The translations under genes were made by a program, and so were the position numbers. A DNA stretch of 64,000 nucleotides from Catellatospora sichuanensis (lineage in GTDB: Bacteria > Actinomycetota > Actinomycetes > Mycobacteriales > Micromonosporaceae): contig NZ_ML660183.1 in assembly GCF_007483665.1 (NCBI RefSeq), positions 357,393-421,392 on the forward strand, read 5' to 3'. Position 1 is the stretch's first letter; each line of letters starts with the position of its first letter. Of this stretch, positions 1 through 64,000 are shown piece by piece. Under the pieces are notes generated by a model. The model had not been told where the DNA came from. It saw nothing but the letters and a program-made list of their open reading frames with translations, and made no database searches.

Positions 1-394
1 CCTCGGAGGCCATACGGAACCACTGCTCGGCGGCAGCGAGGCCGTTGCGCTGGTCGGCGAGGCGGCCCATGTCGAACATCGCCTCCCGGTCGCCCGCCCA
101 GGCCGACCTGCTCAGCCAGTGCTCGGCGCCGTCCCAGTCGCCGGTCACCTTGAGCATGCTGCCCAGCGCCCGCATCGCGACCGGATCGCCCTTCTCCGCG
201 GCGGCCCGCATGAGGTCCATGTCCCGCAGCATGCGCCGGGTCATGATCGCGCGCATGCCGAACCGGCCGGCCGAGCGCACCCAGATCACGATGATGCCGA
301 CGGCCCAGGCGATCCAACCGACGGTCGTCAGCGTGCCGTTGTCGACCGACATGCCCCAGACCGCCAGCACGGACCCGAACACCAGAAACAGCAT
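1..394 (-). CDS. Sel1-repeat-like membrane protein, C-terminal part outside window
   Basis: 131 codons are visible; the gene runs off the left edge. The ATG at 394 is preceded by GGGGAGGAG at good spacing. The first 45 residues are hydrophobic (about two membrane segments, or one signal anchor plus a second helix). A basic stretch follows, then Ala/Gly-rich helices of the pattern A-x-x-G-D-x-x-A-M-x-x-L-G, typical of Sel1/TPR-type solenoids (for example EKGDPVAMRALGSML). Such repeats usually mediate protein-protein contacts; the partner is unknown. It is divergent from the next gene, with about 110 bp between them. The membrane-anchored solenoid call is reasonable; the specific function is not known. 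Confidence 0.7.
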   Translation of the reverse strand, partial: MLFLVFGSVLAVWGMSVDNGTLTTVGWIAWAVGIIVIWVRSAGRFGMRAIMTRRMLRDMDLMRAAAEKGDPVAMRALGSMLKVTGDWDGAEHWLSRSAWAGDREAMFDMGRLADQRNGLAAAEQWFRMASE

Positions 395-503
395 GATCTC
401 CTCCCCAGAACCAGCCGTAACGCTCCCAACACGATGCGTCAGTGTCAAGTGGACGGTGTGCGAGGTGGCTACGCTCGCAGCAGCCACCGACGAAGGAGCC
501 GCC

Positions 504-737
504 ATGCTGCTGTCCACCCTTCCCGACCTCGGCGGACGCGCGTTCGAGGTGCGCGGCATGGTCATCGCGCAGGGCGCCTTCGGCGCCATCGGCGGCGGCA
601 GCACCCAGCAGCTGGTGGCCTCGCTCATCGAGCAGGCAGGCCGGTTCGGCGCGGACGGCATCGTCGACGTCAAGACCATGATCGGCGGCAACGCCGCCCA
701 CTGCGTGATGACCGGCACCGCGGTGAAGCTGCTCTAG
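504..737 (+). CDS. YbjQ/DUF74-like small protein
   Basis: A 77-residue protein with ATG at 504 behind AAGGAG. It is compact and has a Gly-rich centre (GAIGGGSTQQ) followed by a helix and the strand GADGIVDVKTMIGG, then a final strand. This resembles the YbjQ/heavy-metal-binding-domain fold (short beta-alpha-beta units with a conserved Ala-Asp-Ala/Gly-Ile/Val-Val segment), although the usual length is about 105 residues, so this copy is short at the N terminus. YbjQ-type proteins are cytoplasmic oligomers of unclear role. It is alone between two minus-strand genes. Family assignment is moderate and function unknown. Confidence 0.65.
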   Translation: MLLSTLPDLGGRAFEVRGMVIAQGAFGAIGGGSTQQLVASLIEQAGRFGADGIVDVKTMIGGNAAHCVMTGTAVKLL

Positions 738-794
738 CCGCCGGTGCCGGGGAAAGCTCCCGCACCGGCCCGGTCCGGGCCGGGTGAGGCCCGG

Positions 795-1601
795 CTAGCC
801 GAGGTCAGGGTGGGGCAGGTAGCGGTCCAGGGCCACCGGGTCGCCGCCGCTGGACAGGAACTGGTCCAGGTCGGCGATGGTGAACCGGGCCTCCAGCAGC
901 AGCGGCAGCAGCGGGTTCGGGCCGAGCACGCACAGTTTCGCGGTGCCCGCCGAGCGGTGCCGGACCAGCACGGCCAGCACCGCGTCCGCACAGGCCCGGG
1001 TCGTACGCCCACCAGCCGGTCCGACGAGCAGCCCGCCCGCCGTCTCCCGCACCATCACGTAACCGTCGCCCACCCGGTAGCCGCTCACCCCCGGCAGCCC
1101 GGCGTACCAGGCGAGGTCGGCGGCGCGGCGGCCGCCGGACGCGTCCGCGTCGAGCTCGGCGACCGCCTCCGGCGTCGCGGCGCTGGGCCGCAGCCCGCGG
1201 TCGGGCAGCGCGGCGAGCGGGCCGCGCAGGTACAGCAGCGGGCTCACCGGGCGCATGCCCTGCCGGACGTAGAGCGCGAGCGCCCGTGGGTCCGCCGAGG
1301 CGAAGGTGACCCGGGGCGCGTCACGCGGCAGCAGTGTCGCCAGCAGCGACCGGCCCAGACCCGAGGACTGGTGCTCGGGCAGCACGAACAGGTCCGCCAG
1401 GTGGAGCAGGCCGCCGCGGGCGAAGGTCGCGCCGAAGCCCACCACGGTGTCCCCGGCGAGCCCGGCCAGCAGACGGCCGTTGGCGAGTTCGCGGTCGAGG
1501 TAGTCGGGGCGGTCGGGCCAGCCGCCGAGGTTGCCGAAGCGGTTCGCGACGGCGCGCACGCCGGCCATCTCGGTCGCCGTCGCCTGCCGCACGGAGTACA
1601 C
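795..1601 (-). CDS. GNAT-family N-acetyltransferase, two-domain
   Basis: About 268 residues from a GTG at 1601. The frame stays open further upstream, but the GNAT fold begins at VRQATATEMAGV, so the upstream codons are probably untranslated. The first half holds the acetyl-CoA-binding core (LADLFVLPEHQSSGLGRSLLATLL, with the Q/R-x-x-G-x-G/A pattern) and a following Tyr-containing segment (ALALYVRQGM). The second half (about residues 160-268) looks like a degenerate second GNAT domain. The substrate cannot be deduced. No convincing Shine-Dalgarno sequence precedes the start; a leaderless mRNA is possible. The gene is divergent from the PadR gene, and the open frame overlaps the PadR operator, which also argues for the shorter start. 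Confidence 0.75.
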   Translation of the reverse strand: MYSVRQATATEMAGVRAVANRFGNLGGWPDRPDYLDRELANGRLLAGLAGDTVVGFGATFARGGLLHLADLFVLPEHQSSGLGRSLLATLLPRDAPRVTFASADPRALALYVRQGMRPVSPLLYLRGPLAALPDRGLRPSAATPEAVAELDADASGGRRAADLAWYAGLPGVSGYRVGDGYVMVRETAGGLLVGPAGGRTTRACADAVLAVLVRHRSAGTAKLCVLGPNPLLPLLLEARFTIADLDQFLSSGGDPVALDRYLPHPDLG

Positions 1602-1718
1602 GCTGTGCAGCGTAATCGCCCGTTCCCGCCACACCCCGCCGCCGCGCCACCCGGCTTGATCATGGAAGCGGGCGGACATCCCCGGCGATACGACCCGCAC
1701 CGGATCGAAAGATGCCCC

Positions 1719-1748
1719 TTGACGGCCACTATTCACCCAGTGAATAGT
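1719..1748 (+). promoter_or_regulatory. PadR promoter and perfect palindromic operator
   Basis: A TTGACG -35-like box at 1719-1724 is followed by a perfect inverted repeat at 1728-1748, ACTATTCAC-CCA-GTGAATAGT, which covers the spacer and the expected -10. The PadR start codon lies only 8 bp beyond, implying a leaderless or very short leader. PadR regulators typically bind such a site in their own promoter, so autorepression of the PadR/ABC operon is inferred. Confidence 0.75.
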
Positions 1749-1755
1749 AGTGCGC

Positions 1756-2313
1756 ATGTCAGCGTCCTATGTGTTGCTGGGGCTGCTGGCGCGGAGACCG
1801 ATGCACGGGTACGAGCTGAAACACGCCTACGACCAGCGCCTGCCCCGCGCCAAGCCGCTCGCGTTCGGACAGGTCTACAGCACCCTGGGCCGGCTCGAAC
1901 GCGACGGCCTCGTCACCCAGTCCGGGCAGGACCAGGCCGGCGGGCCGGAACGCACCTCCTTCGCCATCACCGGCGACGGCCGCGCCGCCCTCGAAACCTG
2001 GCTGAGCGACGTCGAGGCGCCCGCCCCGTACGTCACCAGCGCCCTGCTCAGCAAAGTCGTCGTCGCACTACTGGTCGCCGACACCGCCCGCGCCACCGCG
2101 TACCTCAGCGCACAGCAGCAGGCCCACACCGGCCGGATGCGCGAGCTCACCCGGCTCAAGTCCGAGCAGGACCTCACCGTCGGCGACCTCATCGCCGTCG
2201 ACTACGCCCTCACCCACCTCGACGCCGACCTGCGCTGGCTGCAGACCGCGCTGCACCGCGTCGCCGACCTCCACCGGGAGGTGCATCATGAGCCCACTTC
2301 TGACCGCCCGTGA
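1756..2313 (+). CDS. PadR-family transcriptional regulator
   Basis: 185 residues from ATG 1756 (a GTG at 1750 is an alternative). The N-terminal 75 residues are the PadR winged helix (YVLLGLLARRPMHGYELKHA, then the VYSTLGRLERDGLV recognition helix and wing). The C-terminal half is a helical dimerisation arm of the long PadR subtype (PF10400-like). It sits directly downstream of a perfect 21-bp palindrome and overlaps the next gene (ABC ATPase) by 26 bp, so it is translationally coupled to an exporter. PadR proteins are usually repressors released by a small hydrophobic ligand; here the natural target is the exporter behind it. Confidence 0.93.
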   Translation: MSASYVLLGLLARRPMHGYELKHAYDQRLPRAKPLAFGQVYSTLGRLERDGLVTQSGQDQAGGPERTSFAITGDGRAALETWLSDVEAPAPYVTSALLSKVVVALLVADTARATAYLSAQQQAHTGRMRELTRLKSEQDLTVGDLIAVDYALTHLDADLRWLQTALHRVADLHREVHHEPTSDRP

Positions 2314-2983
2314 CCTGACCAAGACCTTCGGCGTCCAGCCCGCCCTGCGCGGCGTCGACCTCGACCTGCACGAGGGCGAGATCGTCGCGGTACGCGGCCG
2401 CAGCGGCTGCGGCAAGTCGACCCTGCTGCACTGCCTGTCCGGCATCATCCGCCCGGACGGCGGGCAGGTTCATTTCCACGGCGAACGCATCGACGACACC
2501 ACTGAGGCCTATCGCAGCGAACTACGCCGCACCCGATTCGGCGTGCTGCTCCAACACGGGCACCTGATCTCCGAACTCACCTCCGCTGAAAACGTCGCAC
2601 TACCGCTGATGCTCGGCGGCGGATCACGCCGCGCGGCGCTCGCCGCGGCCGCGACCTGGCTGGGCCGGCTCGGCGTCGCGGAGGCCGCCGAGCAGACCCC
2701 TGGTCAGCTGTCCGGTGGCCAACTGCAGCGGGTCGCGCTGGCCCGCGCCATGGTGACCCAGCCCGCGGTGCTGTTCGCCGACGAGCCCACCGGGGCGCTG
2801 GACTCCCTGGCCGGGGAGCTGGTGATGAAGCTGCTCAGCCGGGTCGCCCGGGAACACGGCACCGCGGTCGTCGTGGTCACCCACGACGCGACCATCGCCG
2901 CGTACGCCGAGCGCGAGATCGTGCTGCGCGACGGCGAGGTCGACCCGACCGGGCTGGGCGTGGCAGTGGGGGTCGGCGCATGA
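2288..2983 (+). CDS. ABC transporter ATP-binding protein (MacB/LolD type)
   Basis: 231 residues. Walker A GRSGCGKST (37-45), Q-loop LLQHGH near 89, signature LSGGQLQRV (141-149), Walker B AVLFADEP (160-167) and the switch His in VTHD (199) are all intact, so it should hydrolyse ATP. Length and motif spacing fit the small ATPases that pair with FtsX-type permeases and drive extrusion by mechanotransmission rather than import. It starts inside the PadR gene and its stop overlaps the permease start (ATGA), indicating one polycistronic unit. The substrate is unknown; such PadR-linked pairs often confer resistance to peptides or lipophilic drugs. Confidence 0.95.
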   Translation: MSPLLTARDLTKTFGVQPALRGVDLDLHEGEIVAVRGRSGCGKSTLLHCLSGIIRPDGGQVHFHGERIDDTTEAYRSELRRTRFGVLLQHGHLISELTSAENVALPLMLGGGSRRAALAAAATWLGRLGVAEAAEQTPGQLSGGQLQRVALARAMVTQPAVLFADEPTGALDSLAGELVMKLLSRVAREHGTAVVVVTHDATIAAYAEREIVLRDGEVDPTGLGVAVGVGA

Positions 2984-4458
2984 GGCCGTGGCTGCTGCTG
3001 CGGCTGGCGCTGGCGGGTACGCGTACCGACCGGTTGCGGGTGGTGCTCACCGCCGTCACGGCGGCCCTGGCGACGGGCATGCTGCTGGGTGCGGCCACCC
3101 TGCTTCCCACCGGCTCCCTCGACCATCGATATCAGGTGATCCTGTTCGACTACTCGGACGGGCGCCAGGCGACAGCGTTCTTGCTGCTGGTGGTGTGCGT
3201 GCCGGTGCTGGCGCTGGCCGCTCAGGCCGGCCGGATCGGCGCCCCCGCCCGGCACCGCCGCCTCGCCGCGCTGCGCCTGGCCGGGGCGACACCGCGCCAG
3301 GTCACCGCGGTCGCGGCGGCCGAGACCGGCGCCGCAGCGGCGCTGGGCGCCGGCATCGGCCTGGTCGCGTTCCTGCTCGGGCAGGAGCTGCTGCACCAGC
3401 GCGACCCGAACGGTCGGCTGTGGCTGCCCACCGACGTACGACCGTCGCCCTTGCTGCTCGCGCTCATCCTGATCGGACTTCCGGCGGCGTCCGCACTGAT
3501 CGCAGCGGTGCTCCTGCGCAACCTGCACAACTCGCCGTTGGGCGAGGTGCGCTCCGCCGGGCACGCCGCGCCGAAGCCGTGGCCGCTCCTGCTCATCCCG
3601 TGCGGCCCGGCGGCCTACGTCGTGTTGCGGATCGCCGACGGCCGGCTGCCGTGGCCGGTGCTGATGCTGCTGCTCCTCGGCGGCGGGCTCGCGGCGGCCG
3701 GTGGCCTGGTCCTCGGCATGGCCTGGCTCAGTGATCGGGCGGGCCGGCTGTTGCACCGACACGCCCGCGGACCTGCCGCGCTGCTGGCGGCCCGGCGCCT
3801 CACCGCCGATCCGTGGAGCGGCAGCCGAACCATCGGGGTGCTGGTCGTCTGCGCCCTCGCGGCTGGCGCCACCCTCGGCCTGCGGGCCTACTACGCGACA
3901 CAGATGGATGTCCTGCGGCGGTACGGAGAGACGGTGAACCCGCTCACGGGCGGGGTCTTCCACGAGGGCAGCGCCACCGCCCAGGTCTATCTCAGCGCGC
4001 TGAACCTGCTGAATCTGGCGATCCCGGTGGCGGCCGCGATCGCCGCCGCGGGCGTGCTCATCACGCTGCTGGAGGCGGTGTCGGCGCGCAGGCGCGCCTT
4101 CGCCTCGCTCACCGCCGGCGGGGTGCGGCGCCGGGTGCTGGTACGGGCCCTGCTCTGGCAGGCGCTGCTGCCGGTGTCGGTCGCCATGCCGGCGGCGGTC
4201 CTCCTCGGTGCGATCATGCTGCGGCTGATCTTCTTCGACATCGAGGCTGCCGAGCGGCTCCGCCCGCCATGCGAATACGGCTCCGCGTGCGCCGCCATAC
4301 CGGAGCACGGCCCCGCCCATGAGGTCTTCTGGCTGGCGGACTGGGCCGAGGTCGCCGCGGTCAGCGCAGGCGGTCTGGCGCTGGTGGCGCTGGTGGCGCT
4401 CGGGGCCGCCGTGACCCTGCGGGTGCGCACCGACCTGCAGTCGCTGCGCACCACCTGA
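2980..4458 (+). CDS. FtsX-like ABC permease
   Basis: 492 residues; the ATG overlaps the ATPase stop. An N-terminal transmembrane segment (about 12-40) is followed by an extracellular loop and then several helix bundles (about 65-85, 105-135, 155-180, 195-260, 275-300, 340-410, 450-480), with two FtsX-like cores, as in actinobacterial permeases that carry two fused FtsX halves. A Cys-containing extracytoplasmic loop (CEYGSACAAIPEHG) lies near residue 430. It should be the membrane half of the exporter with the preceding ATPase. No separate membrane-fusion protein is present, as expected for a Gram-positive. Confidence 0.9.
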   Translation: MRPWLLLRLALAGTRTDRLRVVLTAVTAALATGMLLGAATLLPTGSLDHRYQVILFDYSDGRQATAFLLLVVCVPVLALAAQAGRIGAPARHRRLAALRLAGATPRQVTAVAAAETGAAAALGAGIGLVAFLLGQELLHQRDPNGRLWLPTDVRPSPLLLALILIGLPAASALIAAVLLRNLHNSPLGEVRSAGHAAPKPWPLLLIPCGPAAYVVLRIADGRLPWPVLMLLLLGGGLAAAGGLVLGMAWLSDRAGRLLHRHARGPAALLAARRLTADPWSGSRTIGVLVVCALAAGATLGLRAYYATQMDVLRRYGETVNPLTGGVFHEGSATAQVYLSALNLLNLAIPVAAAIAAAGVLITLLEAVSARRRAFASLTAGGVRRRVLVRALLWQALLPVSVAMPAAVLLGAIMLRLIFFDIEAAERLRPPCEYGSACAAIPEHGPAHEVFWLADWAEVAAVSAGGLALVALVALGAAVTLRVRTDLQSLRTT

Positions 4459-4619
4459 CGCACCGCACCCGGCGCATCCGCCCGCCACCGGCCAGGAGGC
4501 GGACCACGGCCAGGTTGCGCCGTCAGGGGGCGGCGCGACCCCCGCCGTCCCCTTTTGCGCACCGGGCGCCCGCTCCTTACCCGACCTGAACCCCCAGCTC
4601 AGCCGTAGGCGCGGGTTAA

Positions 4620-4666
4620 GAAGGTGCCCTTCCTCTACGTGGAGCGATGTGAAGGTGCCCTTCCTT
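4620..4666. repeat. Interspersed palindromic repeat, copy 1 (direct-arm form)
   Basis: Two copies of GAAGGTGCCCTTCC (4620-4633 and 4651-4664) flank a GCGATGT core. Unlike the other copies, the left arm here is in the same orientation as the right one; the motif is itself nearly palindromic, so a hairpin is still possible. The stop and last codons of the neighbouring minus-strand MocR gene lie inside the element. Confidence 0.85.
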
Positions 4667-6053
4667 TCTTGAAGGCGCGGGCCAGGCGGGTGATGGCTTC
4701 GTCGTGGTGGGCGGGTGGGGCGGCGGCGAAGGTGAAGCGCAGGTGGGGGGCGGGGGGTTCGGCGGCGTACCAGGGGCGGCCGGGGAAGACGATGACGCCC
4801 TCGGACGCCGCGGCGGTGGCGAGCGCGACGTCGTCGGTGCCTTCGGGTAGGCGGGCCCAGAGGTGCAGGCCGCCACGGGGGACGGCTTGCGGGGCGAGCT
4901 CGGGCAGGTGCCGGCGCAGTGCGGCGAGCAGGGCCTCGCGGCGTTCGCGCAGCGCCGAGCGCAGGGTGCGGCGGTGGCGGGCCCAGGCCGGGGAGGTGAC
5001 GAAGTCCAGGGCCGCCAGTTGCATCGGGCCGGCCACGAAGAAGTCGTCGAGCAGCCGGGCCGCCCGCAGCCGCGCGCCGGCGGGGCCGCGTGCGCCGATG
5101 GCCGCCACCCGCAGGCCGGGCGCGGTCGCCTTGGTCAGCGAGCGCAGGTAGACGATGTGCCCGTCGGGGTCGTCGGCGGCCAGCGGCGGCGGGGCCTCGC
5201 CGTCGATGGTGAGGTCGCGGGCGTAGTCGTCCTCCAGCAGGAACGCCCCGGCGGCGCGCACCGCCGCGGCGACCTCGGCACGGCGGTGTCCGGCCAGGGT
5301 CGCGCCGTGCGGGTTGGCGTAGAGGGGCTGGCAGTAGAACAGCCGGGCGCCGGTGCGGGCGAACGCGGCGGCGAGCTGGTCGGGGCGTACGCCGTCGGTG
5401 TCGGCGGGCACCGGCACCACCCGCAGCCCGGCGGCCCGCGCCGCGGCCAGCGCGCCGAGGTAGGTGGGCGACTCGACGAGCACGGTGTCGCCGGGGGCGG
5501 TGAGCGCGCGCAGCGCCGTGGACAGCGCGGCCTGGCCGCCGGGGCAGATCACCATGTCGTCGGCGCGCAGCCCGGCCCCGGCCTCGCGGGCGAACCAGGC
5601 GCGCAGGTCCTCGCGCCCCTCGACGTGTCCGCGCTGCCACGACGCGGGCTGGCGGGCGGCGCGGGTCAGCGCGGCCCCCAGCGCCGCGGCGGGTTGCAGG
5701 TCGGGGTCGAGGTAACCGCCGGACAGCGGGATGGCGCCGGCAGGCGGTAACGCCATCAGCGCCTGCATCTCCTCGTCGCCGGGCGGGCGCGCGCCGAGCG
5801 CGACGGTCTGCCAGGACAGGTCGGGCACCCCCGGATCGTCCGGCGCGGCGGCCACGAAGGTCCCCTTGCCGGGCCGCGCGTCGATCACGCCCTGTGCCAC
5901 CAGCTGCCGGATCGCCTCGGCGACGGTGACCGGTGAGGCCTGGTGCCGGGCGGTCAGCTCGCGCACCGACGGCAGCCGGGCACCGGGGCCCGCGACGCCG
6001 GCCAGCCCACGCAGATCTTGGATAACGCGGGCCACTGCGTTACCGTTATTCAT
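4635..6053 (-). CDS. MocR/PdxR-type regulator (GntR winged helix plus aminotransferase domain)
   Basis: 472 residues from ATG 6053. Residues 1-70 are a GntR winged helix (ARLPSVRELTARHQASPVTV). Residues about 105-465 are a fold-type-I aminotransferase domain with the PLP lysine in SLTKATAPG (K308) and the LFYCQPLYANPHG and FLLEDDYARDL blocks. MocR proteins bind PLP or a PLP-amino-acid adduct and control a divergent gene; here that is an EamA exporter whose start codon overlaps this one. The C-terminal residues KKGRAPSHRST and the stop codon are encoded by the interspersed repeat at 4620-4666, so the native C terminus has been altered or extended by the element. Confidence 0.92.
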   Translation of the reverse strand: MNNGNAVARVIQDLRGLAGVAGPGARLPSVRELTARHQASPVTVAEAIRQLVAQGVIDARPGKGTFVAAAPDDPGVPDLSWQTVALGARPPGDEEMQALMALPPAGAIPLSGGYLDPDLQPAAALGAALTRAARQPASWQRGHVEGREDLRAWFAREAGAGLRADDMVICPGGQAALSTALRALTAPGDTVLVESPTYLGALAAARAAGLRVVPVPADTDGVRPDQLAAAFARTGARLFYCQPLYANPHGATLAGHRRAEVAAAVRAAGAFLLEDDYARDLTIDGEAPPPLAADDPDGHIVYLRSLTKATAPGLRVAAIGARGPAGARLRAARLLDDFFVAGPMQLAALDFVTSPAWARHRRTLRSALRERREALLAALRRHLPELAPQAVPRGGLHLWARLPEGTDDVALATAAASEGVIVFPGRPWYAAEPPAPHLRFTFAAAPPAHHDEAITRLARAFKKGRAPSHRST

Positions 6054-6075
6054 GAAGGACAAGAGTAGCGCTACT
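6018..6075. promoter_or_regulatory. Shared MocR/EamA promoter with overlapping start codons
   Basis: On the plus strand TTGGAT (6018-6023), a 17-bp spacer and TACCGT (6041-6046) lie 5 bp before the EamA ATG at 6052, which predicts a leaderless transcript. The MocR ATG (6053-6051) overlaps it in the sequence CATG, so each promoter lies within the other gene's first codons. GTTACCG (6038-6045 region) and its complement CGGTAAC further on, and the 12-bp palindrome AGTAGCGCTACT at 6064-6075, are candidate regulator sites. Confidence 0.6.
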
Positions 6076-6990
6076 GTGCCCGTGGCGGTAACAGCGGATC
6101 GGGTGACCGGGCTGGTTCTGGGCGCGGTGGGTGTGCTGGCGTTCAGCCTTTCGCTGCCCATGACCCGGATCGTCGTGCAGCAGCTGGATCCCTGGTTCGT
6201 CGCCTTCGGCCGGGCCGTCGGCGCAGCCCTGCTGGCCTGGGCATACCTGCGGCTCACCGGGGCGCCCCGGCCGACCCGGACGCAGTGGCGGCGGCTGGCC
6301 GTCGTCGCCGCGGGCGTCGTGGTCGGCTTCCCGCTGTTCACCTCGCTCGCGCTGACCACGCAGACCTCCGCGCACGGCGCCGTCGTCATCGCCGTGCTGC
6401 CTGCCATGACCGCGATCTTCGCGGTGCTGCGGGCCGGCGAGCGCCCCCCGGCCACGTTCTGGGCCGCCGGTGCGGCCGGGCTGCTGGCCGTGCTGGCGTT
6501 CCTGGCCACCAGCGGCGCGGTCCGCGGCGCGCTGTCGGTCGCGGACCTGTTCATGCTGGCCGCAGTGGTGCTGTGCGGGCTCGGCTACGCCGAGGGCGGC
6601 GCGCTGTCGCGGGAACTGGGCGGTGCCCGCACCATCTGCTGGGCGCTGCTGGTCTCGCTGCCGGTCACCGTGCCGATCACGGTCGTCGCCGCTGCGGTGC
6701 ATCCCCCGCGCGCCGACCCCGCCGGCTGGGCCGCGTTCGGCTACCTCACCGTGGTCTCCATGTTCCTCGGCTTCTTCGCCTGGTACGCGGGCCTGGCCCG
6801 GGGCGGCGTCGCCCAGGTCGGCCAGATCCAGCTGGCCCAGCCGGTGCTCACCCTGGCCTGGTCGGCCCTGCTGCTGGGTGAGACGGTGACTCCCGCCTCG
6901 ATCGGAGCCGCGCTGGTGGTACTCGCCTGCGTCGTACTCATCCAGCGCACCCGTGCGAGCGCGCCCGCGCCCGCCGTCGGAAAGGTCTGA
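6052..6990 (+). CDS. EamA/DMT-family exporter
   Basis: 312 residues with about ten transmembrane helices arranged as two EamA repeats (about 20-150 and 165-300). The second ends in the typical AQVGQIQLAQPVLTLAWSALLLGE segment. DMT exporters of this class expel amino acids, metabolites or amines. It is divergent from the MocR regulator and 2 bp upstream of a PaiB-like protein, so a PLP-linked or amine-related substrate is plausible but inferred. The start is placed at ATG 6052 because a good promoter ends just upstream; GTG codons at 6076 and 6082 are alternatives. Confidence 0.9.
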   Translation: MKDKSSATVPVAVTADRVTGLVLGAVGVLAFSLSLPMTRIVVQQLDPWFVAFGRAVGAALLAWAYLRLTGAPRPTRTQWRRLAVVAAGVVVGFPLFTSLALTTQTSAHGAVVIAVLPAMTAIFAVLRAGERPPATFWAAGAAGLLAVLAFLATSGAVRGALSVADLFMLAAVVLCGLGYAEGGALSRELGGARTICWALLVSLPVTVPITVVAAAVHPPRADPAGWAAFGYLTVVSMFLGFFAWYAGLARGGVAQVGQIQLAQPVLTLAWSALLLGETVTPASIGAALVVLACVVLIQRTRASAPAPAVGKV

Positions 6991-6992
6991 CC

Positions 6993-7610
6993 ATGTACAC
7001 ACCTGCCCACTTCGCCGCCGACGAGGCCGCCGTCCGCGAGCTGCTGACCCGGCACGGGGCCGCCGACCTGGTCACCGCGACCGCGGACGGGCTCGCCGCG
7101 ACCACGCTGCCGTTCGTGTACGACCCGGACGCCGGTCCGCACGGCGCGCTGCTCGGCCACCTGGCCCGCAACAACGACCAGTGGCGCCGCCCGGTGCTCG
7201 GCGAGGCCCTGGCCATCCTGCGCGGGCCCGACGCCTACGTCTCGCCCTCCTGGTACGCGGCCAAGGCCGAGCACGGCCGGGTCGTGCCGACCTGGAACTA
7301 CGTCGTCGTGCACGCGTACGGCGAGCTGGTCGTGCACGACGACCCGGCCTGGACCGGGGCGCTGGTGCGCCGGCTGACCGACAAGCACGAGGGGCGCCGC
7401 CCGCAGCCGTGGTCCGTCGACGACGCTCCGGCGGCGTTCGTCACCGGCCAGCTGCGCGCGATCATCGGCGTCGAGCTGCGCATCTCGCGGCTGGAAGCCA
7501 AGTGGAAACTCAGCCAGAACCGCTCGGCGGCCGATGTGGACGGTGTCGTGGCCGGTCTGCACGCCGACGGCGAGCAGCCAGCCGCCGACGCGGTCGACCG
7601 CGCCCGCTGA
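6993..7610 (+). CDS. PaiB-like FMN-binding protein
   Basis: 205 residues, beginning MYTPAHFAADEAAVRELLTRHG, typical of the PaiB/FMN_bind_2 family. Conserved blocks include GHLARNNDQWR, ILRGPDAYVSPSWYAAK, VVPTWNYVVVHAYG and the C-terminal LEAKWKLSQNR. Members adopt a split-barrel fold like pyridoxamine-phosphate oxidases. In Bacillus, PaiB is described as part of a transcription-control locus linked to polyamine metabolism. It follows the EamA exporter by 2 bp, so the two are co-transcribed. Together with the MocR regulator this suggests an amine or amino-acid detoxification unit; the substrate is not shown by the sequence. Confidence 0.9.
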   Translation: MYTPAHFAADEAAVRELLTRHGAADLVTATADGLAATTLPFVYDPDAGPHGALLGHLARNNDQWRRPVLGEALAILRGPDAYVSPSWYAAKAEHGRVVPTWNYVVVHAYGELVVHDDPAWTGALVRRLTDKHEGRRPQPWSVDDAPAAFVTGQLRAIIGVELRISRLEAKWKLSQNRSAADVDGVVAGLHADGEQPAADAVDRAR

Positions 7611-7708
7611 CCGCCTCTTTCATCCCGCCCGCGGGGCACCGTTCCGCGCGGCGGGCGTCTCCGTCCCGGCACGGGTGCGGCGACCTTTCCCGCCGACCGT
7701 GACCGCGA

Positions 7709-7737
7709 TGCAACGGCAGTCCCGTACGGGCTAGAGT
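7709..7737 (+). promoter_or_regulatory. Putative promoter of the LCP gene
   Basis: TGCAAC (7709-7714), a 17-bp spacer and TAGAGT (7732-7737). The -10 is a good actinomycete match and the -35 is weak. It would give a leader of about 35 nt with a GGAG ribosome-binding site before ATG 7779. Confidence 0.4.
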
Positions 7738-7778
7738 TCGAGTCCCCCCGACAGTGCCACACCCCCGGAGCACCCCCC

Positions 7779-8891
7779 ATGACGCGGTCAACTCGGCTGT
7801 TCATCATCCTCGGCGTGGTTCTGGCGCTGGTGGGCGGCGCGGCCTACGCAGCGGTCCAGGTCACCAAGGACAAAGTGGACTCGGCGATCCCGCAGGTCGA
7901 CCTGTTCGGCCCGAGCGAGGAGCCGTCGCCGTCGCCGAGCCCCAGCGCATCGCCCACTCCCCCGGCGGGCGCGGACATCAAGGGCCCGCTCAACATGCTC
8001 ATCCTCGGCCGCGACACGCGTGAGGAGCAGAAGGGCTCGGCCGCACACGGCGACGTGGTGATGATCCTGCACATCAACAAGAGCCTGACCAGCGCGTACC
8101 TCACCTCGCTGCCGCGGGATCTGCTCGTCGACATTCCGGCGTTCGCGCCGTCGCGCTTTCGCGGGGAACGCAGCAAGCTCACCCACGCCCTGACGTACGG
8201 CGCGCGCATGCCCGGCGGCAAGTACGACATCGCGCAGGGGTTCCAGTTGATGGCCAAGACGGTGAGCAAGTACACCGGCATCGCCCGCTTCGACGCCGGG
8301 GCCGTCATCTCGTTCAACGGCTACATCCGGCTCATCAACGCCCTCGACGGCATCGACATCTACGTCGACCAGAAGGTCGTGTCGATCCACCGCCGCCCCG
8401 ACGGCGTGCACCGGGCGAACTGCCGCGGCTGCGAGCACGGGTATTCCGGACCGCGCATGACCTACAACGTCGGCAACCGGCACATGGAGGGGTGGCAGGC
8501 CCTGGACTACGCGCGCCAGCGCTACCTCACCGGCAGCGACTACGCCCGCCAGCGCCACCACCGCCAGCTGCTCAAGGCCATGCTGACCAAGGCGCTCAGC
8601 GCGGACCTGCTCACCGACCCCACGAAGATGGACGACGTGCTCGGCGCGCTGGGCGAGACGTTCACCTTCGACGGCCGGGGCCGCAAACCCAGCGAGTTCG
8701 TCTACGCGCTGCGCAACATCCGCCCCGCGAACCTGACCCTGGTCGGCCTGCCCGGCAGCACCGTCATGAGCGGCGGCAGCTACCGCGGTGAGAGCCTCGG
8801 CGCCGACAAGACCACCTACTTCGCCGCCCTGCGCGCCGACAAACTCGACGCCTGGGTCAAGTCCCACCCCAAACTCGTCAACACCCGCTGA
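7779..8891 (+). CDS. LytR-CpsA-Psr (LCP) family cell-wall glycopolymer ligase
   Basis: 370 residues: a short cytoplasmic tail, one membrane helix (about 7-27), a Pro/Ser linker (about 46-66), then an extracellular LCP domain. Hallmarks are LNMLILGRDTR (the Arg binds the pyrophosphate lipid), HGDVVMILHINKS, YLTSLPRDLLVDIP and the later Arg-rich ALDYARQRYLTGSDYARQRHHR. LCP proteins transfer glycopolymers (teichoic acid, arabinogalactan and similar) from polyprenyl pyrophosphate to peptidoglycan. An extra Cys pair (CRGC near residue 210) suggests a disulphide. It is monocistronic, and an acetyltransferase follows about 100 bp later. Confidence 0.93.
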   Translation: MTRSTRLFIILGVVLALVGGAAYAAVQVTKDKVDSAIPQVDLFGPSEEPSPSPSPSASPTPPAGADIKGPLNMLILGRDTREEQKGSAAHGDVVMILHINKSLTSAYLTSLPRDLLVDIPAFAPSRFRGERSKLTHALTYGARMPGGKYDIAQGFQLMAKTVSKYTGIARFDAGAVISFNGYIRLINALDGIDIYVDQKVVSIHRRPDGVHRANCRGCEHGYSGPRMTYNVGNRHMEGWQALDYARQRYLTGSDYARQRHHRQLLKAMLTKALSADLLTDPTKMDDVLGALGETFTFDGRGRKPSEFVYALRNIRPANLTLVGLPGSTVMSGGSYRGESLGADKTTYFAALRADKLDAWVKSHPKLVNTR

Positions 8892-8997
8892 CCCGAGGAA
8901 GGGCAGCGGCGCTGCGGGGCGGGCGGTTCGGGCACGCGATAACCTGGCGGGCGATCATGCCCGGCATCGGCCGGTGCGCGCTCGGAAGGATCGGCAC

Positions 8998-9531
8998 ATG
9001 GTGGAGCAGGCGATGACCGTGCGCGCGGCGGGGCCGCAGGACGTGCCCGCGATCGTGGCGCTGGTGGAGTCGGCCTACCGCGGGGACAGCAGCCGGGCCG
9101 GGTGGACCACCGAGGCCGACATCCTGCAGGGCCAGCGCACCGACGCCGACGCGGTGGCCGCGCAGGTCGCCGACCCCGACAGCGTGGTGCTGCTGGCCGA
9201 GCGCGGCGGGGACCTGCTGGCCTGCTGCCATCTGGAGCGCCACGACGGCTACGCCCACTTCGGCATGTTCGCGGTGCGCCCGCTGCTGCAGGGCGGCGGC
9301 CTGGGTAAGACGGTGATCGCCGAGGCTGAGCGTTTCGCGGCCGACGAGTGGGGCGTGCCCGAGATGCAGATGACCGTGATCTCGGTGCGGGAGGAGCTCA
9401 TCGCCTGGTACGAACGCCGTGGTTACACGCGCACCGGGCAGCTGAGCCCCTTCCCGTACGGTGACGAGCGCTTCGGCCTGCCGCAGCGCGACGACCTGGA
9501 GTTCGAGCTGCTCGTCAAGAAGCTCGTCTAG
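8998..9531 (+). CDS. GNAT-family N-acetyltransferase
   Basis: 177 residues from ATG 8998, chosen because GGAAGGA lies 8 bp upstream and the fold starts at once (MTVRAAGPQDVPAIVALVESAYRG). The acetyl-CoA loop is FAVRPLLQGGGLGKTVIAEAE and the C-terminal signature is ELIAWYERRGYTRTGQ. The closing segment FGLPQRDDLEFELLVKKL is typical of single-domain GNATs that act on small molecules or free amino groups. The substrate is unknown. The gene ends tail to tail with, and overlaps by 4 bp, the hydrolase on the other strand. Confidence 0.85.
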   Translation: MVEQAMTVRAAGPQDVPAIVALVESAYRGDSSRAGWTTEADILQGQRTDADAVAAQVADPDSVVLLAERGGDLLACCHLERHDGYAHFGMFAVRPLLQGGGLGKTVIAEAERFAADEWGVPEMQMTVISVREELIAWYERRGYTRTGQLSPFPYGDERFGLPQRDDLEFELLVKKLV

Positions 9532-10322
9532 CCGACGAAGAACTCCTTGAGCACCGGCGCGACCGCCTCCGCCTTGAGCAGGTGCGTCTGCCCCGGCAGC
9601 GTGCGGTAGTCGGCACTCGGCAGCGTCTGCGACAGCGCCTTCGCGCCGTTGCGCATGTACACCGGGCTCTTGCCGCCGTCCATGACCAGCGCCGGCAACT
9701 GCGCGCCCGCCCAGCGGTCCACCGGCAGCGGCTTGCCGGTCCCGGTGTCGCCGAGCACCCGGAAGTCGTAGGGCAGCGTGTGCGCGACGGCCTTGAGCTT
9801 CTTGAAGTTGGGCGTCAGCCGCATGATCGCGACCACGATCCCGGGCACCCCGACGGTCTTCATGAACGTCGTGACGGCGTCGCCCCGGCGGTCCTGCGCG
9901 ATCATCGCGTCCATCTTGTCCAGGTAGTCGGCAGGCCGGGCCTCGTGCGTGCCGTCCACGATGAACGGCGGCTCGAACACGGCGAGCTTGCGGATGCCGC
10001 CCAGCCGCGCGGCGGCGTCGCAGGCCAGCACCGCGCCGGAGGAGATCCCGTACAGGTAGGCACTGCCCCCGGCCTCCTTGATCAGCGCGTCGATGTCCTC
10101 GATCTCACGCTCGACGGCGTACGGCGCGGTGTCGCCGCTGTCGCCCCGGCCGCGCCGGTCGTAGGTGTAGACGGTGTAGGAGTCGGCCAGCAGCTTCGCC
10201 AGCGGTTCGGCCGGGCCCATGGCGCGGTGGCACATGGCCCCGTCGACCAGGATCACCGCCGGGCCCTGCCCGGTCTTGCTGTACGCGATCGCGGTGCCGT
10301 CCGCGGAGACGACGGTGTTCAT
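9528..10322 (-). CDS. Alpha/beta-hydrolase
   Basis: 264 residues from ATG 10322 with AAGGAG 8 bp upstream. The alpha/beta-hydrolase core is visible: the nucleophile elbow is GISSG (Ser94) and the catalytic His is in PGQTHLLK near the C terminus. The usual HG oxyanion turn is replaced by VDGAM, and YDRRGRGDSG follows strand 4. The enzyme class (esterase, haloperoxidase-like or other) is undetermined. It is the third gene of an ArsR-SRPBCC-hydrolase operon, 20 bp behind the SRPBCC gene, so it probably acts under the same control. Confidence 0.85.
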   Translation of the reverse strand: MNTVVSADGTAIAYSKTGQGPAVILVDGAMCHRAMGPAEPLAKLLADSYTVYTYDRRGRGDSGDTAPYAVEREIEDIDALIKEAGGSAYLYGISSGAVLACDAAARLGGIRKLAVFEPPFIVDGTHEARPADYLDKMDAMIAQDRRGDAVTTFMKTVGVPGIVVAIMRLTPNFKKLKAVAHTLPYDFRVLGDTGTGKPLPVDRWAGAQLPALVMDGGKSPVYMRNGAKALSQTLPSADYRTLPGQTHLLKAEAVAPVLKEFFVG

Positions 10323-10342
10323 GGGGTGCTCCTTGTCGGTCG

Positions 10343-11086
10343 TCACGCCCGGCCCTCTGCGTAGAGGGTGTCCAGCCAGGACTGCCAGGCGGCGGATTCG
10401 TCGGTGGGGGTGAACAGGTGGTGCATGGCGACCATGGACCCGGTGAAGCCGCGCACGAAGCGGTACAGCGCGTCCGGGGTGCGCAGGGCCAGGGTGTGGG
10501 CGCTGAGGTGGTAGACCTCGCCGGTGCGGGTGACGCCGTCGACGGTGAACGCGGCCGCGTCGCCCGGCCGGGGCGCGTCCGGCAGGCCGAGCGCGCCGTG
10601 CAGCAGCCGCCAGGCGTGCGGCCAGTCGCCGACCGGCGGGCCGAACACGGTCACCGGGATGGCGGTGCGGCCGCGGAACCAGGTCAGGTATTCGGCGAGG
10701 GTCCGGAAGAACAGGGCCAGTCCCAGGCTCATCGCCTCGAACTCGTCGGCCCAGTCGTCGCCGGGCAGGAAGCCGCTGGTCACCGTGCGCAGCACGGCGC
10801 TGCCTCCGGCGCGGCCCTCGATGAGGAACTCGTATGCCACGAACCTGCCGTCGGGCGTGGGCTCCTCGCCGTACGCCAGGCGGTGTCCGGGCTCCCATGC
10901 GGTGATCGGCAGCGTCGGGGCGTACCCGCCGAAAGCCGTGCTCACCGTGCCACCCGGACCGGGCGTCACCTCGTTGCGGCCCATGAACCAGGAGTCGATG
11001 CCGGGACCGGTCGCGATGGCGTCCCAGACCTGCTCCGGAGTCGCCTCGACCGGCAGCTCCTCGGCGATCTCGAAGTCCTTGCCCAT
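10343..11086 (-). CDS. SRPBCC (AHSA1/START-like) domain protein
   Basis: 247 residues. The N-terminal half is the AHSA1-type SRPBCC fold (FEIAEELPVEATPEQVWDAIATGPGIDSWFMG, then TAWEPGHRLAYGEE). The C-terminal 100 residues extend the fold beyond the usual 150 residues of the family. Such domains have a deep hydrophobic ligand pocket. The gene starts 1 bp after the ArsR stop, with a strong GGAGGAGG inside the ArsR 3' end, so translation is coupled. ArsR-SRPBCC pairs are very common in actinobacteria, but ligand and biochemical role are generally unknown. Confidence 0.88.
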   Translation of the reverse strand: MGKDFEIAEELPVEATPEQVWDAIATGPGIDSWFMGRNEVTPGPGGTVSTAFGGYAPTLPITAWEPGHRLAYGEEPTPDGRFVAYEFLIEGRAGGSAVLRTVTSGFLPGDDWADEFEAMSLGLALFFRTLAEYLTWFRGRTAIPVTVFGPPVGDWPHAWRLLHGALGLPDAPRPGDAAAFTVDGVTRTGEVYHLSAHTLALRTPDALYRFVRGFTGSMVAMHHLFTPTDESAAWQSWLDTLYAEGRA

Positions 11087-11087
11087 G

Positions 11088-11684
11088 TCAGCCCTCCTCC
11101 GCCTGCCGGGTCACGCTCGGGTGCACGGCGATGATGATCCGGTGCTCGCGCCCGCCCTCGGCCTGCTCGTCGTGGTACTTGCCCACCAGCGCCGTGACCG
11201 CGCTCGCCAGCTCCTCGGCGAACGCGGACCGCTCGGCCGGGCCGGCGAAGCGCACGGTCCCGTCCATGGCGAACGTGGCCAGCCGCTTCTTCGCCTTGGC
11301 CGCGCCGGTGAGCAGCTCGCCGACGTCGCGCACGAGCCGGGCGGCCAGCGCCAGCAGCCAGCGCGCCGACAGCCGGTCGGGCGCGCGGCCCGGGTCGGGC
11401 TGCACCGCCGACAGCGCGATCGGCGAGATGACGTAGGACGCGGCGGTGGCCTGCAGGACGCGTTCGGTGACGTTGCCCTTGCGCCGCTCCTCGATCAGCT
11501 CGATCAGCCCGTGCCGCTCCAGCTCCCGCAGGTGGTAGTTGACCTTCTGCCGGGGCTGGCCGACCTTGGCCGCCAGCGAGGTGGCCGAGCCGGGCTCGAC
11601 CAGGGCGGCCAGCAGCCGGGCCCGGATCGGGTCCAGCGAGGCCTCGGCCGCGGCCGGGTCGTCGATCACCGCTACATCGAGCAT
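11088..11684 (-). CDS. ArsR-family winged-helix regulator
   Basis: 198 residues from ATG 11684, chosen because a promoter ends 7 bp upstream. The winged helix occupies about 15-80 (ARLLAALVEPGSATSLAAKVGQPRQKVNYHLRELERHGLIELIEER). The longer C-terminal part is a helical ligand or dimer domain, as in the ArsR regulators that precede SRPBCC genes; no metal-binding Cys cluster is seen, so metal sensing is unlikely. It is the first gene of a three-gene operon. A GACAAA-4-TTTGTC inverted repeat overlaps its -35, consistent with autorepression. Confidence 0.9.
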   Translation of the reverse strand: MLDVAVIDDPAAAEASLDPIRARLLAALVEPGSATSLAAKVGQPRQKVNYHLRELERHGLIELIEERRKGNVTERVLQATAASYVISPIALSAVQPDPGRAPDRLSARWLLALAARLVRDVGELLTGAAKAKKRLATFAMDGTVRFAGPAERSAFAEELASAVTALVGKYHDEQAEGGREHRIIIAVHPSVTRQAEEG

Positions 11685-11691
11685 GCTCCGT

Positions 11692-11720
11692 ATCCTGCTA
11701 CCGACAAATTTTTTTGTCAA
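11692..11720 (-). promoter_or_regulatory. ArsR operon promoter with operator
   Basis: On the minus strand a perfect TTGACA (11720-11715), a 17-bp spacer and CAGGAT (11697-11692) lie 7 bp before the ArsR ATG, so a leaderless mRNA is likely. The inverted repeat GACAAA-TTTT-TTTGTC at 11703-11718 overlaps the -35 and is unusually A/T-rich for this genome; it is the best ArsR operator candidate. Confidence 0.7.
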
Positions 11721-11855
11721 GCCGCGAGCAGGGCGGCTTCCCGAACCGGGCAGAGGTGACTGCCGGCCGGGCCACGAACCCGCCGAAAGTCAGAATCCCC
11801 ACAAAAGATCAGCACATCGTAGAAGTGGCGAACACGCAGCGTTAGCGTCGGTGCC

Positions 11856-12677
11856 ATGACGAACCCGATCGCCGATATCAACGTGCCGGAACTCAGCCGG
11901 CGGATCGCGGTGCTGGAGCGTCAGGAGGTCGGACGCTCCGCGCTCGACGTGTGCACCCTCACCATGGACCTGCGCCACAAGTACCGGCGCGCCCTCGTCG
12001 CCCGCGACCAGGCCGCATCGGCCCTGGTGGCGCGCGAGCGCTGGACCGCGGCCGACGTCGCCGAGGTCATCTGCGGCCACCGTGCCTGCGCCCCCCGCGC
12101 CGCGGTCATTCTGGAGTGGACCGGGCTGACGCCCGACGGCGGCACCGCGCGCGACCTGGCCGAACGCCAGCAGGTGGCGGTGCAGCTGCGCGAGCTGCTG
12201 ACGCTGGCATACGACAAGGCGCTGCGCCTGCTCCCGGCGGCCCCGGTCGACCTGAACCTGCCCGACGAGCCCACCGAACGGCTCGCCTACTGCGCGCACT
12301 GGCTGCGTTTCGTGGACGGCTACCGCGCCGCCAACGAGGCCTCGCGCATCCTGTTCGCCGCGATCCTGGCGCACCACCACGGCTGGGCTCTCCCGGACGT
12401 GGCCGCGCTGGGCGGGGTGACCACCGACGAGGTCGCCTCGGCGCTGGCCGCCGCGGAGGCCAGCCCGCCCTCCGACGCCGACAGCGGCCTGCTCGCGCAG
12501 CTGGCCCTGCTCGACCGCGTCCTGGAACACACCACCGAACGGCTGCTGGCCGTACGCGAACGCGCCCTGGCCGACAGCCTCGCCGACGGCGTCCCCGAAC
12601 GCGTCGTCGCCGCCCATATCGGCCTGCCCGCCCAGGAACGCTCCGCCGGCCACGACCTCGAGCCCTGCCCCGCGTGA
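11856..12677 (+). CDS. Hypothetical protein, mostly helical
   Basis: A 273-residue Ala-rich, mostly helical soluble protein that I do not recognise. It has no signal peptide, membrane segment or known catalytic motif. There are two helical halves: about 10-120, ending DLAERQQVAVQLRELLTLAYDKALRLLP, and about 130-250, containing EDL-like amphipathic helices and the segment GWALPDVAALGGVTTDEVASAL, which resembles a helix-turn-helix of the sigma-70 region 4 or MerR-like type. A similar short segment (RWTAADVAEVICGH) occurs near residue 60. It could be a DNA-binding or adaptor protein. An interspersed repeat begins 5 bp after its stop codon. Coding is well supported by length and composition. Confidence 0.7.
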   Translation: MTNPIADINVPELSRRIAVLERQEVGRSALDVCTLTMDLRHKYRRALVARDQAASALVARERWTAADVAEVICGHRACAPRAAVILEWTGLTPDGGTARDLAERQQVAVQLRELLTLAYDKALRLLPAAPVDLNLPDEPTERLAYCAHWLRFVDGYRAANEASRILFAAILAHHHGWALPDVAALGGVTTDEVASALAAAEASPPSDADSGLLAQLALLDRVLEHTTERLLAVRERALADSLADGVPERVVAAHIGLPAQERSAGHDLEPCPA

Positions 12678-12682
12678 CGACA

Positions 12683-12742
12683 GGAAGGGCACCGTCGGCT
12701 CGCGTCAGCGAGACGAGCAGCAGCTCTGCACACCGCCATGCG
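12683..12742. repeat. Interspersed palindromic repeat, copy 2 (long form, decayed right arm)
   Basis: It begins GGAAGGGCACC 5 bp after the preceding stop and continues into a 49-bp block (12694-12742) that matches 46 of 49 positions of 63865-63913. The block contains small hairpins CTCGC-GTCA-GCGAG and GAGC-AGCA-GCTC. The closing GAAGGTGCCC arm is not recognisable here. Confidence 0.75.
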
Positions 12743-12842
12743 GCTGCTCAGCGATCGCGGCAACGACCGCGGTCCCACGGGACGGCACCGGACGAGGCCG
12801 AGATTTTGCGCCGCCATCTCCGGCAGTGACCTGACTCACTGA

Positions 12843-12870
12843 TGTCACAAACCGCCGAACGCGCGGTGTC
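12843..12870 (+). promoter_or_regulatory. ECF41-like sigma-factor promoter
   Basis: TGTCACA (12843-12849), a 17-bp spacer and TGTC (12867-12870). From memory, the published ECF41 target is TGTCACA, about 16 bp, then CGTC. The site lies 34 bp before the oxidoreductase start and upstream of the ECF41-type sigma gene, fitting autoregulation. Confidence 0.65.
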
Positions 12871-12904
12871 TTCAGGTCGCACCTTGAAGACGAAGGAGAG
12901 GCCA

Positions 12905-14104
12905 ATGGCTGAGAGCACCAAGGTCATCGTGGTCGGCGGCGGATACGCCGGCGTGGTGGCGGCCAACCGTCTGACGCAGCGCGACGACGTGGCAGTGACC
13001 CTGATCAACCCGCGCCCGGCCTTTGTCGAGCGGATCCGCCTGCACCAGCTCGTCACCGGATCCGACGACGCGCTCGTGGACTACCGGCGGATTCTGGCCG
13101 CCCGCGTCGAGCTGGTCGTCGACACCGCGACCCGGATCGACGCGGCCGGGCGTCGCGTGACCTTGGCGAGTGGCGGCACCCTCGACTACGACTACCTGAT
13201 CTACGCCGTGGGCAGCGGATCCGCCGACCCGAGCGTGCCCGGCGCGGCCGAGCACGCCTACCCGATCGCCACGCTGGAGGAGGCGCAGCGGCTGCGGCCG
13301 GTCGTCGACGCCGCCCCGACGTCGGCCGCGCTGACCGTGGTCGGCGGCGGCTCGACCGGCATCGAAACCGCATCCGAGCTGGCAGAGCAGGGACGGAAGG
13401 TCACCCTCGTATGCGGCCGGGTGTTCGGGGCCTACCTGCATCCACATGCCCGGCGCGCGGTGGCCGAGCGGCTCACCAAGCTCGGCGTGACCGTGCTCGA
13501 AGGCCCCGGCGCGACGGTGACGGGCGTGACCCGTGCTGCGGTCCTGCTCGCCGACGGCCGCGAGCTGCCCAGCGCCGTGACCATCTGGACCGCCGGATTC
13601 GGCGTGCCGGATCTGGCCGTCCGCAGCGGGTTGAGCACGGATGCCATGGGACGCCTGCGCACCGACGAGACGCTCACGAGCGTCGACGACGTACGCGTCG
13701 TCGCGGCAGGGGACTCGGCGGCACCGTCGGACCTGCCGGTGCGGATGAGCTGCCAGTCCGCGATGCAGCTGGGCCCGCAGGCCGCCGAGACGGTGCTGAG
13801 CCGGATCGACGGCAAGCGGCCCGCCGACTTCAACGTCGGACTCTTCGGCCAGTGCATCAGCCTGGGACGCCGCGCCGGAGTCGTCCAGTACGCGAAGAAG
13901 GACGACTCCGTGACGAGGGTGTACCTGCTGGGCGGTCGGCCGATGGCGATGCTCAAGGAGGCCGTGTGCAAGAGCACCGTCTGGCAGCTGGCGCACGAGG
14001 CGCGCAAACCGGGCTCGCTCAACCTCTGGTTCAAAGACCGGCTCCGCCGGAAGTCGCTGCAGGTCAGGGCCGGTGAGTCACCGGTCGCCGCCCGGCGGTC
14101 CTGA
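12905..14104 (+). CDS. NAD(P)/FAD-dependent oxidoreductase (NDH-2-like), ECF41 partner
   Basis: 399 residues from ATG 12905 with GAAGGAGAGG upstream. Two Rossmann dinucleotide folds: the FAD motif VVGGGYAGVVAANRL (about 9-23) and the NAD(P) motif VVGGGSTGIETASELAEQG (about 141-159). A C-terminal FAD motif VRVVAAGDSAAP follows near 270. The layout resembles type II NADH dehydrogenases and AIF/FSP1-like reductases. No C-terminal amphipathic membrane anchor is obvious. It lies 12 bp upstream of an ECF41 sigma factor; ECF41 loci characteristically encode a carboxymuconolactone decarboxylase, oxidoreductase or epimerase, so this is the expected target gene. The reaction is unknown. Confidence 0.88.
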   Translation: MAESTKVIVVGGGYAGVVAANRLTQRDDVAVTLINPRPAFVERIRLHQLVTGSDDALVDYRRILAARVELVVDTATRIDAAGRRVTLASGGTLDYDYLIYAVGSGSADPSVPGAAEHAYPIATLEEAQRLRPVVDAAPTSAALTVVGGGSTGIETASELAEQGRKVTLVCGRVFGAYLHPHARRAVAERLTKLGVTVLEGPGATVTGVTRAAVLLADGRELPSAVTIWTAGFGVPDLAVRSGLSTDAMGRLRTDETLTSVDDVRVVAAGDSAAPSDLPVRMSCQSAMQLGPQAAETVLSRIDGKRPADFNVGLFGQCISLGRRAGVVQYAKKDDSVTRVYLLGGRPMAMLKEAVCKSTVWQLAHEARKPGSLNLWFKDRLRRKSLQVRAGESPVAARRS

Positions 14105-14116
14105 GGAGGTGGCCAG

Positions 14117-15013
14117 ATGAACGACCACACTGGTGACCAGGCGACCGAGGCCTTCGTCGACCACCGGAACCTGCTCTTCACCGTCGCCTACGAGATCCTC
14201 GGATCGGCGGCCGACGCGGAGGACGTGCTTCAGGAGACCTGGCTGCGGTGGGTCAAGGTCGATCTGGATCAGGTACGCGACCAGCGCGCCTACCTGATCC
14301 GGATCACCACCCGCCAGTCGCTCAACCGCCTGCGCACCATGCAGCGCCGCCGGGAGGCGTATGTCGGTCCATGGCTGCCCGAGCCGCTGCTCACCGCGCC
14401 GGACACGGCCGAGGACCTCGAGCTGGCCGAGAGCGTGTCGATGGCGATGATGCTCGTCCTCGAGACGCTCTCGCCGACCGAACGCGCCGTCTTCGTGCTG
14501 CGCGAGGCGTTCGACGTCAGCTACGACGAGATCGCGGCGGCCGTCGACAAGAGCCCGGCGGCCGTCCGCCAGATCGCACACCGCGCCCGGCAGCACGTCG
14601 ATGCCCGCCGCCCGCGCCGGATGGTGTCTGCGAGCGAGAGGTGGGCCGCGCTGGAGGCGTTCCAGCGCGCGGTCGAGACAAGCGACCTGCAGGGCCTGCT
14701 CGACGTGCTCGCGCCCGACGTGGTCGTGGTCAGCGACGGCGGCGGTCTGAAGCTGGCCGCACTGCGACCGGTCTTCGGGGCGGAGAACGCGGTCCGTCTG
14801 TTCGTCGGCAGCATGCATAAGGTCGGCGGCACCCTCACCACCGAACCGACCGTGATCAACGGCGGCCAGGCACTGGTGTTCCGCCTCGACGGGCAGATCG
14901 ACGGCGTCGCCGCACTGCGGATCGAGGACGCCCGCGTCACCGGCATCTACTACGTCCGCAACCCGGAGAAGCTGTCGCGCATCGAGGCCGAAACGCCGCT
15001 CACCCTGCGCTGA
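14117..15013 (+). CDS. ECF41-type (SigJ-like) RNA polymerase sigma factor
   Basis: 298 residues: sigma region 2 (about 10-75, AEDVLQETWLRW), region 4 (about 108-160, LSPTERAVFVLREAFDVSYDEIA) and a C-terminal SnoaL/NTF2-like extension (about 168-298). The diagnostic ECF41 blocks are present: WLPEPL at 86-91, DGGG at 207-210 and NPEKL at 282-286. In this group the extension replaces a separate anti-sigma factor and modulates activity; no anti-sigma gene is nearby. It sits in an operon with the oxidoreductase, RBS GAGGAGG. The DGGG block is followed by Leu, where Lys or Arg is more usual. Confidence 0.93.
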   Translation: MNDHTGDQATEAFVDHRNLLFTVAYEILGSAADAEDVLQETWLRWVKVDLDQVRDQRAYLIRITTRQSLNRLRTMQRRREAYVGPWLPEPLLTAPDTAEDLELAESVSMAMMLVLETLSPTERAVFVLREAFDVSYDEIAAAVDKSPAAVRQIAHRARQHVDARRPRRMVSASERWAALEAFQRAVETSDLQGLLDVLAPDVVVVSDGGGLKLAALRPVFGAENAVRLFVGSMHKVGGTLTTEPTVINGGQALVFRLDGQIDGVAALRIEDARVTGIYYVRNPEKLSRIEAETPLTLR

Positions 15014-15042
15014 GACGAACTCGGGCGACCTGACCCGAGCCG

Positions 15043-15510
15043 TCAGGGCAGCAACGGCTTCGCGTAGCAGACGCTCATCTCCCACCGGTCGTACGGCGGG
15101 TAATTGGGGATGCGGGTGAACCCGGCCCGCTCGTACACGGCGATCGCGTCGGGCTGGCGGATGCCGGTCTCCAGCTTGAACCGCCTCGCGCCGACCCGGA
15201 CCGCCAGCGCCTCGGCCTCGGGCATCAGCCGCCGGGCGATGCCGCGGCCGCGCCAGGCCGGGTCGACGTACATGCGCTTGAGCTCCGCCTCGCCGCCGTC
15301 GAGCGGCTGCACCGCGCAGCACCCGATCGCCGCGCCGTCGGCGAGCACGAGCAGGAACCGGCTCGCCTCCTGGACGGTCGGGTGCTCGAAGTCGATCTCC
15401 TCGGGATAGAGCGCGTCCAGCTCGACCCGCATCGCGCCGACCAGCGTCGCCAGCCGCCGATCCGCCGGCGACACCTCGATGATCTCCATGGTGGCGGTCT
15501 CCGTGCTCAT
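15043..15510 (-). CDS. GNAT-family N-acetyltransferase
   Basis: 155 residues. The start at ATG 15510 overlaps the TetR stop (ATGA), showing coupling. Core motif A is ELKRMYVDPAWRGRGIARRLMPEAEALA, and the C-terminal block is PDAIAVYERAGFTRIPNYPPY. This closely matches the common single-domain GNATs ending in the P-N-Y-x-x-Y signature, usually of unknown small-molecule substrate. Being translationally coupled to a TetR repressor suggests an inducible acetylation or detoxification function, which is inference. Confidence 0.88.
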   Translation of the reverse strand: MSTETATMEIIEVSPADRRLATLVGAMRVELDALYPEEIDFEHPTVQEASRFLLVLADGAAIGCCAVQPLDGGEAELKRMYVDPAWRGRGIARRLMPEAEALAVRVGARRFKLETGIRQPDAIAVYERAGFTRIPNYPPYDRWEMSVCYAKPLLP

Positions 15511-16094
15511 CGTTTCACTCCCAGCAGCAGGTCGAGATGGTTGTCGACGGCCCGGACCAGCAGGTCGGGCGGATAGAGGTCGGGCGTGGCCACCCCGCAC
15601 AGCGCCAACCCCTCCAGCAGGGCGACCAGGTTGCGGGCGCGCAGTTCCAGATCATCCGGGGGTACGCCGTACGCGTCGCGCAGAAGTCCGGTGAGCCGCC
15701 GGATCCACGACTCGTGCCGGATCACGTGCTCGGCCAGCAGCGCCGGGTCGGTGCGCGCCGCCATCAGGAAGTAGGCCCAGATGGTGGAGTTCAGCCGCCG
15801 CTCCTCGTCGAGCGGCACACCCTCCTGCAGCACGGCCCGCAGCCGCTCGCGCGGGCTGTCGAAGCCGCCCAGGGCGTCGATCCGCGCGGCCATACGCCGG
15901 TGCATGACGTCGCGGGCGTGGGTGAGCAGCGCGTTCTTGTCGCGGAAGTAGTGCGCGACGCGTCCCGTGGTGCAGCCGGCGGCGTCGGCGACCGCGCGCA
16001 GGGTCAGCCCGTCGAGCCCGTGCTCGCTGACCACCTGCCACACGGCGGCGGACAGCTGCTCGCGGCGCTCGTCGTGGTCCACCAGCCGGGGCAC
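15507..16094 (-). CDS. TetR-family repressor
   Basis: 195 residues from GTG 16094, with GAGGTG 7 bp upstream. The HTH is about residues 9-55 (QLSAAVWQVVSEHGLDGLTLRAVADAAGCTTGRVAHYFRDKNALL). The C-terminal ligand domain is of the BetI/TetR_C_6 type, with ARNLVALLEGLALCG as the typical last helices. It heads an operon with the GNAT gene. The perfect palindrome CTGTTACGTAACAG at 16117-16130, 23 bp upstream, is the likely operator. The BtrH-like gene diverges about 260 bp away and could share control. Confidence 0.92.
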   Translation of the reverse strand: MPRLVDHDERREQLSAAVWQVVSEHGLDGLTLRAVADAAGCTTGRVAHYFRDKNALLTHARDVMHRRMAARIDALGGFDSPRERLRAVLQEGVPLDEERRLNSTIWAYFLMAARTDPALLAEHVIRHESWIRRLTGLLRDAYGVPPDDLELRARNLVALLEGLALCGVATPDLYPPDLLVRAVDNHLDLLLGVKR

Positions 16095-16116
16095 ATCGCA
16101 CCTCTTTGCATCACAT

Positions 16117-16130
16117 CTGTTACGTAACAG
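16117..16130. promoter_or_regulatory. Candidate TetR operator
   Basis: Perfect 14-bp palindrome CTGTTACGTAACAG, with a further CGTTACG half-site 2 bp to the right. It lies immediately upstream of the TetR start, where autorepression sites usually are. Confidence 0.6.
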
Positions 16131-16353
16131 CCGTTACGCTATCAGCCTCGCCTGCGGACTGTCCAGGCGTTACGATGCCTGCGGCGGGCCCGTACGCCAT
16201 ACCTCCAGACCAGCGCCCCACACGCGCCGGCGACGCGGGGGCGAAGGTGACCATCTCATCGCGGGCCGGACCGCCTGTGCAGCTGAACCCTCTTCAGCGA
16301 CGGACGCGTCGCCGGTGTGGGAGGGGCGCAGCGCCGTCGCGGAGGACGCCGTC

Positions 16354-17508
16354 ATGACTGCACGCAGAAACTTCAAGAAGCTCGTCCGGGAGCGCATGGA
16401 GCGCACCGGCGAGAGCTACACCACCGCCGCCCGCCACCTCGCCGGGCCCGTCGTCACCACCGCCGGACAGCACCACGAGTCCGTGCTGGTCGGACACCTG
16501 CTAGCCGCCGCCGGGCAGCCGCTGTCCGAGGCCATGGTCTGCGGACTGGGCGGCGGCATCGGCTTCATGTACGCGGTCTTCGAGTACGACGCCGTGCCGC
16601 ACCCGCTGCTCACCATCGTCGCCCAGCACCACCCGCAACCCTGGGCGCCCGCCGTGCTCGACCGGCTCGGCCTGGCGTACCAGCAGACCAACGGCACCTC
16701 GACGAAGGCCGCGCTGGACCGGCTGCGGACCGCGCTCGACGCCGGTCGGCCCGCGCTGTGCCTGGTCGACCGAGGCAGGCTGCCATGGCAGGAAAACCCG
16801 CCGTTCTCGGCGGCCGAGCCGTACACCGTGGTGGTCACCGCACGCGACGGCGACACCCTCACCGTTCTCGACCCACCGCACGGCGTCCACACGATGCCCG
16901 CCCCGGCCTTCGGCGCCGCCTGGGCCGCACACCGCCAGGGCCGCCACGCCCTGCTCGCGGTGGAGTCCGGCCCGGCGCCCGCCCGCGCCGGCGACTCGGC
17001 CGGATCCACCGGTCCGTCCGGCATGGACCTGCGCGCAGCCGTCCGCGACGCGCTGAACACGACGGTGGCGCACCTGACCGGACCGGTGCTGGGCAACAGC
17101 TTCGACGTCAACTTCGGCTTCTCCGGCATGGCCAAACTCGCCGCCGAACTGCGCAACGGGCGCACCCGCAAAGGCTGGGCCAGACGCTTCGGCGACCCGG
17201 TCGGCCACCAGCACGCCATGCGCCGCCTGACCGTATGCCTGGAACAGGAGTACACGGCTCCCGGCGCGACCCGGCCCCTCTACGCCGACTTCCTCGACGA
17301 GGCCGCGGCGGTGCTCGCCGCACCCGCGCTCACCTCGGCCGCACGGCTGTTCCGCGATTCCGGCCAGACCTGGTCGGCGCTCGCCGCCCACGCCGCGGCC
17401 GCCACCCCCGACGACGACCAGCGCGCCTGGTGCGACCACGCCGCCGACCTCGTCGACACCGCCCTCACCACCGAACGCACCGCCGCCCGCCACCTGACCC
17501 CCGCCTGA
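16354..17508 (+). CDS. BtrH-like acyltransferase (BtrH_N plus DUF4872)
   Basis: 384 residues from ATG 16354, with GGAGG 8 bp upstream. The N-terminal third has the BtrH_N pattern: HHESVLVGHLLAAAGQPLSEAMVCGLGGGIGFMYAVFEY, then ALCLVDRGRLPW and YTVVVTARDGDTLTVLDPP. The C-terminal half matches the DUF4872-type helical domain. BtrH of the butirosin pathway transfers an acyl chain from an acyl-carrier protein to an aminoglycoside. Here there is no aminoglycoside cluster or carrier protein nearby, so the physiological acceptor is unknown. The N-terminal NFKKLVRERMERTGESYTTAARHLAG resembles a short helical leader before the catalytic domain. Confidence in the family is good, in the reaction low. Confidence 0.8.
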   Translation: MTARRNFKKLVRERMERTGESYTTAARHLAGPVVTTAGQHHESVLVGHLLAAAGQPLSEAMVCGLGGGIGFMYAVFEYDAVPHPLLTIVAQHHPQPWAPAVLDRLGLAYQQTNGTSTKAALDRLRTALDAGRPALCLVDRGRLPWQENPPFSAAEPYTVVVTARDGDTLTVLDPPHGVHTMPAPAFGAAWAAHRQGRHALLAVESGPAPARAGDSAGSTGPSGMDLRAAVRDALNTTVAHLTGPVLGNSFDVNFGFSGMAKLAAELRNGRTRKGWARRFGDPVGHQHAMRRLTVCLEQEYTAPGATRPLYADFLDEAAAVLAAPALTSAARLFRDSGQTWSALAAHAAAATPDDDQRAWCDHAADLVDTALTTERTAARHLTPA

Positions 17509-17520
17509 CGCCCACCGCCA

Positions 17521-17604
17521 CCTCGATCACCCGTTTCGCCTGGCACCTGGGCGTATCTGCGCCCAGTTCCGCCCATGTGCCAGGCAATCCAGTGACCTCG
17601 AGGC
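17521..17604. repeat. Large imperfect inverted repeat between convergent genes
   Basis: Core arms GCCTGGCACCTGGGCG (17538-17553) and CGCCCATGTGCCAGGC (17570-17585) match at 15 of 16 positions. Outer segments CCTCGA...TCAC and GTGA..TCGAGG extend the pairing to about 84 nt. An alternative inner hairpin CTGGGCG-loop-CGCCCAG competes for the left arm. It lies between the BtrH-like stop and the iminopeptidase stop and could act as a bidirectional terminator or 3'-end stabiliser, though neither side has a T-run. Confidence 0.8.
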
Positions 17605-17605
17605 G

Positions 17606-18556
17606 CTACCGGCGGGTCGCGAAGCGGTCGAGGGCGGCGAGCACGACGTCGCCGATGCCGCCGCCCGAACCGTGGCCGGCCCGGTCGACCAGGGTCAGTT
17701 CGGCGTCGGGCCAGGCCCGGGCGAGGTGCCAGGCGATGTCGGCCGGGCCGCTGATGTCGAGCCGCCCGTGCACGAGCACGCCGGGGATGCCGGCCAGCCT
17801 GCCCGCGTTGGCCTGCAGCTCGCCGTCCTCGAGGAATGCCGCGTTGGCCCAGTAGTGGGTGACCAGCCGGGCGAAGAGCATCCGGAACTCCGGATCGTCG
17901 TAACGCGGGTCGGCCTGGAACCCGGTGGCGATGGCGACGTGCTGGTCCTCCCAGGTGCACCAGTCCCGGGCGGCCCGGTCCCGCACGGCCGGGTCCGGGT
18001 CGGCCAGCAGCCGGGCGTACGCCGCGGCGAGGTTGCCGTCGCGCTCGGCCCCGGGCACGCCGTCGCGGAAGCGCGCCCACTCCTCCGGCAGGATGCGCCC
18101 CATCTGGCGGGTCACCCAGTCGACCTCGCGGTGCGTGGTGTTGGTGAGGCTGAACAGCACCATTTCGGAGACGGAAGCCGGGTGGCGCTGCGCGTACGCC
18201 AGGGCGAGAGTGCAGCCCCAGGACACGGCCAGCACCAGCCAGCGGTCGATGCCGAGGTGGGCACGCAGCTGTTCGAGGTCGCGGATCAGGTGATGGGTGG
18301 TGTTGACGCTCAGGTCGGTGGCCGGGTCACCGGCGCTGGGCGTGCTGCGGCCGCAGCCGCGCTGGTCCACGAGAACCACCCGGTACGCGGCCGGGTCGAA
18401 GTAGCGCCGCCAGCCCGCGGTCGCGCCGGAGCCGGGGCCGCCGTGCAGCACGACCGCGGGTTTGCCGTCGGGGTTGCCGCAGACCTCCCAGTACACGAGG
18501 TTGCCGTCGCCGACGTCGAGCAGGCCGCTGTCGTACGGCTCGGTCTGCGGGTACAC
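17606..18556 (-). CDS. pip: Proline iminopeptidase
   Basis: 316 residues. GTG 18556 is preferred: GGAGG lies 5 bp upstream and the protein then begins MYPQTEPYDSGLLDVGDGN, as Pip proteins do (a GTG 6 bp earlier has no room for an RBS). Motifs: HGGPGSG (38-44), DQRGCGRS (64-71), nucleophile elbow VSWGC with Ser112 (GGSWG in most homologues), the acid in HGRLDISGP and the His in RAGHGSGGG. It cleaves N-terminal proline from peptides in the cytoplasm. It is divergent from the MarR gene, with a shared near-perfect palindrome in the 40-bp gap, so MarR probably represses it. Confidence 0.93.
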   Translation of the reverse strand: MYPQTEPYDSGLLDVGDGNLVYWEVCGNPDGKPAVVLHGGPGSGATAGWRRYFDPAAYRVVLVDQRGCGRSTPSAGDPATDLSVNTTHHLIRDLEQLRAHLGIDRWLVLAVSWGCTLALAYAQRHPASVSEMVLFSLTNTTHREVDWVTRQMGRILPEEWARFRDGVPGAERDGNLAAAYARLLADPDPAVRDRAARDWCTWEDQHVAIATGFQADPRYDDPEFRMLFARLVTHYWANAAFLEDGELQANAGRLAGIPGVLVHGRLDISGPADIAWHLARAWPDAELTLVDRAGHGSGGGIGDVVLAALDRFATRR

Positions 18557-18569
18557 GTCCACCTCCGGA

Positions 18570-18595
18570 GAAATACAACAGTGCTGTTATATTTC
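18570..18595. promoter_or_regulatory. MarR operator between pip and marR-like gene
   Basis: A near-perfect 26-bp palindrome: GAAATA and TATTTC outer arms, AACAG and CTGTT inner arms around TG, with one mismatched pair. It overlaps a -10-like TATATT 6 bp before the MarR ATG (leaderless) and the region just upstream of the pip RBS, so a bound dimer would block both genes. Confidence 0.8.
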
Positions 18596-18599
18596 TAGC

Positions 18600-19121
18600 A
18601 TGGCCCACCTCCCCGAGCGCGAAGCGGTCGGCACCCTGCTGCGTCACGTGCTGGAACTGCTCGACGGCGACGTGGCGAAGGTCTACGCCGAGCTCGACCT
18701 GCCCGACTACCGTCCGCGCTACTCCCCCGTCGTCCGCGCGCTGCTGGCGGACGGACCGATGCCGATCCGCGACCTGGCCCGCGCGGTCGGCGTCACCCAC
18801 TCCGCGGCGAGCCAGACCGTGGCCCAGATGAACCGCGCCGGCCTGGTCGACCTGACCCCCGGCACGGACGCCCGCCAGCGCCTCGTCGAACTGACCGCGA
18901 AGGCACACGAGCTGCTGCCCGTGATCAAAGCCGAGTGGTCGGCCACCACCGCCGCAATGCGCACATTGGACGCCGAACTGCCGATACCCCTGGTCGACCT
19001 CCTCACCGACCTGACTGCCGCCCTCACCCGCCGCCCCTTCCGCCAGCGCATCGCCGACGCCGGCCTCCCCACCCCGCCCCTATCCGCACCCACGCCCGAA
19101 GATCGCGACGATCTTGCGTGA
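18600..19121 (+). CDS. MarR-family regulator
   Basis: 173 residues from ATG 18600, probably leaderless. The winged helix spans about 40-100 (YSPVVRALLADGPMPIRDLARAVGVTHSAASQTVAQMNRAGLVDLTPGTDARQRLVELT), with flanking dimer helices at both ends. It is divergent from proline iminopeptidase across a 26-bp palindrome. The C-terminal tail DRDDLA and the stop codon fall inside the left arm of the 19107-19179 inverted repeat. The ligand is unknown. Confidence 0.93.
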   Translation: MAHLPEREAVGTLLRHVLELLDGDVAKVYAELDLPDYRPRYSPVVRALLADGPMPIRDLARAVGVTHSAASQTVAQMNRAGLVDLTPGTDARQRLVELTAKAHELLPVIKAEWSATTAAMRTLDAELPIPLVDLLTDLTAALTRRPFRQRIADAGLPTPPLSAPTPEDRDDLA

Positions 19122-19179
19122 ACTGTTGCCCATACGCCCGGAAAGGGCGTGTCGTACCCACAGTTCACGCAAGATCGTC
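19107..19179. repeat. Large inverted repeat with 20-bp perfect arms
   Basis: Arms GACGATCTTGCGTGAACTGT (19107-19126) and its exact complement (19160-19179) are separated by 33 bp holding a nested hairpin ACGCCC-GGAAA-GGGCGT. The left arm overlaps the last codons and stop of the MarR gene. There is no T-run, so a classical terminator is doubtful; it resembles a species-specific REP-like palindrome. Confidence 0.85.
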
Positions 19180-19224
19180 CCCGCGGTGGGTGGGGGGTTG
19201 CCGGGTGTGTTTACCCTGCGGGGC

Positions 19225-19488
19225 ATGGGGGGTGGGAGGAAGAGGCAGCGGACCGCGCTGGTGACCGTGGCGGGTCGCCGGTTCACGTGCCTGGTCTGCG
19301 GGCAGCGGGAGTTCACCAGCCGGGAGATCCTGCTCAACACACCGGGCCTGGAACTGTTCGACCTCGCGTGGGCCAACCGGTCCTCACTCGGCGTGATCTG
19401 CATGGCCTGCGGCTACGTGCACGAGTTCGTCGGCAGTGCGGTGGAGTTCTGGACCACCTCCGGCGGCTACCCGCCCAACGCCGCCTGA
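19225..19488 (+). CDS. Small zinc-ribbon protein
   Basis: 87 residues from ATG 19225 (GTG 19206 is possible). After a basic N terminus (GGGRKRQR) there are two CxxC knuckles, CLVCGQ and CMACGY, about 40 residues apart, forming a zinc ribbon, with a conserved middle FTSREILLNTPGLELFDLAWANRSS. Similar small ribbons are found as stand-alone actinobacterial proteins of unknown role, perhaps nucleic-acid binding. TACCCT lies 7 bp upstream of the ATG, hinting at a leaderless transcript. The gene starts about 45 bp after the large inverted repeat. Confidence 0.75.
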   Translation: MGGGRKRQRTALVTVAGRRFTCLVCGQREFTSREILLNTPGLELFDLAWANRSSLGVICMACGYVHEFVGSAVEFWTTSGGYPPNAA

Positions 19489-19529
19489 GCGCCGGCGCCC
19501 TCCACGGTCGAAGGACGCCGGCGTACGCG

Positions 19530-20411
19530 TCAGTCCTGCAGGGCGGGTTCGGTCTGCACCGACCGGGCGGGCCGGACCAGGTAGCCGAAGGCGGCGGCGG
19601 TGAAGAACATGATGATGCTGTACACCGCGGCCGGCACCGCGAGCGCCGTGCTCGCCAGCAGAGTGGTCGCGATGAAGATGGCCAGCGTGCCGTTGTGGAT
19701 GCCGATCTCCATGGCGGCGGCGACCGAGTCAGGGCGGTCGAGCCCGACCAGGCGCGGCAGGAAGTAGCCGACGCCGAGGCTGATCACGTTGAACAGCAGC
19801 GCGACCAGGCCCGCGTCGGCGAAGTAGGTCGCGATGTTGTCCTTCTCCGACACCAGTGTGCCGACGATGACGAGCACCAGCACCACCACGGACAGGATGC
19901 GCACCGGGCGCTGCATCCGGTCGGCGAAGTCGACCGAGCGGTTGCGGATGAACATGCCGATCGCCACCGGGATCAGCACGATCGCGAACACCTGCAGCGA
20001 CTTGCCGAACTGCAGCCCGATCTGGTCGGTGCCGGACAGGAAGTGGTTCAGCGCGAAGTTCACCACCAGCGGCAGGGTGAAGATGGCCAGCACCGAGTTC
20101 ACCGCGGTGAGCGTGACGTTGAGCGCCACGTTGCCGCCGAACAGGTGGCTGTAGAGGTTCGCGGTGGTGCCGCCGGGCGACGCGGCCAGCAGCATCATGC
20201 CCGCCGCCAGCGTCGGATCCAGGTCGAGGAGCACGACCAGCCCGAAGCACACCGCGGGCAGCAGCAGCACCTGGCACACCAGAGCCACCAGCACCGCTTT
20301 CGGGAACACCACGATCCGCTTGAAGTCGGCGACGGTGAGCCCGAGGCCGAGGCCGAGCATCACGATGCCGAGGGCGATGGGCAGGAACACCTGGGTCAGC
20401 ACTGAATCCAT
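19530..20411 (-). CDS. Bile acid:sodium symporter (BASS) family transporter
   Basis: 293 residues with nine or ten hydrophobic segments. The BASS signatures MLLAASPGGTTANLYSHLFGGNVALNVTLTAVNS (discontinuous helix and sodium-site region) and MEIGIHNGTLAIFIA (second crossing helix) are clear. Prokaryotic members import organic anions such as pantoate or keto acids, often sodium-coupled; the substrate is not evident. The start at 20411 is chosen because the first helix follows immediately; an ATG at 20447 would add 12 polar residues. It is monocistronic and divergent from the next gene. Confidence 0.92.
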   Translation of the reverse strand: MDSVLTQVFLPIALGIVMLGLGLGLTVADFKRIVVFPKAVLVALVCQVLLLPAVCFGLVVLLDLDPTLAAGMMLLAASPGGTTANLYSHLFGGNVALNVTLTAVNSVLAIFTLPLVVNFALNHFLSGTDQIGLQFGKSLQVFAIVLIPVAIGMFIRNRSVDFADRMQRPVRILSVVVLVLVIVGTLVSEKDNIATYFADAGLVALLFNVISLGVGYFLPRLVGLDRPDSVAAAMEIGIHNGTLAIFIATTLLASTALAVPAAVYSIIMFFTAAAFGYLVRPARSVQTEPALQD

Positions 20412-20497
20412 AGCCGAGGATTCTTCATGGCGTGTGACCGGGGCCACATCAGCCGGACAGCCGACGTGGCAGACTCCTCGCCCATGGGGAGTCCGCG

Positions 20498-21028
20498 ATG
20501 AATCATGCCCGCGACGCCGCGATGACCGCTTTGATCTTCGGTTTCTTCGCCTCGGCCTGGTTCGGCTGGGCGCAGGAGGCTCCGCCCGCCGCCTGGAAGA
20601 AGCGGCTCGCCGTCGCCGGCGGCGTGAGTGTCGCCGTGTCCGTGATCGGCGGCATCCTGGCCTGGCAGCACTGGTCGACCGGGTCGGCGCTGAGCGAGCC
20701 GGGCGCGATGCGCAAGTACGGCATCATCGTCGGCATCGAACTCGTCGCCGCAGTCGGCGGCGCGCTCGTGCTCGGCCTGCGCGGCAAGCGCGAACTGATC
20801 GCCCCGTGGGTGTGCCTGGTGGTCGGCGTGCACTTCATCCCGCTGGCCGGGCCGCTGCAGAGCCCGATCCTGTTCCCCCTGGCCGTGGCGATGACCCTGG
20901 TCGCCGCGGGCGCCACGCCACTGGCCCGCAAACACGCCATCCCGCCGAGCGCGACCACCGGCGTCGGCGCCGGCATCTCCCTGCTCGCCTGCGCCCTCGC
21001 CGCCCTCGCCTACGCCTTCACCCGCTGA
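20498..21028 (+). CDS. Four/five-helix integral membrane protein
   Basis: 176 residues with hydrophobic segments near 8-25, 37-57, 74-95, 102-120, 125-140 and 150-172. The second helix follows PPAAWKKRLAVAGG. I do not recognise a named family; similar small membrane proteins of unknown function are widespread in actinomycetes. An RBS, GGGGAG, lies before ATG 20498. Its stop codon lies inside a 24-bp perfect palindrome. Divergent from the BASS transporter. Confidence 0.75.
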   Translation: MNHARDAAMTALIFGFFASAWFGWAQEAPPAAWKKRLAVAGGVSVAVSVIGGILAWQHWSTGSALSEPGAMRKYGIIVGIELVAAVGGALVLGLRGKRELIAPWVCLVVGVHFIPLAGPLQSPILFPLAVAMTLVAAGATPLARKHAIPPSATTGVGAGISLLACALAALAYAFTR

Positions 21029-21044
21029 CCCGCGGGTCAGCGGG
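21021..21044. terminator. Palindromic hairpin over the stop codon
   Basis: Perfect hairpin CCCGCTGACC-CGCG-GGTCAGCGGG containing the TGA of the membrane-protein gene and the stop of the GntR remnant on the other strand. Strong stem but no T-run. The core TGACCCGCGGGTC recurs over the stop codon at 52769-52781. Confidence 0.5.
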
Positions 21045-21204
21045 CTCGGCGGAGCCATTCTTCGACGCCGGCCACGTGGATGAGGGCCCAGGACTGGGCT
21101 ACCTCGGGGCGGCGGGCGGTGATGGCGTCGAGGATGGCCAGGTGCTGTTCGCGGGTGCGGTGGAAGTCGACGACGAACGTCACCGGCGGCGACACCCGCG
21201 ACAT
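21037..21204 (-). pseudogene. GntR-family regulator remnant (FCD domain C terminus)
   Basis: Reading the minus strand from ATG 21204 gives 55 residues. The end, DFHRTREQHLAILDAITARRPEVA followed by about 20 more residues and the stop, matches the last two helices of FCD ligand domains of GntR regulators, including the E/Q-H-x-x-I-L-D-A-I segment. The winged helix and most of the FCD domain are missing: upstream the sequence changes directly into a copy of the interspersed palindrome. I read it as the tail of a GntR gene lost by deletion. A short expressed peptide is possible but unlikely. Confidence 0.6.
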
Positions 21205-21205
21205 T

Positions 21206-21244
21206 CACCTTCACCTCGCTACGCGTTGTGCAAGGTGCCCTTCC
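21206..21244. repeat. Interspersed palindromic repeat, copy 3 (degenerate left arm)
   Basis: The right arm GCGTTGTGCAAGGTGCCCTTCC is well kept except for one base; the left arm CACCTTCACCTCGC is partly decayed. It lies exactly where the GntR remnant breaks off and about 85 bp upstream of the phosphotransferase start. Confidence 0.75.
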
Positions 21245-21327
21245 CGACACGTCGGGACCTGTCACCTGGGGATGCACGGCCAAAACCCGGCGACGTACGG
21301 CTTCGGGCGGCGGTAGGGTTCCGCGAC

Positions 21328-22500
21328 GTGGGACGAGTCGTGACGCTGGTGCTGGTGGACCCGGCCGGAACCGTGCTGGGGGCGCTGCCGCCGTACGAGG
21401 TGGAAGTGCCCTGGTGGCAGGAGGTCGCCGACGTCGTGGCCGGAGCCCGCGAGCACCACGGCGCCGACGTGACCGTGCTGCGCCTGCTCTTCGCCGACCA
21501 GCCCGCCCCGCCCGGCGGCAAGGTCACGTACCTGGCCGAGGTCACCGGCGATCCCGGCCCGGTCCGCCCGGCCGCCGCCGCCCTCGTGCCGCACCCGCGC
21601 CGCGCGCCGTACGCGGAGGTCGGCGGCCCCGCGGCCAGCCTCGCCTGGGCCGCCGACGAACTCGCCACCCGGGGACGGACCCTCACCGCGGCCGCGCAGC
21701 AGCGCACCTGGAACCTGTCCGCGATCTGGCGGCTGGAGACCGACACCACCCCGGTATGGCTCAAGCAGGTCCCCTCCTTCTTCGCCCACGAGGCCGCCGT
21801 GCTGCGCTGGCTGGGCGAACACGCCCCCGGCACCGCGCCCGTCCCGATCGCCGCCGACGGCGGCCGGGTGCTGCTCGACGACCTGCCCGGCACCGACCGC
21901 TACGGCGCACCCGTCGACGAACGCCTCACCCTGCTGTCCCGCCTGCACCCCGTTCAGCTCACGGCATCGGGCCGGATCGCGGAGCTGCTCGCCCTGGGCG
22001 TACCCGATCTGCGGCTGCCCCGCCTGGCCGAGCGGATCCGCGCGGTCGTCGCCCGCAGCGGCGACCCGGGCACGGCGGGGTCGGGTGAGCGGCTGGCGGC
22101 GCTGCTGACCGGGCTGGACGAACGGCTGGCCGCGATCGCCGCGTGCGGGCTGCCGGACACCCTGGTGCACGGCGACTTTCATCCGGGCAACGCACGCGGC
22201 ACCGCCGAGCGGCACAGCATCATCGACTGGGGCGACTCCGTGATCGGGCACCCGGCGATCGACCTGCTGCGCATGTGCGAGCGGGTCGCCGACCCCGAAC
22301 CCCTGCGGCAGGCGTGGGGCCGCCGCTGGCGGGCGGCCGTGCCGGGTTGCGACCCCGAGCGGGCCGTGGCGCTGATCGAGCCGGTGCTCGCGTTGCGCAA
22401 CGCCGCCGTGTACGCCGGTTTCCTCGACGCCATCGAGCCGTCGGAGTGGCCGTACCACGCCGACGACGTGCCGTTCTGGCTGGCACAGGCCGCCGCCTGA
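21328..22500 (+). CDS. APH-type phosphotransferase with N-terminal extension
   Basis: 390 residues from GTG 21328, with TAGGGT 8 bp upstream (leaderless-like). Residues about 130-390 are an aminoglycoside-phosphotransferase/choline-kinase fold: ATP-binding Lys in VWLKQVPSFFAHEAAVLRWL, catalytic HGDFHPGN and metal-binding IIDWGDSVIGHPAID. Residues 1-120 form an extra alpha/beta domain (VVTLVLVDPAGTVLGALPPYEVEVPWWQEVADVV) that looks like a reduced Nudix fold without the Nudix box. The same architecture occurs in other actinobacteria, I believe. The substrate (antibiotic, sugar or small alcohol) is not determined. No partner genes. Confidence 0.85.
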   Translation: MGRVVTLVLVDPAGTVLGALPPYEVEVPWWQEVADVVAGAREHHGADVTVLRLLFADQPAPPGGKVTYLAEVTGDPGPVRPAAAALVPHPRRAPYAEVGGPAASLAWAADELATRGRTLTAAAQQRTWNLSAIWRLETDTTPVWLKQVPSFFAHEAAVLRWLGEHAPGTAPVPIAADGGRVLLDDLPGTDRYGAPVDERLTLLSRLHPVQLTASGRIAELLALGVPDLRLPRLAERIRAVVARSGDPGTAGSGERLAALLTGLDERLAAIAACGLPDTLVHGDFHPGNARGTAERHSIIDWGDSVIGHPAIDLLRMCERVADPEPLRQAWGRRWRAAVPGCDPERAVALIEPVLALRNAAVYAGFLDAIEPSEWPYHADDVPFWLAQAAA

Positions 22501-22726
22501 CCGGCGCCCGGGTCCGCGGGGCGGCGGCGCGGCGGGCACTGCGGTTCGTCCCGAGCACCGCCGAAGGCGACGCGGACGGCCCGAGCCGATGTCATGATCC
22601 GAGAAGATAGGTGACCATTACCCCATCCGGCTGGTCCCGAAGGAACCGAACAGGGCTCACGGAACGTTTGGGCGATGCGGCAGGATGTTCCGCGATGTGT
22701 GGATCCGGGGAGCGGGGTAGGCGGCG

Positions 22727-24022
22727 ATGAGCCTGAGGACGATGGCGCGCAGGAGCGCTATGGCACTGGTGCTGGCGGTGGTGGCACCGCTGGCGCTGAC
22801 CGCGTGTTCGGCGGACGGGGGCGAGTCTCCCTCCTTCGTGGCGCCCACCCAGTCGGCGCCCGAGCCCGCGCCGGCCAGCACGGAGCCGCTGGCCCTGGCG
22901 GTGACGCCCGCCGAGGCGGCGAAGAACCAGCCGGTGAGCACCGAGATCGGCACCAAGATCAGCGGCGGCCAGGTGCAGTCGGTGACGATGACCGACGCGG
23001 CCGGCGCCAAGGTCGCGGGCGCCATGCGCGCCGACGGCACGTCGTTCGTGCCGACCAAACCGCTCAAGTACGGCAAGAAGTACTCGGCGACGGTCGTCGC
23101 GGTCAGCCCGGACGGGCAGACCATGGAGAAGAAGACGTCGTTCACGACGATGGGCAAGCCGAGCAAGAAGACCGGCGCGGGGCTGTACCTGTTCTCGGAC
23201 CGGACGTACGGCGTGGCGATGCCGGTGGTCATCGAGTTCACCAAGCCGGTGCCGGTGTCGGCTCGGGCCGCGGTGGAGCGTCGCCTGTTCGTCACCGTGG
23301 AGCCGCCGCAGCCGGGCATCTGGCACTGGTCCAGCTCGCTGCAGGTGATGTACCGCGGCCCGCAGTACTGGCAGACCGGCACGAAGATCACCGTGCGGGC
23401 GGCGCTGGAGGGTGTGCCGATGGGCGACGGCCGCTACGGCGACGCCGACCGGCTGGGCGTCGGCAACATCGCCAAGGAGAAGATCGAGCTGATCGTCGAC
23501 AACGCGACCAAGCGCATGCAGGTGCGCAAGAACGACGCGGTGGTCAAGACGATTCCGGTCAGCCTGGGCAAGGCGAAGACGCCGTCGTCCTCCGGCACCA
23601 TGGTGATCATGGACAAGCAGCGCAAGACGGTCTTCGACACCACCGACGACCCCGGCAACGTCGACCGCTACGTCGTCGACATCGAGTACGCCCAGCGCCT
23701 GACCTGGGGTGGCGAGTACATCCACGCCGCGCCGTGGTCGGTGCAGAACCAGGGTGTACGCAACGTGTCGCACGGCTGCGTGAACGTGTCCACGGCCAAT
23801 GCGGTGTACCTGTTCAACCTGACCAGCATCGGCACGCCGGTCACCGTGAAGGGCACCGAGCGCAAGGTCAAGCCCGCCAACGGCTGGACGGCGTGGAGCG
23901 TGGGCTGGGCCGACTACGTCAAGGGCAGCGCCCTGCCGGTGCCGCCGGAGCTGGCGGCGCTCGGCGACCCGCAGCCGTCCGCGTCGGCGGTGCCCACGCC
24001 GAGCGTGTCCCCGACGGCGTGA
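22727..24022 (+). CDS. L,D-transpeptidase lipoprotein (YkuD, mycobacterial Ldt type)
   Basis: 431 residues. A lipoprotein signal with lipobox LTAC (Cys27), a Pro/Ser linker, two bacterial Ig-like domains (about 55-150 and 160-255; VSTEIGTKISGGQVQSVTMTD is typical of the Ldt A/B domains), then the YkuD catalytic domain (about 260-385) with the HGC motif NVSHGCVNVS (His349, Cys351), and a C-terminal cap plus a Ser/Pro tail. Forms 3-3 cross-links in peptidoglycan outside the membrane. About 225 bp of non-coding DNA precede it, and a strong intrinsic terminator follows. Confidence 0.95.
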   Translation: MSLRTMARRSAMALVLAVVAPLALTACSADGGESPSFVAPTQSAPEPAPASTEPLALAVTPAEAAKNQPVSTEIGTKISGGQVQSVTMTDAAGAKVAGAMRADGTSFVPTKPLKYGKKYSATVVAVSPDGQTMEKKTSFTTMGKPSKKTGAGLYLFSDRTYGVAMPVVIEFTKPVPVSARAAVERRLFVTVEPPQPGIWHWSSSLQVMYRGPQYWQTGTKITVRAALEGVPMGDGRYGDADRLGVGNIAKEKIELIVDNATKRMQVRKNDAVVKTIPVSLGKAKTPSSSGTMVIMDKQRKTVFDTTDDPGNVDRYVVDIEYAQRLTWGGEYIHAAPWSVQNQGVRNVSHGCVNVSTANAVYLFNLTSIGTPVTVKGTERKVKPANGWTAWSVGWADYVKGSALPVPPELAALGDPQPSASAVPTPSVSPTA

Positions 24023-24048
24023 CCCGGCTCACCTGACTTTCGTCATAC

Positions 24049-24090
24049 GCAGGTCCCGACCGACGCCAGGTGCGGTCGGGACCTGCTTTT
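24049..24090 (+). terminator. Intrinsic terminator after the L,D-transpeptidase gene
   Basis: A 14-bp perfect stem GCAGGTCCCGACCG, a 10-nt loop, the complementary arm and TTTT. It is 27 bp past the stop codon. This is the clearest rho-independent terminator in the window. Confidence 0.92.
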
Positions 24091-24273
24091 CCGCAGACTG
24101 GTAGGCGTCGGCCCGGGTTCGCCGCAACGGCGCGGCGGACCAGGGCCACCCAGCTTCTCCGCGACGCCCATCCCCTCCCCCGCCCTCGTGCCGCCTCCGG
24201 TGCCGAGGGCGGTCCCGTCTCCTCTGCCCGCTCTGCCGGCACCGCCGCCTGCGCCCGGCCGTGGCCCGACCCG

Positions 24274-24936
24274 TCACGTCCGGTCAGCGGGCCCGAAGAG
24301 GTGGGGGAAGTCGCTTTCTGCGACCAGCGCGGCGATGGCCGGGTCCCGGATGAGGGCCGCCGGGTCACGGTCCGGTGTCGACTTGCCCAGGCGTGCGGCC
24401 GCATCCTTGAGCGCGGCGCTGAACCGCTGTGCCTGCGCCGTCGTCGGCACGTGCCCGACCAGCAGCGCGGGCAGCAGCAGCCGGCGGGCCAGCAACTCCT
24501 GTGCCGAGGTCACCTGCGGGCGGCGCACCACCGAGACGTTCACCCGGACGGCGTGCTCGTTGCCCGGCGGCACGCCCGGCCGGTCGGTCTCGATCGCCGC
24601 GTACCGGAATCCGTGCGCGACCTCGCACGACCCGCACGACATCGGCCCGGAGCCCAGCCGGGCGCCGCACTCGTCGCAGGGCAGCAGGTCGAGGGCGGCG
24701 TCCACCACCCGCCAGTCGTGGCGGTGCGGCTCCTGCACGACCATCCGCGCGACGTCGGCGTGCTCGGCGGGCGACAGGCTGCCGAAGTCGGCCGCGACGT
24801 AGGCCTGCCACGCCTCCTCGACCAGCGCGTCGACCAGGCCCGCGCAGCGGGCGCACCCCGGCGCGCCGCCGAACTCCCAGGCCGGGCAGGCCGGACACGG
24901 CCGCAGCGGGTCACCGATCTCCGGGCGTACCGCCAT
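24274..24936 (-). CDS. Cys-rich (double zinc-knuckle) hypothetical protein
   Basis: 220 residues from ATG 24936, RBS GGGAGG. Two four-Cys clusters: CPACPAWEFGGAPGCARC (about 14-31) and CDECGARLGSGPMSCGSC (about 87-104), each with CxxC pairs typical of zinc ribbons. Between them lies a helical segment. The last 90 residues (NVSVVRRPQVTSAQELLARRLLLPALLVGHVP) are helical. No enzyme motif is visible. Cytoplasmic, function unknown. It heads the run of four minus-strand genes at its 3' end (SPFH, YqeB-like, lipoprotein, this gene), each with its own RBS. Confidence 0.75.
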   Translation of the reverse strand: MAVRPEIGDPLRPCPACPAWEFGGAPGCARCAGLVDALVEEAWQAYVAADFGSLSPAEHADVARMVVQEPHRHDWRVVDAALDLLPCDECGARLGSGPMSCGSCEVAHGFRYAAIETDRPGVPPGNEHAVRVNVSVVRRPQVTSAQELLARRLLLPALLVGHVPTTAQAQRFSAALKDAAARLGKSTPDRDPAALIRDPAIAALVAESDFPHLFGPADRT

Positions 24937-25025
24937 CGCCGCCTCCCTTCACACCGGGCCGCACCCGGACGGCGGCCAGAGTGCCAGGCACGGCGGCCGG
25001 GCCGCCACCGGATTCAGGCCGGCCG

Positions 25026-25907
25026 CTACGAGACGTCGCCGGACGCCCGCAGCAGCACCCGGTTGCCCAGTGGACGGGCCAGCCGCACCGTGTACTCCGC
25101 GGTGCGCAGCATCAAGTCCCGTACACAGTCACCGCTGCCACCCGGGGAGGCGGCGGGCGACGTGGCAACGATCTTCAGCCGAACGGCGACCGCTTTCGCG
25201 GACTCCACCGCCTCGGCCGCGTACTCGTGCACCGGCTGCCCCGAACAGGGCTCGGGCGGCGTCGCCAGGCGAAGGGTCAGCGTCACCCCGTCGGTGGCCA
25301 GACCCTCCGCGTCCATCACCGCATCCGCGTGCTCCACCGGCCAGAACGCGGTGTCGGACGGCGCGGCCACGGCCAGCGGCTGCATCGACTCCGGCGCGGT
25401 GAACAGCCACGCGGGGAGCACCCGCGGGCCGCGGTCGGTGCGGAACTCGGCTTCGCCGAGCGCCACCTTGGTGACGAGCAGCGGCGACGGGGAGGCGTCG
25501 GGAGCCGACGCAGGGTCACCGACGGCGACGAGCATGTCGTACGCCTGCCGGGCGCTGATCGCGGGCACCTCGACGGTGCCGTCGGGCAGCGCCACGCGGA
25601 CCGTCGCCGGGCCGTCGGGCAGCGCCGCCTGCAGCGTCAGCCGCCCCTGCGACATGGCGATCTTCGCGTCGCCGGAGGTGTACCCGTACTCCTTCACCCG
25701 GTCTTCGAGCAGCACGATCGGCCGCGGCACCCGATCCACCGGGAAGTCGGCGAACCGCGCCAGCTGCTCCGCGACATCGGCGGGCGCAGCGGCCTCGCCG
25801 ACGAGCGGCACCGCCGCGCCGGGTTCGGGCGGCGCCGCACACCCCGCGAGCACCAGCAGCGGCAAGGCGAGCAGCCGGGCCGCGAGTCGGGTCAGCCGGT
25901 GCGTCAT
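25026..25907 (-). CDS. Secreted lipoprotein, function unknown
   Basis: 293 residues from ATG 25907, with a GGGGGA RBS. The signal peptide has lipobox LAGC (Cys23), so the protein should be anchored on the outer face of the membrane. The mature part is a beta-rich soluble domain with no recognised catalytic motif; a Cys pair (C-S-G near 250 and G-D-C near 275) may form a disulphide. The segment PDGPATVRVALPDGTVEVPAISARQAYDMLVAV looks like a beta-sandwich edge. Family not recognised. About 115 bp separate it from the YqeB-like gene. Confidence 0.75.
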   Translation of the reverse strand: MTHRLTRLAARLLALPLLVLAGCAAPPEPGAAVPLVGEAAAPADVAEQLARFADFPVDRVPRPIVLLEDRVKEYGYTSGDAKIAMSQGRLTLQAALPDGPATVRVALPDGTVEVPAISARQAYDMLVAVGDPASAPDASPSPLLVTKVALGEAEFRTDRGPRVLPAWLFTAPESMQPLAVAAPSDTAFWPVEHADAVMDAEGLATDGVTLTLRLATPPEPCSGQPVHEYAAEAVESAKAVAVRLKIVATSPAASPGGSGDCVRDLMLRTAEYTVRLARPLGNRVLLRASGDVS

Positions 25908-26023
25908 GAGATCCCCCTGAGATGGCAGCGCATTCCCCCAGACCGACGCACAGCGACGGGCCACGGTTGCGCGTCACCGCATCATGGCCGGTCCGGGCAC
26001 ACTCCACACCGGCCTACGGATTC

Positions 26024-26740
26024 CTAAGCGGCGTGATCCCCCACGGCGGGCGGCGCGGCCAGCCGCCAGTACTGTCGGCGCTGCTCCTCGCGAACCAGCA
26101 CGCCCAGCCGACGCAGCTCCTCGCGCAGCACCGCGGACTCGGCCTCCGCGCGCTTGGACAGCGCCTTCGCCCGCGCCGCCAGCAGCGCGTTCGCCCCCTC
26201 CGGCAGGCCCGGCAGGTCGGGCACCCAGAGCCGGAACAGGTGGCGGTGCGGGTCGCCGTCGTCGCGCCACGGATAGCCGTGCGCGGTGAACGCGGCCCGC
26301 AGCTCGGCCGAGCGCAGGTCGGAGCTCTCCCGGGCGTGTTCCCAGCCGTCCGCGCCCTGCAGCACCAGCTGCTTGCCGTCGACGAAGACCGCGGCCACGA
26401 CGGATCGGCCGACCGTGTGGGACGGCCCGTCGACGCGAGCCAGCACGGCCGCGTCATCGCGCACCGTCACGGTGAGCCGCTCGCCGATCGCGGTGAGCAC
26501 CAGCAGCAGCCCGGCGACCAGGCCCAGGGCGAGCGCACCGACGGTGGCCCACGGCTCGGGGATCTGCGCGATCAGCTTGAAGGGGCCCTGCAGCGGCGCC
26601 CAGGACAGCCCGGCGATCCAGCCCGCCGCGGCTTTGAGCAGCCAGCCGACGGCCATGCCCGCGATCGGGAAACCCCAGGCGATCAGCGCCCGCTCCCCGG
26701 CGGGCACCGCCACCACGGTCTCCGCGTGTTCGCGCGCCAT
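26024..26740 (-). CDS. YqeB-like membrane protein
   Basis: 238 residues from ATG 26740, RBS GGGAGG. Two transmembrane helices (about 20-40 and 65-85) are followed by a PH-like beta domain (RLTVTVRDDAAVLARVDGPSHTVGRSVVAAVFVDGKQLVLQG) and a basic helical C terminus. The arrangement matches proteins annotated as YqeB in actinobacteria, whose function is not established. Its upstream neighbour is an SPFH scaffold gene, which may suggest a membrane-organising role, but a terminator separates the two. Confidence 0.75.
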   Translation of the reverse strand: MAREHAETVVAVPAGERALIAWGFPIAGMAVGWLLKAAAGWIAGLSWAPLQGPFKLIAQIPEPWATVGALALGLVAGLLLVLTAIGERLTVTVRDDAAVLARVDGPSHTVGRSVVAAVFVDGKQLVLQGADGWEHARESSDLRSAELRAAFTAHGYPWRDDGDPHRHLFRLWVPDLPGLPEGANALLAARAKALSKRAEAESAVLREELRRLGVLVREEQRRQYWRLAAPPAVGDHAA

Positions 26741-26792
26741 CGCCGTCCCTCCCCGCCGCTTCGTCGATCGCAGCCGAGAGTAGACGACGAAA

Positions 26793-26839
26793 CGGCGTGT
26801 CCGCCCGGGAGAGGTGTGGACTCCCGGGCGGACACGCCG
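26793..26839 (-). terminator. Strong hairpin terminator after the SPFH gene
   Basis: A perfect 19-bp stem (CGGCGTGTCCGCCCGGGAG and complement) with a 9-nt loop. Read on the minus strand it is followed by TTTCGTCG. It lies 25 bp past the SPFH stop and separates that gene from the YqeB-like gene. Confidence 0.88.
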
Positions 26840-26864
26840 CCTGTTCAGCGTGCCGCACCCACTG

Positions 26865-27710
26865 TCAGCGCGGCGCGCTGTGCTTGTCGAAGCCGATGTA
26901 CAGGCGGGCCTCGGCGTTGCCGCCGAGCGCGGTCATCGTCTCCAGCTCACGCAGCCGCAGCAGCGCCGGGTGCTCGGCGTAAACCGCCGCGGCCTCGGCG
27001 AGCCGGCGCAGCGCGTCGACCTCGGCCTCGACCCGGATGCGCTGCGCCGCGGCGTCGGCCTCGGCAGCCAGCCGGGTCGCGTCGCGCCGGCCCGCCGCGG
27101 TGACCTGGTCGGCCTCGGCGCGGGCCCGCGCCTCCAGCACGTCCTTCTCCGCCTTGGTACGGGCGTCGACCAGCTGCGCCTCGGCCAGCCGCTGCGCGGT
27201 CAGCACCCGGTTCATGACCTCCTGCAGGTTGCCGGGGAAGACGATGTCCTTCACGTCGGCCCGCAGGATCTGCACGCCGTATCCGGCCGCGGCGCCCAGC
27301 ACGTCGCGCAGGATGTCCTCGGAGAGCTGGTTGCGGTTGGTCAGGATGTCCTCGAGCGTCATCGACGCCAGCGACCGGCGGGCCGCGAGCTGCACGTCGC
27401 TGTACACGCGGTCGGTGTAGCTGTCCACCCGCTCCACCGCGGCCACCGGGTCGACCACCTTGAAGTGCGTCAGGATGCTCACCCGCAGCGCGACCTTGTC
27501 GGAGGTCAGGATCTCCTGGCCCTTCAGGGTCAGCTCGCGCTCGCGCATGTCCACCAGGGTCACCTCGACGACCGGGCCGCGCTTGCCGAAGCGGCCGCTC
27601 GCGGCGGGCAGCTCGTAGCGGCCGGCCTCGAGCACGTCGGTGAGCCTGCCGTCCACATAACGCAGGCCGCGGTGGGTGTTCTTGATGACGATCTCTTTGG
27701 TGGTGCCCAT
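26865..27710 (-). CDS. SPFH/band 7 (slipin-like) protein
   Basis: 281 residues from ATG 27710, RBS GAGGAA. The SPFH domain occupies about 10-180 (VVEVTLVDMRERELTLKGQEILTSDKVALRVSILTHFKVVDP and VLGAAAGYGVQILRADVKDIVFPGNLQEVMNRVL). A charged coiled coil follows, about 180-250 (EAQLVDARTKAEKDVLEARARAEADQV). Unlike typical slipins there is no N-terminal hydrophobic hairpin, so membrane attachment would need another mechanism or a partner. SPFH proteins build ring-shaped or cage-shaped scaffolds on membranes. It is divergent from the flavoprotein gene and monocistronic with its own terminator. Confidence 0.9.
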   Translation of the reverse strand: MGTTKEIVIKNTHRGLRYVDGRLTDVLEAGRYELPAASGRFGKRGPVVEVTLVDMRERELTLKGQEILTSDKVALRVSILTHFKVVDPVAAVERVDSYTDRVYSDVQLAARRSLASMTLEDILTNRNQLSEDILRDVLGAAAGYGVQILRADVKDIVFPGNLQEVMNRVLTAQRLAEAQLVDARTKAEKDVLEARARAEADQVTAAGRRDATRLAAEADAAAQRIRVEAEVDALRRLAEAAAVYAEHPALLRLRELETMTALGGNAEARLYIGFDKHSAPR

Positions 27711-27927
27711 GGCGATTCCTCATGGTGAAGGGAAAGAGGTCGCCCCGGAGCGGGTCCGATGGCTAGGACGGGTATCAGGCTAAAGAGGCCTGTCAGCATG
27801 GAATGACGGATTCCAGTGCACTTTGTCTGGCAGACACCCGCTATGAGCCCGCCGGGGCGAGTTCACTCCATCACGGACGTCGTTGTCCGGCAACGGATTT
27901 TCGACTCCCGTGGCGGGGTGCGCGGCC

Positions 27928-29109
27928 ATGGTCGATGCTGGAGGCGTGTACGACGTCGCGATCGTCGGGGCCGGGCCGGCCGGGTCCGCCGCCGCGCTCG
28001 CCGCCGCGCGGACCGGGGCGGCGGTGCTGCTGCTGGACCGTGACACGTTCCCGCGCGACAAGGCGTGCGGCGACGGCATCGCCCAGCAGGGCCTGGACGT
28101 GCTGGCCGGGCTCGGGGTCACCGGACTGACCGACGGCTTTGCGCCGATCCGGTCGCTGCGGCTGACCGGGCCGGGCGGCGCGCACGCGGCCGGGCGGCTG
28201 CCGGAACCCGCGTACGTCATCCCGCGCGCGGTGTTCGACGCCCGCCTGGTCGCCGCCGCGGTGCGGGCCGGTGCGACGTTCCGGCAGCACACGGTACGCG
28301 GCATCGCGGTGCGCGCGGACGGCGTCGACCTCGGCGACGGCCTCGCCGCGCGTGTCGTGATCGGGGCGGACGGCGCGAACTCCACCGTGCGCCGCACACT
28401 CGGCCTGCCCCGCAACCCGCCGGATCGACTGGCTGTGGCCATCCGCGCCTACGCCCCTGACGCGCTGCCGCCACGACCCGCCAGCTCCGGCCAGGACTCG
28501 CCGGACGTGGCCGGGCCGGAGCAGCGCATCGTGATGACCGGGCGGCGCTCGCCGGCGTACGCGTGGTCGTTTCCGATCGGCGACGGGCGGCGCAACGTCG
28601 GCTACGGGGAACTGGTCTCCGGCGGCCCGCTCAGCCGGGCGCATCTACTGGAGCGGATGCACGACCTGCTCGGCGACACCGCGGCGGCCGAGCTGTCCGG
28701 CGCGCGGGCACACCACCTGCCGCTGTCGACGTGGCGGCCCCGGCCCGGACACGGGCGGCTGCTGCTGGCCGGGGACGCGCTGTCGCTGATCAACCCGTTC
28801 ACCGGCGAGGGCATCTTCTACGCGGTGCTGTCCGGAGCGCTGGCCGGCCGGGCCGCGGTGTCGCCGGGCGGACCGGCCGCGGGCCACGCCTACACGGTCG
28901 CGTTACGCCGCCGGCTGGCCCGCCACCTGCGGCACACCGGTGTGATCGCCCGGCTGACCGCGCAGCCGTGGGTGGTGGACGCGGGCCTGCGCGCCGCCGC
29001 CCGCCACCGGCACGTCTTCGACGGCTTCGTCGGTCTCGGACTCGGCGACGGCCTGCTCACCACCCACATGCTCACCTCCGTCGCCGCCGCCGCCCTCCGC
29101 CGCACCTGA
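27928..29109 (+). CDS. Geranylgeranyl-reductase-family flavoprotein
   Basis: 393 residues from ATG 27928. The FAD-binding motif VAIVGAGPAGSAAALAAARTGAAVLLLDRD lies at the N terminus, followed by the family motif FPRDKACGDGIAQQGLDVL (the K-x-C-G-D-G signature), a middle VVIGADGANSTVRR and the C-terminal FAD motif RLLLAGDALSLINPFTGEGIFYAVLSG. These flavoproteins reduce polyprenyl chains of menaquinone or archaeal-type lipids, or act as related monooxygenases. The lack of neighbouring isoprenoid genes leaves the substrate open; menaquinone side-chain saturation is the common role in actinobacteria. Confidence 0.92.
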   Translation: MVDAGGVYDVAIVGAGPAGSAAALAAARTGAAVLLLDRDTFPRDKACGDGIAQQGLDVLAGLGVTGLTDGFAPIRSLRLTGPGGAHAAGRLPEPAYVIPRAVFDARLVAAAVRAGATFRQHTVRGIAVRADGVDLGDGLAARVVIGADGANSTVRRTLGLPRNPPDRLAVAIRAYAPDALPPRPASSGQDSPDVAGPEQRIVMTGRRSPAYAWSFPIGDGRRNVGYGELVSGGPLSRAHLLERMHDLLGDTAAAELSGARAHHLPLSTWRPRPGHGRLLLAGDALSLINPFTGEGIFYAVLSGALAGRAAVSPGGPAAGHAYTVALRRRLARHLRHTGVIARLTAQPWVVDAGLRAAARHRHVFDGFVGLGLGDGLLTTHMLTSVAAAALRRT

Positions 29110-29183
29110 CACGACACCGCACCCTCGCCTCACGCCCGCACCCGCACCCGCCCACGCCCCGCACCCACGCTCGCACTTTCGCC

Positions 29184-29245
29184 CGCAGTTTCGGGGAAAC
29201 TGCGCGTTCCGGACCGGGGATTCGTGCAGTTTCCCCGAAACTGCG
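29184..29245. repeat. Double-palindrome inverted repeat
   Basis: Left arm CGCAGTTTCGGGGAAACTGC (29184-29203) and right arm GCAGTTTCCCCGAAACTGCG (29226-29245) are exact complements over 20 bp. Each arm is also a hairpin by itself, GCAGTTTC-3-GAAACTGC, so the unit can fold as one long stem or two small ones. It lies in the 270-bp gap between the flavoprotein stop and the amino-acid-binding lipoprotein. Confidence 0.88.
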
Positions 29246-29379
29246 AGAGGGGCTGCTGCGGCGGTGCGGCGTGAGGGGTGCCAGGTGGGGTGCTTCACCG
29301 AAACGTTGCACAGGCAGGACTCACGCACTGGAAGCGCGCGACTACATTGGACCGGCGTCCACCTACCTGAGGACCGCCG

Positions 29380-30315
29380 ATGACTGAGACTTCTGCCCGG
29401 CCGCGGTTGCGGCCGCTGCTGACCGCCACCGCGGTGACGCTGACGATGCTGTTGGCGGGCGCCGCGGCCTGCGGGCCTGAGGCCACCGCGCCGAAGACCG
29501 TGGACGAGCTGTTCAAGAAGACCGACGTGTACGGGCAGCCGAAGATCAAGATCGGGGTCGCCGAGGACCAGCCGCTGATGGGCAAGATCGTGAACGGGCG
29601 GTTCGAGGGCTTCGACATCGAGATCGCGCGTTACCTCGCCGAGTCGCTGGGCTTCAAGGGCGACAGCCGCGTCGAATTCGTGCCGCTGCAGACCGAGGAC
29701 CGCGAGAACGCACTCGTCTCCGGCCAGGTGCACCTCGTGGTGGCCAGCTACTCGATGACCCCCGACCGGGAGAAGGAGATCGACTTCGCCGGGCCGTACT
29801 TCGCCACCAAGCAGGAACTGCTGATCCGCACGATCGACCGCGACAAGATCCGCAACCTCAGCGACCTGGCCCAGCCCGGCCGGGAGACCTGCGTGGTGGG
29901 CGGTTCCACCGGTGAGCGCCAGTTCACCGACCGCGCGCTGAAGGTGTACCCGGCGGCGACCAACCAGGAGTGCCTGGAACGGCTGCTGAGCGGCAAGTCG
30001 CACGCCTACTCCACCGACGAGACCATCCTCGCCGGCTACCTGTCCGAGCACCCGAAGGACCTGTTCATCGTCGACGTGCCGATCGGCGCGAACGAGCGGC
30101 TCGGCGTCGGGGTGTCCAAGCAGGACCCGGAGCTGCGCGACCTGGTGGCGTTCTTCCTGCGCAAGAGCTACGACACCGGCCGCACGACGGGCACCAGTCC
30201 GTGGCTGGCGGCATACCGGCGCACGCTGGGACCGTGGCTCGGCGACGACACCACCCAGCCGCCGATCGACGCTCCGGACCTGGTGGACTACGACGAGAAG
30301 GCACCGAAGCCATGA
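29380..30315 (+). CDS. Amino-acid-type solute-binding lipoprotein (SBP_bac_3)
   Basis: 311 residues. Signal peptide with the lipid-attachment Cys31 (AGAAAC). Family-3 solute-binding core: IKIGVAEDQPLMGKIVNGRFEGFDIEIARYLAESLGF, the VVASYSMTPDREKEIDFAGPYF hinge block and LAQPGRETCVVGGSTGE. This fold binds polar amino acids such as glutamate or glutamine. Remarkably, no ABC permease or ATPase is adjacent. Instead the stop overlaps (ATGA) the start of a 333-residue membrane protein, suggesting that binding is used for sensing or regulation rather than classical import. Confidence 0.9.
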   Translation: MTETSARPRLRPLLTATAVTLTMLLAGAAACGPEATAPKTVDELFKKTDVYGQPKIKIGVAEDQPLMGKIVNGRFEGFDIEIARYLAESLGFKGDSRVEFVPLQTEDRENALVSGQVHLVVASYSMTPDREKEIDFAGPYFATKQELLIRTIDRDKIRNLSDLAQPGRETCVVGGSTGERQFTDRALKVYPAATNQECLERLLSGKSHAYSTDETILAGYLSEHPKDLFIVDVPIGANERLGVGVSKQDPELRDLVAFFLRKSYDTGRTTGTSPWLAAYRRTLGPWLGDDTTQPPIDAPDLVDYDEKAPKP

Positions 30316-31313
30316 CCGAGGCCGGCGGGCCGGGGCTGCCACCGCCCCGCAAGCGCAACGCGTGGCGCGCCGGACAGGGCTTCTGGACGGTGGCGGTCGG
30401 TGTGCCCGCCATCTTCTCGGTGATGCGGCTGTGGATCGAAGCCGGCGGGGAGCTGCAGACGACACTGCTGCTGGTCGCCAACGTCGGCCCGATCAACCTG
30501 CTGGCCGCGCTGTTCACCACCGCGACCCGGCTGGTGACCACAGGGCTGGTCGCGGTGTTCGCGCTCGGCGCGGTGCTGGCGGTGAGCACCGGGAGCTGGT
30601 CACGTCGCCGACCCCTGTTCGCGCGGTGGTACGCGATGGCCCCGCTGTGGTTCCTGACCGGGTTGTTCGCCATCGCACTGGCCACCTGGCAGATCATCTA
30701 CCTGCCACTGCTGGTGGTGGCGGCCGTCGCGGTGTTCCAGCGCGAGCTTGCGACGCTGGCCTGGCCGCGCTGGCGCGGGGCCGCGACCGCCGCGGTGGCG
30801 CTGGCCGGGTACGGCTGGCTGGTCGCGCCGACGGTGCTGCAGGCCTGGCGGACCGAGGAGCTGTTCGCGGTGGCGCTGCTGGTCGTGCCACCGGTGCTGG
30901 CGCTCGGGGTGAGCGGGCCGCTGCCCCGCTGGCTGGTGCTGCCCGCGGCGGCGCTGGCACAGCCCGGCATCGCGGTGGTGCTGCTGGTCGCGGCCGTGCC
31001 CGTGGTGCTGACACCGGTGCTGCCGATGACGGTCACCACTGTCGCCACCCCGGCCGGGGTGCCCGAGGAGGTGCGCGGGCACGTGATCAGCACCGACGAC
31101 GTCAACACGGTGATCCTGCAGGAGCGCGGCGGCGTGCGATACATCGACAACGACGACATCGAGGCGCGGGTGCTCTGCCCCACCGCCGAGGAACTGGTGC
31201 GCTACCGGTTGCGGGTGCGTGACTTCCACGTGGAGGACTCGCTGCTCGGCGCGCTGGGCCGCCGGGTGCGCCCGATGGCCCCGGTCAGCGCGGTCTGTCG
31301 CATCCCGACCTGA
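30312..31313 (+). CDS. Multi-helix membrane protein coupled to the solute-binding lipoprotein
   Basis: 333 residues; ATG 30312 overlaps the upstream stop. A proline-rich basic N terminus (PGLPPPRKRNAWR) is followed by about eight hydrophobic segments (about 25-42, 50-68, 72-90, 110-130, 135-150, 158-175, 190-205, 220-250), then an extracytoplasmic domain of 75 residues (GVPEEVRGHVISTDDVNTVILQERGGVRYIDNDDIEARVLCPT) containing a conserved-looking Cys pair. It does not resemble an ABC permease (no EAA loop). The C-terminal outside domain could touch the co-encoded lipoprotein. Family not recognised. Confidence 0.8.
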   Translation: MTEAGGPGLPPPRKRNAWRAGQGFWTVAVGVPAIFSVMRLWIEAGGELQTTLLLVANVGPINLLAALFTTATRLVTTGLVAVFALGAVLAVSTGSWSRRRPLFARWYAMAPLWFLTGLFAIALATWQIIYLPLLVVAAVAVFQRELATLAWPRWRGAATAAVALAGYGWLVAPTVLQAWRTEELFAVALLVVPPVLALGVSGPLPRWLVLPAAALAQPGIAVVLLVAAVPVVLTPVLPMTVTTVATPAGVPEEVRGHVISTDDVNTVILQERGGVRYIDNDDIEARVLCPTAEELVRYRLRVRDFHVEDSLLGALGRRVRPMAPVSAVCRIPT

Positions 31314-31328
31314 GTAGTCGGGGGCGGG

Positions 31329-31694
31329 TCACCACCAGATGAGGCAGAAGGGGTGGCCGGCCGGGTCCGCGTACACCCGGAAGGTCTTGCCGCCGCCGGG
31401 CAGCGGGGTGGCGCCCAGCGCCAGCACGCGCGGTTCGGCCTGCTCGATGTCGTCGACCCGCACGTCGAAGTGCATCTGCTGCGGGTGGGTCGGGTCGGGC
31501 CAGCGCGGGGGCGTGAAGTCGGCGACCCGCTGGAACGCCACGCCCGGCCGGTCCGGCGCGTCGCCGATGACGACCCAGTCGCCCTCGTCCTGCACCCGCT
31601 GCATGCCGAGCAGCTCCTGGTAGAACCCGGCCAGCGCGCCGGGGTCCGGGCAGTCGATGATGAGGCCGTGCCAGCGTCCGATCACGGCGAACAT
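31329..31694 (-). CDS. VOC-family (glyoxalase-like) protein
   Basis: 121 residues from ATG 31694, giving the natural start MFAVIGRWHGLIIDCPDPGALAGFYQELLGM. An ATG at 31748 would add a basic N-terminal stretch that does not fit the fold. Two beta-alpha-beta-beta-beta modules: the first metal-site His is in RWHGLIIDC, the second in PQQMHFDVRVDD, and it ends DPAGHPFCLIWW. Single-domain VOC proteins dimerise and include isomerases, dioxygenases and antibiotic-binding proteins; the substrate is unknown. It diverges from the ECF sigma factor gene. Confidence 0.88.
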   Translation of the reverse strand: MFAVIGRWHGLIIDCPDPGALAGFYQELLGMQRVQDEGDWVVIGDAPDRPGVAFQRVADFTPPRWPDPTHPQQMHFDVRVDDIEQAEPRVLALGATPLPGGGKTFRVYADPAGHPFCLIWW

Positions 31695-31756
31695 ACTGCC
31701 GCACGGGTCCGACGGATTCCGTGCAACACGAAGGACACGGCCGGCCATAGGTAGGC

Positions 31757-32350
31757 GTGACGACCATCATGCAGCGCAGCGACGGGCAGTTGTGGGCCGA
31801 CGCCGCAGGCGGCGACGAGGCGGCGTTCGGGCTGCTGTTCGACCGGCACGTGAAAGCGGTGTACAACCACTGCTTCCGGCTGTCCGCCTCGTGGAGCACG
31901 GCCGAGGACGCGACCCAGGCCGTGTTCCTCACCGCGTGGCGCAGACGATCCGACATCCGGCTGGTCGACGGCTCGGCGCTGCCGTGGCTGCTGACCGTGG
32001 CGACCAACGTGGTACGCGACGAGCGGCGCTCCACCCGGCGCTGGCTGGCCGCCGTACTGCGGCTGCCGCCCGACCGCGACGCCGCCGACCTCGCCGACCA
32101 CGTCGCCGGACGGGTCGACGACGAGCGGCGCATGCGCGAGGTACTTCGCGCGGCCCGCCGCCTGCCGCGGGCCGAACGCGAGGCGCTGGCGCTGTGCGTG
32201 TGGTCGTCCGTGTCCTATGCCGACGCCGCACAGCTGCTCGGCATCACCGAGGCGTCGGTACGCGCGCGGGTCAGCCGCGCCCGGGCCCGCCTGACCCGGT
32301 CCCTCGGCGACGCCGCGGCACCGCTGCCCCACGAGACGCAGGAGGCGTGA
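31757..32350 (+). CDS. ECF-family RNA polymerase sigma factor
   Basis: 197 residues from GTG 31757 (ATG 31769 is an alternative). Sigma-2 region at about 22-85 (AAFGLLFDRHVKAVYNHCFRLSASWSTAEDATQAVFLTAWRRR) and sigma-4 region at about 130-185 (LPRAEREALALCVWSSVSYADAAQLLGITEASVRARVSRARARL). The C terminus is short, so control should come from a separate partner: the next gene begins at the overlapping TGATG and encodes a single-span membrane protein with a short N-terminal cytoplasmic segment. The inducing signal is unknown. Confidence 0.92.
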   Translation: MTTIMQRSDGQLWADAAGGDEAAFGLLFDRHVKAVYNHCFRLSASWSTAEDATQAVFLTAWRRRSDIRLVDGSALPWLLTVATNVVRDERRSTRRWLAAVLRLPPDRDAADLADHVAGRVDDERRMREVLRAARRLPRAEREALALCVWSSVSYADAAQLLGITEASVRARVSRARARLTRSLGDAAAPLPHETQEA

Positions 32351-33255
32351 TGACATACCTCGACCAGCTGCCGCCCGAACGTGACCTGCCCGCGGCCCGG
32401 CAGGCCCGGATGCGGCACCGGATCCTCGACAGCCTCTTCTCGCCGGGCCGTCCGGCGGCAGTACGCGGACGGGCGCTGCGCTTGCTGGGCGCGAGTCTGG
32501 CCACGGCGGCCTGCGCCACAGCCGTCGTGGTGTGGACCGGCGGGCCCAGCGCCGAACGGCAGCAGCCCGAGGTCGTCGCGCTGGGCGACAGCGCCCTGTC
32601 GCCGATCGTGCGGGACACCGGCAACCTTTGCCTGACCCACGCCAGGCAGGAGGCCGCCGACCCGATGCGCAACCCCGACCTCGTGTGGCCCGCGGACGGC
32701 CGGCCGACCATGGTGAACTACGCGGAACGGGAGAGCCGCGCGATCGTCATCTACCGCCTGGCGCAGTGGCTGATCTTCTGCACCATGGAGCCGACGAACC
32801 CGCCGTCGGGTGAGTGGAGCAGCTCCTCGAACTTCGCCAGGGCGCCTCAGTGGCTCGCGGGGCCATTGGAAGGCTCGTCAGCATCCTCCAGCGACCCCTG
32901 GGGCGGGACGACGGCTGTCGCCGGGTTCGTCCACCGCCGCGTCGCCAAGGTGGTTCTCGACGACGGTGCGGGGCACCGCAGCACCGCCCGGCTGGCCGAC
33001 GGCACCTTCGCGGTGCTCAGCGACGGCGACCTCGCCGCCCGCAAAGGCCGGCTGATCAGCTACGACGAGCAGGGCCGCGAGATCGACCGGCGGGACGCGT
33101 TCGACCTCGGCGTGGTCGGCACCACGTGCTGGGTCGACCCGGCGGGCAAGGTCGTCCTCTACGGCATGGATCGCAAGCACGCACCGACTCCGCCCCCTGT
33201 GGGCTGTGGAAAGGCCGAGCCGTGGACGCCGCCGAAGGGCTGGACTCCCGCATAG
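32350..33255 (+). CDS. Single-span membrane protein, putative partner of the ECF sigma factor
   Basis: 301 residues. The ATG overlaps the sigma-factor stop (TGATG) and has GGAGG upstream. A short cytoplasmic N terminus (about 50 residues, LPPERDLPAARQARMRHRILDSL) precedes one membrane helix (about 55-75) and a 220-residue outside domain with several Cys and Trp residues. Position and topology fit a sigma-coupled membrane protein of the kind that follows SigE-like ECF factors in actinomycetes, but no zinc-binding anti-sigma motif (H-x3-C-x2-C) is present, so an anti-sigma role is unproven. The outside domain is not recognised. Confidence 0.8.
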   Translation: MTYLDQLPPERDLPAARQARMRHRILDSLFSPGRPAAVRGRALRLLGASLATAACATAVVVWTGGPSAERQQPEVVALGDSALSPIVRDTGNLCLTHARQEAADPMRNPDLVWPADGRPTMVNYAERESRAIVIYRLAQWLIFCTMEPTNPPSGEWSSSSNFARAPQWLAGPLEGSSASSSDPWGGTTAVAGFVHRRVAKVVLDDGAGHRSTARLADGTFAVLSDGDLAARKGRLISYDEQGREIDRRDAFDLGVVGTTCWVDPAGKVVLYGMDRKHAPTPPPVGCGKAEPWTPPKGWTPA

Positions 33256-33296
33256 CACCGGCTGAGCGGCGGGCGGATGTCCGGCGCCGGGCGTTA

Positions 33297-33325
33297 GATG
33301 GGGAGCGGACGCACCGCTCCCCATC
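33297..33325 (+). terminator. Hairpin downstream of the ECF operon
   Basis: Perfect 12-bp stem GATGGGGAGCGG-ACGCA-CCGCTCCCCATC, 41 bp past the stop and 21 bp before the next start. There is no T-run. It could be a terminator or a 5' hairpin of the following gene. Confidence 0.5.
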
Positions 33326-33346
33326 CTCGTAGGCAAGGAGATCGTG

Positions 33347-33805
33347 ATGCAGAAGATCACTCCGTACCTGTGGTTCGACACCCAGGCAGAGGAGGCCGCG
33401 GCGCACTACACCTCCATCTTCAAGAGCTCGCGGATCGTCAGCGTCATGCCCGGCCCCGAGGGCCGCGCGATGCTGGTGAACTTCGAGCTGGAGGGCCAGC
33501 CGTTCGTCGGCCTCAACGGCGGGCCGGCGTTCCGGTTCACCGAGGCGATCTCGTTCTTCGTGGACTGCACGGACCAGGCCGAGGTCGACGAGATGTGGGC
33601 ACGGCTGTCCGAAGGCGGCGAGGAGGGCCAGTGCGGCTGGCTGAAGGACCGCTACGGCGTGTCCTGGCAGATCGTGCCCAAGGCGCTCGGCGAGCTGATG
33701 GGCGATCCCGACCCGGAGAAGGCGAGCCGGGTCATGCACGCCATGCTCGGCATGACCAAGCTCGACATCCAGGGCCTGCAGGACGCCTACGACGGCAAAG
33801 CCTGA
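33347..33805 (+). CDS. VOC-superfamily protein (PhnB-like, 3-demethylubiquinone-methyltransferase-like fold)
   Basis: 152 residues from ATG 33347, with AAGGAG 6 bp upstream. The opening QKITPYLWFDTQAEEAAAHYTSIFKSSRI and the block PFVGLNGGPAFRFTEAISFFVDCTDQAEVDEMWARLSEGGEEGQCGWLKDRYGVSWQIVPKAL are hallmarks of the PhnB-like VOC subgroup. These small dimers have no well-defined activity. They are often found next to ECF sigma factors in actinobacteria, and here an ECF unit lies just upstream. Confidence 0.92.
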   Translation: MQKITPYLWFDTQAEEAAAHYTSIFKSSRIVSVMPGPEGRAMLVNFELEGQPFVGLNGGPAFRFTEAISFFVDCTDQAEVDEMWARLSEGGEEGQCGWLKDRYGVSWQIVPKALGELMGDPDPEKASRVMHAMLGMTKLDIQGLQDAYDGKA

Positions 33806-33820
33806 CTCCTCCGGAGGTTG

Positions 33821-33866
33821 GGAAGGGCACCTTCCACAACGCATGGCGATGTGAAGGTGCCCTTCC
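33821..33866. repeat. Interspersed palindromic repeat, copy 4 (full)
   Basis: Left arm GGAAGGGCACCTTCCACAACGC, apex ATG, right arm GCGATGTGAAGGTGCCCTTCC written in window order; together a 46-bp near-perfect hairpin. It begins 16 bp after the PhnB-like stop, and its right end is 2 bp from the stop codon of the membrane-protein gene on the other strand, so it fills the convergent gap. Confidence 0.92.
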
Positions 33867-33868
33867 TT

Positions 33869-34540
33869 CTAGTTTCCGGCGGGTACCGCCGCAGCGGGCC
33901 GGGACGCGGCGCGCCACAGGGCTGTCGCGAGCCAGATGCAGCCGACGGCGACGAGCAGGCCGTGTCCCACGCGGACGGCCGCGGGGGTGAAGAACTGCGG
34001 CAGGAAGGTCGCGAAGCCGACCGCGAACAGCACGCCGGACAGGCGCGGCAGCACGCCGGACCGGGCGATGGCCACGGCGGCGAGGACCGCGCCGACGCCG
34101 AGCAGGATCAGCCCGATGCCGAAGGTGGTCACCGCGACCGGCTGGTAGCGGATGCCCTCGGCCAGGCCGAGCAGGTCCAGCTGCGCGCCGCCGGTGCTCT
34201 CGGTCGCCAGCACGTGCAGCGCGAAGTCCTCCGCGCCGTAGAACGGCAGCGTCAGCCCGACGCCGATCCAGGCGGTCACCGCGGCGGTGAGGGCGAGGGG
34301 CTCGGCCCGGGTGCCGTCGACGACGCGGCGCACCGCCAGCAGGGCGAGCGGCACGAGGATGAAGCCGATCATCGCGAACAGGTGGGTGGCCACCCACCAC
34401 GGCGAGGACATGCTCTCCTGCGCACCCTGCAGCGTGGTCTCGTCGCGCCACGGGCGCAGGCCCGGGTAGAGGGCGAACAGGACTCCGGCCGCGGCCAGCG
34501 CGGCGGCGGCGAGGCGGATCCGGGTGAGGGGTGCGGACAT
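33869..34540 (-). CDS. Multi-pass membrane protein under TetR control
   Basis: 223 residues with about six hydrophobic segments (about 8-28, 47-70, 85-105, 130-165, 168-185, 190-210). Features include the loop GLRPWRDETTLQGAQESMSSPWWVATHLFAMIGF. It resembles actinobacterial membrane proteins of unknown function that are co-transcribed with TetR regulators. It begins 9 bp after the TetR stop. Its own stop codon sits 2 bp from the interspersed palindrome. No transporter signature is recognised. Confidence 0.82.
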   Translation of the reverse strand: MSAPLTRIRLAAAALAAAGVLFALYPGLRPWRDETTLQGAQESMSSPWWVATHLFAMIGFILVPLALLAVRRVVDGTRAEPLALTAAVTAWIGVGLTLPFYGAEDFALHVLATESTGGAQLDLLGLAEGIRYQPVAVTTFGIGLILLGVGAVLAAVAIARSGVLPRLSGVLFAVGFATFLPQFFTPAAVRVGHGLLVAVGCIWLATALWRAASRPAAAVPAGN

Positions 34541-34549
34541 GGTCTCTCC

Positions 34550-35110
34550 TCAGGGGTGAGCTGGCAGTGAATCGAGAAAGGTGGCGATGAGCTGCCGGTA
34601 TGTCTCGTCGAGATCCTCGGGCAGGCCGAAGCCGCCGGCGGACTCCAGCGAGGCGAAGCCGTGCGCGACGACGCGCAGCTTCCGGATGGTGTGGATCTGG
34701 TCGGCGGGGTCGAGCTGCCAGGGCCGCAGGGCGGCCTGGATGACCTCCAGTTGCCGGATGCCGGCCGCGGCGAGGTCAGGGTGGTGCAGCGGGTCGACGG
34801 GCATCGCGGCGTAGCGGGCGGGGTGGGCCATGACGTAGGCGCGGTAGGCGTGCATCAGCGCGGTGATCGCGTCCGCGCCGCTGCGGCCCATCGCCGCGGC
34901 GGCGAAGCGGTCCGCGAGCTCGTTGAGCACGCGTACGCCCAGCAGGGTCTTCAGCTCGGCGAGGCTGCTGACGTGCTTGTAGAGCGAGGGTGCGGCGACG
35001 CCGCAGCGCGCCGCGACCGCGGCGAGGGTGAGCGCGGCGACCCCGTCGTCGTCGATGACCTCGACGGCCGCCTGCACGACGGCCTGGGTGGACAGTCCGG
35101 CCCTGGGCAT
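34550..35110 (-). CDS. TetR-family regulator (WHG-type C-terminal domain)
   Basis: 186 residues. HTH at about 8-52 (STQAVVQAAVEVIDDDGVAALTLAAVAARCGVAAPSLYKHVSSLAELKTLL). The C-terminal domain contains VVAHGFASLESAGGFGLPEDLDETYRQLI, the F-A-x-L-E-x-x-G-x-F/F signature of the WHG/TetR_C_33 subgroup. It heads a two-gene operon with a membrane protein. A promoter of good quality and an imperfect palindrome lie upstream. Confidence 0.92.
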   Translation of the reverse strand: MPRAGLSTQAVVQAAVEVIDDDGVAALTLAAVAARCGVAAPSLYKHVSSLAELKTLLGVRVLNELADRFAAAAMGRSGADAITALMHAYRAYVMAHPARYAAMPVDPLHHPDLAAAGIRQLEVIQAALRPWQLDPADQIHTIRKLRVVAHGFASLESAGGFGLPEDLDETYRQLIATFLDSLPAHP

Positions 35111-35130
35111 ATCGTCGCCCGCCCCCTTCA

Positions 35131-35185
35131 GCTATCAGCTATTGCAGATAGCCAAAAAGCTACTACCATTAGCCTTTGCCGTCAA
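35131..35185 (-). promoter_or_regulatory. TetR operon promoter and candidate operator
   Basis: On the minus strand TTGACG (35185-35180), a 17-bp spacer and TAGCTT (35162-35157). The inverted repeat GCTATC-10-GATAGC (35131-35152) lies just downstream of the predicted start of transcription, where a TetR dimer would block initiation. The region is distinctly A/T-rich compared with its surroundings. Confidence 0.65.
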
Positions 35186-35410
35186 GCCCCGCTTCGCCAA
35201 CCGGTCAGGCACGTCACGGAAGGCCGCAATTATGGACATTAAGGACTAAATCAGATAGAAAGGGCATAACCTGATCGAGCGCGTGGCGGGGAGCGCTCCA
35301 GGTGTGCCGGCGACGGCTCCCCCTGACACCTGTGCCTGCCGCTACGCCTCCACAGCACCAATGTCCATGGTCTACGAGTCGGCTCGGTCGATTCGGGTTC
35401 GGAGGCTGGC
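35186..35410. other. Non-coding upstream region of the beta/gamma-crystallin gene
   Basis: About 225 bp with no gene. It contains an A/T-rich stretch (about 35225-35270), the palindrome GGAGCGCTCC near 35289-35300 and a spaced inverted repeat CAGGTGT...ACACCTG. I see no convincing -10/-35 pair, but the length suggests a regulated leader. Confidence 0.4.
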
Positions 35411-36661
35411 ATGTCGATTCGAAGTTCCCTGGCGGCAGGCGCGGCGGTGGCGACCACGCTCCTGCCGGCGCTGCTCAGCGCCACGCCCGCGCAGGCGGCG
35501 GTGATCCCCGGCGTGGGCTCCGCACCGCTCGTCGCGTACGCCGACCGCAACTTCACCGGCGCCAAGCAGTCCTACGGCGCGGGCGTTTTCGACGCCGCCA
35601 AGAAGGAACTCGGCGTCGTCGGCAACGACGCCATCACCTCGCTCTACGTCGCCTCCGGATACCGGGCTCTGGCCTGCGACAACGGCGGCTCCGCGGGCAA
35701 CGTGAACAAGGGTTCGCTGGGCACCTGCCGCTACTACGACGCCGGGCTGCACGAGTTCGTCGGCGGCGAACTCAACGACAAGATCTCGCTGCTGGCCGTC
35801 ATGGGCAAGCCGGTCAAGGGCGCCGCCGTCACCGCGTTCCAGGACACCAAGTTCACCGGCACTTCGCTGCCGCTGGGCTCGGGCGGCTTCGGCCAGGTCG
35901 CCGGCAACCTGTCCACCCTGGCCGACTCGGTGAAGTCGCTGAAGGTCACCGACGGATACCGCGTCGTCACCTGCGACCACGATGCCAAGCCGGGCACCGC
36001 CAGCCTCGACCTCGGCAAGTGCCGGCTGTTCCGGGGCGGCGAGCACGCCAGCGTCGGCAGCGACATGGAGAAGAAGATCTCCCTGGTCGCCGTGGGCGCG
36101 CCCCCGCTGATCGCCACCAGTGACGCCAACCTTGGCGGCCTGCGCCAGCTGTTCAACCCGGGCGTGTACACCGGGCTCGCCAACGAGCTGGCCACCGTCG
36201 GCAACGACAAGATCAGCTCGCTGCGCGTCGGCGACGGCTGGCGCGTCGTCGGCTGCCGCAACGACAGCACCGGCCCGAGCGGGCAGGGCGACCTCGGCCT
36301 GTGCCGGATGTTCGGCGCAGGCGAGCACAACCTGGGCGGCAACGCGCTCAACGACGGCATCTCCACACTCGTCGTGCAGGCCGGCCCGGCATCGGGCAGC
36401 CTGCTGAACGTGTACGCCGACCGCGACTTCAAGGGCGCCACGACCACCTTCGGTCCCGGCATCTACACGGCCGGCGACCTCGCCCCGGTCGGCAACGACG
36501 CGGTCAGCTCGCTGCGTGTGCCCGGCGCGGGCCGGGCCGTGCTCTGCGACAACGACTCCGGCCAGAACCTGGGCACCTGCCGGATGTTCATCAAGAGCGA
36601 CCACCTGTTCGTCGGTGGCGACATCAACGACAAGACCTCGCTGGTCGCCCTCGCTCCGTAA
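35411..36661 (+). CDS. Secreted four-domain beta/gamma-crystallin-like protein
   Basis: 416 residues. Signal peptide 1-29 (cleavage after TPAQA). Four tandem units of about 95 residues (about 38-132, 137-230, 231-324, 331-416), each with Y-A-D-x-x-F-x-G...VGNDxxxSLxV..GxR...CD...LGxCRxF..G.H..VGG.LNDKISL. The first Greek key of units 1, 3 and 4 carries the calcium motif (N/D)(N/D)xx(S/T)S: NDAITS 72-77, NDKISS 265-270, NDAVSS 362-367; unit 2 has the degenerate ADSVKS. Each unit has two Cys (89/106, 188/204, 282/298, 379/390), probably a disulphide. Calcium binding is inferred. It is followed by a strong terminator. Confidence 0.85.
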   Translation: MSIRSSLAAGAAVATTLLPALLSATPAQAAVIPGVGSAPLVAYADRNFTGAKQSYGAGVFDAAKKELGVVGNDAITSLYVASGYRALACDNGGSAGNVNKGSLGTCRYYDAGLHEFVGGELNDKISLLAVMGKPVKGAAVTAFQDTKFTGTSLPLGSGGFGQVAGNLSTLADSVKSLKVTDGYRVVTCDHDAKPGTASLDLGKCRLFRGGEHASVGSDMEKKISLVAVGAPPLIATSDANLGGLRQLFNPGVYTGLANELATVGNDKISSLRVGDGWRVVGCRNDSTGPSGQGDLGLCRMFGAGEHNLGGNALNDGISTLVVQAGPASGSLLNVYADRDFKGATTTFGPGIYTAGDLAPVGNDAVSSLRVPGAGRAVLCDNDSGQNLGTCRMFIKSDHLFVGGDINDKTSLVALAP

Positions 36662-36672
36662 GCCACCGCACC

Positions 36673-36712
36673 GCGTACGGCCCGTGCCATCACCTTGGCA
36701 CGGGCCGTACGC
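36673..36712 (+). terminator. Strong hairpin terminator after the crystallin gene
   Basis: A perfect 16-bp stem GCGTACGGCCCGTGCC with an 8-nt loop ATCACCTT, followed by ATTT, 11 bp past the stop. Confidence 0.85.
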
Positions 36713-36829
36713 ATTTCGCCGGGTTCGGCAATGCTCCGGGCTCGAAGGTGCGGCATGGGAACGATGTCGGTATTGTCAGCGGGCCGTCCCCGGGCCGTCG
36801 CCACCGCCTCCGACCCCGAAGGATCCCCC

Positions 36830-38500
36830 TTGCCGCGTGTTCCTCGTCCCGCCCGGCAGGCTCGACGCCGCACCGCGGGCGCTCTGGTGATCGCTGGACT
36901 GCTCCTGGCCCAGGCCTGCTCGCCAGGTAACGACTCCGATCCGGACGCGACAGATCCCGCCTCCTACACCCTGACGCCGCGGTGGGACAACATCGACCCT
37001 GGGTTGCCCCTCGCCTACGACACCGACTCCCATACCGTGCTCGCCTGGGCGGAGACCAACGGCCGGGACTCGCTTCGCCAGATCGCGGCCTACGACGTCC
37101 GCACCGGAAAACGGAAGTGGGCGAATGCCCCGAAGGGCTGGGACGTCAACGTCGACTTCGTCGTCGGGGACCGGATGTCCGCGGAGGCCTTGATCATCCA
37201 GTCCAACTACAACGAACAACCGCCCGCGGTGGCGGCGTTGCGGCTGGACGACGGAAAAGTGCTGTGGCAGCTGCCGACGCCCGGCCGCCACAGCAAGACC
37301 GCGGTGGCGGCGGACGTCGTGGTGATGGAGTGGTCGGATACGACGCTCCGCGCGGTCGACGCCGCTGACGGCCGGACGCGGTGGAAAACCGAGGTTGAAG
37401 CGGGATGTCGTGCCAACGAGATCGCCGCCGACGAGGACCTCATCGTCGTCGACGTCGTGTGCGAGAAGAAGCGGCGCATCGAGTCGCTCGACCCGCAGAC
37501 GGGCAAGCCGCGCTGGCAACACGCGGTTCCTCCCGAAAGCGGCTTCACCTCCGGCAACGTCGCCGTGAACGGCGCGGCGGTCAGCTTCATCGACCGGGAA
37601 CGGCTCCAGATCCTGGACCGGTCCGGGAAGGTCGTGCTCGACGAGCCGTACCGCAACGTGACCGGCCCGCGGATAGCCGCGACCTCCGACGTCGCGGTCG
37701 CCGCATACCATGACAAGGACGGCAAGCCGACCCTTACGGCTGTTGACCTGCAGGACGGAAAGACCCGCTGGAGCCTGCCGCTCGACGCCAGCGCGCTCGT
37801 CCTCTCCGGCGCACTGCTGTACGCCGTGGGCCGCCCCGCGGCACCGCTGCCACAGCTCGGCCTGTATGCGATCAGCCTGGCGACAGGCCATGCCGCCCAC
37901 TCCCGGACTTCGCTGGTCGGGGAGGCCGCTTACGACACCCTGGTGGCGGTTGACCAGGGCATGGTCGTCAGCTACGAGTTCGTGGGGCCGGTCCAGCACA
38001 TCTACGGGCACCGGCTCGACGCGCCGACGGGCGAGGTCGGCTTCGCCGGCGGAGCCCCGGCCGACGCCTGGCCGGACAGCTGTAGCCTGCTGCAGACCGA
38101 CGAACTCGCGGCGATGGCCTCGGGCGCTGCCTACGAGGCGCGTCCCCGGCAGACCTCCGTGCTGGACGTCATTCTTCCCCGTCCGGCCCTGTGCCGCTAT
38201 GAGCCGCCCACGATCGAGGCGCCCGTGGTGACCGCCGCCGTCGCCTGGGTGGGCACCGACGAGGCGCAGTCCACCGACCTGATGAAGAGGCTGCGGATGC
38301 GGTTCGCCGCCAAGCGAGTGCCGGTACTCGGTGACGAGGCGATCCACGTGGTCCACTTCGGAGAGCCGCATCCCACGATCGAGATATACTTCCGCGTCGG
38401 CCGGTGCATCGGGAGCGTCTCGCTCCTCAAGGACGACGCCGCTGCGTTCAAGCTCGCCAGGCTGGCCGCCCCTCGCCTGTGCCGGTCGGCCGGCAGCTGA
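36830..38500 (+). CDS. PQQ-like beta-propeller lipoprotein
   Basis: 556 residues if started at TTG 36830, which has GAAGGA 6 bp upstream; the longer open frame overlaps the terminator region and is unlikely. Signal peptide with lipobox AQAC (Cys30). The mature part contains repeated blades of the type AALRLDDGKVLWQLPTPG, LRAVDAADGRTRWKTEVEAG, IESLDPQTGKPRWQHAVP and TAVDLQDGKTRWSLPLD, characteristic of PQQ/BamB-like propellers that mediate protein contacts. A C-terminal domain of about 130 residues (DSCSLLQTDELAAM...) has two Cys and differs from the propeller. It probably sits outside the membrane and may work with the next gene. Confidence 0.85.
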   Translation: MPRVPRPARQARRRTAGALVIAGLLLAQACSPGNDSDPDATDPASYTLTPRWDNIDPGLPLAYDTDSHTVLAWAETNGRDSLRQIAAYDVRTGKRKWANAPKGWDVNVDFVVGDRMSAEALIIQSNYNEQPPAVAALRLDDGKVLWQLPTPGRHSKTAVAADVVVMEWSDTTLRAVDAADGRTRWKTEVEAGCRANEIAADEDLIVVDVVCEKKRRIESLDPQTGKPRWQHAVPPESGFTSGNVAVNGAAVSFIDRERLQILDRSGKVVLDEPYRNVTGPRIAATSDVAVAAYHDKDGKPTLTAVDLQDGKTRWSLPLDASALVLSGALLYAVGRPAAPLPQLGLYAISLATGHAAHSRTSLVGEAAYDTLVAVDQGMVVSYEFVGPVQHIYGHRLDAPTGEVGFAGGAPADAWPDSCSLLQTDELAAMASGAAYEARPRQTSVLDVILPRPALCRYEPPTIEAPVVTAAVAWVGTDEAQSTDLMKRLRMRFAAKRVPVLGDEAIHVVHFGEPHPTIEIYFRVGRCIGSVSLLKDDAAAFKLARLAAPRLCRSAGS

Positions 38501-38532
38501 CGACCCACCTTCGAGCCGGAAGCGGTGACATC

Positions 38533-39450
38533 TTGACCAAGCGAAATGGACGCTCTCGTGCTGCCGCACCGGCTGGCCGCGGGAAGCCGTCCGACGCACA
38601 GCAGCCAGGTGACCAGCCGCCTGCCACCCGGTCTCGCCTGACCAAGGTCGTCGCGGGACTCGGCAGCCTCATGCTGCTCGCGCTGGGCGCACTGTTCTCC
38701 GGCGTCGGGTCCGCCACGGCCGACTGGTTGGTAGGCATCGTGTCGCCGTCCGCGGAGAGCTCGCCTCCGGCCGCACCCACACCTACACCCACGACCCCTC
38801 GTGAAGAACTGACCATCGCGGTGGAGACCTTCCTCGGCGAAACCGGCGCCAACTTCGCGCTGGCCGCCCCGACCGGAACTGACGGTCTCGCACTCAGGCT
38901 CCGCTCCGGAGACATCGAAAAGCCGTGGCAAGCCTTCCTCGACAGCAACCGAGGAGCGCAGGTGGGATTCCTCAAGATCTCATTGGTGCTGACCGGACAT
39001 CGACAGCCCGGCATCACCATCACGAACGTCCGGATCGAGAAGGTGCGCGACGAGCCCAGACTTGAAGGCACGCATCTCAAACTGTATACCGCGGGGGAGG
39101 TGGAAAGCATCCTGCTCACCGCGAACCTCGACGAGGTTCGGCCGAAACTTCGCGACGGCGGCGTCGACTACTTCCCCGAGAAACAAGTCGAGCTTCAGGG
39201 CGGCGAGCAGCAGAGCCTGGTCATCAGGGTGACAGCGGGCAGGAGGCTGTACCGCTGGGCCTTCGCAGTCGACTACGTCGACGACAAGGGCGACAAGCAC
39301 ACGGTGTATGTCGACCGCGCCGGCCGACTGTCCCCCAGCGTGTCGGCCATCCCGCTCGCCGAGCTCTTCATGCTCACGGGTCAGGCACCGAAGTACGGCG
39401 CATCCTGGGTGGAAAACCTAGGATCCGGCTTCACCCTCAAACGACCTTGA
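38533..39450 (+). CDS. Single-span membrane protein, function unknown
   Basis: 305 residues from TTG 38533 (weak GGAAGCGG upstream; no better ATG or GTG in frame nearby). The N terminus is basic and Pro/Gln-rich, then one membrane helix (about 37-60), a Thr/Pro linker (PAAPTPTPTTP) and an outside beta-rich domain of about 230 residues with no Cys. I do not recognise the domain. It follows the propeller lipoprotein by 32 bp and is likely co-transcribed with it; both appear to use TTG starts, which may keep expression low. Confidence 0.72.
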   Translation: MTKRNGRSRAAAPAGRGKPSDAQQPGDQPPATRSRLTKVVAGLGSLMLLALGALFSGVGSATADWLVGIVSPSAESSPPAAPTPTPTTPREELTIAVETFLGETGANFALAAPTGTDGLALRLRSGDIEKPWQAFLDSNRGAQVGFLKISLVLTGHRQPGITITNVRIEKVRDEPRLEGTHLKLYTAGEVESILLTANLDEVRPKLRDGGVDYFPEKQVELQGGEQQSLVIRVTAGRRLYRWAFAVDYVDDKGDKHTVYVDRAGRLSPSVSAIPLAELFMLTGQAPKYGASWVENLGSGFTLKRP

Positions 39451-39471
39451 CGTAGGTTGGGCGCGTCCAGG

Positions 39472-39978
39472 TCAGGCGCCGGTCGCGCCGTCGACTCCCT
39501 CACGGAGGAAGTCGGCGTGGCCGTTGTGGCGGGCGTACTCGTGGATCAGGTGCAGCATCACGAACCGCAGCGAGACGTCCTCGCCCCAGCGGGCGTTGTG
39601 CGCGACCACGTCCAGCGACTCGGCCTCACGTTCGATGCGGCGCGAGTGCTCGACCTCGGCCTGCCAGGCCGTGAACGCCTCGGCGCGGGTGGCGCCGGTC
39701 GGGTCGTACGCCACCTGGTAGTCGTTGTCCGGCGACCAGACCAGGGTGATGTCCTCCCCGGCGATGACCTTGCGGAACCAGGTGCGTTCGACCTCGCACA
39801 TGTGCCGGACCAGCCCGAGCAGGGTCAGCGTCGACGGCGGCATGGACCGCTCGCGCAGCTGCTCGTCGGTCAGCCCGTCGCACTTCCAGGCCAGCGTGGA
39901 CCGGTGGTAGTCGAGGAACTGCCGCAGCATCTCCCGCTCGCCGGCGATCAGGGGCACATCGGGGCGCTCGGTGGCCAT
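39472..39978 (-). CDS. DinB-family (DUF664) metalloenzyme-like protein
   Basis: 168 residues. A four-helix DinB bundle with the three-His metal triad expected from LLGLVRHMCEVERTWF, VVAHNAR (variant) and LIHEYARHNGHADFLRE. The opening GEREMLRQFLDYHRSTLAWKCDGLTDEQLRERSMPPSTLTLLG is the standard DUF664 start. Several members are mycothiol- or bacillithiol-dependent S-transferases; a mycothiol role fits an actinobacterium. It is a single gene, tail to tail with the preceding membrane-protein gene at a gap of 21 bp. Confidence 0.92.
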   Translation of the reverse strand: MATERPDVPLIAGEREMLRQFLDYHRSTLAWKCDGLTDEQLRERSMPPSTLTLLGLVRHMCEVERTWFRKVIAGEDITLVWSPDNDYQVAYDPTGATRAEAFTAWQAEVEHSRRIEREAESLDVVAHNARWGEDVSLRFVMLHLIHEYARHNGHADFLREGVDGATGA

Positions 39979-40055
39979 CGCGAAGATCCTTCCGTCGGAA
40001 GTGACAGTTCTACCAGGTCACCGAGAAGGATTCGGGGTGAGACCGCCGCTTGTCG

Positions 40056-40670
40056 TCACGATCCGGCGGTTTCCGACTCGAGTCGGCTCTGCCGTGCCGC
40101 GGCCGTCGCGCCCAGGCTCGGGCCCAGGATCTGGCTGCGGTAGAAGTCCGCCGACTCGGAACGCATGAGCTGGATGCTGGCCACGGCCAGCAGCACCACC
40201 TCGACCGTGGTCAGCAGGCTGCGCGCGGTCGAGTGCCAGCCCGGCACCAACCCCAGGTCCGCCGGTGTGTGCACGGCCATGCCGATGTCCGCGGGCGGCG
40301 CATACTCCATGCCCAGTGCGACGACGCAGACGAGCAGGAAGATGAGCGGCACCGCGGCGGCCCACACCAGCACCCGGGACGCCCGCCAGGGACGCCGTAC
40401 GGCGAGGGCGAGGATTCCGAAGACGACGGCGGCGACGGCGGCGACGGCGAGGTCCCGCCACAGCGACTGCTCCAGCACGGCGACGACGTCCGCGGGTTCG
40501 AGGACCTCCTGGGCGAGCACCGAGGCGAGGAACTCCCGCCCGGCAGTGCCGATACGGCCCACGGCGAAACCCGAGGCGATCACGTCGGCCACTGCGGCGG
40601 CGGTGAACGCCGCCAGGGCCGCCGAGGCGACGGCGACGGTGTGCGGCATCCGGTCCTCGCTGCTGGCCAT
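40056..40670 (-). CDS. Four-helix membrane protein, function unknown
   Basis: 204 residues from ATG 40670, RBS GGAAGGA. Hydrophobic segments near 10-32, 70-92, 100-125 and 150-172. Between helices 1 and 2 lies a polar loop with VGRIGTAGREFLASVLAQEVLEPADVV. A cytoplasmic-looking tail ends with SESADFYRSQILGPSLGATAAARQ. No family recognised. Confidence 0.75.
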   Translation of the reverse strand: MASSEDRMPHTVAVASAALAAFTAAAVADVIASGFAVGRIGTAGREFLASVLAQEVLEPADVVAVLEQSLWRDLAVAAVAAVVFGILALAVRRPWRASRVLVWAAAVPLIFLLVCVVALGMEYAPPADIGMAVHTPADLGLVPGWHSTARSLLTTVEVVLLAVASIQLMRSESADFYRSQILGPSLGATAAARQSRLESETAGS

Positions 40671-40849
40671 GCTGATCCTTCCGGTGGGTGGGGCGGCGGA
40701 GCACAGTGTCCGACATCCGCCGCGCGGATGTGGTCCCGTTTCAGGTTCCACGGCAACGCCCGCGCCTCACCATGGAAGCGGGCGAGCCGAGTGGTGGGGC
40801 CGGTCCGGGACGGACAGACGGCGTTCCCGGGGTGGCCACCGCGCATTCG

Positions 40850-40877
40850 TGGACCGTTCCGCCCGTTTTCCTACGAT
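40850..40877 (+). promoter_or_regulatory. Promoter of the glycerophosphodiesterase gene
   Basis: TGGACC (40850-40855), a 16-bp spacer and TACGAT (40872-40877), 7 bp before the ATG. It predicts a leaderless mRNA although the protein is secreted. Confidence 0.55.
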
Positions 40878-40884
40878 CCGAGGC

Positions 40885-42309
40885 ATGGTCACCACCTCCC
40901 TGCGTACGCCCTCGTGGCACTTCCGGACCACGGCGGCGCTGGCCGCTCTCGCCCTGTGCGGCACCGTGGCGGCCGCCGCGCCCGCCGCCGCCGCGCCCGG
41001 CGACGTCGTCGTCTCCGCGGACTTCTCCTCCGGGACGCTGCCCGCCGGGTGGCGGGCCGTCGACGGCACCTGGACCGTGCAGAGCGGCCGTCTCGTCGGC
41101 ACCTCGACCAGCTCGTCCGCCAACAACAAGATCACCTTCGGCGGTAACCTGACCCACTTCCGGCTGGAGGCGACCGTCCGGTTCGAGTCGGTCACGGCGA
41201 GCACCCGCTGGGCCGCGCTCGGCCTGGACGTGCCCGCCGACGGTGCGACGCCGTGGTGGATCGCGACGATGCGCAGCGGCACCACCGCGAGCAACGGCGT
41301 CGAGTTCGCACAGCGCACCACGGGCAACGCGTGGAACGTCACGAACACCGCCGCCGCGCCGTACGCGGCCGGGATCGGCCGGGACGTGCGCATCGCCGCG
41401 GAGGTGCACGGCAGCCAGGCCCGCTGGCTGTTCGACGGGCTGGAGGTGCTGCGCACCACCAGCCTGCAGCGCTCGACCGGCGGCGGGCAGGCGCTGTTCG
41501 TCAACGGCGCCACGGTGTCCTTCGACGACGTACGCGTGACGGAGCTGGCCCCGTCCAACGGTCATCTGCGCGCGCCGGGCAGCCCGGTCGCGGTCATCGC
41601 GCACCGTGGCGCGTCCTCGGCCGCGCCGGAGAACACCCTGGTGGCACAGGAGATCGCCCGCCGCGCGGGCGCGGACTGGATCGAGAACGACGTGCAGCCG
41701 TCGTCCGACGGGGTGCCGTTCATCCTGCACGACAGCACCGTCGACCGGACCACCAACGGGACCGGATCCGTCCGCAGCCTGACGTCAGCGCAGCTCAAGG
41801 CGCTGGACGCCGGTTCCTGGTTCGCGCCCCACTACGCGGGTGCACGCCTGCCGACCCTGGCGGAGCAGCTGGCCGATCTGCGTACGCGCGGCGGCAGCCT
41901 GCTGCTGGAGATCAAGGGCGCGCACACCCGCGACCAGGTCGCGAAGATCGTGCAGGTGATCCGCGAGCAGCAGATGACGACCCGGGTGTTCATCCAGAGC
42001 TTCGACGTGGCCTCGCTGCAGTACAGCTACGAGCTGGCCCCGGAGCTGCCCATCGGCCTGCTGCGCAGCACCCTGGACGCCGACCCGGTGGCGCTGGCCG
42101 GGCAGTTGCACCTGACCGCGTACAACCCGGCGGGGTCGGCCCTGCTGACCCGGCCCGCGCTGGTCGGCGACCTGCACCGGGCGGGCGTCGCGGTGATGGC
42201 GTGGACGATCGACAGCGCTGCGCAGTGGCGCTCGCTGGACCAGCTCGGCGTGGACGGGATCATCACCAACCGCCCGGCGGAGCTGGCCGGTTGGATCACG
42301 GCGGGCTGA
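40885..42309 (+). CDS. Secreted glycerophosphodiester phosphodiesterase with N-terminal lectin-like domain
   Basis: 474 residues from ATG 40885. Signal peptide about 1-37 (AAAAPAAAAPG). Residues about 42-222 form a concanavalin/LamG-like beta-sandwich (DFSSGTLPAGWRAVDGTWTVQSGRLVG). Residues about 234-474 form the GDPD TIM barrel: VIAHRGASSAAPEN with catalytic His240, ENDVQPSSDGVPFILHD with Glu267, Asp269 and His282, then the general-acid region SLLLEIKG. It hydrolyses glycerophosphodiesters (deacylated phospholipids or teichoic-acid-type polymers) outside the cell; the lectin-like domain may target a surface glycan. A strong bidirectional terminator follows. Confidence 0.93.
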   Translation: MVTTSLRTPSWHFRTTAALAALALCGTVAAAAPAAAAPGDVVVSADFSSGTLPAGWRAVDGTWTVQSGRLVGTSTSSSANNKITFGGNLTHFRLEATVRFESVTASTRWAALGLDVPADGATPWWIATMRSGTTASNGVEFAQRTTGNAWNVTNTAAAPYAAGIGRDVRIAAEVHGSQARWLFDGLEVLRTTSLQRSTGGGQALFVNGATVSFDDVRVTELAPSNGHLRAPGSPVAVIAHRGASSAAPENTLVAQEIARRAGADWIENDVQPSSDGVPFILHDSTVDRTTNGTGSVRSLTSAQLKALDAGSWFAPHYAGARLPTLAEQLADLRTRGGSLLLEIKGAHTRDQVAKIVQVIREQQMTTRVFIQSFDVASLQYSYELAPELPIGLLRSTLDADPVALAGQLHLTAYNPAGSALLTRPALVGDLHRAGVAVMAWTIDSAAQWRSLDQLGVDGIITNRPAELAGWITAG

Positions 42310-42314
42310 CCCGG

Positions 42315-42344
42315 CGGGGTTCCCTCCGTCCGGAGGGAACCCCG
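42315..42344. terminator. Bidirectional terminator
   Basis: A perfect 13-bp stem CGGGGTTCCCTCC-GTCC-GGAGGGAACCCCG between the convergent glycerophosphodiesterase and GAF-protein genes, starting 5 bp after one stop and ending 1 bp before the other. Confidence 0.85.
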
Positions 42345-42345
42345 T

Positions 42346-43701
42346 TCAGCGGTCGGTGCGCAGGAACGTCAGCGACTTCAGGTGGTCGATCAGGGCTTCC
42401 ATCTCGGCGAGCTTGTATCCCGCCTCCTCCCGCAACTCGATGTCCATGGAGTGGTCGACCACGGAGCGCAACGAGTAGCTGATCCGCGACATCCGGTTGA
42501 GGAAACGCTCCCGCAGGCCCTCGGCGAAGGCCAGGTGCTGATCGGTGAGCTCACCGTCGTCGAGGTCGGCCGCACCGGCGAGTTCGAGCGCCAGACTCGC
42601 CTGGCCCGCGAAGACCGAGGCCATCTCGACGTCGACCGCGTCGAAGGGCCCCTCGGCGGGCTTCTTCGACAGCAGCATCGCGCCGAGCACGGTCTCCTGC
42701 CCGGTCATCGGTGCGATCAGGATCTGCCCGGGATGAGCCGCACCGAGGCAGTCCTTCAGCCGCGGATCGACGCCCGGTTCGACGACCAGCACCCGCCGCT
42801 CGGCCATCACCAGGGCGCACACGGACAGCAGCGCCTCGGGGGCGTCGACGAGCAGCTTCAGCGTGCCCATGGCCTGCACGGACGTCACATTGAGACAGTC
42901 GGACGAGAGCAACACCACGCATGCCCCGTCGGCCCGGTCTGCCCGCTCCGCCTGGCTCATGAGCTCGGCCATCAGCGCGTCCGGCCCCACCCCGCCGAGC
43001 ACCCGCTCGGTGATCATGACCATGGCCTCCTGCCAGGCGTGACGGCGGAAGGCCTCGGTGAACATGCTCGCGTTGTTGATGGCAGCCGCGGCGACCTGGG
43101 CGAAGTCGATGATCAGGTCCTCGTCGGCGGCGCTGAACTCGGCCGCCCCCTGCTTCTCCGTCAGGTAGAAGTTGCCCAGCAGCCGGGCGCCCGACAGGAC
43201 CGGCACCCCGAGGAACGACGTCATCGGCGGGTGGTGCTCCGGGAAACCGACCGAACTCGGGTGCCGGGAGATGTCGGCCACCCGGACCGCCCGCGGCTCT
43301 GCCAGCAGCAGCCCGAGCAGGCCGCGCCCCTCGGGCGTGTGTGCCATGCGATCAGCGGTCGCGGCGTCCATGCCGTCGAACACGAACTCGGTGATGTGAC
43401 CGTCCTCGACCACGCCGAGCGCGGCGTAGCGGGCCCGCACCAGGTGCCGGGCGGTCACCACGAGCCGTTGCAGCACCTGGGTCAGGTCCACCCCGCGGGC
43501 CATCTCCAGATTCGCCCGCAGCAGCGCGCGAATGCGCTCGTCGCCGGTACCGAGGGCGCGGGCGCGCTCGATCAGGCGTTGCAGGGCCAGGTCGAGCTCC
43601 AGCCTGCCGGTATGCGTGTAACGCACCGCGGAGCCGAGGCTGCCCGCCTCCAGATCTCTACATCCCGTCAACTTCGCCGCGAACGGCTCACCACCGGCCA
43701 T
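42346..43701 (-). CDS. Two-GAF sensor protein lacking a kinase domain (DevS-like)
   Basis: 451 residues, RBS AGGAGG. GAF-1 is about 70-215 and GAF-2 about 240-375. GAF-1 is very close to DevS/DosS GAF-A: ARYAALGVVEDGHITEFVFDG and SRHPSSVGFPEHHPPMTSFLGVPV, including the HHPPM segment (His156/157) that resembles the haem-ligand region of DevS. After GAF-2 only about 75 residues remain (LTDQHLAFAEGLRERFLNRMSRISYSLRSVVDHSMDIELREEAGYKLAEME), a helical pair in the place of a HisKA_3 domain but without its R-D-L-H-D phospho-acceptor, and no ATPase domain. It is probably a receiver of a gas or redox signal that acts through a partner. Confidence 0.88.
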   Translation of the reverse strand: MAGGEPFAAKLTGCRDLEAGSLGSAVRYTHTGRLELDLALQRLIERARALGTGDERIRALLRANLEMARGVDLTQVLQRLVVTARHLVRARYAALGVVEDGHITEFVFDGMDAATADRMAHTPEGRGLLGLLLAEPRAVRVADISRHPSSVGFPEHHPPMTSFLGVPVLSGARLLGNFYLTEKQGAAEFSAADEDLIIDFAQVAAAAINNASMFTEAFRRHAWQEAMVMITERVLGGVGPDALMAELMSQAERADRADGACVVLLSSDCLNVTSVQAMGTLKLLVDAPEALLSVCALVMAERRVLVVEPGVDPRLKDCLGAAHPGQILIAPMTGQETVLGAMLLSKKPAEGPFDAVDVEMASVFAGQASLALELAGAADLDDGELTDQHLAFAEGLRERFLNRMSRISYSLRSVVDHSMDIELREEAGYKLAEMEALIDHLKSLTFLRTDR

Positions 43702-43838
43702 ACTTCACAGCCTCCTGTCGGAGGGCATATCCAGAAGCCTTGGCGGAGACCTTCTAGGAAGCATATTCCCAGTTCAAGGCATTGCGTCGAGCCGGAAGTG
43801 CCGACTTCGCCGCCGACGCGGGCCCGGCCCGGCCGCGA

Positions 43839-45446
43839 TCATCGGCGAGCCGTGCCGCCGGCCGCCTCGCGCAGGGCCGTTCGGGCGGCGGTGTAGTCGG
43901 TGAGGACCGCGGTCGCCGGGGCCTCGACCAGTTGCCTGACCACGCCCTGCACCGAGTTGCGCAGCCGCCTGGTGGCGCGGCGGCGGCGGGAGCGGGCGGC
44001 CAGCCGGACCACCGGGCGCACCAGCACCGCGATGAGGAACCCGGCCAGCAGGCCGCCGGCCAGCAGCGCCGTCGGCATCGGCAGCCAGCCGTCCACGGTG
44101 GGCGTGCGCAGCGGCGGCAGCGCCAGCGCCTGCATGCCCACTCGTACGCCGAGCCACAGCAGGCCGACCAGGGCCACCGCGGTGACGAGCCACTGCAGCA
44201 GCCCCACCGCCCACCACCACCAGCGTTTGCGGGCGACGCCGAGGTCGGTCTGCGCGACGGCACGGTCGAGCGCGTCGGGCAGTTCGTCGCGATGCGAGCG
44301 CACCGCCGCGAGCATGGCGTCCTGCCAGGGTGCGGGCAGCGGCGCGCCCGCCCGGTCGGCGGCTTCGCGCAGCGCCTTGGTGACCGCGGCCGTCGCGGCG
44401 GGCGACGCCGGGGCCAGGGACGTGGCGGCGGGAACGGCGGCCCGGTGGTCGCCCAGGTGCAGCCGTTCGAGGGGGTCGGGGCGGGTCCGGCGGATCCAGC
44501 GCAGCAGCGGCCAGCCGGTCATCTTGCGGGCCCTGTGCACGTACGCGCCCTCGACCGCGGCGGCCACCGTCGGCACCGCAGCGGCCTGCGACAGCGCCGC
44601 GGTGAGCGCCTTGCTCGCCTCCGCGTCCAGGGCTGCCTTGGGCGGTTCGGCCGCGACGGCCGGCGCCAGCGCGGCGGTGACCCCGTCGAGGTCGGCGGCC
44701 AGCCGCCGCACCGCGGCCTGACGGGCGACGACCGCCTGCCGGATCGCGTCGACCAGGGGATCCAGCCCGGGCGGGCCGACCGTGGAGGTGGTCAGCACGG
44801 GCAGCCCGTCAAGGCCGTCGGCGGCCAGCAGGCGGCGCAGGTCCGTGGTGCAGTCGGCCAGGTCTGGGCCGGACAGCAGGTCGACGGCGTTGAGCGCGAC
44901 CACGGTGATGTCGCGGTGGCGGTGGAACTGGGCGAGGTAGCCGGCGTGCACGATCTTGTCGGCGTACTTCTGCGGGTGCAGCACCCAGACGATGAGGTCC
45001 ACCACGGACAGCAGCCGGTCGGCCTCGGCCCGGTGCGCCGCCTGCACCGAGTCGTAGTCGGGCAGGTCGAGCAGTACGAGCCCGGACAGGTCGGGCCCGG
45101 TCCCGCCGTCGCGGGTGTAGCGGCGCTGCACGCCGAGCCAGTCCAGCAGCGGTTCGGCGCTGTCGGGGCCCCATACGCACGCGTGCGCCTCGCCGGTGGT
45201 GGGGCGGCGTACGCCGGTCTGCGACAGCGGCACCCCGGCCAGCGCGTTGAAGATGCTGGACTTGCCAGTGCCGGTCGCACCGGCCAGCGCCACCACGGTG
45301 TGCAGCTGCGACAGGGCCAGCCGCTCGCCGGCCCGCCCGATCAGCGCACGGGCCGGGGCGAGGTCGCGTTCGGGCAGCCTGTCGGCGGTGGCGGCGGTGA
45401 ACCGTTCGAGCGCCGCCATGCGCTCGACGACCGTCGGCGCGCTCAC
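43839..45446 (-). CDS. Dynamin-like/Era-like GTPase with C-terminal membrane helices (second of pair)
   Basis: 535 residues. GTG 45446 overlaps the upstream stop (GTGA). The G domain has P-loop GATGTGKS (56-63), switch-region RRPTTGEAHACVWG, G3 DLPDYDS (127-133) and G4-like NAVD (186-189). A helical middle is followed by two close membrane helices (about 430-450 and 465-490) after the aromatic KRWWWWAVGLLQW, then an Arg-rich tail. It forms a tight pair with the preceding GTPase, like the DynA/DynB bacterial dynamins of Streptomyces that assist sporulation septation. Membrane remodelling at the septum is inferred. Confidence 0.85.
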   Translation of the reverse strand: MSAPTVVERMAALERFTAATADRLPERDLAPARALIGRAGERLALSQLHTVVALAGATGTGKSSIFNALAGVPLSQTGVRRPTTGEAHACVWGPDSAEPLLDWLGVQRRYTRDGGTGPDLSGLVLLDLPDYDSVQAAHRAEADRLLSVVDLIVWVLHPQKYADKIVHAGYLAQFHRHRDITVVALNAVDLLSGPDLADCTTDLRRLLAADGLDGLPVLTTSTVGPPGLDPLVDAIRQAVVARQAAVRRLAADLDGVTAALAPAVAAEPPKAALDAEASKALTAALSQAAAVPTVAAAVEGAYVHRARKMTGWPLLRWIRRTRPDPLERLHLGDHRAAVPAATSLAPASPAATAAVTKALREAADRAGAPLPAPWQDAMLAAVRSHRDELPDALDRAVAQTDLGVARKRWWWWAVGLLQWLVTAVALVGLLWLGVRVGMQALALPPLRTPTVDGWLPMPTALLAGGLLAGFLIAVLVRPVVRLAARSRRRRATRRLRNSVQGVVRQLVEAPATAVLTDYTAARTALREAAGGTARR

Positions 45447-47167
45447 CCGGCGGCCCCGTCGCGGGAGATCGGGTCGGCGCGGCGGGCGGCGTCGACGGAC
45501 GCCGCGGCGGCGCGCAGCCGTGCACCGTCCTCGGCGGACACTCCGGTGCCGTCGAGCACGGCGTGGAAGCGGGCCGCCTCCTGCTGGAGCAGGCCGTCCA
45601 CCTTGGTCAGGAAGTCCTGCCGGGCCCGTTCGGCCAGGCGGCGTACGGCGTCGTCGCCGAAGATGGCTTCGAGCACCTTCTGCGCGGCGACGGTGGTGCC
45701 CGCCCCGACGGCGATCTCCGCGCCGGTCGGGATGAACGCCGTGGCCGCGAACACGATGATCATCAAGCACAGCCCGAGCGCGTTGACGGCGTACGCGCTG
45801 AACTTCGCGGCGAACAGCTTGCCGCCGGACTCGTCACGGACCAGGTCCAGCACGCCGCGCTGCCAGTCGCGGACCACCCGGTCGGCGCGGGCGTCGATGT
45901 CGGGCCCGACCCGGGCCAGGCCCGGGTTGGCGGCGAGCAGCTCACCACCGGCGGGATGGGCGCGCCAGGCGGCGGCCGCGTGTTCGGCGGCGTCGGCGGC
46001 CGCGCCGTGCACGAAGACGACCAGCTGCGACTCGATCGCGGTGATCAGCTGGTCGGTGGGGCGGGGCCGGCCGGTGACCGCGCTGACGAACTGGTCCCGC
46101 CACCGCCCGACCTTGGCCTGCAGGCCGCGCATGAACTCGCCGGTGCCGACGAGCTCCTGCCAGCGGGCGAGCACCTCGCCGCGGAACATGGTCCCGTCAC
46201 GGATGCCCTGGTCGACGTTGGCGGCGGCCTCGCGGTAGGCGCTGTCGACGGACGTGCCGAGGGTGGTGACGGCCTCCGCCTGGGCGTCGGCCTCGGCGGC
46301 GAGCCGGGCGGTGGCGGGCGACAGCGCCGCGACGGCTCCGTCCACCGTCTGCCGCACCACGGCCGCGCGGGCCGCGGCGGAACGGGCGAGTTCGTCCAGC
46401 CATTCGCGCAGCGGCGCGACGGCCTGTTCGGACAGCAGCCCGTGCTGGTCGAGGCGCTGCTCACCGATGACGAACATGGTCACCCCGCCGAGCCCGTGCT
46501 CCTCCAGCATCTCGGTCAGGTGCGGTCTCACCTCGGCTTCGGCACCCGGCGGCACCCGGTTCAGAATGATCGACACGGCGGTGCCCCGGTCGCGGGCGGC
46601 GTGCAGCAGCTCCCACGGGACGGCATCGGCGTAGCGGACCGCGGTGGTGACGAACAGCCACAGATCCGCGGCGGCCAGCAGCTGCTCGGCCAGCGCGCGG
46701 TTGTCCTCCTCGACGGAGTCGATGTCGGGCGAGTCGAGCAGCGCGACCCCAGGGCTGAGCACCGCGACCGGCGTGACCAGCAGGCCGATGCCGTCACCGC
46801 CGGCGGTGCCGGTGCGGCCCAGCCGCGGCAGCAGGTTGGCCTCGCTGAACCAGGCGGCGTCGGACGGGTGGCAGACCAGGACCGGCGCGCGGGTGGTGGG
46901 CCGACGCGCGCCCGCGACGCTGACCGGAGCGCGCACAATGCTGTTGACCAGAGTGGACTTGCCGGCGCCGGTGGAGCCGCCCGCGACGGCCAGCAGCGGC
47001 GCGTCCAGCCGCGCCAGCCGCGGGATGAGGTAGTCGTCGAGCTGCCCGGCGGTCGCCTTGGCCAGGCTGGTGGCGGCCGCCGCGCCCGGCAGGGTCAGCG
47101 GGTAGCGCACCCCGGTGAGCGCGTCGCGCAGCCGTGCCAGTGCCCCGCCCAGCCCCGCATCCGTCAT
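45443..47167 (-). CDS. Dynamin-like GTPase with C-terminal membrane helices (first of pair)
   Basis: 574 residues from ATG 47167 (GTG 47176 is an alternative). P-loop GSTGAGKST (64-72), switch RRPTTRAPVLVCHP, G3 DSPDIDS and G4-like ILNRVPP. A long helical stalk (about 250-450) precedes a hydrophobic hairpin (about 478-515, NALGLCLMIIVFAATAFIPTGAEIAVGAGTTVAAQKVLEAIFG). Length and layout match bacterial dynamin-family proteins. Co-transcribed and translationally coupled with the second GTPase; the two probably form a heteromeric complex at the cell membrane. The RBS is GGTGG, moderate. Confidence 0.88.
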   Translation of the reverse strand: MTDAGLGGALARLRDALTGVRYPLTLPGAAAATSLAKATAGQLDDYLIPRLARLDAPLLAVAGGSTGAGKSTLVNSIVRAPVSVAGARRPTTRAPVLVCHPSDAAWFSEANLLPRLGRTGTAGGDGIGLLVTPVAVLSPGVALLDSPDIDSVEEDNRALAEQLLAAADLWLFVTTAVRYADAVPWELLHAARDRGTAVSIILNRVPPGAEAEVRPHLTEMLEEHGLGGVTMFVIGEQRLDQHGLLSEQAVAPLREWLDELARSAAARAAVVRQTVDGAVAALSPATARLAAEADAQAEAVTTLGTSVDSAYREAAANVDQGIRDGTMFRGEVLARWQELVGTGEFMRGLQAKVGRWRDQFVSAVTGRPRPTDQLITAIESQLVVFVHGAAADAAEHAAAAWRAHPAGGELLAANPGLARVGPDIDARADRVVRDWQRGVLDLVRDESGGKLFAAKFSAYAVNALGLCLMIIVFAATAFIPTGAEIAVGAGTTVAAQKVLEAIFGDDAVRRLAERARQDFLTKVDGLLQQEAARFHAVLDGTGVSAEDGARLRAAAASVDAARRADPISRDGAAG

Positions 47168-47195
47168 GGCCACCACATAACCAGCATGGCGGAAA

Positions 47196-48341
47196 CTATG
47201 CCCCCCGGCGTCCGGCTGCCGGAAACACGATCAGTTCCGGCGGTGCGGTCGCGGCGGCCAGGCAGGCTCCGTAGCCGTCGGCGCGGGCGACGATCCGTCC
47301 GGACACGACCCGCACCGCGGCCTCGGTGGCGTCACTGACGGCGTCCACACCGGCTGCCGCCGCCAGCTCGCCGCTCTCGTCGTACACGATGTGCAGGCGC
47401 GGCCAGGCCGAGCGCGGGAACGCCGCGGTCAGGCAGCGGCGGAACTCGGCGAGCATCAACCGGGCCAGCGGCATCAGCTCGCCGGGTGTGCCACTGACGA
47501 GCACTGCGGTGACCTGCGCGCCGGGCGGCGCGGCCCGCACCGCCTCCTCGACCGCGGCCAGCCGGTGCAGGCCCAGCACCGCCACCACGCCGTCGGCGCC
47601 GAGGTCCACCGGCTCGCCGTGCAGCGCGTCGGGGCGGGTGGCGTCCTCGTCGGCGAAGGCGGGCGGCCATGGCTCGTCGGCGGGACGCGGCGGCGGGACG
47701 TGCGCGGCGTACACGGGCTGCCAGCTGTCGCTCAGGTCGAGCTCGCCGAGGTGCTCGCAGGTGGCGACGATGTGGAACGGCTCGACGAAGCCGGGTGAGG
47801 TCTGTGCCAGCACGGTCGCGCCCTGCAGCGTGGTCAGCGCGGCCTCGGCCACCCGCACCCGCCGCCCGGCAGGTCCGGTGTCCCGGCCGGGGTGGGCGGC
47901 CGCCAGCCCCTCCAGGGCCAGCCCGAGCATGATCGCCTGCAGTTTGAGCAGCTGGGCGAAGGGCCGCCGGACCCGGTCGTCGTCGAGCACCTCGGGCACC
48001 AGGTCCAGGACAGGCGGTGTCGGACCGGGCAGGCGGGTCGCGGGCGGCAGCCGGGTCACGGTCGCCCGGGCGTACGCCCCCAGCGCCTCCCGCGGCGTGC
48101 CGCCCGGCGCGGGCGGCGGCGGCACCTCGGCGCGCTCGGCGTCGTCGGCCAGCACGGCGAAGTAGAGGGCCCGCTTGCCGGGGAAGTTGGAGTAGACCGC
48201 GCCGCGGGTGAGCCCGGCGCGCTCGGCGATGCCGTCGACGGTGGCCTCGCGGTAGCCGCGCGCGGCGAATTCGGCGCGGGCCGCCGACAGCACGCCGGCG
48301 CGGTTGCGCTGCTGCGCCTGGGCCCTGGTGAGGCGGCTCAT
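47196..48341 (-). CDS. TetR-family regulator with C-terminal thioredoxin-like domain
   Basis: 381 residues from ATG 48341 with GGGGAG upstream, about twice the usual TetR length. HTH at about 8-58 ([48 protein letters not shown]). A helical ligand domain runs to about 215. The last 150 residues read as a redoxin-like fold: a strand-helix start ([21 protein letters not shown]), [46 protein letters not shown], which matches the peroxiredoxin/TlpA order of elements, but it has no CxxC or peroxidatic Cys. It is divergent from the ClpX paralogue, which is a plausible target. Confidence 0.8.
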
Positions 48342-48444
48342 CCCTGCTCCCCGTGTCCGTCCGGTAAGCAAGATAACGCGGCACTCGGATGTTGTCATCA
48401 TCTGCCGGTATCATCTGAAGGTCGTCGACCCCCGAGGAGCGCCC

Positions 48445-49716
<1,272 letters not shown>

Positions 49717-49726
49717 CCGGCAAGCC

Positions 49727-50647
49727 TCAGCCGAGCAGGTCGATGATCGTGGCGTCGGTACGCGAGACCCTGCCGTAGACCGCCCACAACAGGGCCAGGT
49801 CCTGCCAGGGCAGGCCGACGGGGGCGTACACGGTCGGCCGGTCGGTGCCGTCGCGGGCGGGCAGGTCGCCGCGCAGCACGTCACCGAGCGTGCCCGCGGC
49901 CACCCCGGCCTCGAGCCCGACGTTGCCCAGCGCACCCCCGGCGGCCGCCGCCATCCGGTCGTCGACCACCACCCGGCTCGCCAGCAGCAGGTCCGCGGGC
50001 AGCTCGACCTTGCCCGGCTCGTCCGCGCCCAGCGTGGTCAGGTGCTGGCGGGGACGCACCTCGTCGGCCCGCAGCAGCGGACGGCGCGACCAGGTCGCCA
50101 ACACGACCACGTCGGCGGCCCGAGCCACCGCCGACGCGCTCTCCAGCGGCAGCGCCGCCACGTCCGCGGCACGCGCCGGATCCAGATCGGCGGCCACCAC
50201 CTCCCGCCAGGTGCGCAGCCGCCGCAGCCCGGCGGCGACGACGCGGGCCTGCGCGCCCGCGCCGACGAAGCCGAGCGTGCCGGCGTCCGGGTCGGCCAGC
50301 AGGTGCGTGCCCAGCGCCGCGGCCAGCCCGGTGCGCCAGGAGGTGACGCTCGCCGAGTCGGCCAGCGCCAGCAGCTCGCCCGAGGCCAGGTCGTGCAGGC
50401 AGACCACGCCGCGCAGGGCGGGCGAGGCGTCCGGGAACTTCGCGTTGACCTTCACCGTGTACGCGGGCACGCCCGGCAGCAGCCCCGGCATGAGGCAGGT
50501 CGCGGTCCCCGGGCCGGGCAGCTCGGTGCGCACCCGCAGCGGCGGCTGCGCCGGGGCGGGGGCGCGGAACCCCTCGGCGAGCAGCTCCAGCACCTCGTCC
50601 ACGTCGACCGCACCATCGACATCGGATCGGGTCAGCAACACGGTCAC
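49727..50647 (-). CDS. Ornithine cyclodeaminase/mu-crystallin family protein
   Basis: 306 residues from GTG 50647 (TAGCGT 7 bp upstream, leaderless-like). N-terminal substrate domain with the family motifs PGLLPGVPAYTVKVNAKFPDAS (the Lys of the active site) and VVCLHDLASGELLALADSASVTSWRTGLAAALGTHLLADPDA. The NAD-binding fold is LGFVGAGAQARVVAAGLRRLR, and TLGADEPGKVELPADLL follows. These proteins are deaminating cyclases or imine/ketimine reductases for amino acids. Substrate unclear, with no biosynthetic neighbours. It converges with the ClpX gene over a 10-bp gap. Confidence 0.9.
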   Translation of the reverse strand: MTVLLTRSDVDGAVDVDEVLELLAEGFRAPAPAQPPLRVRTELPGPGTATCLMPGLLPGVPAYTVKVNAKFPDASPALRGVVCLHDLASGELLALADSASVTSWRTGLAAALGTHLLADPDAGTLGFVGAGAQARVVAAGLRRLRTWREVVAADLDPARAADVAALPLESASAVARAADVVVLATWSRRPLLRADEVRPRQHLTTLGADEPGKVELPADLLLASRVVVDDRMAAAAGGALGNVGLEAGVAAGTLGDVLRGDLPARDGTDRPTVYAPVGLPWQDLALLWAVYGRVSRTDATIIDLLG

Positions 50648-50676
50648 GTCTGGAACGCTACTTCCCGTGACAGCCG

Positions 50677-51207
50677 TCAGGAGGGCTGGGCGCGCCAGGC
50701 CTGGTAGCGCTGCCAGGCCTGCAGTCCGTCGGGCACCCAGTCCCACTCGCCGAGCCGCGCGGTGATCTCGTCCTCGGTGAGGAAGGCGTGCCAGGCGACC
50801 TCCTCGACCTGCGGGTCCACCGGGCCGTCGCAGCGGACCTCGTACAGCGCCGAGAACCAGGAGTGCTCGGGCGTCTCGTAGAGGAAGGTGAACAGCGGTT
50901 GCGGCGCGGGCAGGCCGGACACGCCGAGTTCCTCCTCGGCCTCGCGCAGCGCCGCATCGTGGTAGGTCTCCCCCGCGCCGACCACCCCGCCGACGAACAT
51001 GTCGTAGCAGGAGGGGAAGACCAGCTTCTGCGCGGTGCGCCGGTGCACGAACAGCCGGCCGTCGCCGGTGCGGGCCAGCACGAACACGCAGCGGTGGGTG
51101 AGCCGCCGGGCGTACGCCTCGGCCCGCGTCGCCTGCCCCACCACCCGGTCCTGCCCGTCGACGATGTCCAGCAACTCCCCCGCCGACCGCGGCTCCTGCT
51201 CACCCAT
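50677..51207 (-). CDS. Nudix hydrolase (isopentenyl-diphosphate-isomerase-like subgroup)
   Basis: 176 residues from ATG 51207 (GTG 51222 is possible). A full Nudix box spans GGVVGAGETYHDAALREAEEELG, G-x5-E-x7-RE-U-x-EE-x-G, coordinating Mg2+. The opening DIVDGQDRVVGQATRAEAYARRLTHRCVFVLARTGDGRLFVHRRTAQKLVFPSCYDMFVGG is typical of the YfcD-like Nudix proteins related to IPP isomerase. The phosphorylated substrate is unknown. About 30 bp separate it from the ornithine-cyclodeaminase-like gene, so the two may be co-transcribed. Confidence 0.92.
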   Translation of the reverse strand: MGEQEPRSAGELLDIVDGQDRVVGQATRAEAYARRLTHRCVFVLARTGDGRLFVHRRTAQKLVFPSCYDMFVGGVVGAGETYHDAALREAEEELGVSGLPAPQPLFTFLYETPEHSWFSALYEVRCDGPVDPQVEEVAWHAFLTEDEITARLGEWDWVPDGLQAWQRYQAWRAQPS

Positions 51208-51282
51208 GCCGCCATTCAACACGGCCCCCGTTGATCATGATCATGGAGGGCGGTCCGGCGCGGCAGGGGCGAGAATGAGGGC

Positions 51283-51882
51283 ATGTCCGATATCGACGGC
51301 GACGTCGCCGCGTGCGCCGCGGCGCACATCCGGCTGCACCAGACCCTGCAGGAGATCGACGACCTGACGGTACGCGCACCGAGCCGGTTGCCCGGGTGGA
51401 CCGTCGGGCACGTGCTCACCCACCTCGCCCGTAACGCCGACAGCGTCGTGCGGCGGCTCGACGGCGCGGCTCGAGACGAACTCGTCGACCAGTATCCCGG
51501 CGGTGCGGCGGGCCGGGCCGCGGAGATCGAGGCGGGACAGGGCCGATCCGCCGCCGAGATCATCGCCGACCTGACGGCGGCCGACGCGGCCGTGGACGCC
51601 GCCTTCGCCCACGCCACCCCCGACGTGTGGCAGCGCACGGTGCGCGCGGGCGACGGCGAGCTGATCCCCGCCACGCAGCTGCTGTTCGCCCGGTGGCGCG
51701 AGGTGGAGGTGCACCATGTCGATCTCGGCCTCGGCTACGGCTGGGAGCAGTGGCCCGCGGCCCTGGTCGCCCGATGGCTGCCCAAGCTGCTCGCCGAGCT
51801 GCACGAGCGCGCCGACCAGCGGGCGCTGATGGCCTGGGCGCTGGGCCGCGCCCCGGTTCCCGAGCTGCGCCCCTGGGGCTGA
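51283..51882 (+). CDS. Mycothiol-dependent maleylpyruvate isomerase-like protein
   Basis: 199 residues. DinB-type four-helix bundle of the MDMPI_N family: ARLPGWTVGHVLTHLARNADSVVRRLDGA-type segment (here SRLPGWTVGHVLTHLARN with the first metal His) and RWREVEVHHVDLGLGYG with the other His residues, followed by a small C-terminal domain. Members of this family use mycothiol to isomerise maleylpyruvate or conjugate other compounds. No gentisate-pathway genes are nearby, so the substrate is open. GAGAAT lies 6 bp before the ATG, suggesting a leaderless mRNA. Confidence 0.9.
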   Translation: MSDIDGDVAACAAAHIRLHQTLQEIDDLTVRAPSRLPGWTVGHVLTHLARNADSVVRRLDGAARDELVDQYPGGAAGRAAEIEAGQGRSAAEIIADLTAADAAVDAAFAHATPDVWQRTVRAGDGELIPATQLLFARWREVEVHHVDLGLGYGWEQWPAALVARWLPKLLAELHERADQRALMAWALGRAPVPELRPWG

Positions 51883-51976
51883 CGACCCTGCCTGCCGCGC
51901 CCCCGGTACTGCGGGCGCCGACGTGTCATACCTGCGGGATACCGTCACGGTGATCTTCAGAGAGCGGGTGAGTGGC

Positions 51977-52771
51977 ATGTCGGTTCCGGTGTTCCGCGTC
52001 GACCAGGGGGACCCGTCATCGCCGGTCGTCCTGCATGTGCCGCACTCCTCACGGCAGATCAGCGGGCCCGCCCGGGCCTCGATCGCGCTCGACGACACCG
52101 CGCTGGTCGCCGAGCTGGACCACATGACCGACGCGTACACCGACCTGATCGCGGCGCGGGCGGCCGCGGCGGCGCGGACCCGGCCCTGGGCGTTCGTCAA
52201 CGAGTGGTCGCGGCTCGTCGTGGACCCGGAGCGCCTCCCCGACGAGCGCGAGGAGATGGCCGCGGTCGGCATGGGCGCGGTGTACACGCGCACGTCGCAC
52301 GGGCAGCGGCTGCGCCCCGACGACCCCGTGTTCGCGCAGCGGCTGCTCGACGCGCACTTCCACCCGTACGCCCAGGGCATGACCGATCTGGTCGACGAGC
52401 GCCTGGCCGCGACCGGCCGCGCGATCGTCGTCGACGTGCACTCCTACCCCGCGCTGGCGCTGCCGTACGAGCTGCACGGCGACGGCCCGCGCCCGCAGGT
52501 CTGCCTCGGCACGGACCGCACGCACACCCCACCGTGGCTGCACGATGCCGCAGCGAAGGCCTTCGCGGGATACGACGTCGCCTTCGACACCCCGTTCGCC
52601 GGCTGCTACGTGCCGCTCAAGCACCACGGGACCGACGAGCGGGTGTCGGCGCTGATGGTCGAGCTCCGCCGCGACGTGTACCAGGCCGAGCCCGGCGGTG
52701 ATCCGCATTCCGGCCTGGACCGGCTGGCGGCGTCGCTGGCCGCCCTGGTCGACGCCCTCGACGGTCACTGA
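51977..52771 (+). CDS. N-formylglutamate amidohydrolase
   Basis: 264 residues from ATG 51977. Family blocks: VVLHVPHSSRQISGPARASI, ELDHMTDAYTDLIA, FVNEWSRLVVDPER, AIVVDVHSYPALALPYE and CLGTDRTHTPPWL, closing with YVPLKHHGTDERVSALMVELRRDVYQ. The two His and the Glu in these blocks bind a metal ion that activates water. The enzyme releases formate from N-formylglutamate, the last step of one histidine-degradation route. No hut genes are adjacent, so it may act alone or on another N-formyl compound. A palindrome GACCCGCGGGTC overlaps its stop codon (52770-52781). Confidence 0.9.
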   Translation: MSVPVFRVDQGDPSSPVVLHVPHSSRQISGPARASIALDDTALVAELDHMTDAYTDLIAARAAAAARTRPWAFVNEWSRLVVDPERLPDEREEMAAVGMGAVYTRTSHGQRLRPDDPVFAQRLLDAHFHPYAQGMTDLVDERLAATGRAIVVDVHSYPALALPYELHGDGPRPQVCLGTDRTHTPPWLHDAAAKAFAGYDVAFDTPFAGCYVPLKHHGTDERVSALMVELRRDVYQAEPGGDPHSGLDRLAASLAALVDALDGH

Positions 52772-52812
52772 CCCGCGGGTCGGCCGGGCAGGGTCGGCGG
52801 CTCGCGTCCGGT

Positions 52813-53817
52813 TCAGGCGGAGGCGCGGTGGACCAGCCGGGTGGGCAGGATCAGCGGGTGGGGTTCCTCGCCCGCGATCAGGCTGAGCAGCATCTTCGCC
52901 ATCTCCCGGCCGAGCCCGTGGACGGGCTGGTGGACCGTGGTCAGCTGCGGGTCGGTGTGCAGCGCGGTCAGCAGGTCGTCGAACCCGACCACCGCGACGT
53001 CGCCGGGCACCGTGCGCCCGTGTGCCTTCAGCGCGCGCAGCGAACCCGCGGCGATCGCGTCGGAACCGGCGACCACGGCGTCCACCTCGGGATACGCGGC
53101 CAGTAGCCGGGTCATCGCGGCGGCTCCGCCGGCCTCGGTGAATTCGCCGTGCTCGACCCGGGACGGGTCCAGCCCGGCCACCGCCATGGCGTCGAGGTAG
53201 CCACGATGCCGCGAGGCGCCCGCGTCGGTGTCCATCTGGCCGGTGATGACGGCGATGTGCCGCCGCCCGAGGCCGATGAGGTGTTCGGTGGCCAGCCGGG
53301 AGCCGCCGCGGTTGTCGGCGTCGACATACCAGCGGGGTTCGGCGTGCAGCGGCCGGCCGCCGAAGACGACCGGGATGTCGTGCTGGTCGGCGAGCGCTGC
53401 GAGGGGGTCGTCGCCGTGCAGCGCCATCAGCATGACGCCGTCGGCGCGACGTGACTTGAGGATGCGCTGCAGCCGGGCCTGGCCCTGGGTGGAGTTGGCC
53501 AGCACCAGGAGCAGTTCGAGTTCGGTCTTCTCCAGTTCGGCGTTGACGCCCAGGATGATCTGCGCGAAGAACGGATCGGTGAACAGCGCCGGGTCGTGAT
53601 GGGACAGCGCCAGCACGACCGCGCCGACCTGCTGCGTGGCCAGTGCCCGCGCGGTGGGGTTCGGCACGAAGCCCAGCTCCACGACGGCCCGCGCGACGGC
53701 ATCCCGCTTGGCCTGGCTGACGTGCCGGGCGTTGTTGATGACGCGCGACGCGGCGGAGCGCGAGACACCGGCCCGTGCCGCGACCTCGTCGAGCGTCGGC
53801 TGACGCTTGGGACCCAT
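52813..53817 (-). CDS. LacI-family transcriptional regulator
   Basis: 334 residues. HTH and hinge at 1-58 (PTLDEVAARAGVSRSAASRVINNARHVSQAKRDAVARAVVELGFVPNPTARALATQQ). The periplasmic-binding-protein-like domain runs from about 62 to 334 (VVLALSHHDPALFTDPFFAQIILGV, HIAVITGQMDTDAGASRHRGYLDAM, VPGDVAVVGFDDLLTA). The recognition helix (VSRSAASRVIN) is of the common LacI type. Three operators of the GGAAGCGCTCC/ACTGGAA type lie upstream, but no sugar-transport or glycosidase operon follows; its immediate divergent neighbour is an Eis-like acetyltransferase 390 bp away. Confidence 0.93.
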   Translation of the reverse strand: MGPKRQPTLDEVAARAGVSRSAASRVINNARHVSQAKRDAVARAVVELGFVPNPTARALATQQVGAVVLALSHHDPALFTDPFFAQIILGVNAELEKTELELLLVLANSTQGQARLQRILKSRRADGVMLMALHGDDPLAALADQHDIPVVFGGRPLHAEPRWYVDADNRGGSRLATEHLIGLGRRHIAVITGQMDTDAGASRHRGYLDAMAVAGLDPSRVEHGEFTEAGGAAAMTRLLAAYPEVDAVVAGSDAIAAGSLRALKAHGRTVPGDVAVVGFDDLLTALHTDPQLTTVHQPVHGLGREMAKMLLSLIAGEEPHPLILPTRLVHRASA

Positions 53818-53878
53818 GGAGCCGTGACACCCCTCTGCGGAGACGGTGGCAAGAGCGTACGCGTCGCCGCAGGGTTAT

Positions 53879-53892
53879 TGGAAGCGCTCCCG
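53879..53892. promoter_or_regulatory. LacI-type operator 1
   Basis: TGGAAGCGCTCCCG, an imperfect palindrome centred on AGCGCT, 61 bp upstream of the LacI gene start. It is the inverse of operator 2. Confidence 0.75.
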
Positions 53893-54012
53893 GGCCCTAC
53901 TTTCCCACCGGGACGCAGAGTGGCGCACAGGACACGCGGCTGATGCCGGCGTAGCCCGTGCTGCGACGACTCACGCCCAGCACACCGGCTCGCCCGGAAG
54001 CCGGGGAAAACC

Positions 54013-54027
54013 GGGAGCGCTTCCAGT
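54013..54027. promoter_or_regulatory. LacI-type operator 2
   Basis: GGGAGCGCTTCCAGT, the complement of operator 1 over GGGAGCGCTTCC, 128 bp from it. Spacing would allow DNA looping by a LacI tetramer or dimer pair. Confidence 0.75.
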
Positions 54028-54142
54028 TGCAAGATAGAAGTGTCGCGTTAAGACGTCAAGACAAGTGTCCGAAACCTTCGACAGCACCAGCCGAACAATG
54101 GCGTAAGCCTGGCCTTCACGGCAGCACGGTAACTTCCATGAG

Positions 54143-54160
54143 ACTGGAACCGCTTCCAGT
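54143..54160. promoter_or_regulatory. LacI-type operator 3
   Basis: ACTGGAA-CCGC-TTCCAGT, perfect 7-bp arms around a 4-bp centre, 49 bp upstream of the Eis-like gene. Shares CTTCCAGT with operator 2. Confidence 0.75.
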
Positions 54161-54209
54161 CTTGCCGAATTCACGGGGACGGTCGGCGGGTGGCTGGCAG
54201 GATGGCCGG

Positions 54210-55400
54210 GTGAATTACGAAGTGCGGCCGATCGGGCCGGAAGATCGGAAACTCGCGTGGGACCTGGGCAGTCTCACCTTCGGGTACCACGAACAGACCA
54301 TGCCCGAGGGCTGGGACCCGAACTCGTCCGGTCGACGCACCCTCGGGGTGTTCGACCCGGCCGGCCGGATGGTGGCCAAGGCCGTCGACCGCGAACAGGG
54401 CCAGTGGTTCGGCGGGCGGGTCGTGCCCACCTGCGGCGTGGCCGGCGTCGCCACCGCGCCGGAGCTGCGCGGACGCGGGCTCGGCCGGCTCATGCTCACC
54501 CGGCTGCTCGAAGGCGCGCGCGGACGGGGCACGGTGATCAGCACCCTGTTCGACACCACCCCGCTGCCGTACCGGGCGCTGGGCTGGGAAGAGGTCGGTG
54601 CACTCGTCTACTGGACGGTGTCCACCCGGGTGCTCGGCGCGATCCGCCCCGACCCGAAGACCACGCTGCGACCCGCGACCGAGGCCGACATCCCGGCCGT
54701 GTACGAGATCTACCGCCAGGTGGCCCGTGCGGGCACCGGCATGATGGAGCGCTCCGGACCGGCGTTCGGCGCGACCCCGGCTCAACTGCTGGCCGACTAC
54801 CACGGTTTCACCGTCGCCGTCGACGACGCCGGCACCGTCGTGGGTTATGCCGGCTGGGATCGCGGACCCGGCTACGACCCGGGCGGCAAGATCACCGTCG
54901 ACGACCTGATCGGCCTGACCCCGGAGGCGACGCGCACGCTGCTGGCGATGTGCGGCGGCTGGGCCAGCGTCGCGCCGACCACGGTGATCCGGCTCGGTGC
55001 GACCGACCCGGCCTGGTCGCTGCTCGCCCGGATCGACGCCAAGGTCGCCTCGACGCAGCCCTGGATGGTGCGCGTCGTCGACGCGCCCGGTGCGATCGCC
55101 GCGCGCGGCTGGCCGCGTCACCTGACCGGCGAGGTCGACCTGGACCTGGTCGACGACGTCTGTCCCTGGCAGCAGGGCCGGTGGCGGCTCACCCTGTCCG
55201 GCGGCGAGGGCCGTCTGGAGCCCGGCGGCGCGGGCACGGTCCGGCTCACCCCGCGCGGCCTGGCCGCCTGGTACGCGGGCGCGGCCACCCCGGAACAGCT
55301 GCGCTGGACCGGCTTCCTGACCGGCGGCGACACCGACACCGACGGGTTCATGCGCACCGCCACCGCGGGCCCGCCGCCCACCCTGCACGACTACTTCTGA
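54210..55400 (+). CDS. Eis-like GNAT acetyltransferase
   Basis: 396 residues from GTG 54210 (CAGGAT 6 bp upstream, leaderless-like). The tri-domain Eis pattern is visible: an N-terminal GNAT domain with VAGVATAPELRGRGLGRLMLTRLLEGARGRGTVISTLFDTTPLPYRALGWEEVG, a second degenerate GNAT domain (about 155-285, YRQVARAGTGMMERSGPAFGATPAQLLADYHG) and a C-terminal sterol-carrier-like region (about 290-396, VVDAPGAIAARGWPRHLTGEVDLDLVDDV). Eis proteins are hexameric acetyltransferases that can modify aminoglycosides at several positions in mycobacteria; physiological substrates vary. LacI-type operator 3 lies close upstream and may control it. Confidence 0.9.
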   Translation: MNYEVRPIGPEDRKLAWDLGSLTFGYHEQTMPEGWDPNSSGRRTLGVFDPAGRMVAKAVDREQGQWFGGRVVPTCGVAGVATAPELRGRGLGRLMLTRLLEGARGRGTVISTLFDTTPLPYRALGWEEVGALVYWTVSTRVLGAIRPDPKTTLRPATEADIPAVYEIYRQVARAGTGMMERSGPAFGATPAQLLADYHGFTVAVDDAGTVVGYAGWDRGPGYDPGGKITVDDLIGLTPEATRTLLAMCGGWASVAPTTVIRLGATDPAWSLLARIDAKVASTQPWMVRVVDAPGAIAARGWPRHLTGEVDLDLVDDVCPWQQGRWRLTLSGGEGRLEPGGAGTVRLTPRGLAAWYAGAATPEQLRWTGFLTGGDTDTDGFMRTATAGPPPTLHDYF

Positions 55401-55495
55401 CCGGCCACGGCCTCCGGTCCGAGGACCGACCCGGTCGATCAGGGCTCCCGCGTCCGAACGCGCGCCTCGCGCGGGCCGCATCGGCCACAGCGTCG

Positions 55496-55541
55496 GGAAG
55501 GGCACCTGCTACATCGCATAGCGATGTGAAGGTGCCCTTCC
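55496..55541. repeat. Interspersed palindromic repeat, copy 5 (full)
   Basis: GGAAGGGCACCTGCTACATCGC, apex ATA and GCGATGTGAAGGTGCCCTTCC, a near-perfect 46-bp hairpin. Its right end lies 2 bp before the stop codon of the 1046-residue membrane-protein gene; the Eis-like stop is about 95 bp to the left. Confidence 0.93.
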
Positions 55542-55543
55542 TT

Positions 55544-58500
55544 TCACGCGGGGCGGGTGCGGCCGATGGAGAGGAGCAGGCCGAAGGCGGTGACGGCGAG
55601 GCCCGCGACGGCGGCGTAGGCAGGCAGGTCGGCGGGGATGCCGAGATAGACGGTGATGCCGAGGATGCGGGACAGGCCCCACGGCAGCAGCGCCATCTGG
55701 TCGTTCCAGACGGTGAGGGCCTGTTCCAGGCCGACGGCGGCGATCAGGCCGCCGATCAGACCCAGCGGGACACCTGCCGCGACCAGGGTGAGGCCGACGG
55801 CGCGGCGGCGCAGCAGGCCGTACCGGTCGCGCAGGACCACGGCGGTGGCCACGAACAGCCAGCAGAACGCGGCGAACGCGACCGTGACGTAGACCGAGCG
55901 CAGCGTCGGCGAGGTCCAGAAGGCGAACCAGTACTTGCCCGGCCCGCGCCCGGCCAGCGCCGCCAGCAGGAGCACGCTGCGCAGCAGCGCGACGCCGCCG
56001 ATGACGGCCCACAGGTGGAACGGGTCACGCCGCCCGACGACCAGGCGGGCCACGGCGGCGAACAGCAGCCACCCGCCCAGCGTCACCAGCAGGTGCGCCG
56101 GGGCGGCGAACCAGGTGTACACGGCACGGCTCGCCACCAGCACGATCGCGGGCACCAGCCAGACCAGCACCCGGTCCAGCCGCGACGGCGGCGACTCCAG
56201 GCGGGCCACCCGCCACGGGCGCACCGCGCCGAGCAGCAGCGCCCGCGCCGCGGCGCCGCCACGGCCGCGACCCCACAGCCCCAGCAGCAGCACGACCAGG
56301 ATCAGCGCCAGCAGGCCACGGGCCGCCCAGGCCATCGCCGGGTCGCGGTCGGCCCGCACCGCACCGAGGTCCGCGGCGGTGAAGTTGTACGCGGGCAGGT
56401 CCAGGTTCCCGCCGTAGCGCTGCGCGTGCACGTCGCGTGCGCCGCGGTAGTGGGTCTCGGCCTGCCGCCAGCCGTCGTACGCGGCCTGCGCCCCGGTGTC
56501 GAGCCACTGCGCATGGCGCAGCACCATGGTGCGGTACGCGCCCAGCGTCTCGAACAGGTTCACCTGGTAGTCGAGCGTGCTCGTGAACGACTCGCGCAGC
56601 TGCGGATCGCGCCAGGTCGCCGGGTCGGTCGCGGCGACCAGGTCGCGCATGCGCCGGGCCAGCGCGACGGCTCGCTCGCCCTCGTCGATCGCCTGGTCGA
56701 CGCGGCCGCCGGTGACGGCGTAGATGCTGTCCAGTGCCGCCGAGTCGCCGGTGGCGATGTCCCACTCGAAGATCCACATCATCGGCGGCGGCTCCAGGCC
56801 CAGCGCCTTGACCGTCTTGTCCGCGTACGGCCCGAGGTACAGCCCCTTGGTCAGCGCCTCCCGGGACAGCGCCATGGCCTGCCCGATCGCCGCGACCGTG
56901 GCCGGGTCGCCGGAGAACGTGCGGTACGCCCAGTCCGCGGTGAACTGCGCCGGGTCGGCGTCCGGAGCCCAGGCCAACCGCGCGACGGCGTACGTGTTGA
57001 GGTCGTACAGCTGCCAGAAGCCCGCTCGCAGGTAGAGCGACATCGGGCCGGCGCGCAGCGGGCCGCCGTCCTGCGTCCAGTTCCAGACGCCCTCGACCTT
57101 CGGGTTCGCGGCCAGGAACTCGCGCAGCGCCTGCCGGTGCAGCACACCGAGGTCGTTGGGCAGCGAGCCGAAGCCCTCGAACTCCCGCCGCGCCTGGAAC
57201 TCCACGATCCTGCGGTGCTCGCCGGCCAGCAGCGTCGCGTTGAGCGGCAGGTGGCTGTAGAAGTCGCCGAGGGTGTACTTGGTGGACACGATCAGATGCG
57301 GGTCGTCGAACCCGCCCAGCACCTGCCGGTAGGAGTCCGGATTGGTGTGCAGGTCGCCGACCGCGCCGACACCGACGGTCCAGGTCCGGAAGATGACCTC
57401 CCGGTCAGCCCGGCCCGCGGTGTCGAGCAGCGCCCGCAGCATCGCGCGCACCGCGTCGTCGGTGGTGACCGCCAGGCGCGACGAGTAGTCCCAGCCGTTC
57501 TGCGCGTACACCTCGCCGCCCTCGCCGATGCGCACCATCAGCCCGTCCACGAACGGCAGGCTCTCGAACAGCTCGGCCAGGCCCGCCTGGTACACGGCCC
57601 ACAGCCGCGGGTCGGCCACGTCGAGGCCGCCGACGGTGCGCTGCAGGTACGCCTCCAGCGGCGGGGATACCGCGAGCATGTCCGTGAGCAGGAAGACCTT
57701 CATGCCCATGTCCTCGGCGTACCGGAAGACCGGGCCGAACGCGGCGACCATCGCCTTGGCCCGGTCGACGTGGGTGTCGCCGGCCGGGTAGACGGCGCGG
57801 CCGTCGCCGACCTTGGCGAACGTGACGTACTCCAGGAAGCCCGGCACGACCACGCCGTTGTAGCCCTGCGCCGCCGAGTGGTCCACGAACTGCCGGAACT
57901 GCTGGTCGATGCGTGCCACCGCGGCGGGGTCGACCCACGGGGCCTGCGGCAGCAGTGCCTCGCCGACCACGTCGGTGTTGAGGTTGTAGTCGTCGCCCGC
58001 GGCGAACGCGGCGGCGTCCGGCTCGCGCCCGACCGACCCGGCGTCGGTCAGCCGCAGCCCCAGCCGCGGCGTGACGACCCGCCCGTCCTCCCCGGCCGGA
58101 ACGACCGCGACGCCGGACCGGATCCGGTCGGCGATCCGGTACAGCCCGTCCGCGGTTCCGGCGACGTCGGTGCCCTCCACGGCCAGTTCGGCGCCGCGCG
58201 CGGTGATCCGGTACGAGTCCGGCGCGGCAGCGAGTGTCGCCAGCACACCCGCGCGCAACGTGGTCGCGCCGGCAGCCGTGGGCGTAGTGGCGGGCGGGGT
58301 CACGGCCGACGCGGGCGACGTGGCACCGGGCCGCGTGGGTGCCGTGACCGGCGCGGGTGCCGTGGTGACCGCCGGGCGGGGCAGGCCGCGGGCGGCGAGC
58401 GCGTCGGCGACCGCGGTCGCGGCCTTGGTCAGGCGCAGATCGGCGGGGACGGCGATGGCGGTGACCGGCGGCGCGGGCGCGATCTCGCGCTGCGGGGCGG

Positions 58501-58684
58501 CGACCGGGTCCTCGCGCGGAATGGCGGCCGGGGTGTGGCTCAGGCCGAGCGCGTCCCCGACGCCCCAGGCCACGCCCGCGCCGAGCAGCAGCAGGACGAC
58601 GGCTGCGGCAAGCAGCGGATATGGCTTACGGGCGCGGGGAACATGAAACACGCTCGCATCGTAGTGCCGTCGGGGCTCCGGCAT
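55544..58684 (-). CDS. Membrane-anchored glycosidase-like protein (GH67-like architecture)
   Basis: 1046 residues. A basic N terminus and one membrane helix (about 20-47), an Ala/Pro/Thr linker, an alpha/beta N-terminal domain (about 75-205) that resembles the GH67 or other glycosidase N-domain (AAAPDSYRITARGAELAVEGTDVAGTADGLYRIADRI), then a large TIM-barrel-like domain (about 205-700) with acidic motifs such as GYNGVVVPGFLEYV, VDGLMVRIGEGGEVYAQNGW and VWNWTQDGG. A helical domain follows to about 790, and then about eight C-terminal membrane helices (about 805-1040). The substrate and the catalytic acids are not established; a cell-surface carbohydrate is likely. Confidence 0.8.
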   Translation of the reverse strand: MPEPRRHYDASVFHVPRARKPYPLLAAAVVLLLLGAGVAWGVGDALGLSHTPAAIPREDPVAAPQREIAPAPPVTAIAVPADLRLTKAATAVADALAARGLPRPAVTTAPAPVTAPTRPGATSPASAVTPPATTPTAAGATTLRAGVLATLAAAPDSYRITARGAELAVEGTDVAGTADGLYRIADRIRSGVAVVPAGEDGRVVTPRLGLRLTDAGSVGREPDAAAFAAGDDYNLNTDVVGEALLPQAPWVDPAAVARIDQQFRQFVDHSAAQGYNGVVVPGFLEYVTFAKVGDGRAVYPAGDTHVDRAKAMVAAFGPVFRYAEDMGMKVFLLTDMLAVSPPLEAYLQRTVGGLDVADPRLWAVYQAGLAELFESLPFVDGLMVRIGEGGEVYAQNGWDYSSRLAVTTDDAVRAMLRALLDTAGRADREVIFRTWTVGVGAVGDLHTNPDSYRQVLGGFDDPHLIVSTKYTLGDFYSHLPLNATLLAGEHRRIVEFQARREFEGFGSLPNDLGVLHRQALREFLAANPKVEGVWNWTQDGGPLRAGPMSLYLRAGFWQLYDLNTYAVARLAWAPDADPAQFTADWAYRTFSGDPATVAAIGQAMALSREALTKGLYLGPYADKTVKALGLEPPPMMWIFEWDIATGDSAALDSIYAVTGGRVDQAIDEGERAVALARRMRDLVAATDPATWRDPQLRESFTSTLDYQVNLFETLGAYRTMVLRHAQWLDTGAQAAYDGWRQAETHYRGARDVHAQRYGGNLDLPAYNFTAADLGAVRADRDPAMAWAARGLLALILVVLLLGLWGRGRGGAAARALLLGAVRPWRVARLESPPSRLDRVLVWLVPAIVLVASRAVYTWFAAPAHLLVTLGGWLLFAAVARLVVGRRDPFHLWAVIGGVALLRSVLLLAALAGRGPGKYWFAFWTSPTLRSVYVTVAFAAFCWLFVATAVVLRDRYGLLRRRAVGLTLVAAGVPLGLIGGLIAAVGLEQALTVWNDQMALLPWGLSRILGITVYLGIPADLPAYAAVAGLAVTAFGLLLSIGRTRPA

Positions 58685-58750
58685 TGATCACGATTTCCCA
58701 ACGGAAACAGCCACGGCACGCTTCGTCACCGAAAGTATCACCGAGCCAAC

Positions 58751-58781
58751 TTGACCTTGACGTAACGTCAACGTCTCTAAT
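58751..58781 (+). promoter_or_regulatory. MerR-type promoter with 19-bp spacer
   Basis: TTGACC (58751-58756), a 19-bp spacer and TCTAAT (58776-58781). The spacer contains the palindrome TTGACGT-A-ACGTCAA (58757-58771). An over-long spacer with a central palindrome is the hallmark of promoters activated by MerR proteins. The ATG follows 7 bp later. Confidence 0.85.
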
Positions 58782-58788
58782 AGGTGCC

Positions 58789-59541
58789 ATGCGTATCGGC
58801 GAACTGGCTGCGCTGGTCGGGGTGACCACCCGTACCGTGCGCCACTACCACCACCTCGGGCTGCTGCCCGAGCCCGAGCGGACCCCCGGCGGCTACCGCG
58901 AGTACCGGGTGCGCGATGCGGTGCTGCTCGCCCGGGTCCGCCGCCTCGCCGAGCTGGGCCTGTCCCTCGACGAGATCCGCGACGTGCTCGCCGACGACGA
59001 GGGCCGCGAGCTGCGCGAGGTGCTCACCGAGCTGGACGCCGACCTGGCCCGCCAGCAGGACGCCATCCTCGCCCGCCGGGCCCGGCTGGCAACGCTGCTG
59101 GCCGACGCCGACCTCAACCCCGACACCACTGTCGCCCCCGATTTCGGGGACCTGCTGCACGACCTGCATCCGGCCGGCTCCGCGTTCGCCGCGCTCGACC
59201 GCGACATGCTGTCGCTGATCGACACCGGCGCCGACCCGGCCGCCCGGGAACAGCTCATGGCGATGTTCCGGCCGCTCACCGACCCGGACGCACGGGCCAG
59301 GGGCCACGCCCTCACCGCACGGATGGACGCGATCGCCGGCGCGGACCCGGCCGATTCGCGGGTCTCCGCGCTCGCGGTCGACCTCGCGGCCCACCTGCCC
59401 GCTGAGATGGCCGCCGCGATGGTGGCGAGCCTCGACGAGGCGGAGACCGGCCGCTGGCTGGACCTGATGACCTCCGAACTCACCCCCGCCCAGGCCGAGG
59501 TGCTGCGCCTGATGGTGACGACACTGAAGGAGCGCGCATGA
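58789..59541 (+). CDS. MerR-family regulator
   Basis: 250 residues from ATG 58789, probably leaderless. MerR HTH and wing at 1-70 (MRIGELAALVGVTTRTVRHYHHLGLLPEPERTPGGYREYRVRDAVLLARVRRLAELGLSLDEIRDVLAD), dimer coiled coil about 80-115 (LTELDADLARQQDAILARRARLATLL) and a helical C-terminal effector domain. It is autoregulated through the 19-bp-spacer promoter and its stop overlaps (ATGATG) the next gene, a membrane protein likely to be its functional partner. The ligand is unknown; no Cys cluster, so metal sensing is unlikely. Confidence 0.94.
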   Translation: MRIGELAALVGVTTRTVRHYHHLGLLPEPERTPGGYREYRVRDAVLLARVRRLAELGLSLDEIRDVLADDEGRELREVLTELDADLARQQDAILARRARLATLLADADLNPDTTVAPDFGDLLHDLHPAGSAFAALDRDMLSLIDTGADPAAREQLMAMFRPLTDPDARARGHALTARMDAIAGADPADSRVSALAVDLAAHLPAEMAAAMVASLDEAETGRWLDLMTSELTPAQAEVLRLMVTTLKERA

Positions 59542-60407
59542 TGCTGAAGATCGCCAGGGCGGCCCTGTTCGCCATGGTGCCGGCGGAGGTGGTACTCGCC
59601 GTTCTGCTGGTGTCCGGGGTCGCGCTACCGCGCCCGGTCCTCACCGTCGCCGAGCTGGTCGTGCTGGCGGTGCTGCTGCTGGAGGTCCTGGTGCTGTGGC
59701 AGCGCTACCGCGCCCTGCGCCAGGACGGCGCAGGGCGTACGGCGGCCCTGCGCGGCGCGTACGAGCAGATCGTGCCCGAAAAGGTGCGGCGGATCATGGG
59801 CTTCGACGTCAAGGGCATGGTCAGCCTGGTGCTCTGGGTCGGCCGTCGCCGGCACGGGGTGCCGCCTGGCGCCGTGGCACTGTCGTACCACCGCGAGCAG
59901 ACGGTGCTCATGTTCGGGTTCCTGTCCGCCTGCGTGATCGAGCTCGTCGGCGTGGAGATCCTGCTGCGCTCGCTGGACGCTCCGGTCGGGCTGCGCGCGG
60001 TGGTGCTCGCGCTCGACGCATACGGCATCCTGATCGCGCTGGCCGTCATCGCCAGCTACGTCACCCGCCCGCACGTCGTCACCGCCGACGAGCTGCGCGT
60101 GCGCTACGGCGCGTTCTTCGACCTGCGCATCCCCCGCCGCCTCGTCACCGGCGTGCAGCACAAGCGCAACTACAACGAGACTGGCATGATCAAGATGGTC
60201 GGCGAGTGCATGGCCCTGGCCGCGAACAACCAGACCAACGTGATCATCGAGCTCGCCGAGCCCGTCGTCGCGGTACGCCCGCTGGGGCGGCGCGAGCATG
60301 TCCGCGTGCTGCGGTTCTTCGCCGACGACCCGTCGGCCGCCGTCGAGGCGCTGCGGCCGACCCGGGACTCGGCCGCCATCGGCCAGGCCGGTCGGGCCTC
60401 CGTCTGA
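59538..60407 (+). CDS. Multi-pass membrane protein downstream of MerR
   Basis: 289 residues. Two close N-terminal membrane helices (about 8-25 and 33-52), a cytoplasmic loop with a conserved-looking RRIMGFDVKGMVSLVLWVGRRRHGVPPGAVALSYHREQT, two further helices (about 120-145 and 155-175), then a C-terminal PH-like cytoplasmic domain (VTADELRVRYGAFFDLRIPRRLVTGVQHKRNYNETGMIKMVG). I do not recognise a named family. It is translated from the same mRNA as MerR, so it is the best candidate effector gene of that regulator. Confidence 0.82.
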   Translation: MMLKIARAALFAMVPAEVVLAVLLVSGVALPRPVLTVAELVVLAVLLLEVLVLWQRYRALRQDGAGRTAALRGAYEQIVPEKVRRIMGFDVKGMVSLVLWVGRRRHGVPPGAVALSYHREQTVLMFGFLSACVIELVGVEILLRSLDAPVGLRAVVLALDAYGILIALAVIASYVTRPHVVTADELRVRYGAFFDLRIPRRLVTGVQHKRNYNETGMIKMVGECMALAANNQTNVIIELAEPVVAVRPLGRREHVRVLRFFADDPSAAVEALRPTRDSAAIGQAGRASV

Positions 60408-60447
60408 GGACAGCGACGCGGGTCGGCGGCTTCGTGAAGCTCGTCGC

Positions 60448-61311
60448 CTATGCGGCCCCGGTGAGGCGCTCGGCGATGAGCGCCGCAGGGCGGTCGGTCA
60501 TCAGGATCGTGTAGTGGTTCGTGTCGGAGACCAGCTCCGCACGCAATTGCGGGGCCCGTGCCGCCCAGTGCTCCACCACCGGCTGCGGGAGCATGCCGGG
60601 CTCCTGCCCGAACATGCCGCGCGGCGCGTACAGCAGCGTCGCGGGCAGGGCCAGTTTCACCAGGTCGTCGCCGAACGCGGAGCCGTTGACCAGCAGGTCG
60701 CGGCCGTCCGCGTAGACGGCCTCGGAACCGGTGCGGGAGCGGATCGCCCCGGGCTCGCCGGTCGCGTCGTAGCGCACGTACTCGGCCATGTCGTCGTTCC
60801 ACTCCCCGGCCAGCGCCGGGTGCGCCTGGAAGAAGGCCAGGTAGGCGTCCACCGACGGGTAGGTCTCCCGCAGCCGGGCGACGGCGGGGCCGATGGTCAG
60901 CTCCAGCAGCTGGTCCGCGTCGAACTGCGCCGGCACCGGCAGCGGCAGGCCGCCGTCGACCAGCACCAGCCGGCTGAACAGCTCAGGCCGCTGCACGGCG
61001 GCACGCAGCGCGGCGTACGCCCCCATCGACTGCCCGGTCAGCGCGACCGGCGCGCCCAGCTGCTCGGCGACCGCGGCGAGGTCGGCGGCGTGCGCGTCCA
61101 TGCCGTACGGGCCGGGCAGCCCGGCGCTGCCGCCGCGGCCGCGCAGGTCCACCGCGACCAGGCTCCAGTCCTCGGGGAGCTGCCTGGCCACGGCCCGGAA
61201 CGACATGGCCGAGGCGGTGATGCCGTGCGCGGCGAGCGCTGTCTTCGCGCCGTCGCCGAAGCGCAGCGCGTGCAGCGAACCGCCGGGAACCGAAAACTCG
61301 ATCGAGCGCAT
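60448..61311 (-). CDS. Alpha/beta-hydrolase (esterase/lactonase-like)
   Basis: 287 residues. Elements of the fold: AHGITASAMSFRAVARQL (oxyanion), VAVDLRGRGGSAGLPGPYGM, nucleophile elbow GQSMG (Ser95) and the C-terminal His in SDTNHYTILMTD. It is the second gene of an operon with a TetR regulator (3-bp gap). Hydrolysis of an ester or lactone ligand of that repressor is an attractive idea but not shown. Confidence 0.9.
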   Translation of the reverse strand: MRSIEFSVPGGSLHALRFGDGAKTALAAHGITASAMSFRAVARQLPEDWSLVAVDLRGRGGSAGLPGPYGMDAHAADLAAVAEQLGAPVALTGQSMGAYAALRAAVQRPELFSRLVLVDGGLPLPVPAQFDADQLLELTIGPAVARLRETYPSVDAYLAFFQAHPALAGEWNDDMAEYVRYDATGEPGAIRSRTGSEAVYADGRDLLVNGSAFGDDLVKLALPATLLYAPRGMFGQEPGMLPQPVVEHWAARAPQLRAELVSDTNHYTILMTDRPAALIAERLTGAA

Positions 61312-61314
61312 GGG

Positions 61315-61992
61315 TCAGCCTTCCTTCACGGGGGTGGCGGTTTCGTTCACGCGGGCTGCTCCCGCGATCTGGAGGGCGTAGCGGGCGTACGTGTCGGCGA
61401 CCTGGTCGCGGGTGTACGGCTGGTCGGGGCCGAACCAGTGCGCCACCTGCATGCCCATCGAGCCGATCGCGGTCGCGGCCAGCAGCGGGTCGGCGACGCG
61501 GAACACGCCCTGCTCGACGCCGAGCCGCAGCACGCGCAGACCGAGCTCGCGGGACTGCTCGCGAAGCGCCAGGGCGGGTGCGGCGCGGTCCGGGGACAGC
61601 GCGTGCAACTCGGCGTTGGCGACCAGGGCCAGCAGCGGGAAGTCGGCGTGCGCGCCGACCTGCGCCCGCACCAGCGCGGCGAGCTGCGCGGACGGCCCGG
61701 GTGGGGCTTCCACGAGCGCCTGCTGCAGGCGGCGGTGCAGTTCGGTGTGCCCGAGCAGGACCAGTTCGGCGAGCACGTGCTCCTTGGCCGGGAAGTGCGC
61801 GTACAGCGTGGCCGAGTTGATCCCCGCCGCCCCGGCCAGGTCGCGGATGGACGTGCCGTGGAAGCCGTACTCGGCGAACAGCCGCAGCGCCGACAGCAGA
61901 ATACGGCCGCGGGTGCCGGGCGGGGTGACCCCCTCGGGCAGCTCGACGGCGACGGCGCTCAGCCGCCGCGGCTCCCACCGGGGCGTCGTCAC
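61315..61992 (-). CDS. TetR-family regulator
   Basis: 225 residues from GTG 61992, RBS GAGGGAGAG. HTH at about 27-75 (TRGRILLSALRLFAEYGFHGTSIRDLAGAAGINSATLYAHFPAKEHVLAEL). The C-terminal domain is of the type with a Tyr/Trp near the end (GMQVAHWFGPDQPYTRDQVADTYARYAL). Divergent from a secreted esterase and co-transcribed with an intracellular hydrolase. Two copies of a CCxATC-4-GATTGG operator flank the shared promoters. Confidence 0.93.
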   Translation of the reverse strand: MTTPRWEPRRLSAVAVELPEGVTPPGTRGRILLSALRLFAEYGFHGTSIRDLAGAAGINSATLYAHFPAKEHVLAELVLLGHTELHRRLQQALVEAPPGPSAQLAALVRAQVGAHADFPLLALVANAELHALSPDRAAPALALREQSRELGLRVLRLGVEQGVFRVADPLLAATAIGSMGMQVAHWFGPDQPYTRDQVADTYARYALQIAGAARVNETATPVKEG

Positions 61993-62006
61993 ATGCTCTC
62001 CCTCTA

Positions 62007-62085
62007 CCGATCGAACGATTGGTTGACACCGTAACCGACCGAGCGCATAGTCGCTAGCAATCCTGTCACCCAATCAATCGATTGG
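62007..62085. promoter_or_regulatory. Two TetR operators flanking divergent promoters
   Basis: Operator 1 CCGATC-GAAC-GATTGG (62007-62022) and operator 2 CCAATC-AATC-GATTGG (62070-62085) share 13 of 16 bases or better. Between them a near-consensus plus-strand promoter, TTGACA (62023-62028), a 17-bp spacer, CATAGT (62046-62051), drives the esterase gene. Operator 1 abuts its -35; operator 2 lies downstream of the predicted start, and together they would shut off both directions. Confidence 0.82.
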
Positions 62086-62116
62086 TTGGCAACCGGAACC
62101 GAGAGGAGAGCGTGCC

Positions 62117-63091
62117 ATGTCTGTCCCGTCCCCGGACCGCACCGCCGTTCCACCGCTCCGCCGCATCGCCGCCGTCGCCGCCACCGCACTCGCCCTGCTC
62201 CTGGCGCAGTTGGCGGTGCCCGCCCCGGCACAGGCTGCGGGCGGGTTCTTCCACGGCGTCTACGCCAGCGTGTACGGCACCCGCGACTACCACGGCTACG
62301 TGCCGTCGTCGTACCGTCCCGGCACGCCCATGCCCCTGCTCGTCGCCCTGCACGGCTGCACCGAGAACGACGTCGGCTTCGACCTGCTCTCCGGCTGGAG
62401 CGCCGAGGCCGAGGCACGCGGCTTCATCGTGGTCCTCCCCGACCAGAGCAACGTGGTCAACCCCGCCACCTGCTGGAACTGGTTCCTGGAGACCAACCAG
62501 CACCGCGGCTGGGGCGAACCCGCCATCATCGCGGGCATCACCAACCGGATGCGCTCGCAGTACACCGTCGACGCCAGGCGGATCCACGCCACCGGCGTCT
62601 CCGCGGGCGGCGTCATGGCCAACATCATGGCGGTGACCTATCCGGACCTGTTCGCGTCCGTCTCCGTGATGGCCGGCTGCGAATACGACTGCGACGTGCT
62701 GCAGCTGCAATCGGCACGGGAGTCCGGGCGCAAGGCGCTGCAGGAGATGGGCAGCCGGGCCCGCCCCGTACCCGCGATCATCTTCCAGGGCACCGCCGAC
62801 CTCGTCGTCCCGCCGTCCACGGCGTACCGCATCGCCGAGCAGTGGACCACCGTGGCCGGCACCGACCCGGTCGCCGACACCGTGGTGCCCGGCCAGGTCC
62901 CCGGCGGCCGCACCTTCACCCACCTGACCTACCGCACCGCGTCCGGGCAGCCCCTCGTCGAGCAGTACATGATCGACGGCGCTGGCCACGCCTACCCCGG
63001 CGGCTGCTCCTGCAGCCTCTACGGCGACACCACCGGCCCCGACGCCACCGCCCTCACCTGGGACTTCTTCCTAGCCCACCCCAAACCCTGA
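62117..63091 (+). CDS. Secreted PHB depolymerase-type esterase (CE1/feruloyl-esterase-like)
   Basis: 324 residues. Signal peptide 1-40 (cleavage after APAQA). The alpha/beta-hydrolase catalytic domain begins with FFHGVYASVYGTRDYHGYVPSSY and MPLLVALHGCTENDVGFDLLSGW (the HGC oxyanion block). The lipase box is GVSAGG (Ser162), the Asp is probably in QGTADLVVPPS, and the His is in DGAGHAYPGG (near 292). Several Cys (for example GCEYDCD and GGCSCS) suggest disulphides. It matches esterase PHB-depolymerase family proteins that cleave polyhydroxybutyrate oligomers or feruloyl/acetyl esters. Under TetR control. An interspersed palindrome begins 9 bp past its stop. Confidence 0.93.
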   Translation: MSVPSPDRTAVPPLRRIAAVAATALALLLAQLAVPAPAQAAGGFFHGVYASVYGTRDYHGYVPSSYRPGTPMPLLVALHGCTENDVGFDLLSGWSAEAEARGFIVVLPDQSNVVNPATCWNWFLETNQHRGWGEPAIIAGITNRMRSQYTVDARRIHATGVSAGGVMANIMAVTYPDLFASVSVMAGCEYDCDVLQLQSARESGRKALQEMGSRARPVPAIIFQGTADLVVPPSTAYRIAEQWTTVAGTDPVADTVVPGQVPGGRTFTHLTYRTASGQPLVEQYMIDGAGHAYPGGCSCSLYGDTTGPDATALTWDFFLAHPKP

Positions 63092-63100
63092 CCGAGCAAA

Positions 63101-63146
63101 GGAAGGGCACCTTCTTAACGCTATGCGTTGTGGAAGGTGCCCTTCC
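63101..63146. repeat. Interspersed palindromic repeat, copy 6 (full)
   Basis: GGAAGGGCACCTTC and GAAGGTGCCCTTCC arms around AACGC-TAT-GCGTT, 9 bp after the esterase stop codon. Confidence 0.93.
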
Positions 63147-63196
63147 AAACTCCTGTTTCGCGTAATGCCAGGTGGGTGGTGGGGCAGGGTGGGGTG

Positions 63197-63847
63197 ATGG
63201 AGCCTGATGCCCACCGTCCGGTGCGGGTGCTGACCCTGGGCGGGTCGTTGCGCACGAACTCGCTGAACCGGGAGCTGGCCACGCTCGCCGCGCAGGAGGC
63301 GGCGCGGCTCGGCGCGCAGGTACGCCACGCGCAGCTCGGCGACTGGCCGCTGCCGCTCTACGACGGCGACATCGAGGAGACCACCGGGATACCGGACGCC
63401 GCGCGCGCCTTCGGTGAAGTCCTCGACGGCACCGACGCGATGATCATCGCTTCGCCCGAGTACAACGCATCGGTCCCGGCCGGGTTGAAGAACCTGATCG
63501 ACTGGACGTCGCGGCTGCGCCCGCAGCCCTTCTCCGGACGCCACGTGCTGCTGCTGTCGGCGTCACCATCGATGATCGGCGGCAACCGGGGCCTGTGGGC
63601 CCTGCGGGTCCCGCTGGAACACCTGGGCGCCCGCGTGTACCCGGAGATGTTCTCCCTGGCCCAGGCACATCATGCGTTCGACCCGAGCGGCGGCCTCGCC
63701 GACGAGGAGCTGAGCCGCCGCTTCACCGCGAACCTGCAGGGCTTCCTCGAACTGGCCGAGGCAGCGGTCAACTACCCCTGCGCCAAGCAGATCTGGATCG
63801 AGTTCCTCGGCGAACGCCCAGACCCCGTCGTCGACCGCATCGAGTGA
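63197..63847 (+). CDS. NADPH-dependent FMN reductase
   Basis: 216 residues from ATG 63197 (weak GGTGGGG upstream). Flavodoxin-like fold: phosphate-binding TLGGSLRTNSLNRELATLAAQEA, isoalloxazine loop IIASPEYNASVPAGLKNLIDWTSRL, LLLSASPSMIGGNRGLWALRVPLEHLGARVYPEMFSL. It matches the NADPH_dep_FMN_red family (azoreductase/chromate reductase/quinone reductase types), cytoplasmic and dimeric or tetrameric. The usual length is 180-200 residues; here the extra C-terminal 20 end in a polar tail. An interspersed palindrome follows 3 bp after the stop. Confidence 0.93.
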   Translation: MEPDAHRPVRVLTLGGSLRTNSLNRELATLAAQEAARLGAQVRHAQLGDWPLPLYDGDIEETTGIPDAARAFGEVLDGTDAMIIASPEYNASVPAGLKNLIDWTSRLRPQPFSGRHVLLLSASPSMIGGNRGLWALRVPLEHLGARVYPEMFSLAQAHHAFDPSGGLADEELSRRFTANLQGFLELAEAAVNYPCAKQIWIEFLGERPDPVVDRIE

Positions 63848-63850
63848 CCC

Positions 63851-63932
63851 GAAGGAGGGGCGTCGTCGGCTCGCGGCGGCGAGACGAGCAGCAGCTCTGC
63901 ACATCGCCATGCGTTGCAGAAGGTGCCCTGCC
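63851..63932. repeat. Interspersed palindromic repeat, copy 7 (long form)
   Basis: A degenerate left arm GAAGGAGGGGC, a 49-bp internal block (63865-63913) shared with copy 2, and the right arm GCAGAAGGTGCCCTGCC. The long form looks like the short form with about 35 bp added in the left half. Confidence 0.85.
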
Positions 63933-63945
63933 GAACTCGCTGCCG

Positions 63946-64000
63946 CTAACGCCCCTGGCCCGCCAGCACCGGCTCCGGCACGGGGACGACGTCCTCGGTC
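63946..64000 (-). CDS. C-terminal end of a minus-strand gene (partial)
   Basis: On the minus strand an open frame enters from the right edge and ends TAG at 63948-63946. The visible residues are TEDVVPVPEPVLAGQGR. The Pro/Val-rich end suggests a linker or tail. Too little is visible to name the protein, and even coding status is only suggested by frame and by its position converging with the reductase gene around an interspersed palindrome. Confidence 0.35.
   Translation of the reverse strand, partial: TEDVVPVPEPVLAGQGR

What the first reader, a model, noticed from the sequence alone, without database searches (positions are those of the whole stretch)
4620..63932. Family of seven interspersed GAAGGTGCCCTTCC palindromes, mostly at gene 3' ends
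Copies at 4620, 12683, 21206, 33821, 55496, 63101 and 63851 share the arm GGAAGGGCACCTTC / GAAGGTGCCCTTCC and an inner core near ACATCGC or ACAACGC around a 3-nt apex; three copies form near-perfect 46-bp hairpins. Six of seven lie within about 20 bp of a stop codon. Seven copies in 64 kb implies many in the genome. They look like REP/RIPE-type elements, perhaps moved by a RAYT-like enzyme or acting as 3'-end mRNA stabilisers or terminators.
Basis: partly seen in the sequence, partly recalled or inferred. Interest (0 to 1): 0.72.

Follow-up and report, generated by a model that had tools for sequence, protein, structure and literature searches.

The report
Dispersed terminator-like hairpins at gene ends
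A soil actinomycete carries roughly two hundred similar small DNA hairpins just after the stop codons of its genes; they seem to have spread by copying and to stand in for the ordinary signals that end transcription.

Summary
In detail: 13 arm matches in the window against 0.35 expected, 387 in the genome against 2 in the reversed control. The genus is Catellatospora. Three window copies are near-perfect hairpins, one is a centre-swapped variant, one a long form, two are broken. The unit is two 13-bp pseudo-palindromic arms (GAAGGnnnCCTTC) around an 18-nt spacer, its GAAA end a median 6 nt after a stop codon, convergent gene pairs favoured. The layout, with other arm centres, occurs in 8 of 44 genera sampled in the family. 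Orthologous gene ends turn over: ordinary GC hairpins, other repeat families, a long form, a flipped copy, or nothing. Convergent gaps holding it mostly lack another hairpin (8 of 70, against 148 of 233 without repeats). I read it as a copied, bidirectional terminator hairpin built like a REPIN but without a detectable RAYT: PF01797 finds nothing in 5 of 11 Catellatospora genomes, and the window genome's one hit is an ordinary IS200/TnpB element. Four unrelated hairpin families share the niche. Termination is inferred, not measured; how copies spread is unknown.

The parts
4620..4664 (-). Family A copy, centre-swapped variant (both arms GGAAGGGCACCTTC); supplies the stop codon of the gene 4635-6053 (-) from its inner part
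   Evidence: at this gene end G002 and G007 hold short forms, G010 and G006 long forms, G003 and G001 the unrelated family D
12683..12755 (+). Family A long form, left arm kept, right arm lost; 5 nt after stop of gene 11856-12677 (+). Two genes (12905-15013) that are not found between the orthologous neighbours in G003, G010, G001, G002 and G007 follow it (end coordinate approximate)
21206..21244 (+). Family A copy truncated in its left arm; BLAST synteny with G003 and G006 starts exactly at 21206
33821..33866 (-). Family A near-perfect hairpin between convergent genes 33344-33805 (+) and 33869-34540 (-)
   Evidence: present in G003, G010, G006, G005, G001; no family hit at this gene end in G002 and G007
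55496..55541 (-). Family A near-perfect hairpin 2 nt after the stop of 55544-58651 (-), convergent with 54210-55400 (+)
   Evidence: G002 and G007 have it flipped, abutting the other gene's stop; G001 has family D
63101..63146 (+). Family A near-perfect hairpin 9 nt after the stop of 62117-63091 (+)
   Evidence: in G001 the same place holds a hairpin of stem score 22 that looks like a family A copy with changed arms but kept pairing
63851..63932 (+). Family A long form (about 33-nt inner insertion), left arm decayed, 3 nt after stop of 63221-63847 (+, FMN reductase-like)

Best explanation
Family A is a copied, dispersed 3'-end element that works as a bidirectional transcription-terminator hairpin. 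SHOWN: a fixed layout (GAAA, 13-bp arm, 18-nt spacer, 13-bp arm, TTAAC) in high copy; orientation that follows the upstream gene in most copies, with the GAAA end a median 6 nt from the stop codon; preference for convergent gene pairs and scarcity between divergent ones; hairpin stability equal to that of the native hairpins in convergent gaps; scarcity of other hairpins in gaps where it sits; turnover and swapping at orthologous gene ends. INFERRED: RNA polymerase coming from either side is released at the hairpin, so the element insulates convergent genes and defines mRNA 3' ends; copies that land just after a stop codon are kept because they terminate, and their presence lets the old terminator decay. 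The conserved letters of each arm (GAAGG...CCTTC), together with the constant spacer length, point to something that reads the DNA or RNA sequence as well as the stem: either the unknown copying enzyme or a bound protein. The copying machinery is not a RAYT that I could detect.
For: Location: 36 of 64 intergenic own copies convergent, 25 tandem, 3 divergent (6 more of 70 fell inside called genes); background gaps of 40 nt or more 122/284/123, Fisher p 1e-7. Orientation: upstream gene reads towards the GAAA end in 54 of 64 own and 44 of 52 relatives' copies; among these the stop is a median 6 and 7.5 nt away. Substitution, gaps of 25-350 nt pooled over 11 genomes: stem of at least 9 beating shuffles in 148 of 233 convergent gaps without repeats, 8 of 70 with A masked (p 3e-15), 29 of 56 against 1 of 19 at residual length 25-60; divergent gaps without repeats give 38 of 353; own genome alone at residual 25-100: 26 of 46 against 2 of 16, p 0.003. 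Energy: A median -33.7/-31.7, 130 native convergent hairpins -34.1 kcal/mol; the 6 nt after the stem are 38% T in A, 21% in native hairpins, 14% in convergent gaps. Swaps at 20 gene ends with A in at least one genome: of 23 convergent states without A, 14 hold another hairpin and 1 family D (examples). Other genera: 12 convergent, 4 tandem, 0 divergent of 17 copies in 16 loci, 1 at the end of a fetched locus.
Against: No RNA 3'-end data. No canonical U-tract: a consensus scan of 45001-64000 marks none of the three copies there. The centre-swapped variant (15 of 63 own copies) folds at a median of only -20.8 yet is common, and the window's long forms fold no better than shuffles (z -0.5 and 0.25). 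Arm letters are more conserved than a bare stem needs: 7 of 13 arm pairs show the same letters in 53 of 53 distinct own cores, while the inner stem is only 70% paired (copies were found by their arms, which inflates arm conservation). With residual length 60-200 the exclusion in convergent gaps is weak (7 of 16 against 105 of 156, p 0.095), pooled gaps include orthologues, and masking cuts gaps into pieces. At the 20 gene ends, 8 of 23 convergent and 16 of 22 tandem states without A show no hairpin at all. The stem starts within the footprint of a terminating ribosome, which may melt it (recalled).
Confidence: 0.62

Rival explanations
1. A selfish REPIN-like repeat with no useful role: the doublet of short palindromes is copied by a transposase, and gene 3' ends are simply where insertions do least harm.
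For: Two conserved inverted palindromes with a length-constrained, variable, partly covarying spacer match the REPIN description (PMC3116915, passages). At 17 of 20 gene ends with A in some genome, A is not in all genomes compared (decayed copies can be scored as absent). A tandem 31-bp array occurs in G268. GTAG lies at or just inside the right arm in 39 of 63 own copies.
Against: No RAYT found: 0 PF01797 hits in 5 of 11 Catellatospora genomes including one with 193 strict elements. A neutral insertion would sit beside the old terminator, yet another hairpin is scarce in such gaps. The register to the stop is tight: 41 of the 54 oriented own copies lie 0-16 nt behind it.
Confidence: 0.22
2. 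A double DNA-binding site: a dimeric protein binds each GAAGGnnnCCTTC arm, two sites on one helix face (31 bp centre to centre, about 64 in the long form; 10.5 bp per turn is recalled), acting as an insulator, roadblock terminator or chromosome organiser.
For: Arm 5+5 letters nearly fixed while the centre varies between and within species. 62 of 66 arm pairs keep an 18-nt spacer, the other 4 have 17. Long forms add about 33 bp. In 7 G002-G007 pairs of copies matched by their flanks all arm letters are identical while spacers and flanks differ.
Against: No protein was sought or found. Constant spacing is equally explained by copying. Copies were found by their arms, so arm conservation is overstated. 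A derived copy in G001 keeps a long stem while giving up the arm sequence, as expected of a hairpin, not of a protein site.
Confidence: 0.1
3. An mRNA 3'-end stabiliser that blocks exonucleases, with termination by Rho or another signal downstream.
For: Same location and stability data; REPs are hypothesised to do this (PMC3733652 abstract).
Against: Does not by itself explain the convergent preference, or why another hairpin is scarce in the gap when A is present; but a stabiliser could replace a terminator-stabiliser.
Confidence: 0.06

Closest known systems
REPINs / RAYT-associated REPs (Pseudomonas, Stenotrophomonas, enterobacteria; PMC3116915 and PMC2817692, passages seen)
   Same: High-copy extragenic palindrome doublets, conserved inverted ends, variable length-constrained spacer, hairpin, tandem arrays.
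   Different: No RAYT detected in 5 of 11 Catellatospora genomes; total length 46-56 bp; copies tied to a stop codon with a preferred orientation; other hairpins scarce in the gaps where it sits.
GTAG- and CGTC-tagged REP superfamilies (PMC3733652, abstract and passages seen)
   Same: Mostly downstream of genes and between unidirectional or convergent ORFs; species-specific families; several REP types in one organism; CGTC REPs also lack a known transposase.
   Different: That paper's main text has 0 occurrences of Actinobacteria, Streptomyces, Micromonospora or Salinispora. Here GTAG is present near only one arm, in 39 of 63 copies.
Repeated stem-loop families at CDS 3' ends (Bor, Ype, Efa; PMC1590033, passages seen)
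   Same: Repeated stem-loops near gene 3' ends; convergent preference of stem-loops in general; proposed roles in termination or stability.
   Different: Other taxa; the orthologous swapping and exclusion shown here do not appear in the passages I saw.
Bidirectional intrinsic terminators (recalled)
   Same: Stable hairpin between convergent genes, A-side and T-side flanks on both strands, close to the stop.
   Different: Sequence-conserved and dispersed in some two hundred copies; only weak T enrichment, no T run.

Membership tests
REP / REPIN | High-copy extragenic palindromic repeat | tested here: met
   387 arm hits against control 2; 64 of 70 own copies intergenic
REP / REPIN | Inverted doublet with conserved ends and variable, length-constrained spacer | tested here: met
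   47 inverted and 15 centre-swapped pairs at one spacing, 4 one base shorter, of 66; arms nearly fixed, spacer variable
REP / REPIN | Unpaired GTAG or CGTC tag at the foot of the palindrome | tested here: inconclusive
   GTAG at or within 8 nt inside the right arm in 39 of 63, on the left-arm side in 1 of 63; no background expectation computed; CGTC not counted
REP / REPIN | RAYT (Y1 tyrosine transposase) gene flanked by the repeats | tested here: not met
   PF01797: none in G002, G004, G006, G008, G009; G000's one hit is IS200 TnpA next to TnpB. A very divergent RAYT could be missed; hits in G001, G003, G005, G007, G010 were not inspected
Bidirectional transcription terminator | Stable hairpin just after stop codons | tested here: met
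   (short forms; the window's long forms do not fold better than shuffles)
Bidirectional transcription terminator | Preference for convergent gene pairs, scarcity in promoter-only gaps | tested here: met
   36 convergent, 25 tandem, 3 divergent of 64
Bidirectional transcription terminator | Takes the place of the ordinary hairpin | tested here: met
   8 of 70 against 148 of 233; weaker at long residuals (p 0.095)
Bidirectional transcription terminator | Run of T after the stem | tested here: not met
   38% T in 6 nt, above background 14% but no run; consensus scan of 45001-64000 misses the copies there
Bidirectional transcription terminator | RNA 3' ends at the hairpin | not testable with these tools
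   no RNA data
DDE-type MITE | Terminal inverted repeats with target-site duplication and clean empty sites | tested here: inconclusive
   inverted arms present; no duplication seen by eye in the 15 gene ends printed, where intergenic flanks diverge too much for a clean empty site
Integron attC site | Hairpin-bounded gene insertions / recombination at the sites | tested here: inconclusive
   gene adjacency broken at 14 of 26 convergent A comparisons against 51 of 118 without repeats (p 0.39) and 5 of 13 against 110 of 251 in tandem; but 8 of 8 at two divergent gaps with truncated copies; integrase not searched

The most novel reading that the evidence does not exclude
Micromonosporaceae end many genes with interchangeable, self-spreading terminator cassettes: several unrelated hairpin families (A-E) compete for the same gene ends, and family A is read in a sequence-specific way by a dedicated, still unknown factor that also drives its copying, so that arm and spacer types shift from species to species.
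Probability: 0.2. Interest if true: 0.8.

Novelty: new variant of a known kind. Interest (0 to 1): 0.56.

Why it matters
If termination is confirmed, these are mobile terminators: repeats that spread and are kept because they do the work of a terminator. That would tie an old puzzle (why REP-like repeats sit at gene ends and persist) to a testable function, offer a couple of hundred natural replicates of one terminator for Term-seq in high-GC actinomycetes, and give compact bidirectional terminators for engineering antibiotic producers. Text searches for the 14-mer (1 unrelated paper), for AAGGGGCCCTT with Micromonospora (none), Micromonosporaceae with 'palindromic repeat' (7), Salinispora with 'repetitive extragenic palindromic' (2) and Catellatospora with genome and repeat (19, of which 10 were listed) showed no paper whose title or abstract start, as listed, describes this family; none of these papers was opened.

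Tried and rejected
RAYT link: not supported. Rfam: no match in the window; in four own 20-kb stretches (L011, L022, L025, L034) only Ms_IGR-5, away from the element. Recombination hotspot or cassette (attC-like) idea, prompted by extra genes behind 12683 and 63101: adjacency is not broken more often at convergent or tandem A gaps, though it is at two divergent gaps with truncated copies, 8 of 8 comparisons. Strong concerted evolution: spacer identity of orthologous copies 0.81 against 0.70 for other copies in the close group (30 pairs), 0.75 against 0.70 (between) and 0.73 (within) for G002-G007 (4 pairs), 0.68 against 0.62 and 0.72 between the two groups (4 pairs), so there is ordinary inheritance with fast spacer change; only the two long/short swaps with similar flanks hint at conversion. 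Pure stem conservation: rejected as the whole story, since the inner stem is only 70% paired (shuffle mean 64%, max 69%) while arm letters are nearly fixed. None of ten proteins checked from the window genes next to copies matches a transposase family. DNA-uptake-type single arms: in the own sample 70 of 94 arm clusters are pairs; many of the 24 singles look like chance hits inside genes, not counted. The own sample was picked around exact arms, so densities from it are biased; contexts less so. Gene calls are from my own codon-usage script.

The pattern carried one N too many, so it found only a 47-nt variant; that scan could not be repeated.
Full report
WHAT IS THERE. The 14-mer GAAGGTGCCCTTCC occurs 13 times (up to 2 mismatches) in the window against 0.35 expected and 387 times (up to 1 mismatch) in the 9.45-Mb genome against 2 for the reversed control. 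An 8-kb stretch of a named record with the element, from Catellatospora coxensis, is 100% identical over the 3,001 bases compared to G005, a same-genus relative, so the genus is Catellatospora (Micromonosporaceae). At two arms per element this means roughly 200 copies (inference). In G007 a pattern for one left half alone gives 226 matches with up to 1 mismatch (a few symmetric copies may match twice).

ANATOMY. I took 40 stretches of the own genome around exact arms (with the window 855 kb) and found 94 arm clusters with up to 2 mismatches per arm: 47 inverted pairs at one spacing, 15 pairs that differ only in the three central letters of the second arm, 4 one base shorter, 4 with spacing 59-65, and 24 single hits, many of which look like chance matches inside genes. 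The oriented consensus is (G)AA | GGAAGGGCACCTTC | 18-nt spacer such as TTAACGCTATGCGTTGTA | GAAGGTGCCCTTC | TTAAC; the AA on the left is in 65 and 64 of 66 copies, the closing C on the right in 65 of 66. Each arm is itself a pseudo-palindrome GAAGG-nnn-CCTTC. A long form carries about 33 extra nt after the left arm. A weaker motif, TTGACCTGGGC, sits at a fixed 17 nt behind the right arm in part of the copies; a matrix learned on half of 123 copies peaks at exactly that offset in the other half (0.99 against at most 0.16 elsewhere). I have no explanation for it.

PLACE. With my own gene calls, 70 copies in the own sample fall 36 between convergent genes, 25 between tandem, 3 between divergent genes and 6 inside called genes; background gaps of 40 nt or more are 122, 284 and 123 (Fisher p 1e-7 for the convergent excess). 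In 54 of 64 the upstream gene reads towards the GAAA end, and in these the stop codon is a median 6 nt before the arm; five of them supply the stop themselves. In relatives the figures are 34 convergent, 14 tandem, 4 divergent, 1 inside, 44 of 52 oriented so, median 7.5 nt. In 16 loci from other genera, 17 copies: 12 convergent, 4 tandem, 0 divergent, 1 at the end of a fetched locus; in 4 of the 12 both stops lie within 10 nt.

SPREAD. The exact 14-mer is found 33-207 times per strand in 9 of 10 same-genus genomes, 3 times in the tenth (G009), and at most 2 times in all in each of 50 genomes from other genera. A generic pattern with free arm centres gives 29-193 strict elements in the 11 Catellatospora genomes and hits in 61 of 300 genomes and 8 of 44 genera of the family, Catellatospora included, with 0 in the reversed control of the rows shown. 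G009 and part of G004 have GGCCCC-type arms; other genera have GAAGGGCCCCTTC-type arms, and in the capped list the spacer is 17-18 nt although 12-34 were allowed. So the layout is found well beyond the genus but patchily, and GCA/TGC centres are the main Catellatospora type.

TURNOVER. I compared a 440-kb own contig with 480-kb stretches of G003 and G006 and 40-80-kb stretches of eight more relatives. At 20 gene ends with A in at least one genome, 3 have it in every genome compared, one of these three being seen in a single genome (decayed copies may be scored as absent). At the same gene end one finds the short form, the long form, a GGCGCC-arm variant (G006), the unrelated hairpin family D (G001, G003), family E (G002, G007), an ordinary GC-rich hairpin, or nothing. 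At 55496 the element points back to the right gene's stop in G000, G003, G010, G006 and G005 (43 nt away in G005) but abuts the left gene's stop in G002 and G007; at 12683 it is reversed between G003/G010 and G002/G007. In G001 the place of 63101 holds a hairpin of stem score 22 whose outer and inner parts still resemble A but whose arms changed with pairing kept. In 7 G002-G007 pairs of copies matched by their flanks all arm letters are identical, flank identity is 0.76-1.0 (left) and 0.63-0.97 (right), and the spacers differ, twice by a long/short swap.

WHY A TERMINATOR. If A were a passenger, the ordinary hairpin should stand beside it. Over gaps of 25-350 nt pooled from 11 genomes, a strong stem (score at least 9, beating shuffles) occurs in 148 of 233 convergent gaps without any repeat, in 8 of 70 with A (A masked), in 6 of 42 with families B-E, and in 38 of 353 divergent gaps without repeats, which serve as background; for tandem gaps it is 195 of 776 without repeats and 2 of 40 with A. 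At residual length 25-60 it is 29 of 56 against 1 of 19; in the own genome alone at 25-100 it is 26 of 46 against 2 of 16; at 60-200 the convergent contrast is weak (105 of 156 against 7 of 16, p 0.095). The pool contains orthologous gaps, and cutting the gap into pieces by masking lowers the chance of a stem somewhat; the length-matched rows and the divergent background are my only guard. A copies fold at a median -33.7 and -31.7 kcal/mol on the two strands, the 130 native hairpins at -34.1; native hairpins also lie near the stop (median 10 nt to the nearer one). T makes up 38% of the 6 nt after A's stem, 21% after native stems, 14% in convergent gaps. Steps shown: location, orientation, exclusion, energy, swapping. 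Steps inferred: that polymerase stops there, and in both directions.

WHY NOT ONLY A STEM. Of the 13 arm pairs 7 have the same letters in 53 of 53 distinct own cores, while the 7 inner pairs are 70% paired (shuffle mean 64%, max 69%) with some two-sided changes (32 cells, shuffle mean 18, max 28). In 14 of 53 the arm centres do not pair at all. Copies were found by their arms, so arm conservation is overstated; still, something seems to read the letters or copy the unit.

WHAT MOVES IT. Not a RAYT as far as PF01797 shows: none at E 0.001 in G002, G004, G006, G008 and G009; the own genome's hit is IS200 TnpA beside TnpB. G001, G003, G005, G007 and G010 have Y1 hits whose neighbourhoods I did not inspect. 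Broken gene order is not commoner at convergent or tandem A gaps; it is seen in 8 of 8 comparisons at two divergent gaps with truncated copies. No target duplication was seen by eye in the 15 gene ends. The enzyme is unknown.

COMPANIONS. The same genome holds at least four more palindromic families at gene 3' ends (B TGATCATGAACTTATGG, C GCAGTTTCGGGGAAACTGC, D ATAGACGTTGGCCTATC, E CGACGATCTTGCGCGAA): 19, 15, 14 and 12 copies beside 72 of A in 855 kb. A family D arm pattern was found in 3 of 81 genomes, all Catellatospora. On the own contig C3 none of A-E was detected in the first 180 kb (112 genes, largely not syntenic with G003 and G006), 18 lie in the rest (256 genes; p 0.0025), as if time in the core genome were needed. 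A single region, so only a hint.

COMPARISON. Architecture and turnover are those of REPINs (PMC3116915, passages; PMC2817692, passages) and of REPs between convergent and unidirectional genes (PMC3733652, abstract and passages); convergent-biased stem-loops and repeated stem-loop families are known (PMC1590033, passages). What is different is the undetected RAYT, the stop-codon register, and the evidence of exchange with native terminators. I therefore call it a new variant of a known kind, and do not file it as a REP, because the RAYT feature was tested and not met.

On rereading the calls I corrected the number of fully fixed arm pairs (7, not 8), added that the window's long forms do not fold better than shuffles, that arm conservation is inflated by how copies were found, that gaps are pooled over genomes, and the 8 of 8 broken divergent comparisons.

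Noticed in passing
own genome; window copies at about 29185-29244 (C) and 19099-19121 onward (E): At least four further unrelated palindromic repeat families (B, C, D, E) sit at gene 3' ends; D, E, B and C are each found at gene ends that carry family A or another family in a relative.
   Followed up: partly
right flank of family A copies, offset +17 from the right arm (e.g. behind 4620 on the minus strand): A fixed-offset motif TTGACCTGGGC follows part of the copies; unexplained.
   Followed up: partly
G000 contig C3, 1-180000: An own-genome stretch with little synteny to G003 and G006 shows none of the five repeat families.
   Followed up: no
G268 C9:218932-219037: Arms in a tandem array with 31-bp period, arm-spacer-arm-spacer.
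   Followed up: no
G002 against G007 at reference gene ends 275 and 303: Long form in one species, short form in the other, at gene 275 with left flank identical over the 45 nt compared: exchange or loss of the inner 33 nt in place.
   Followed up: partly
window 63221-63847: An FMN reductase-like gene with its own family A long form stands between 63101 and the gene that follows directly in G003, G006, G010, G005 and G001.
   Followed up: partly
genus g54 in the family survey: Strict copy numbers vary sharply within one genus (g54: 123, 85, 16, 15 and three genomes with 0), useful for finding the enzyme by gene-content correlation.
   Followed up: no
L011:18600-18833: Rfam Ms_IGR-5 sRNA match, unrelated to the element.
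   Followed up: no
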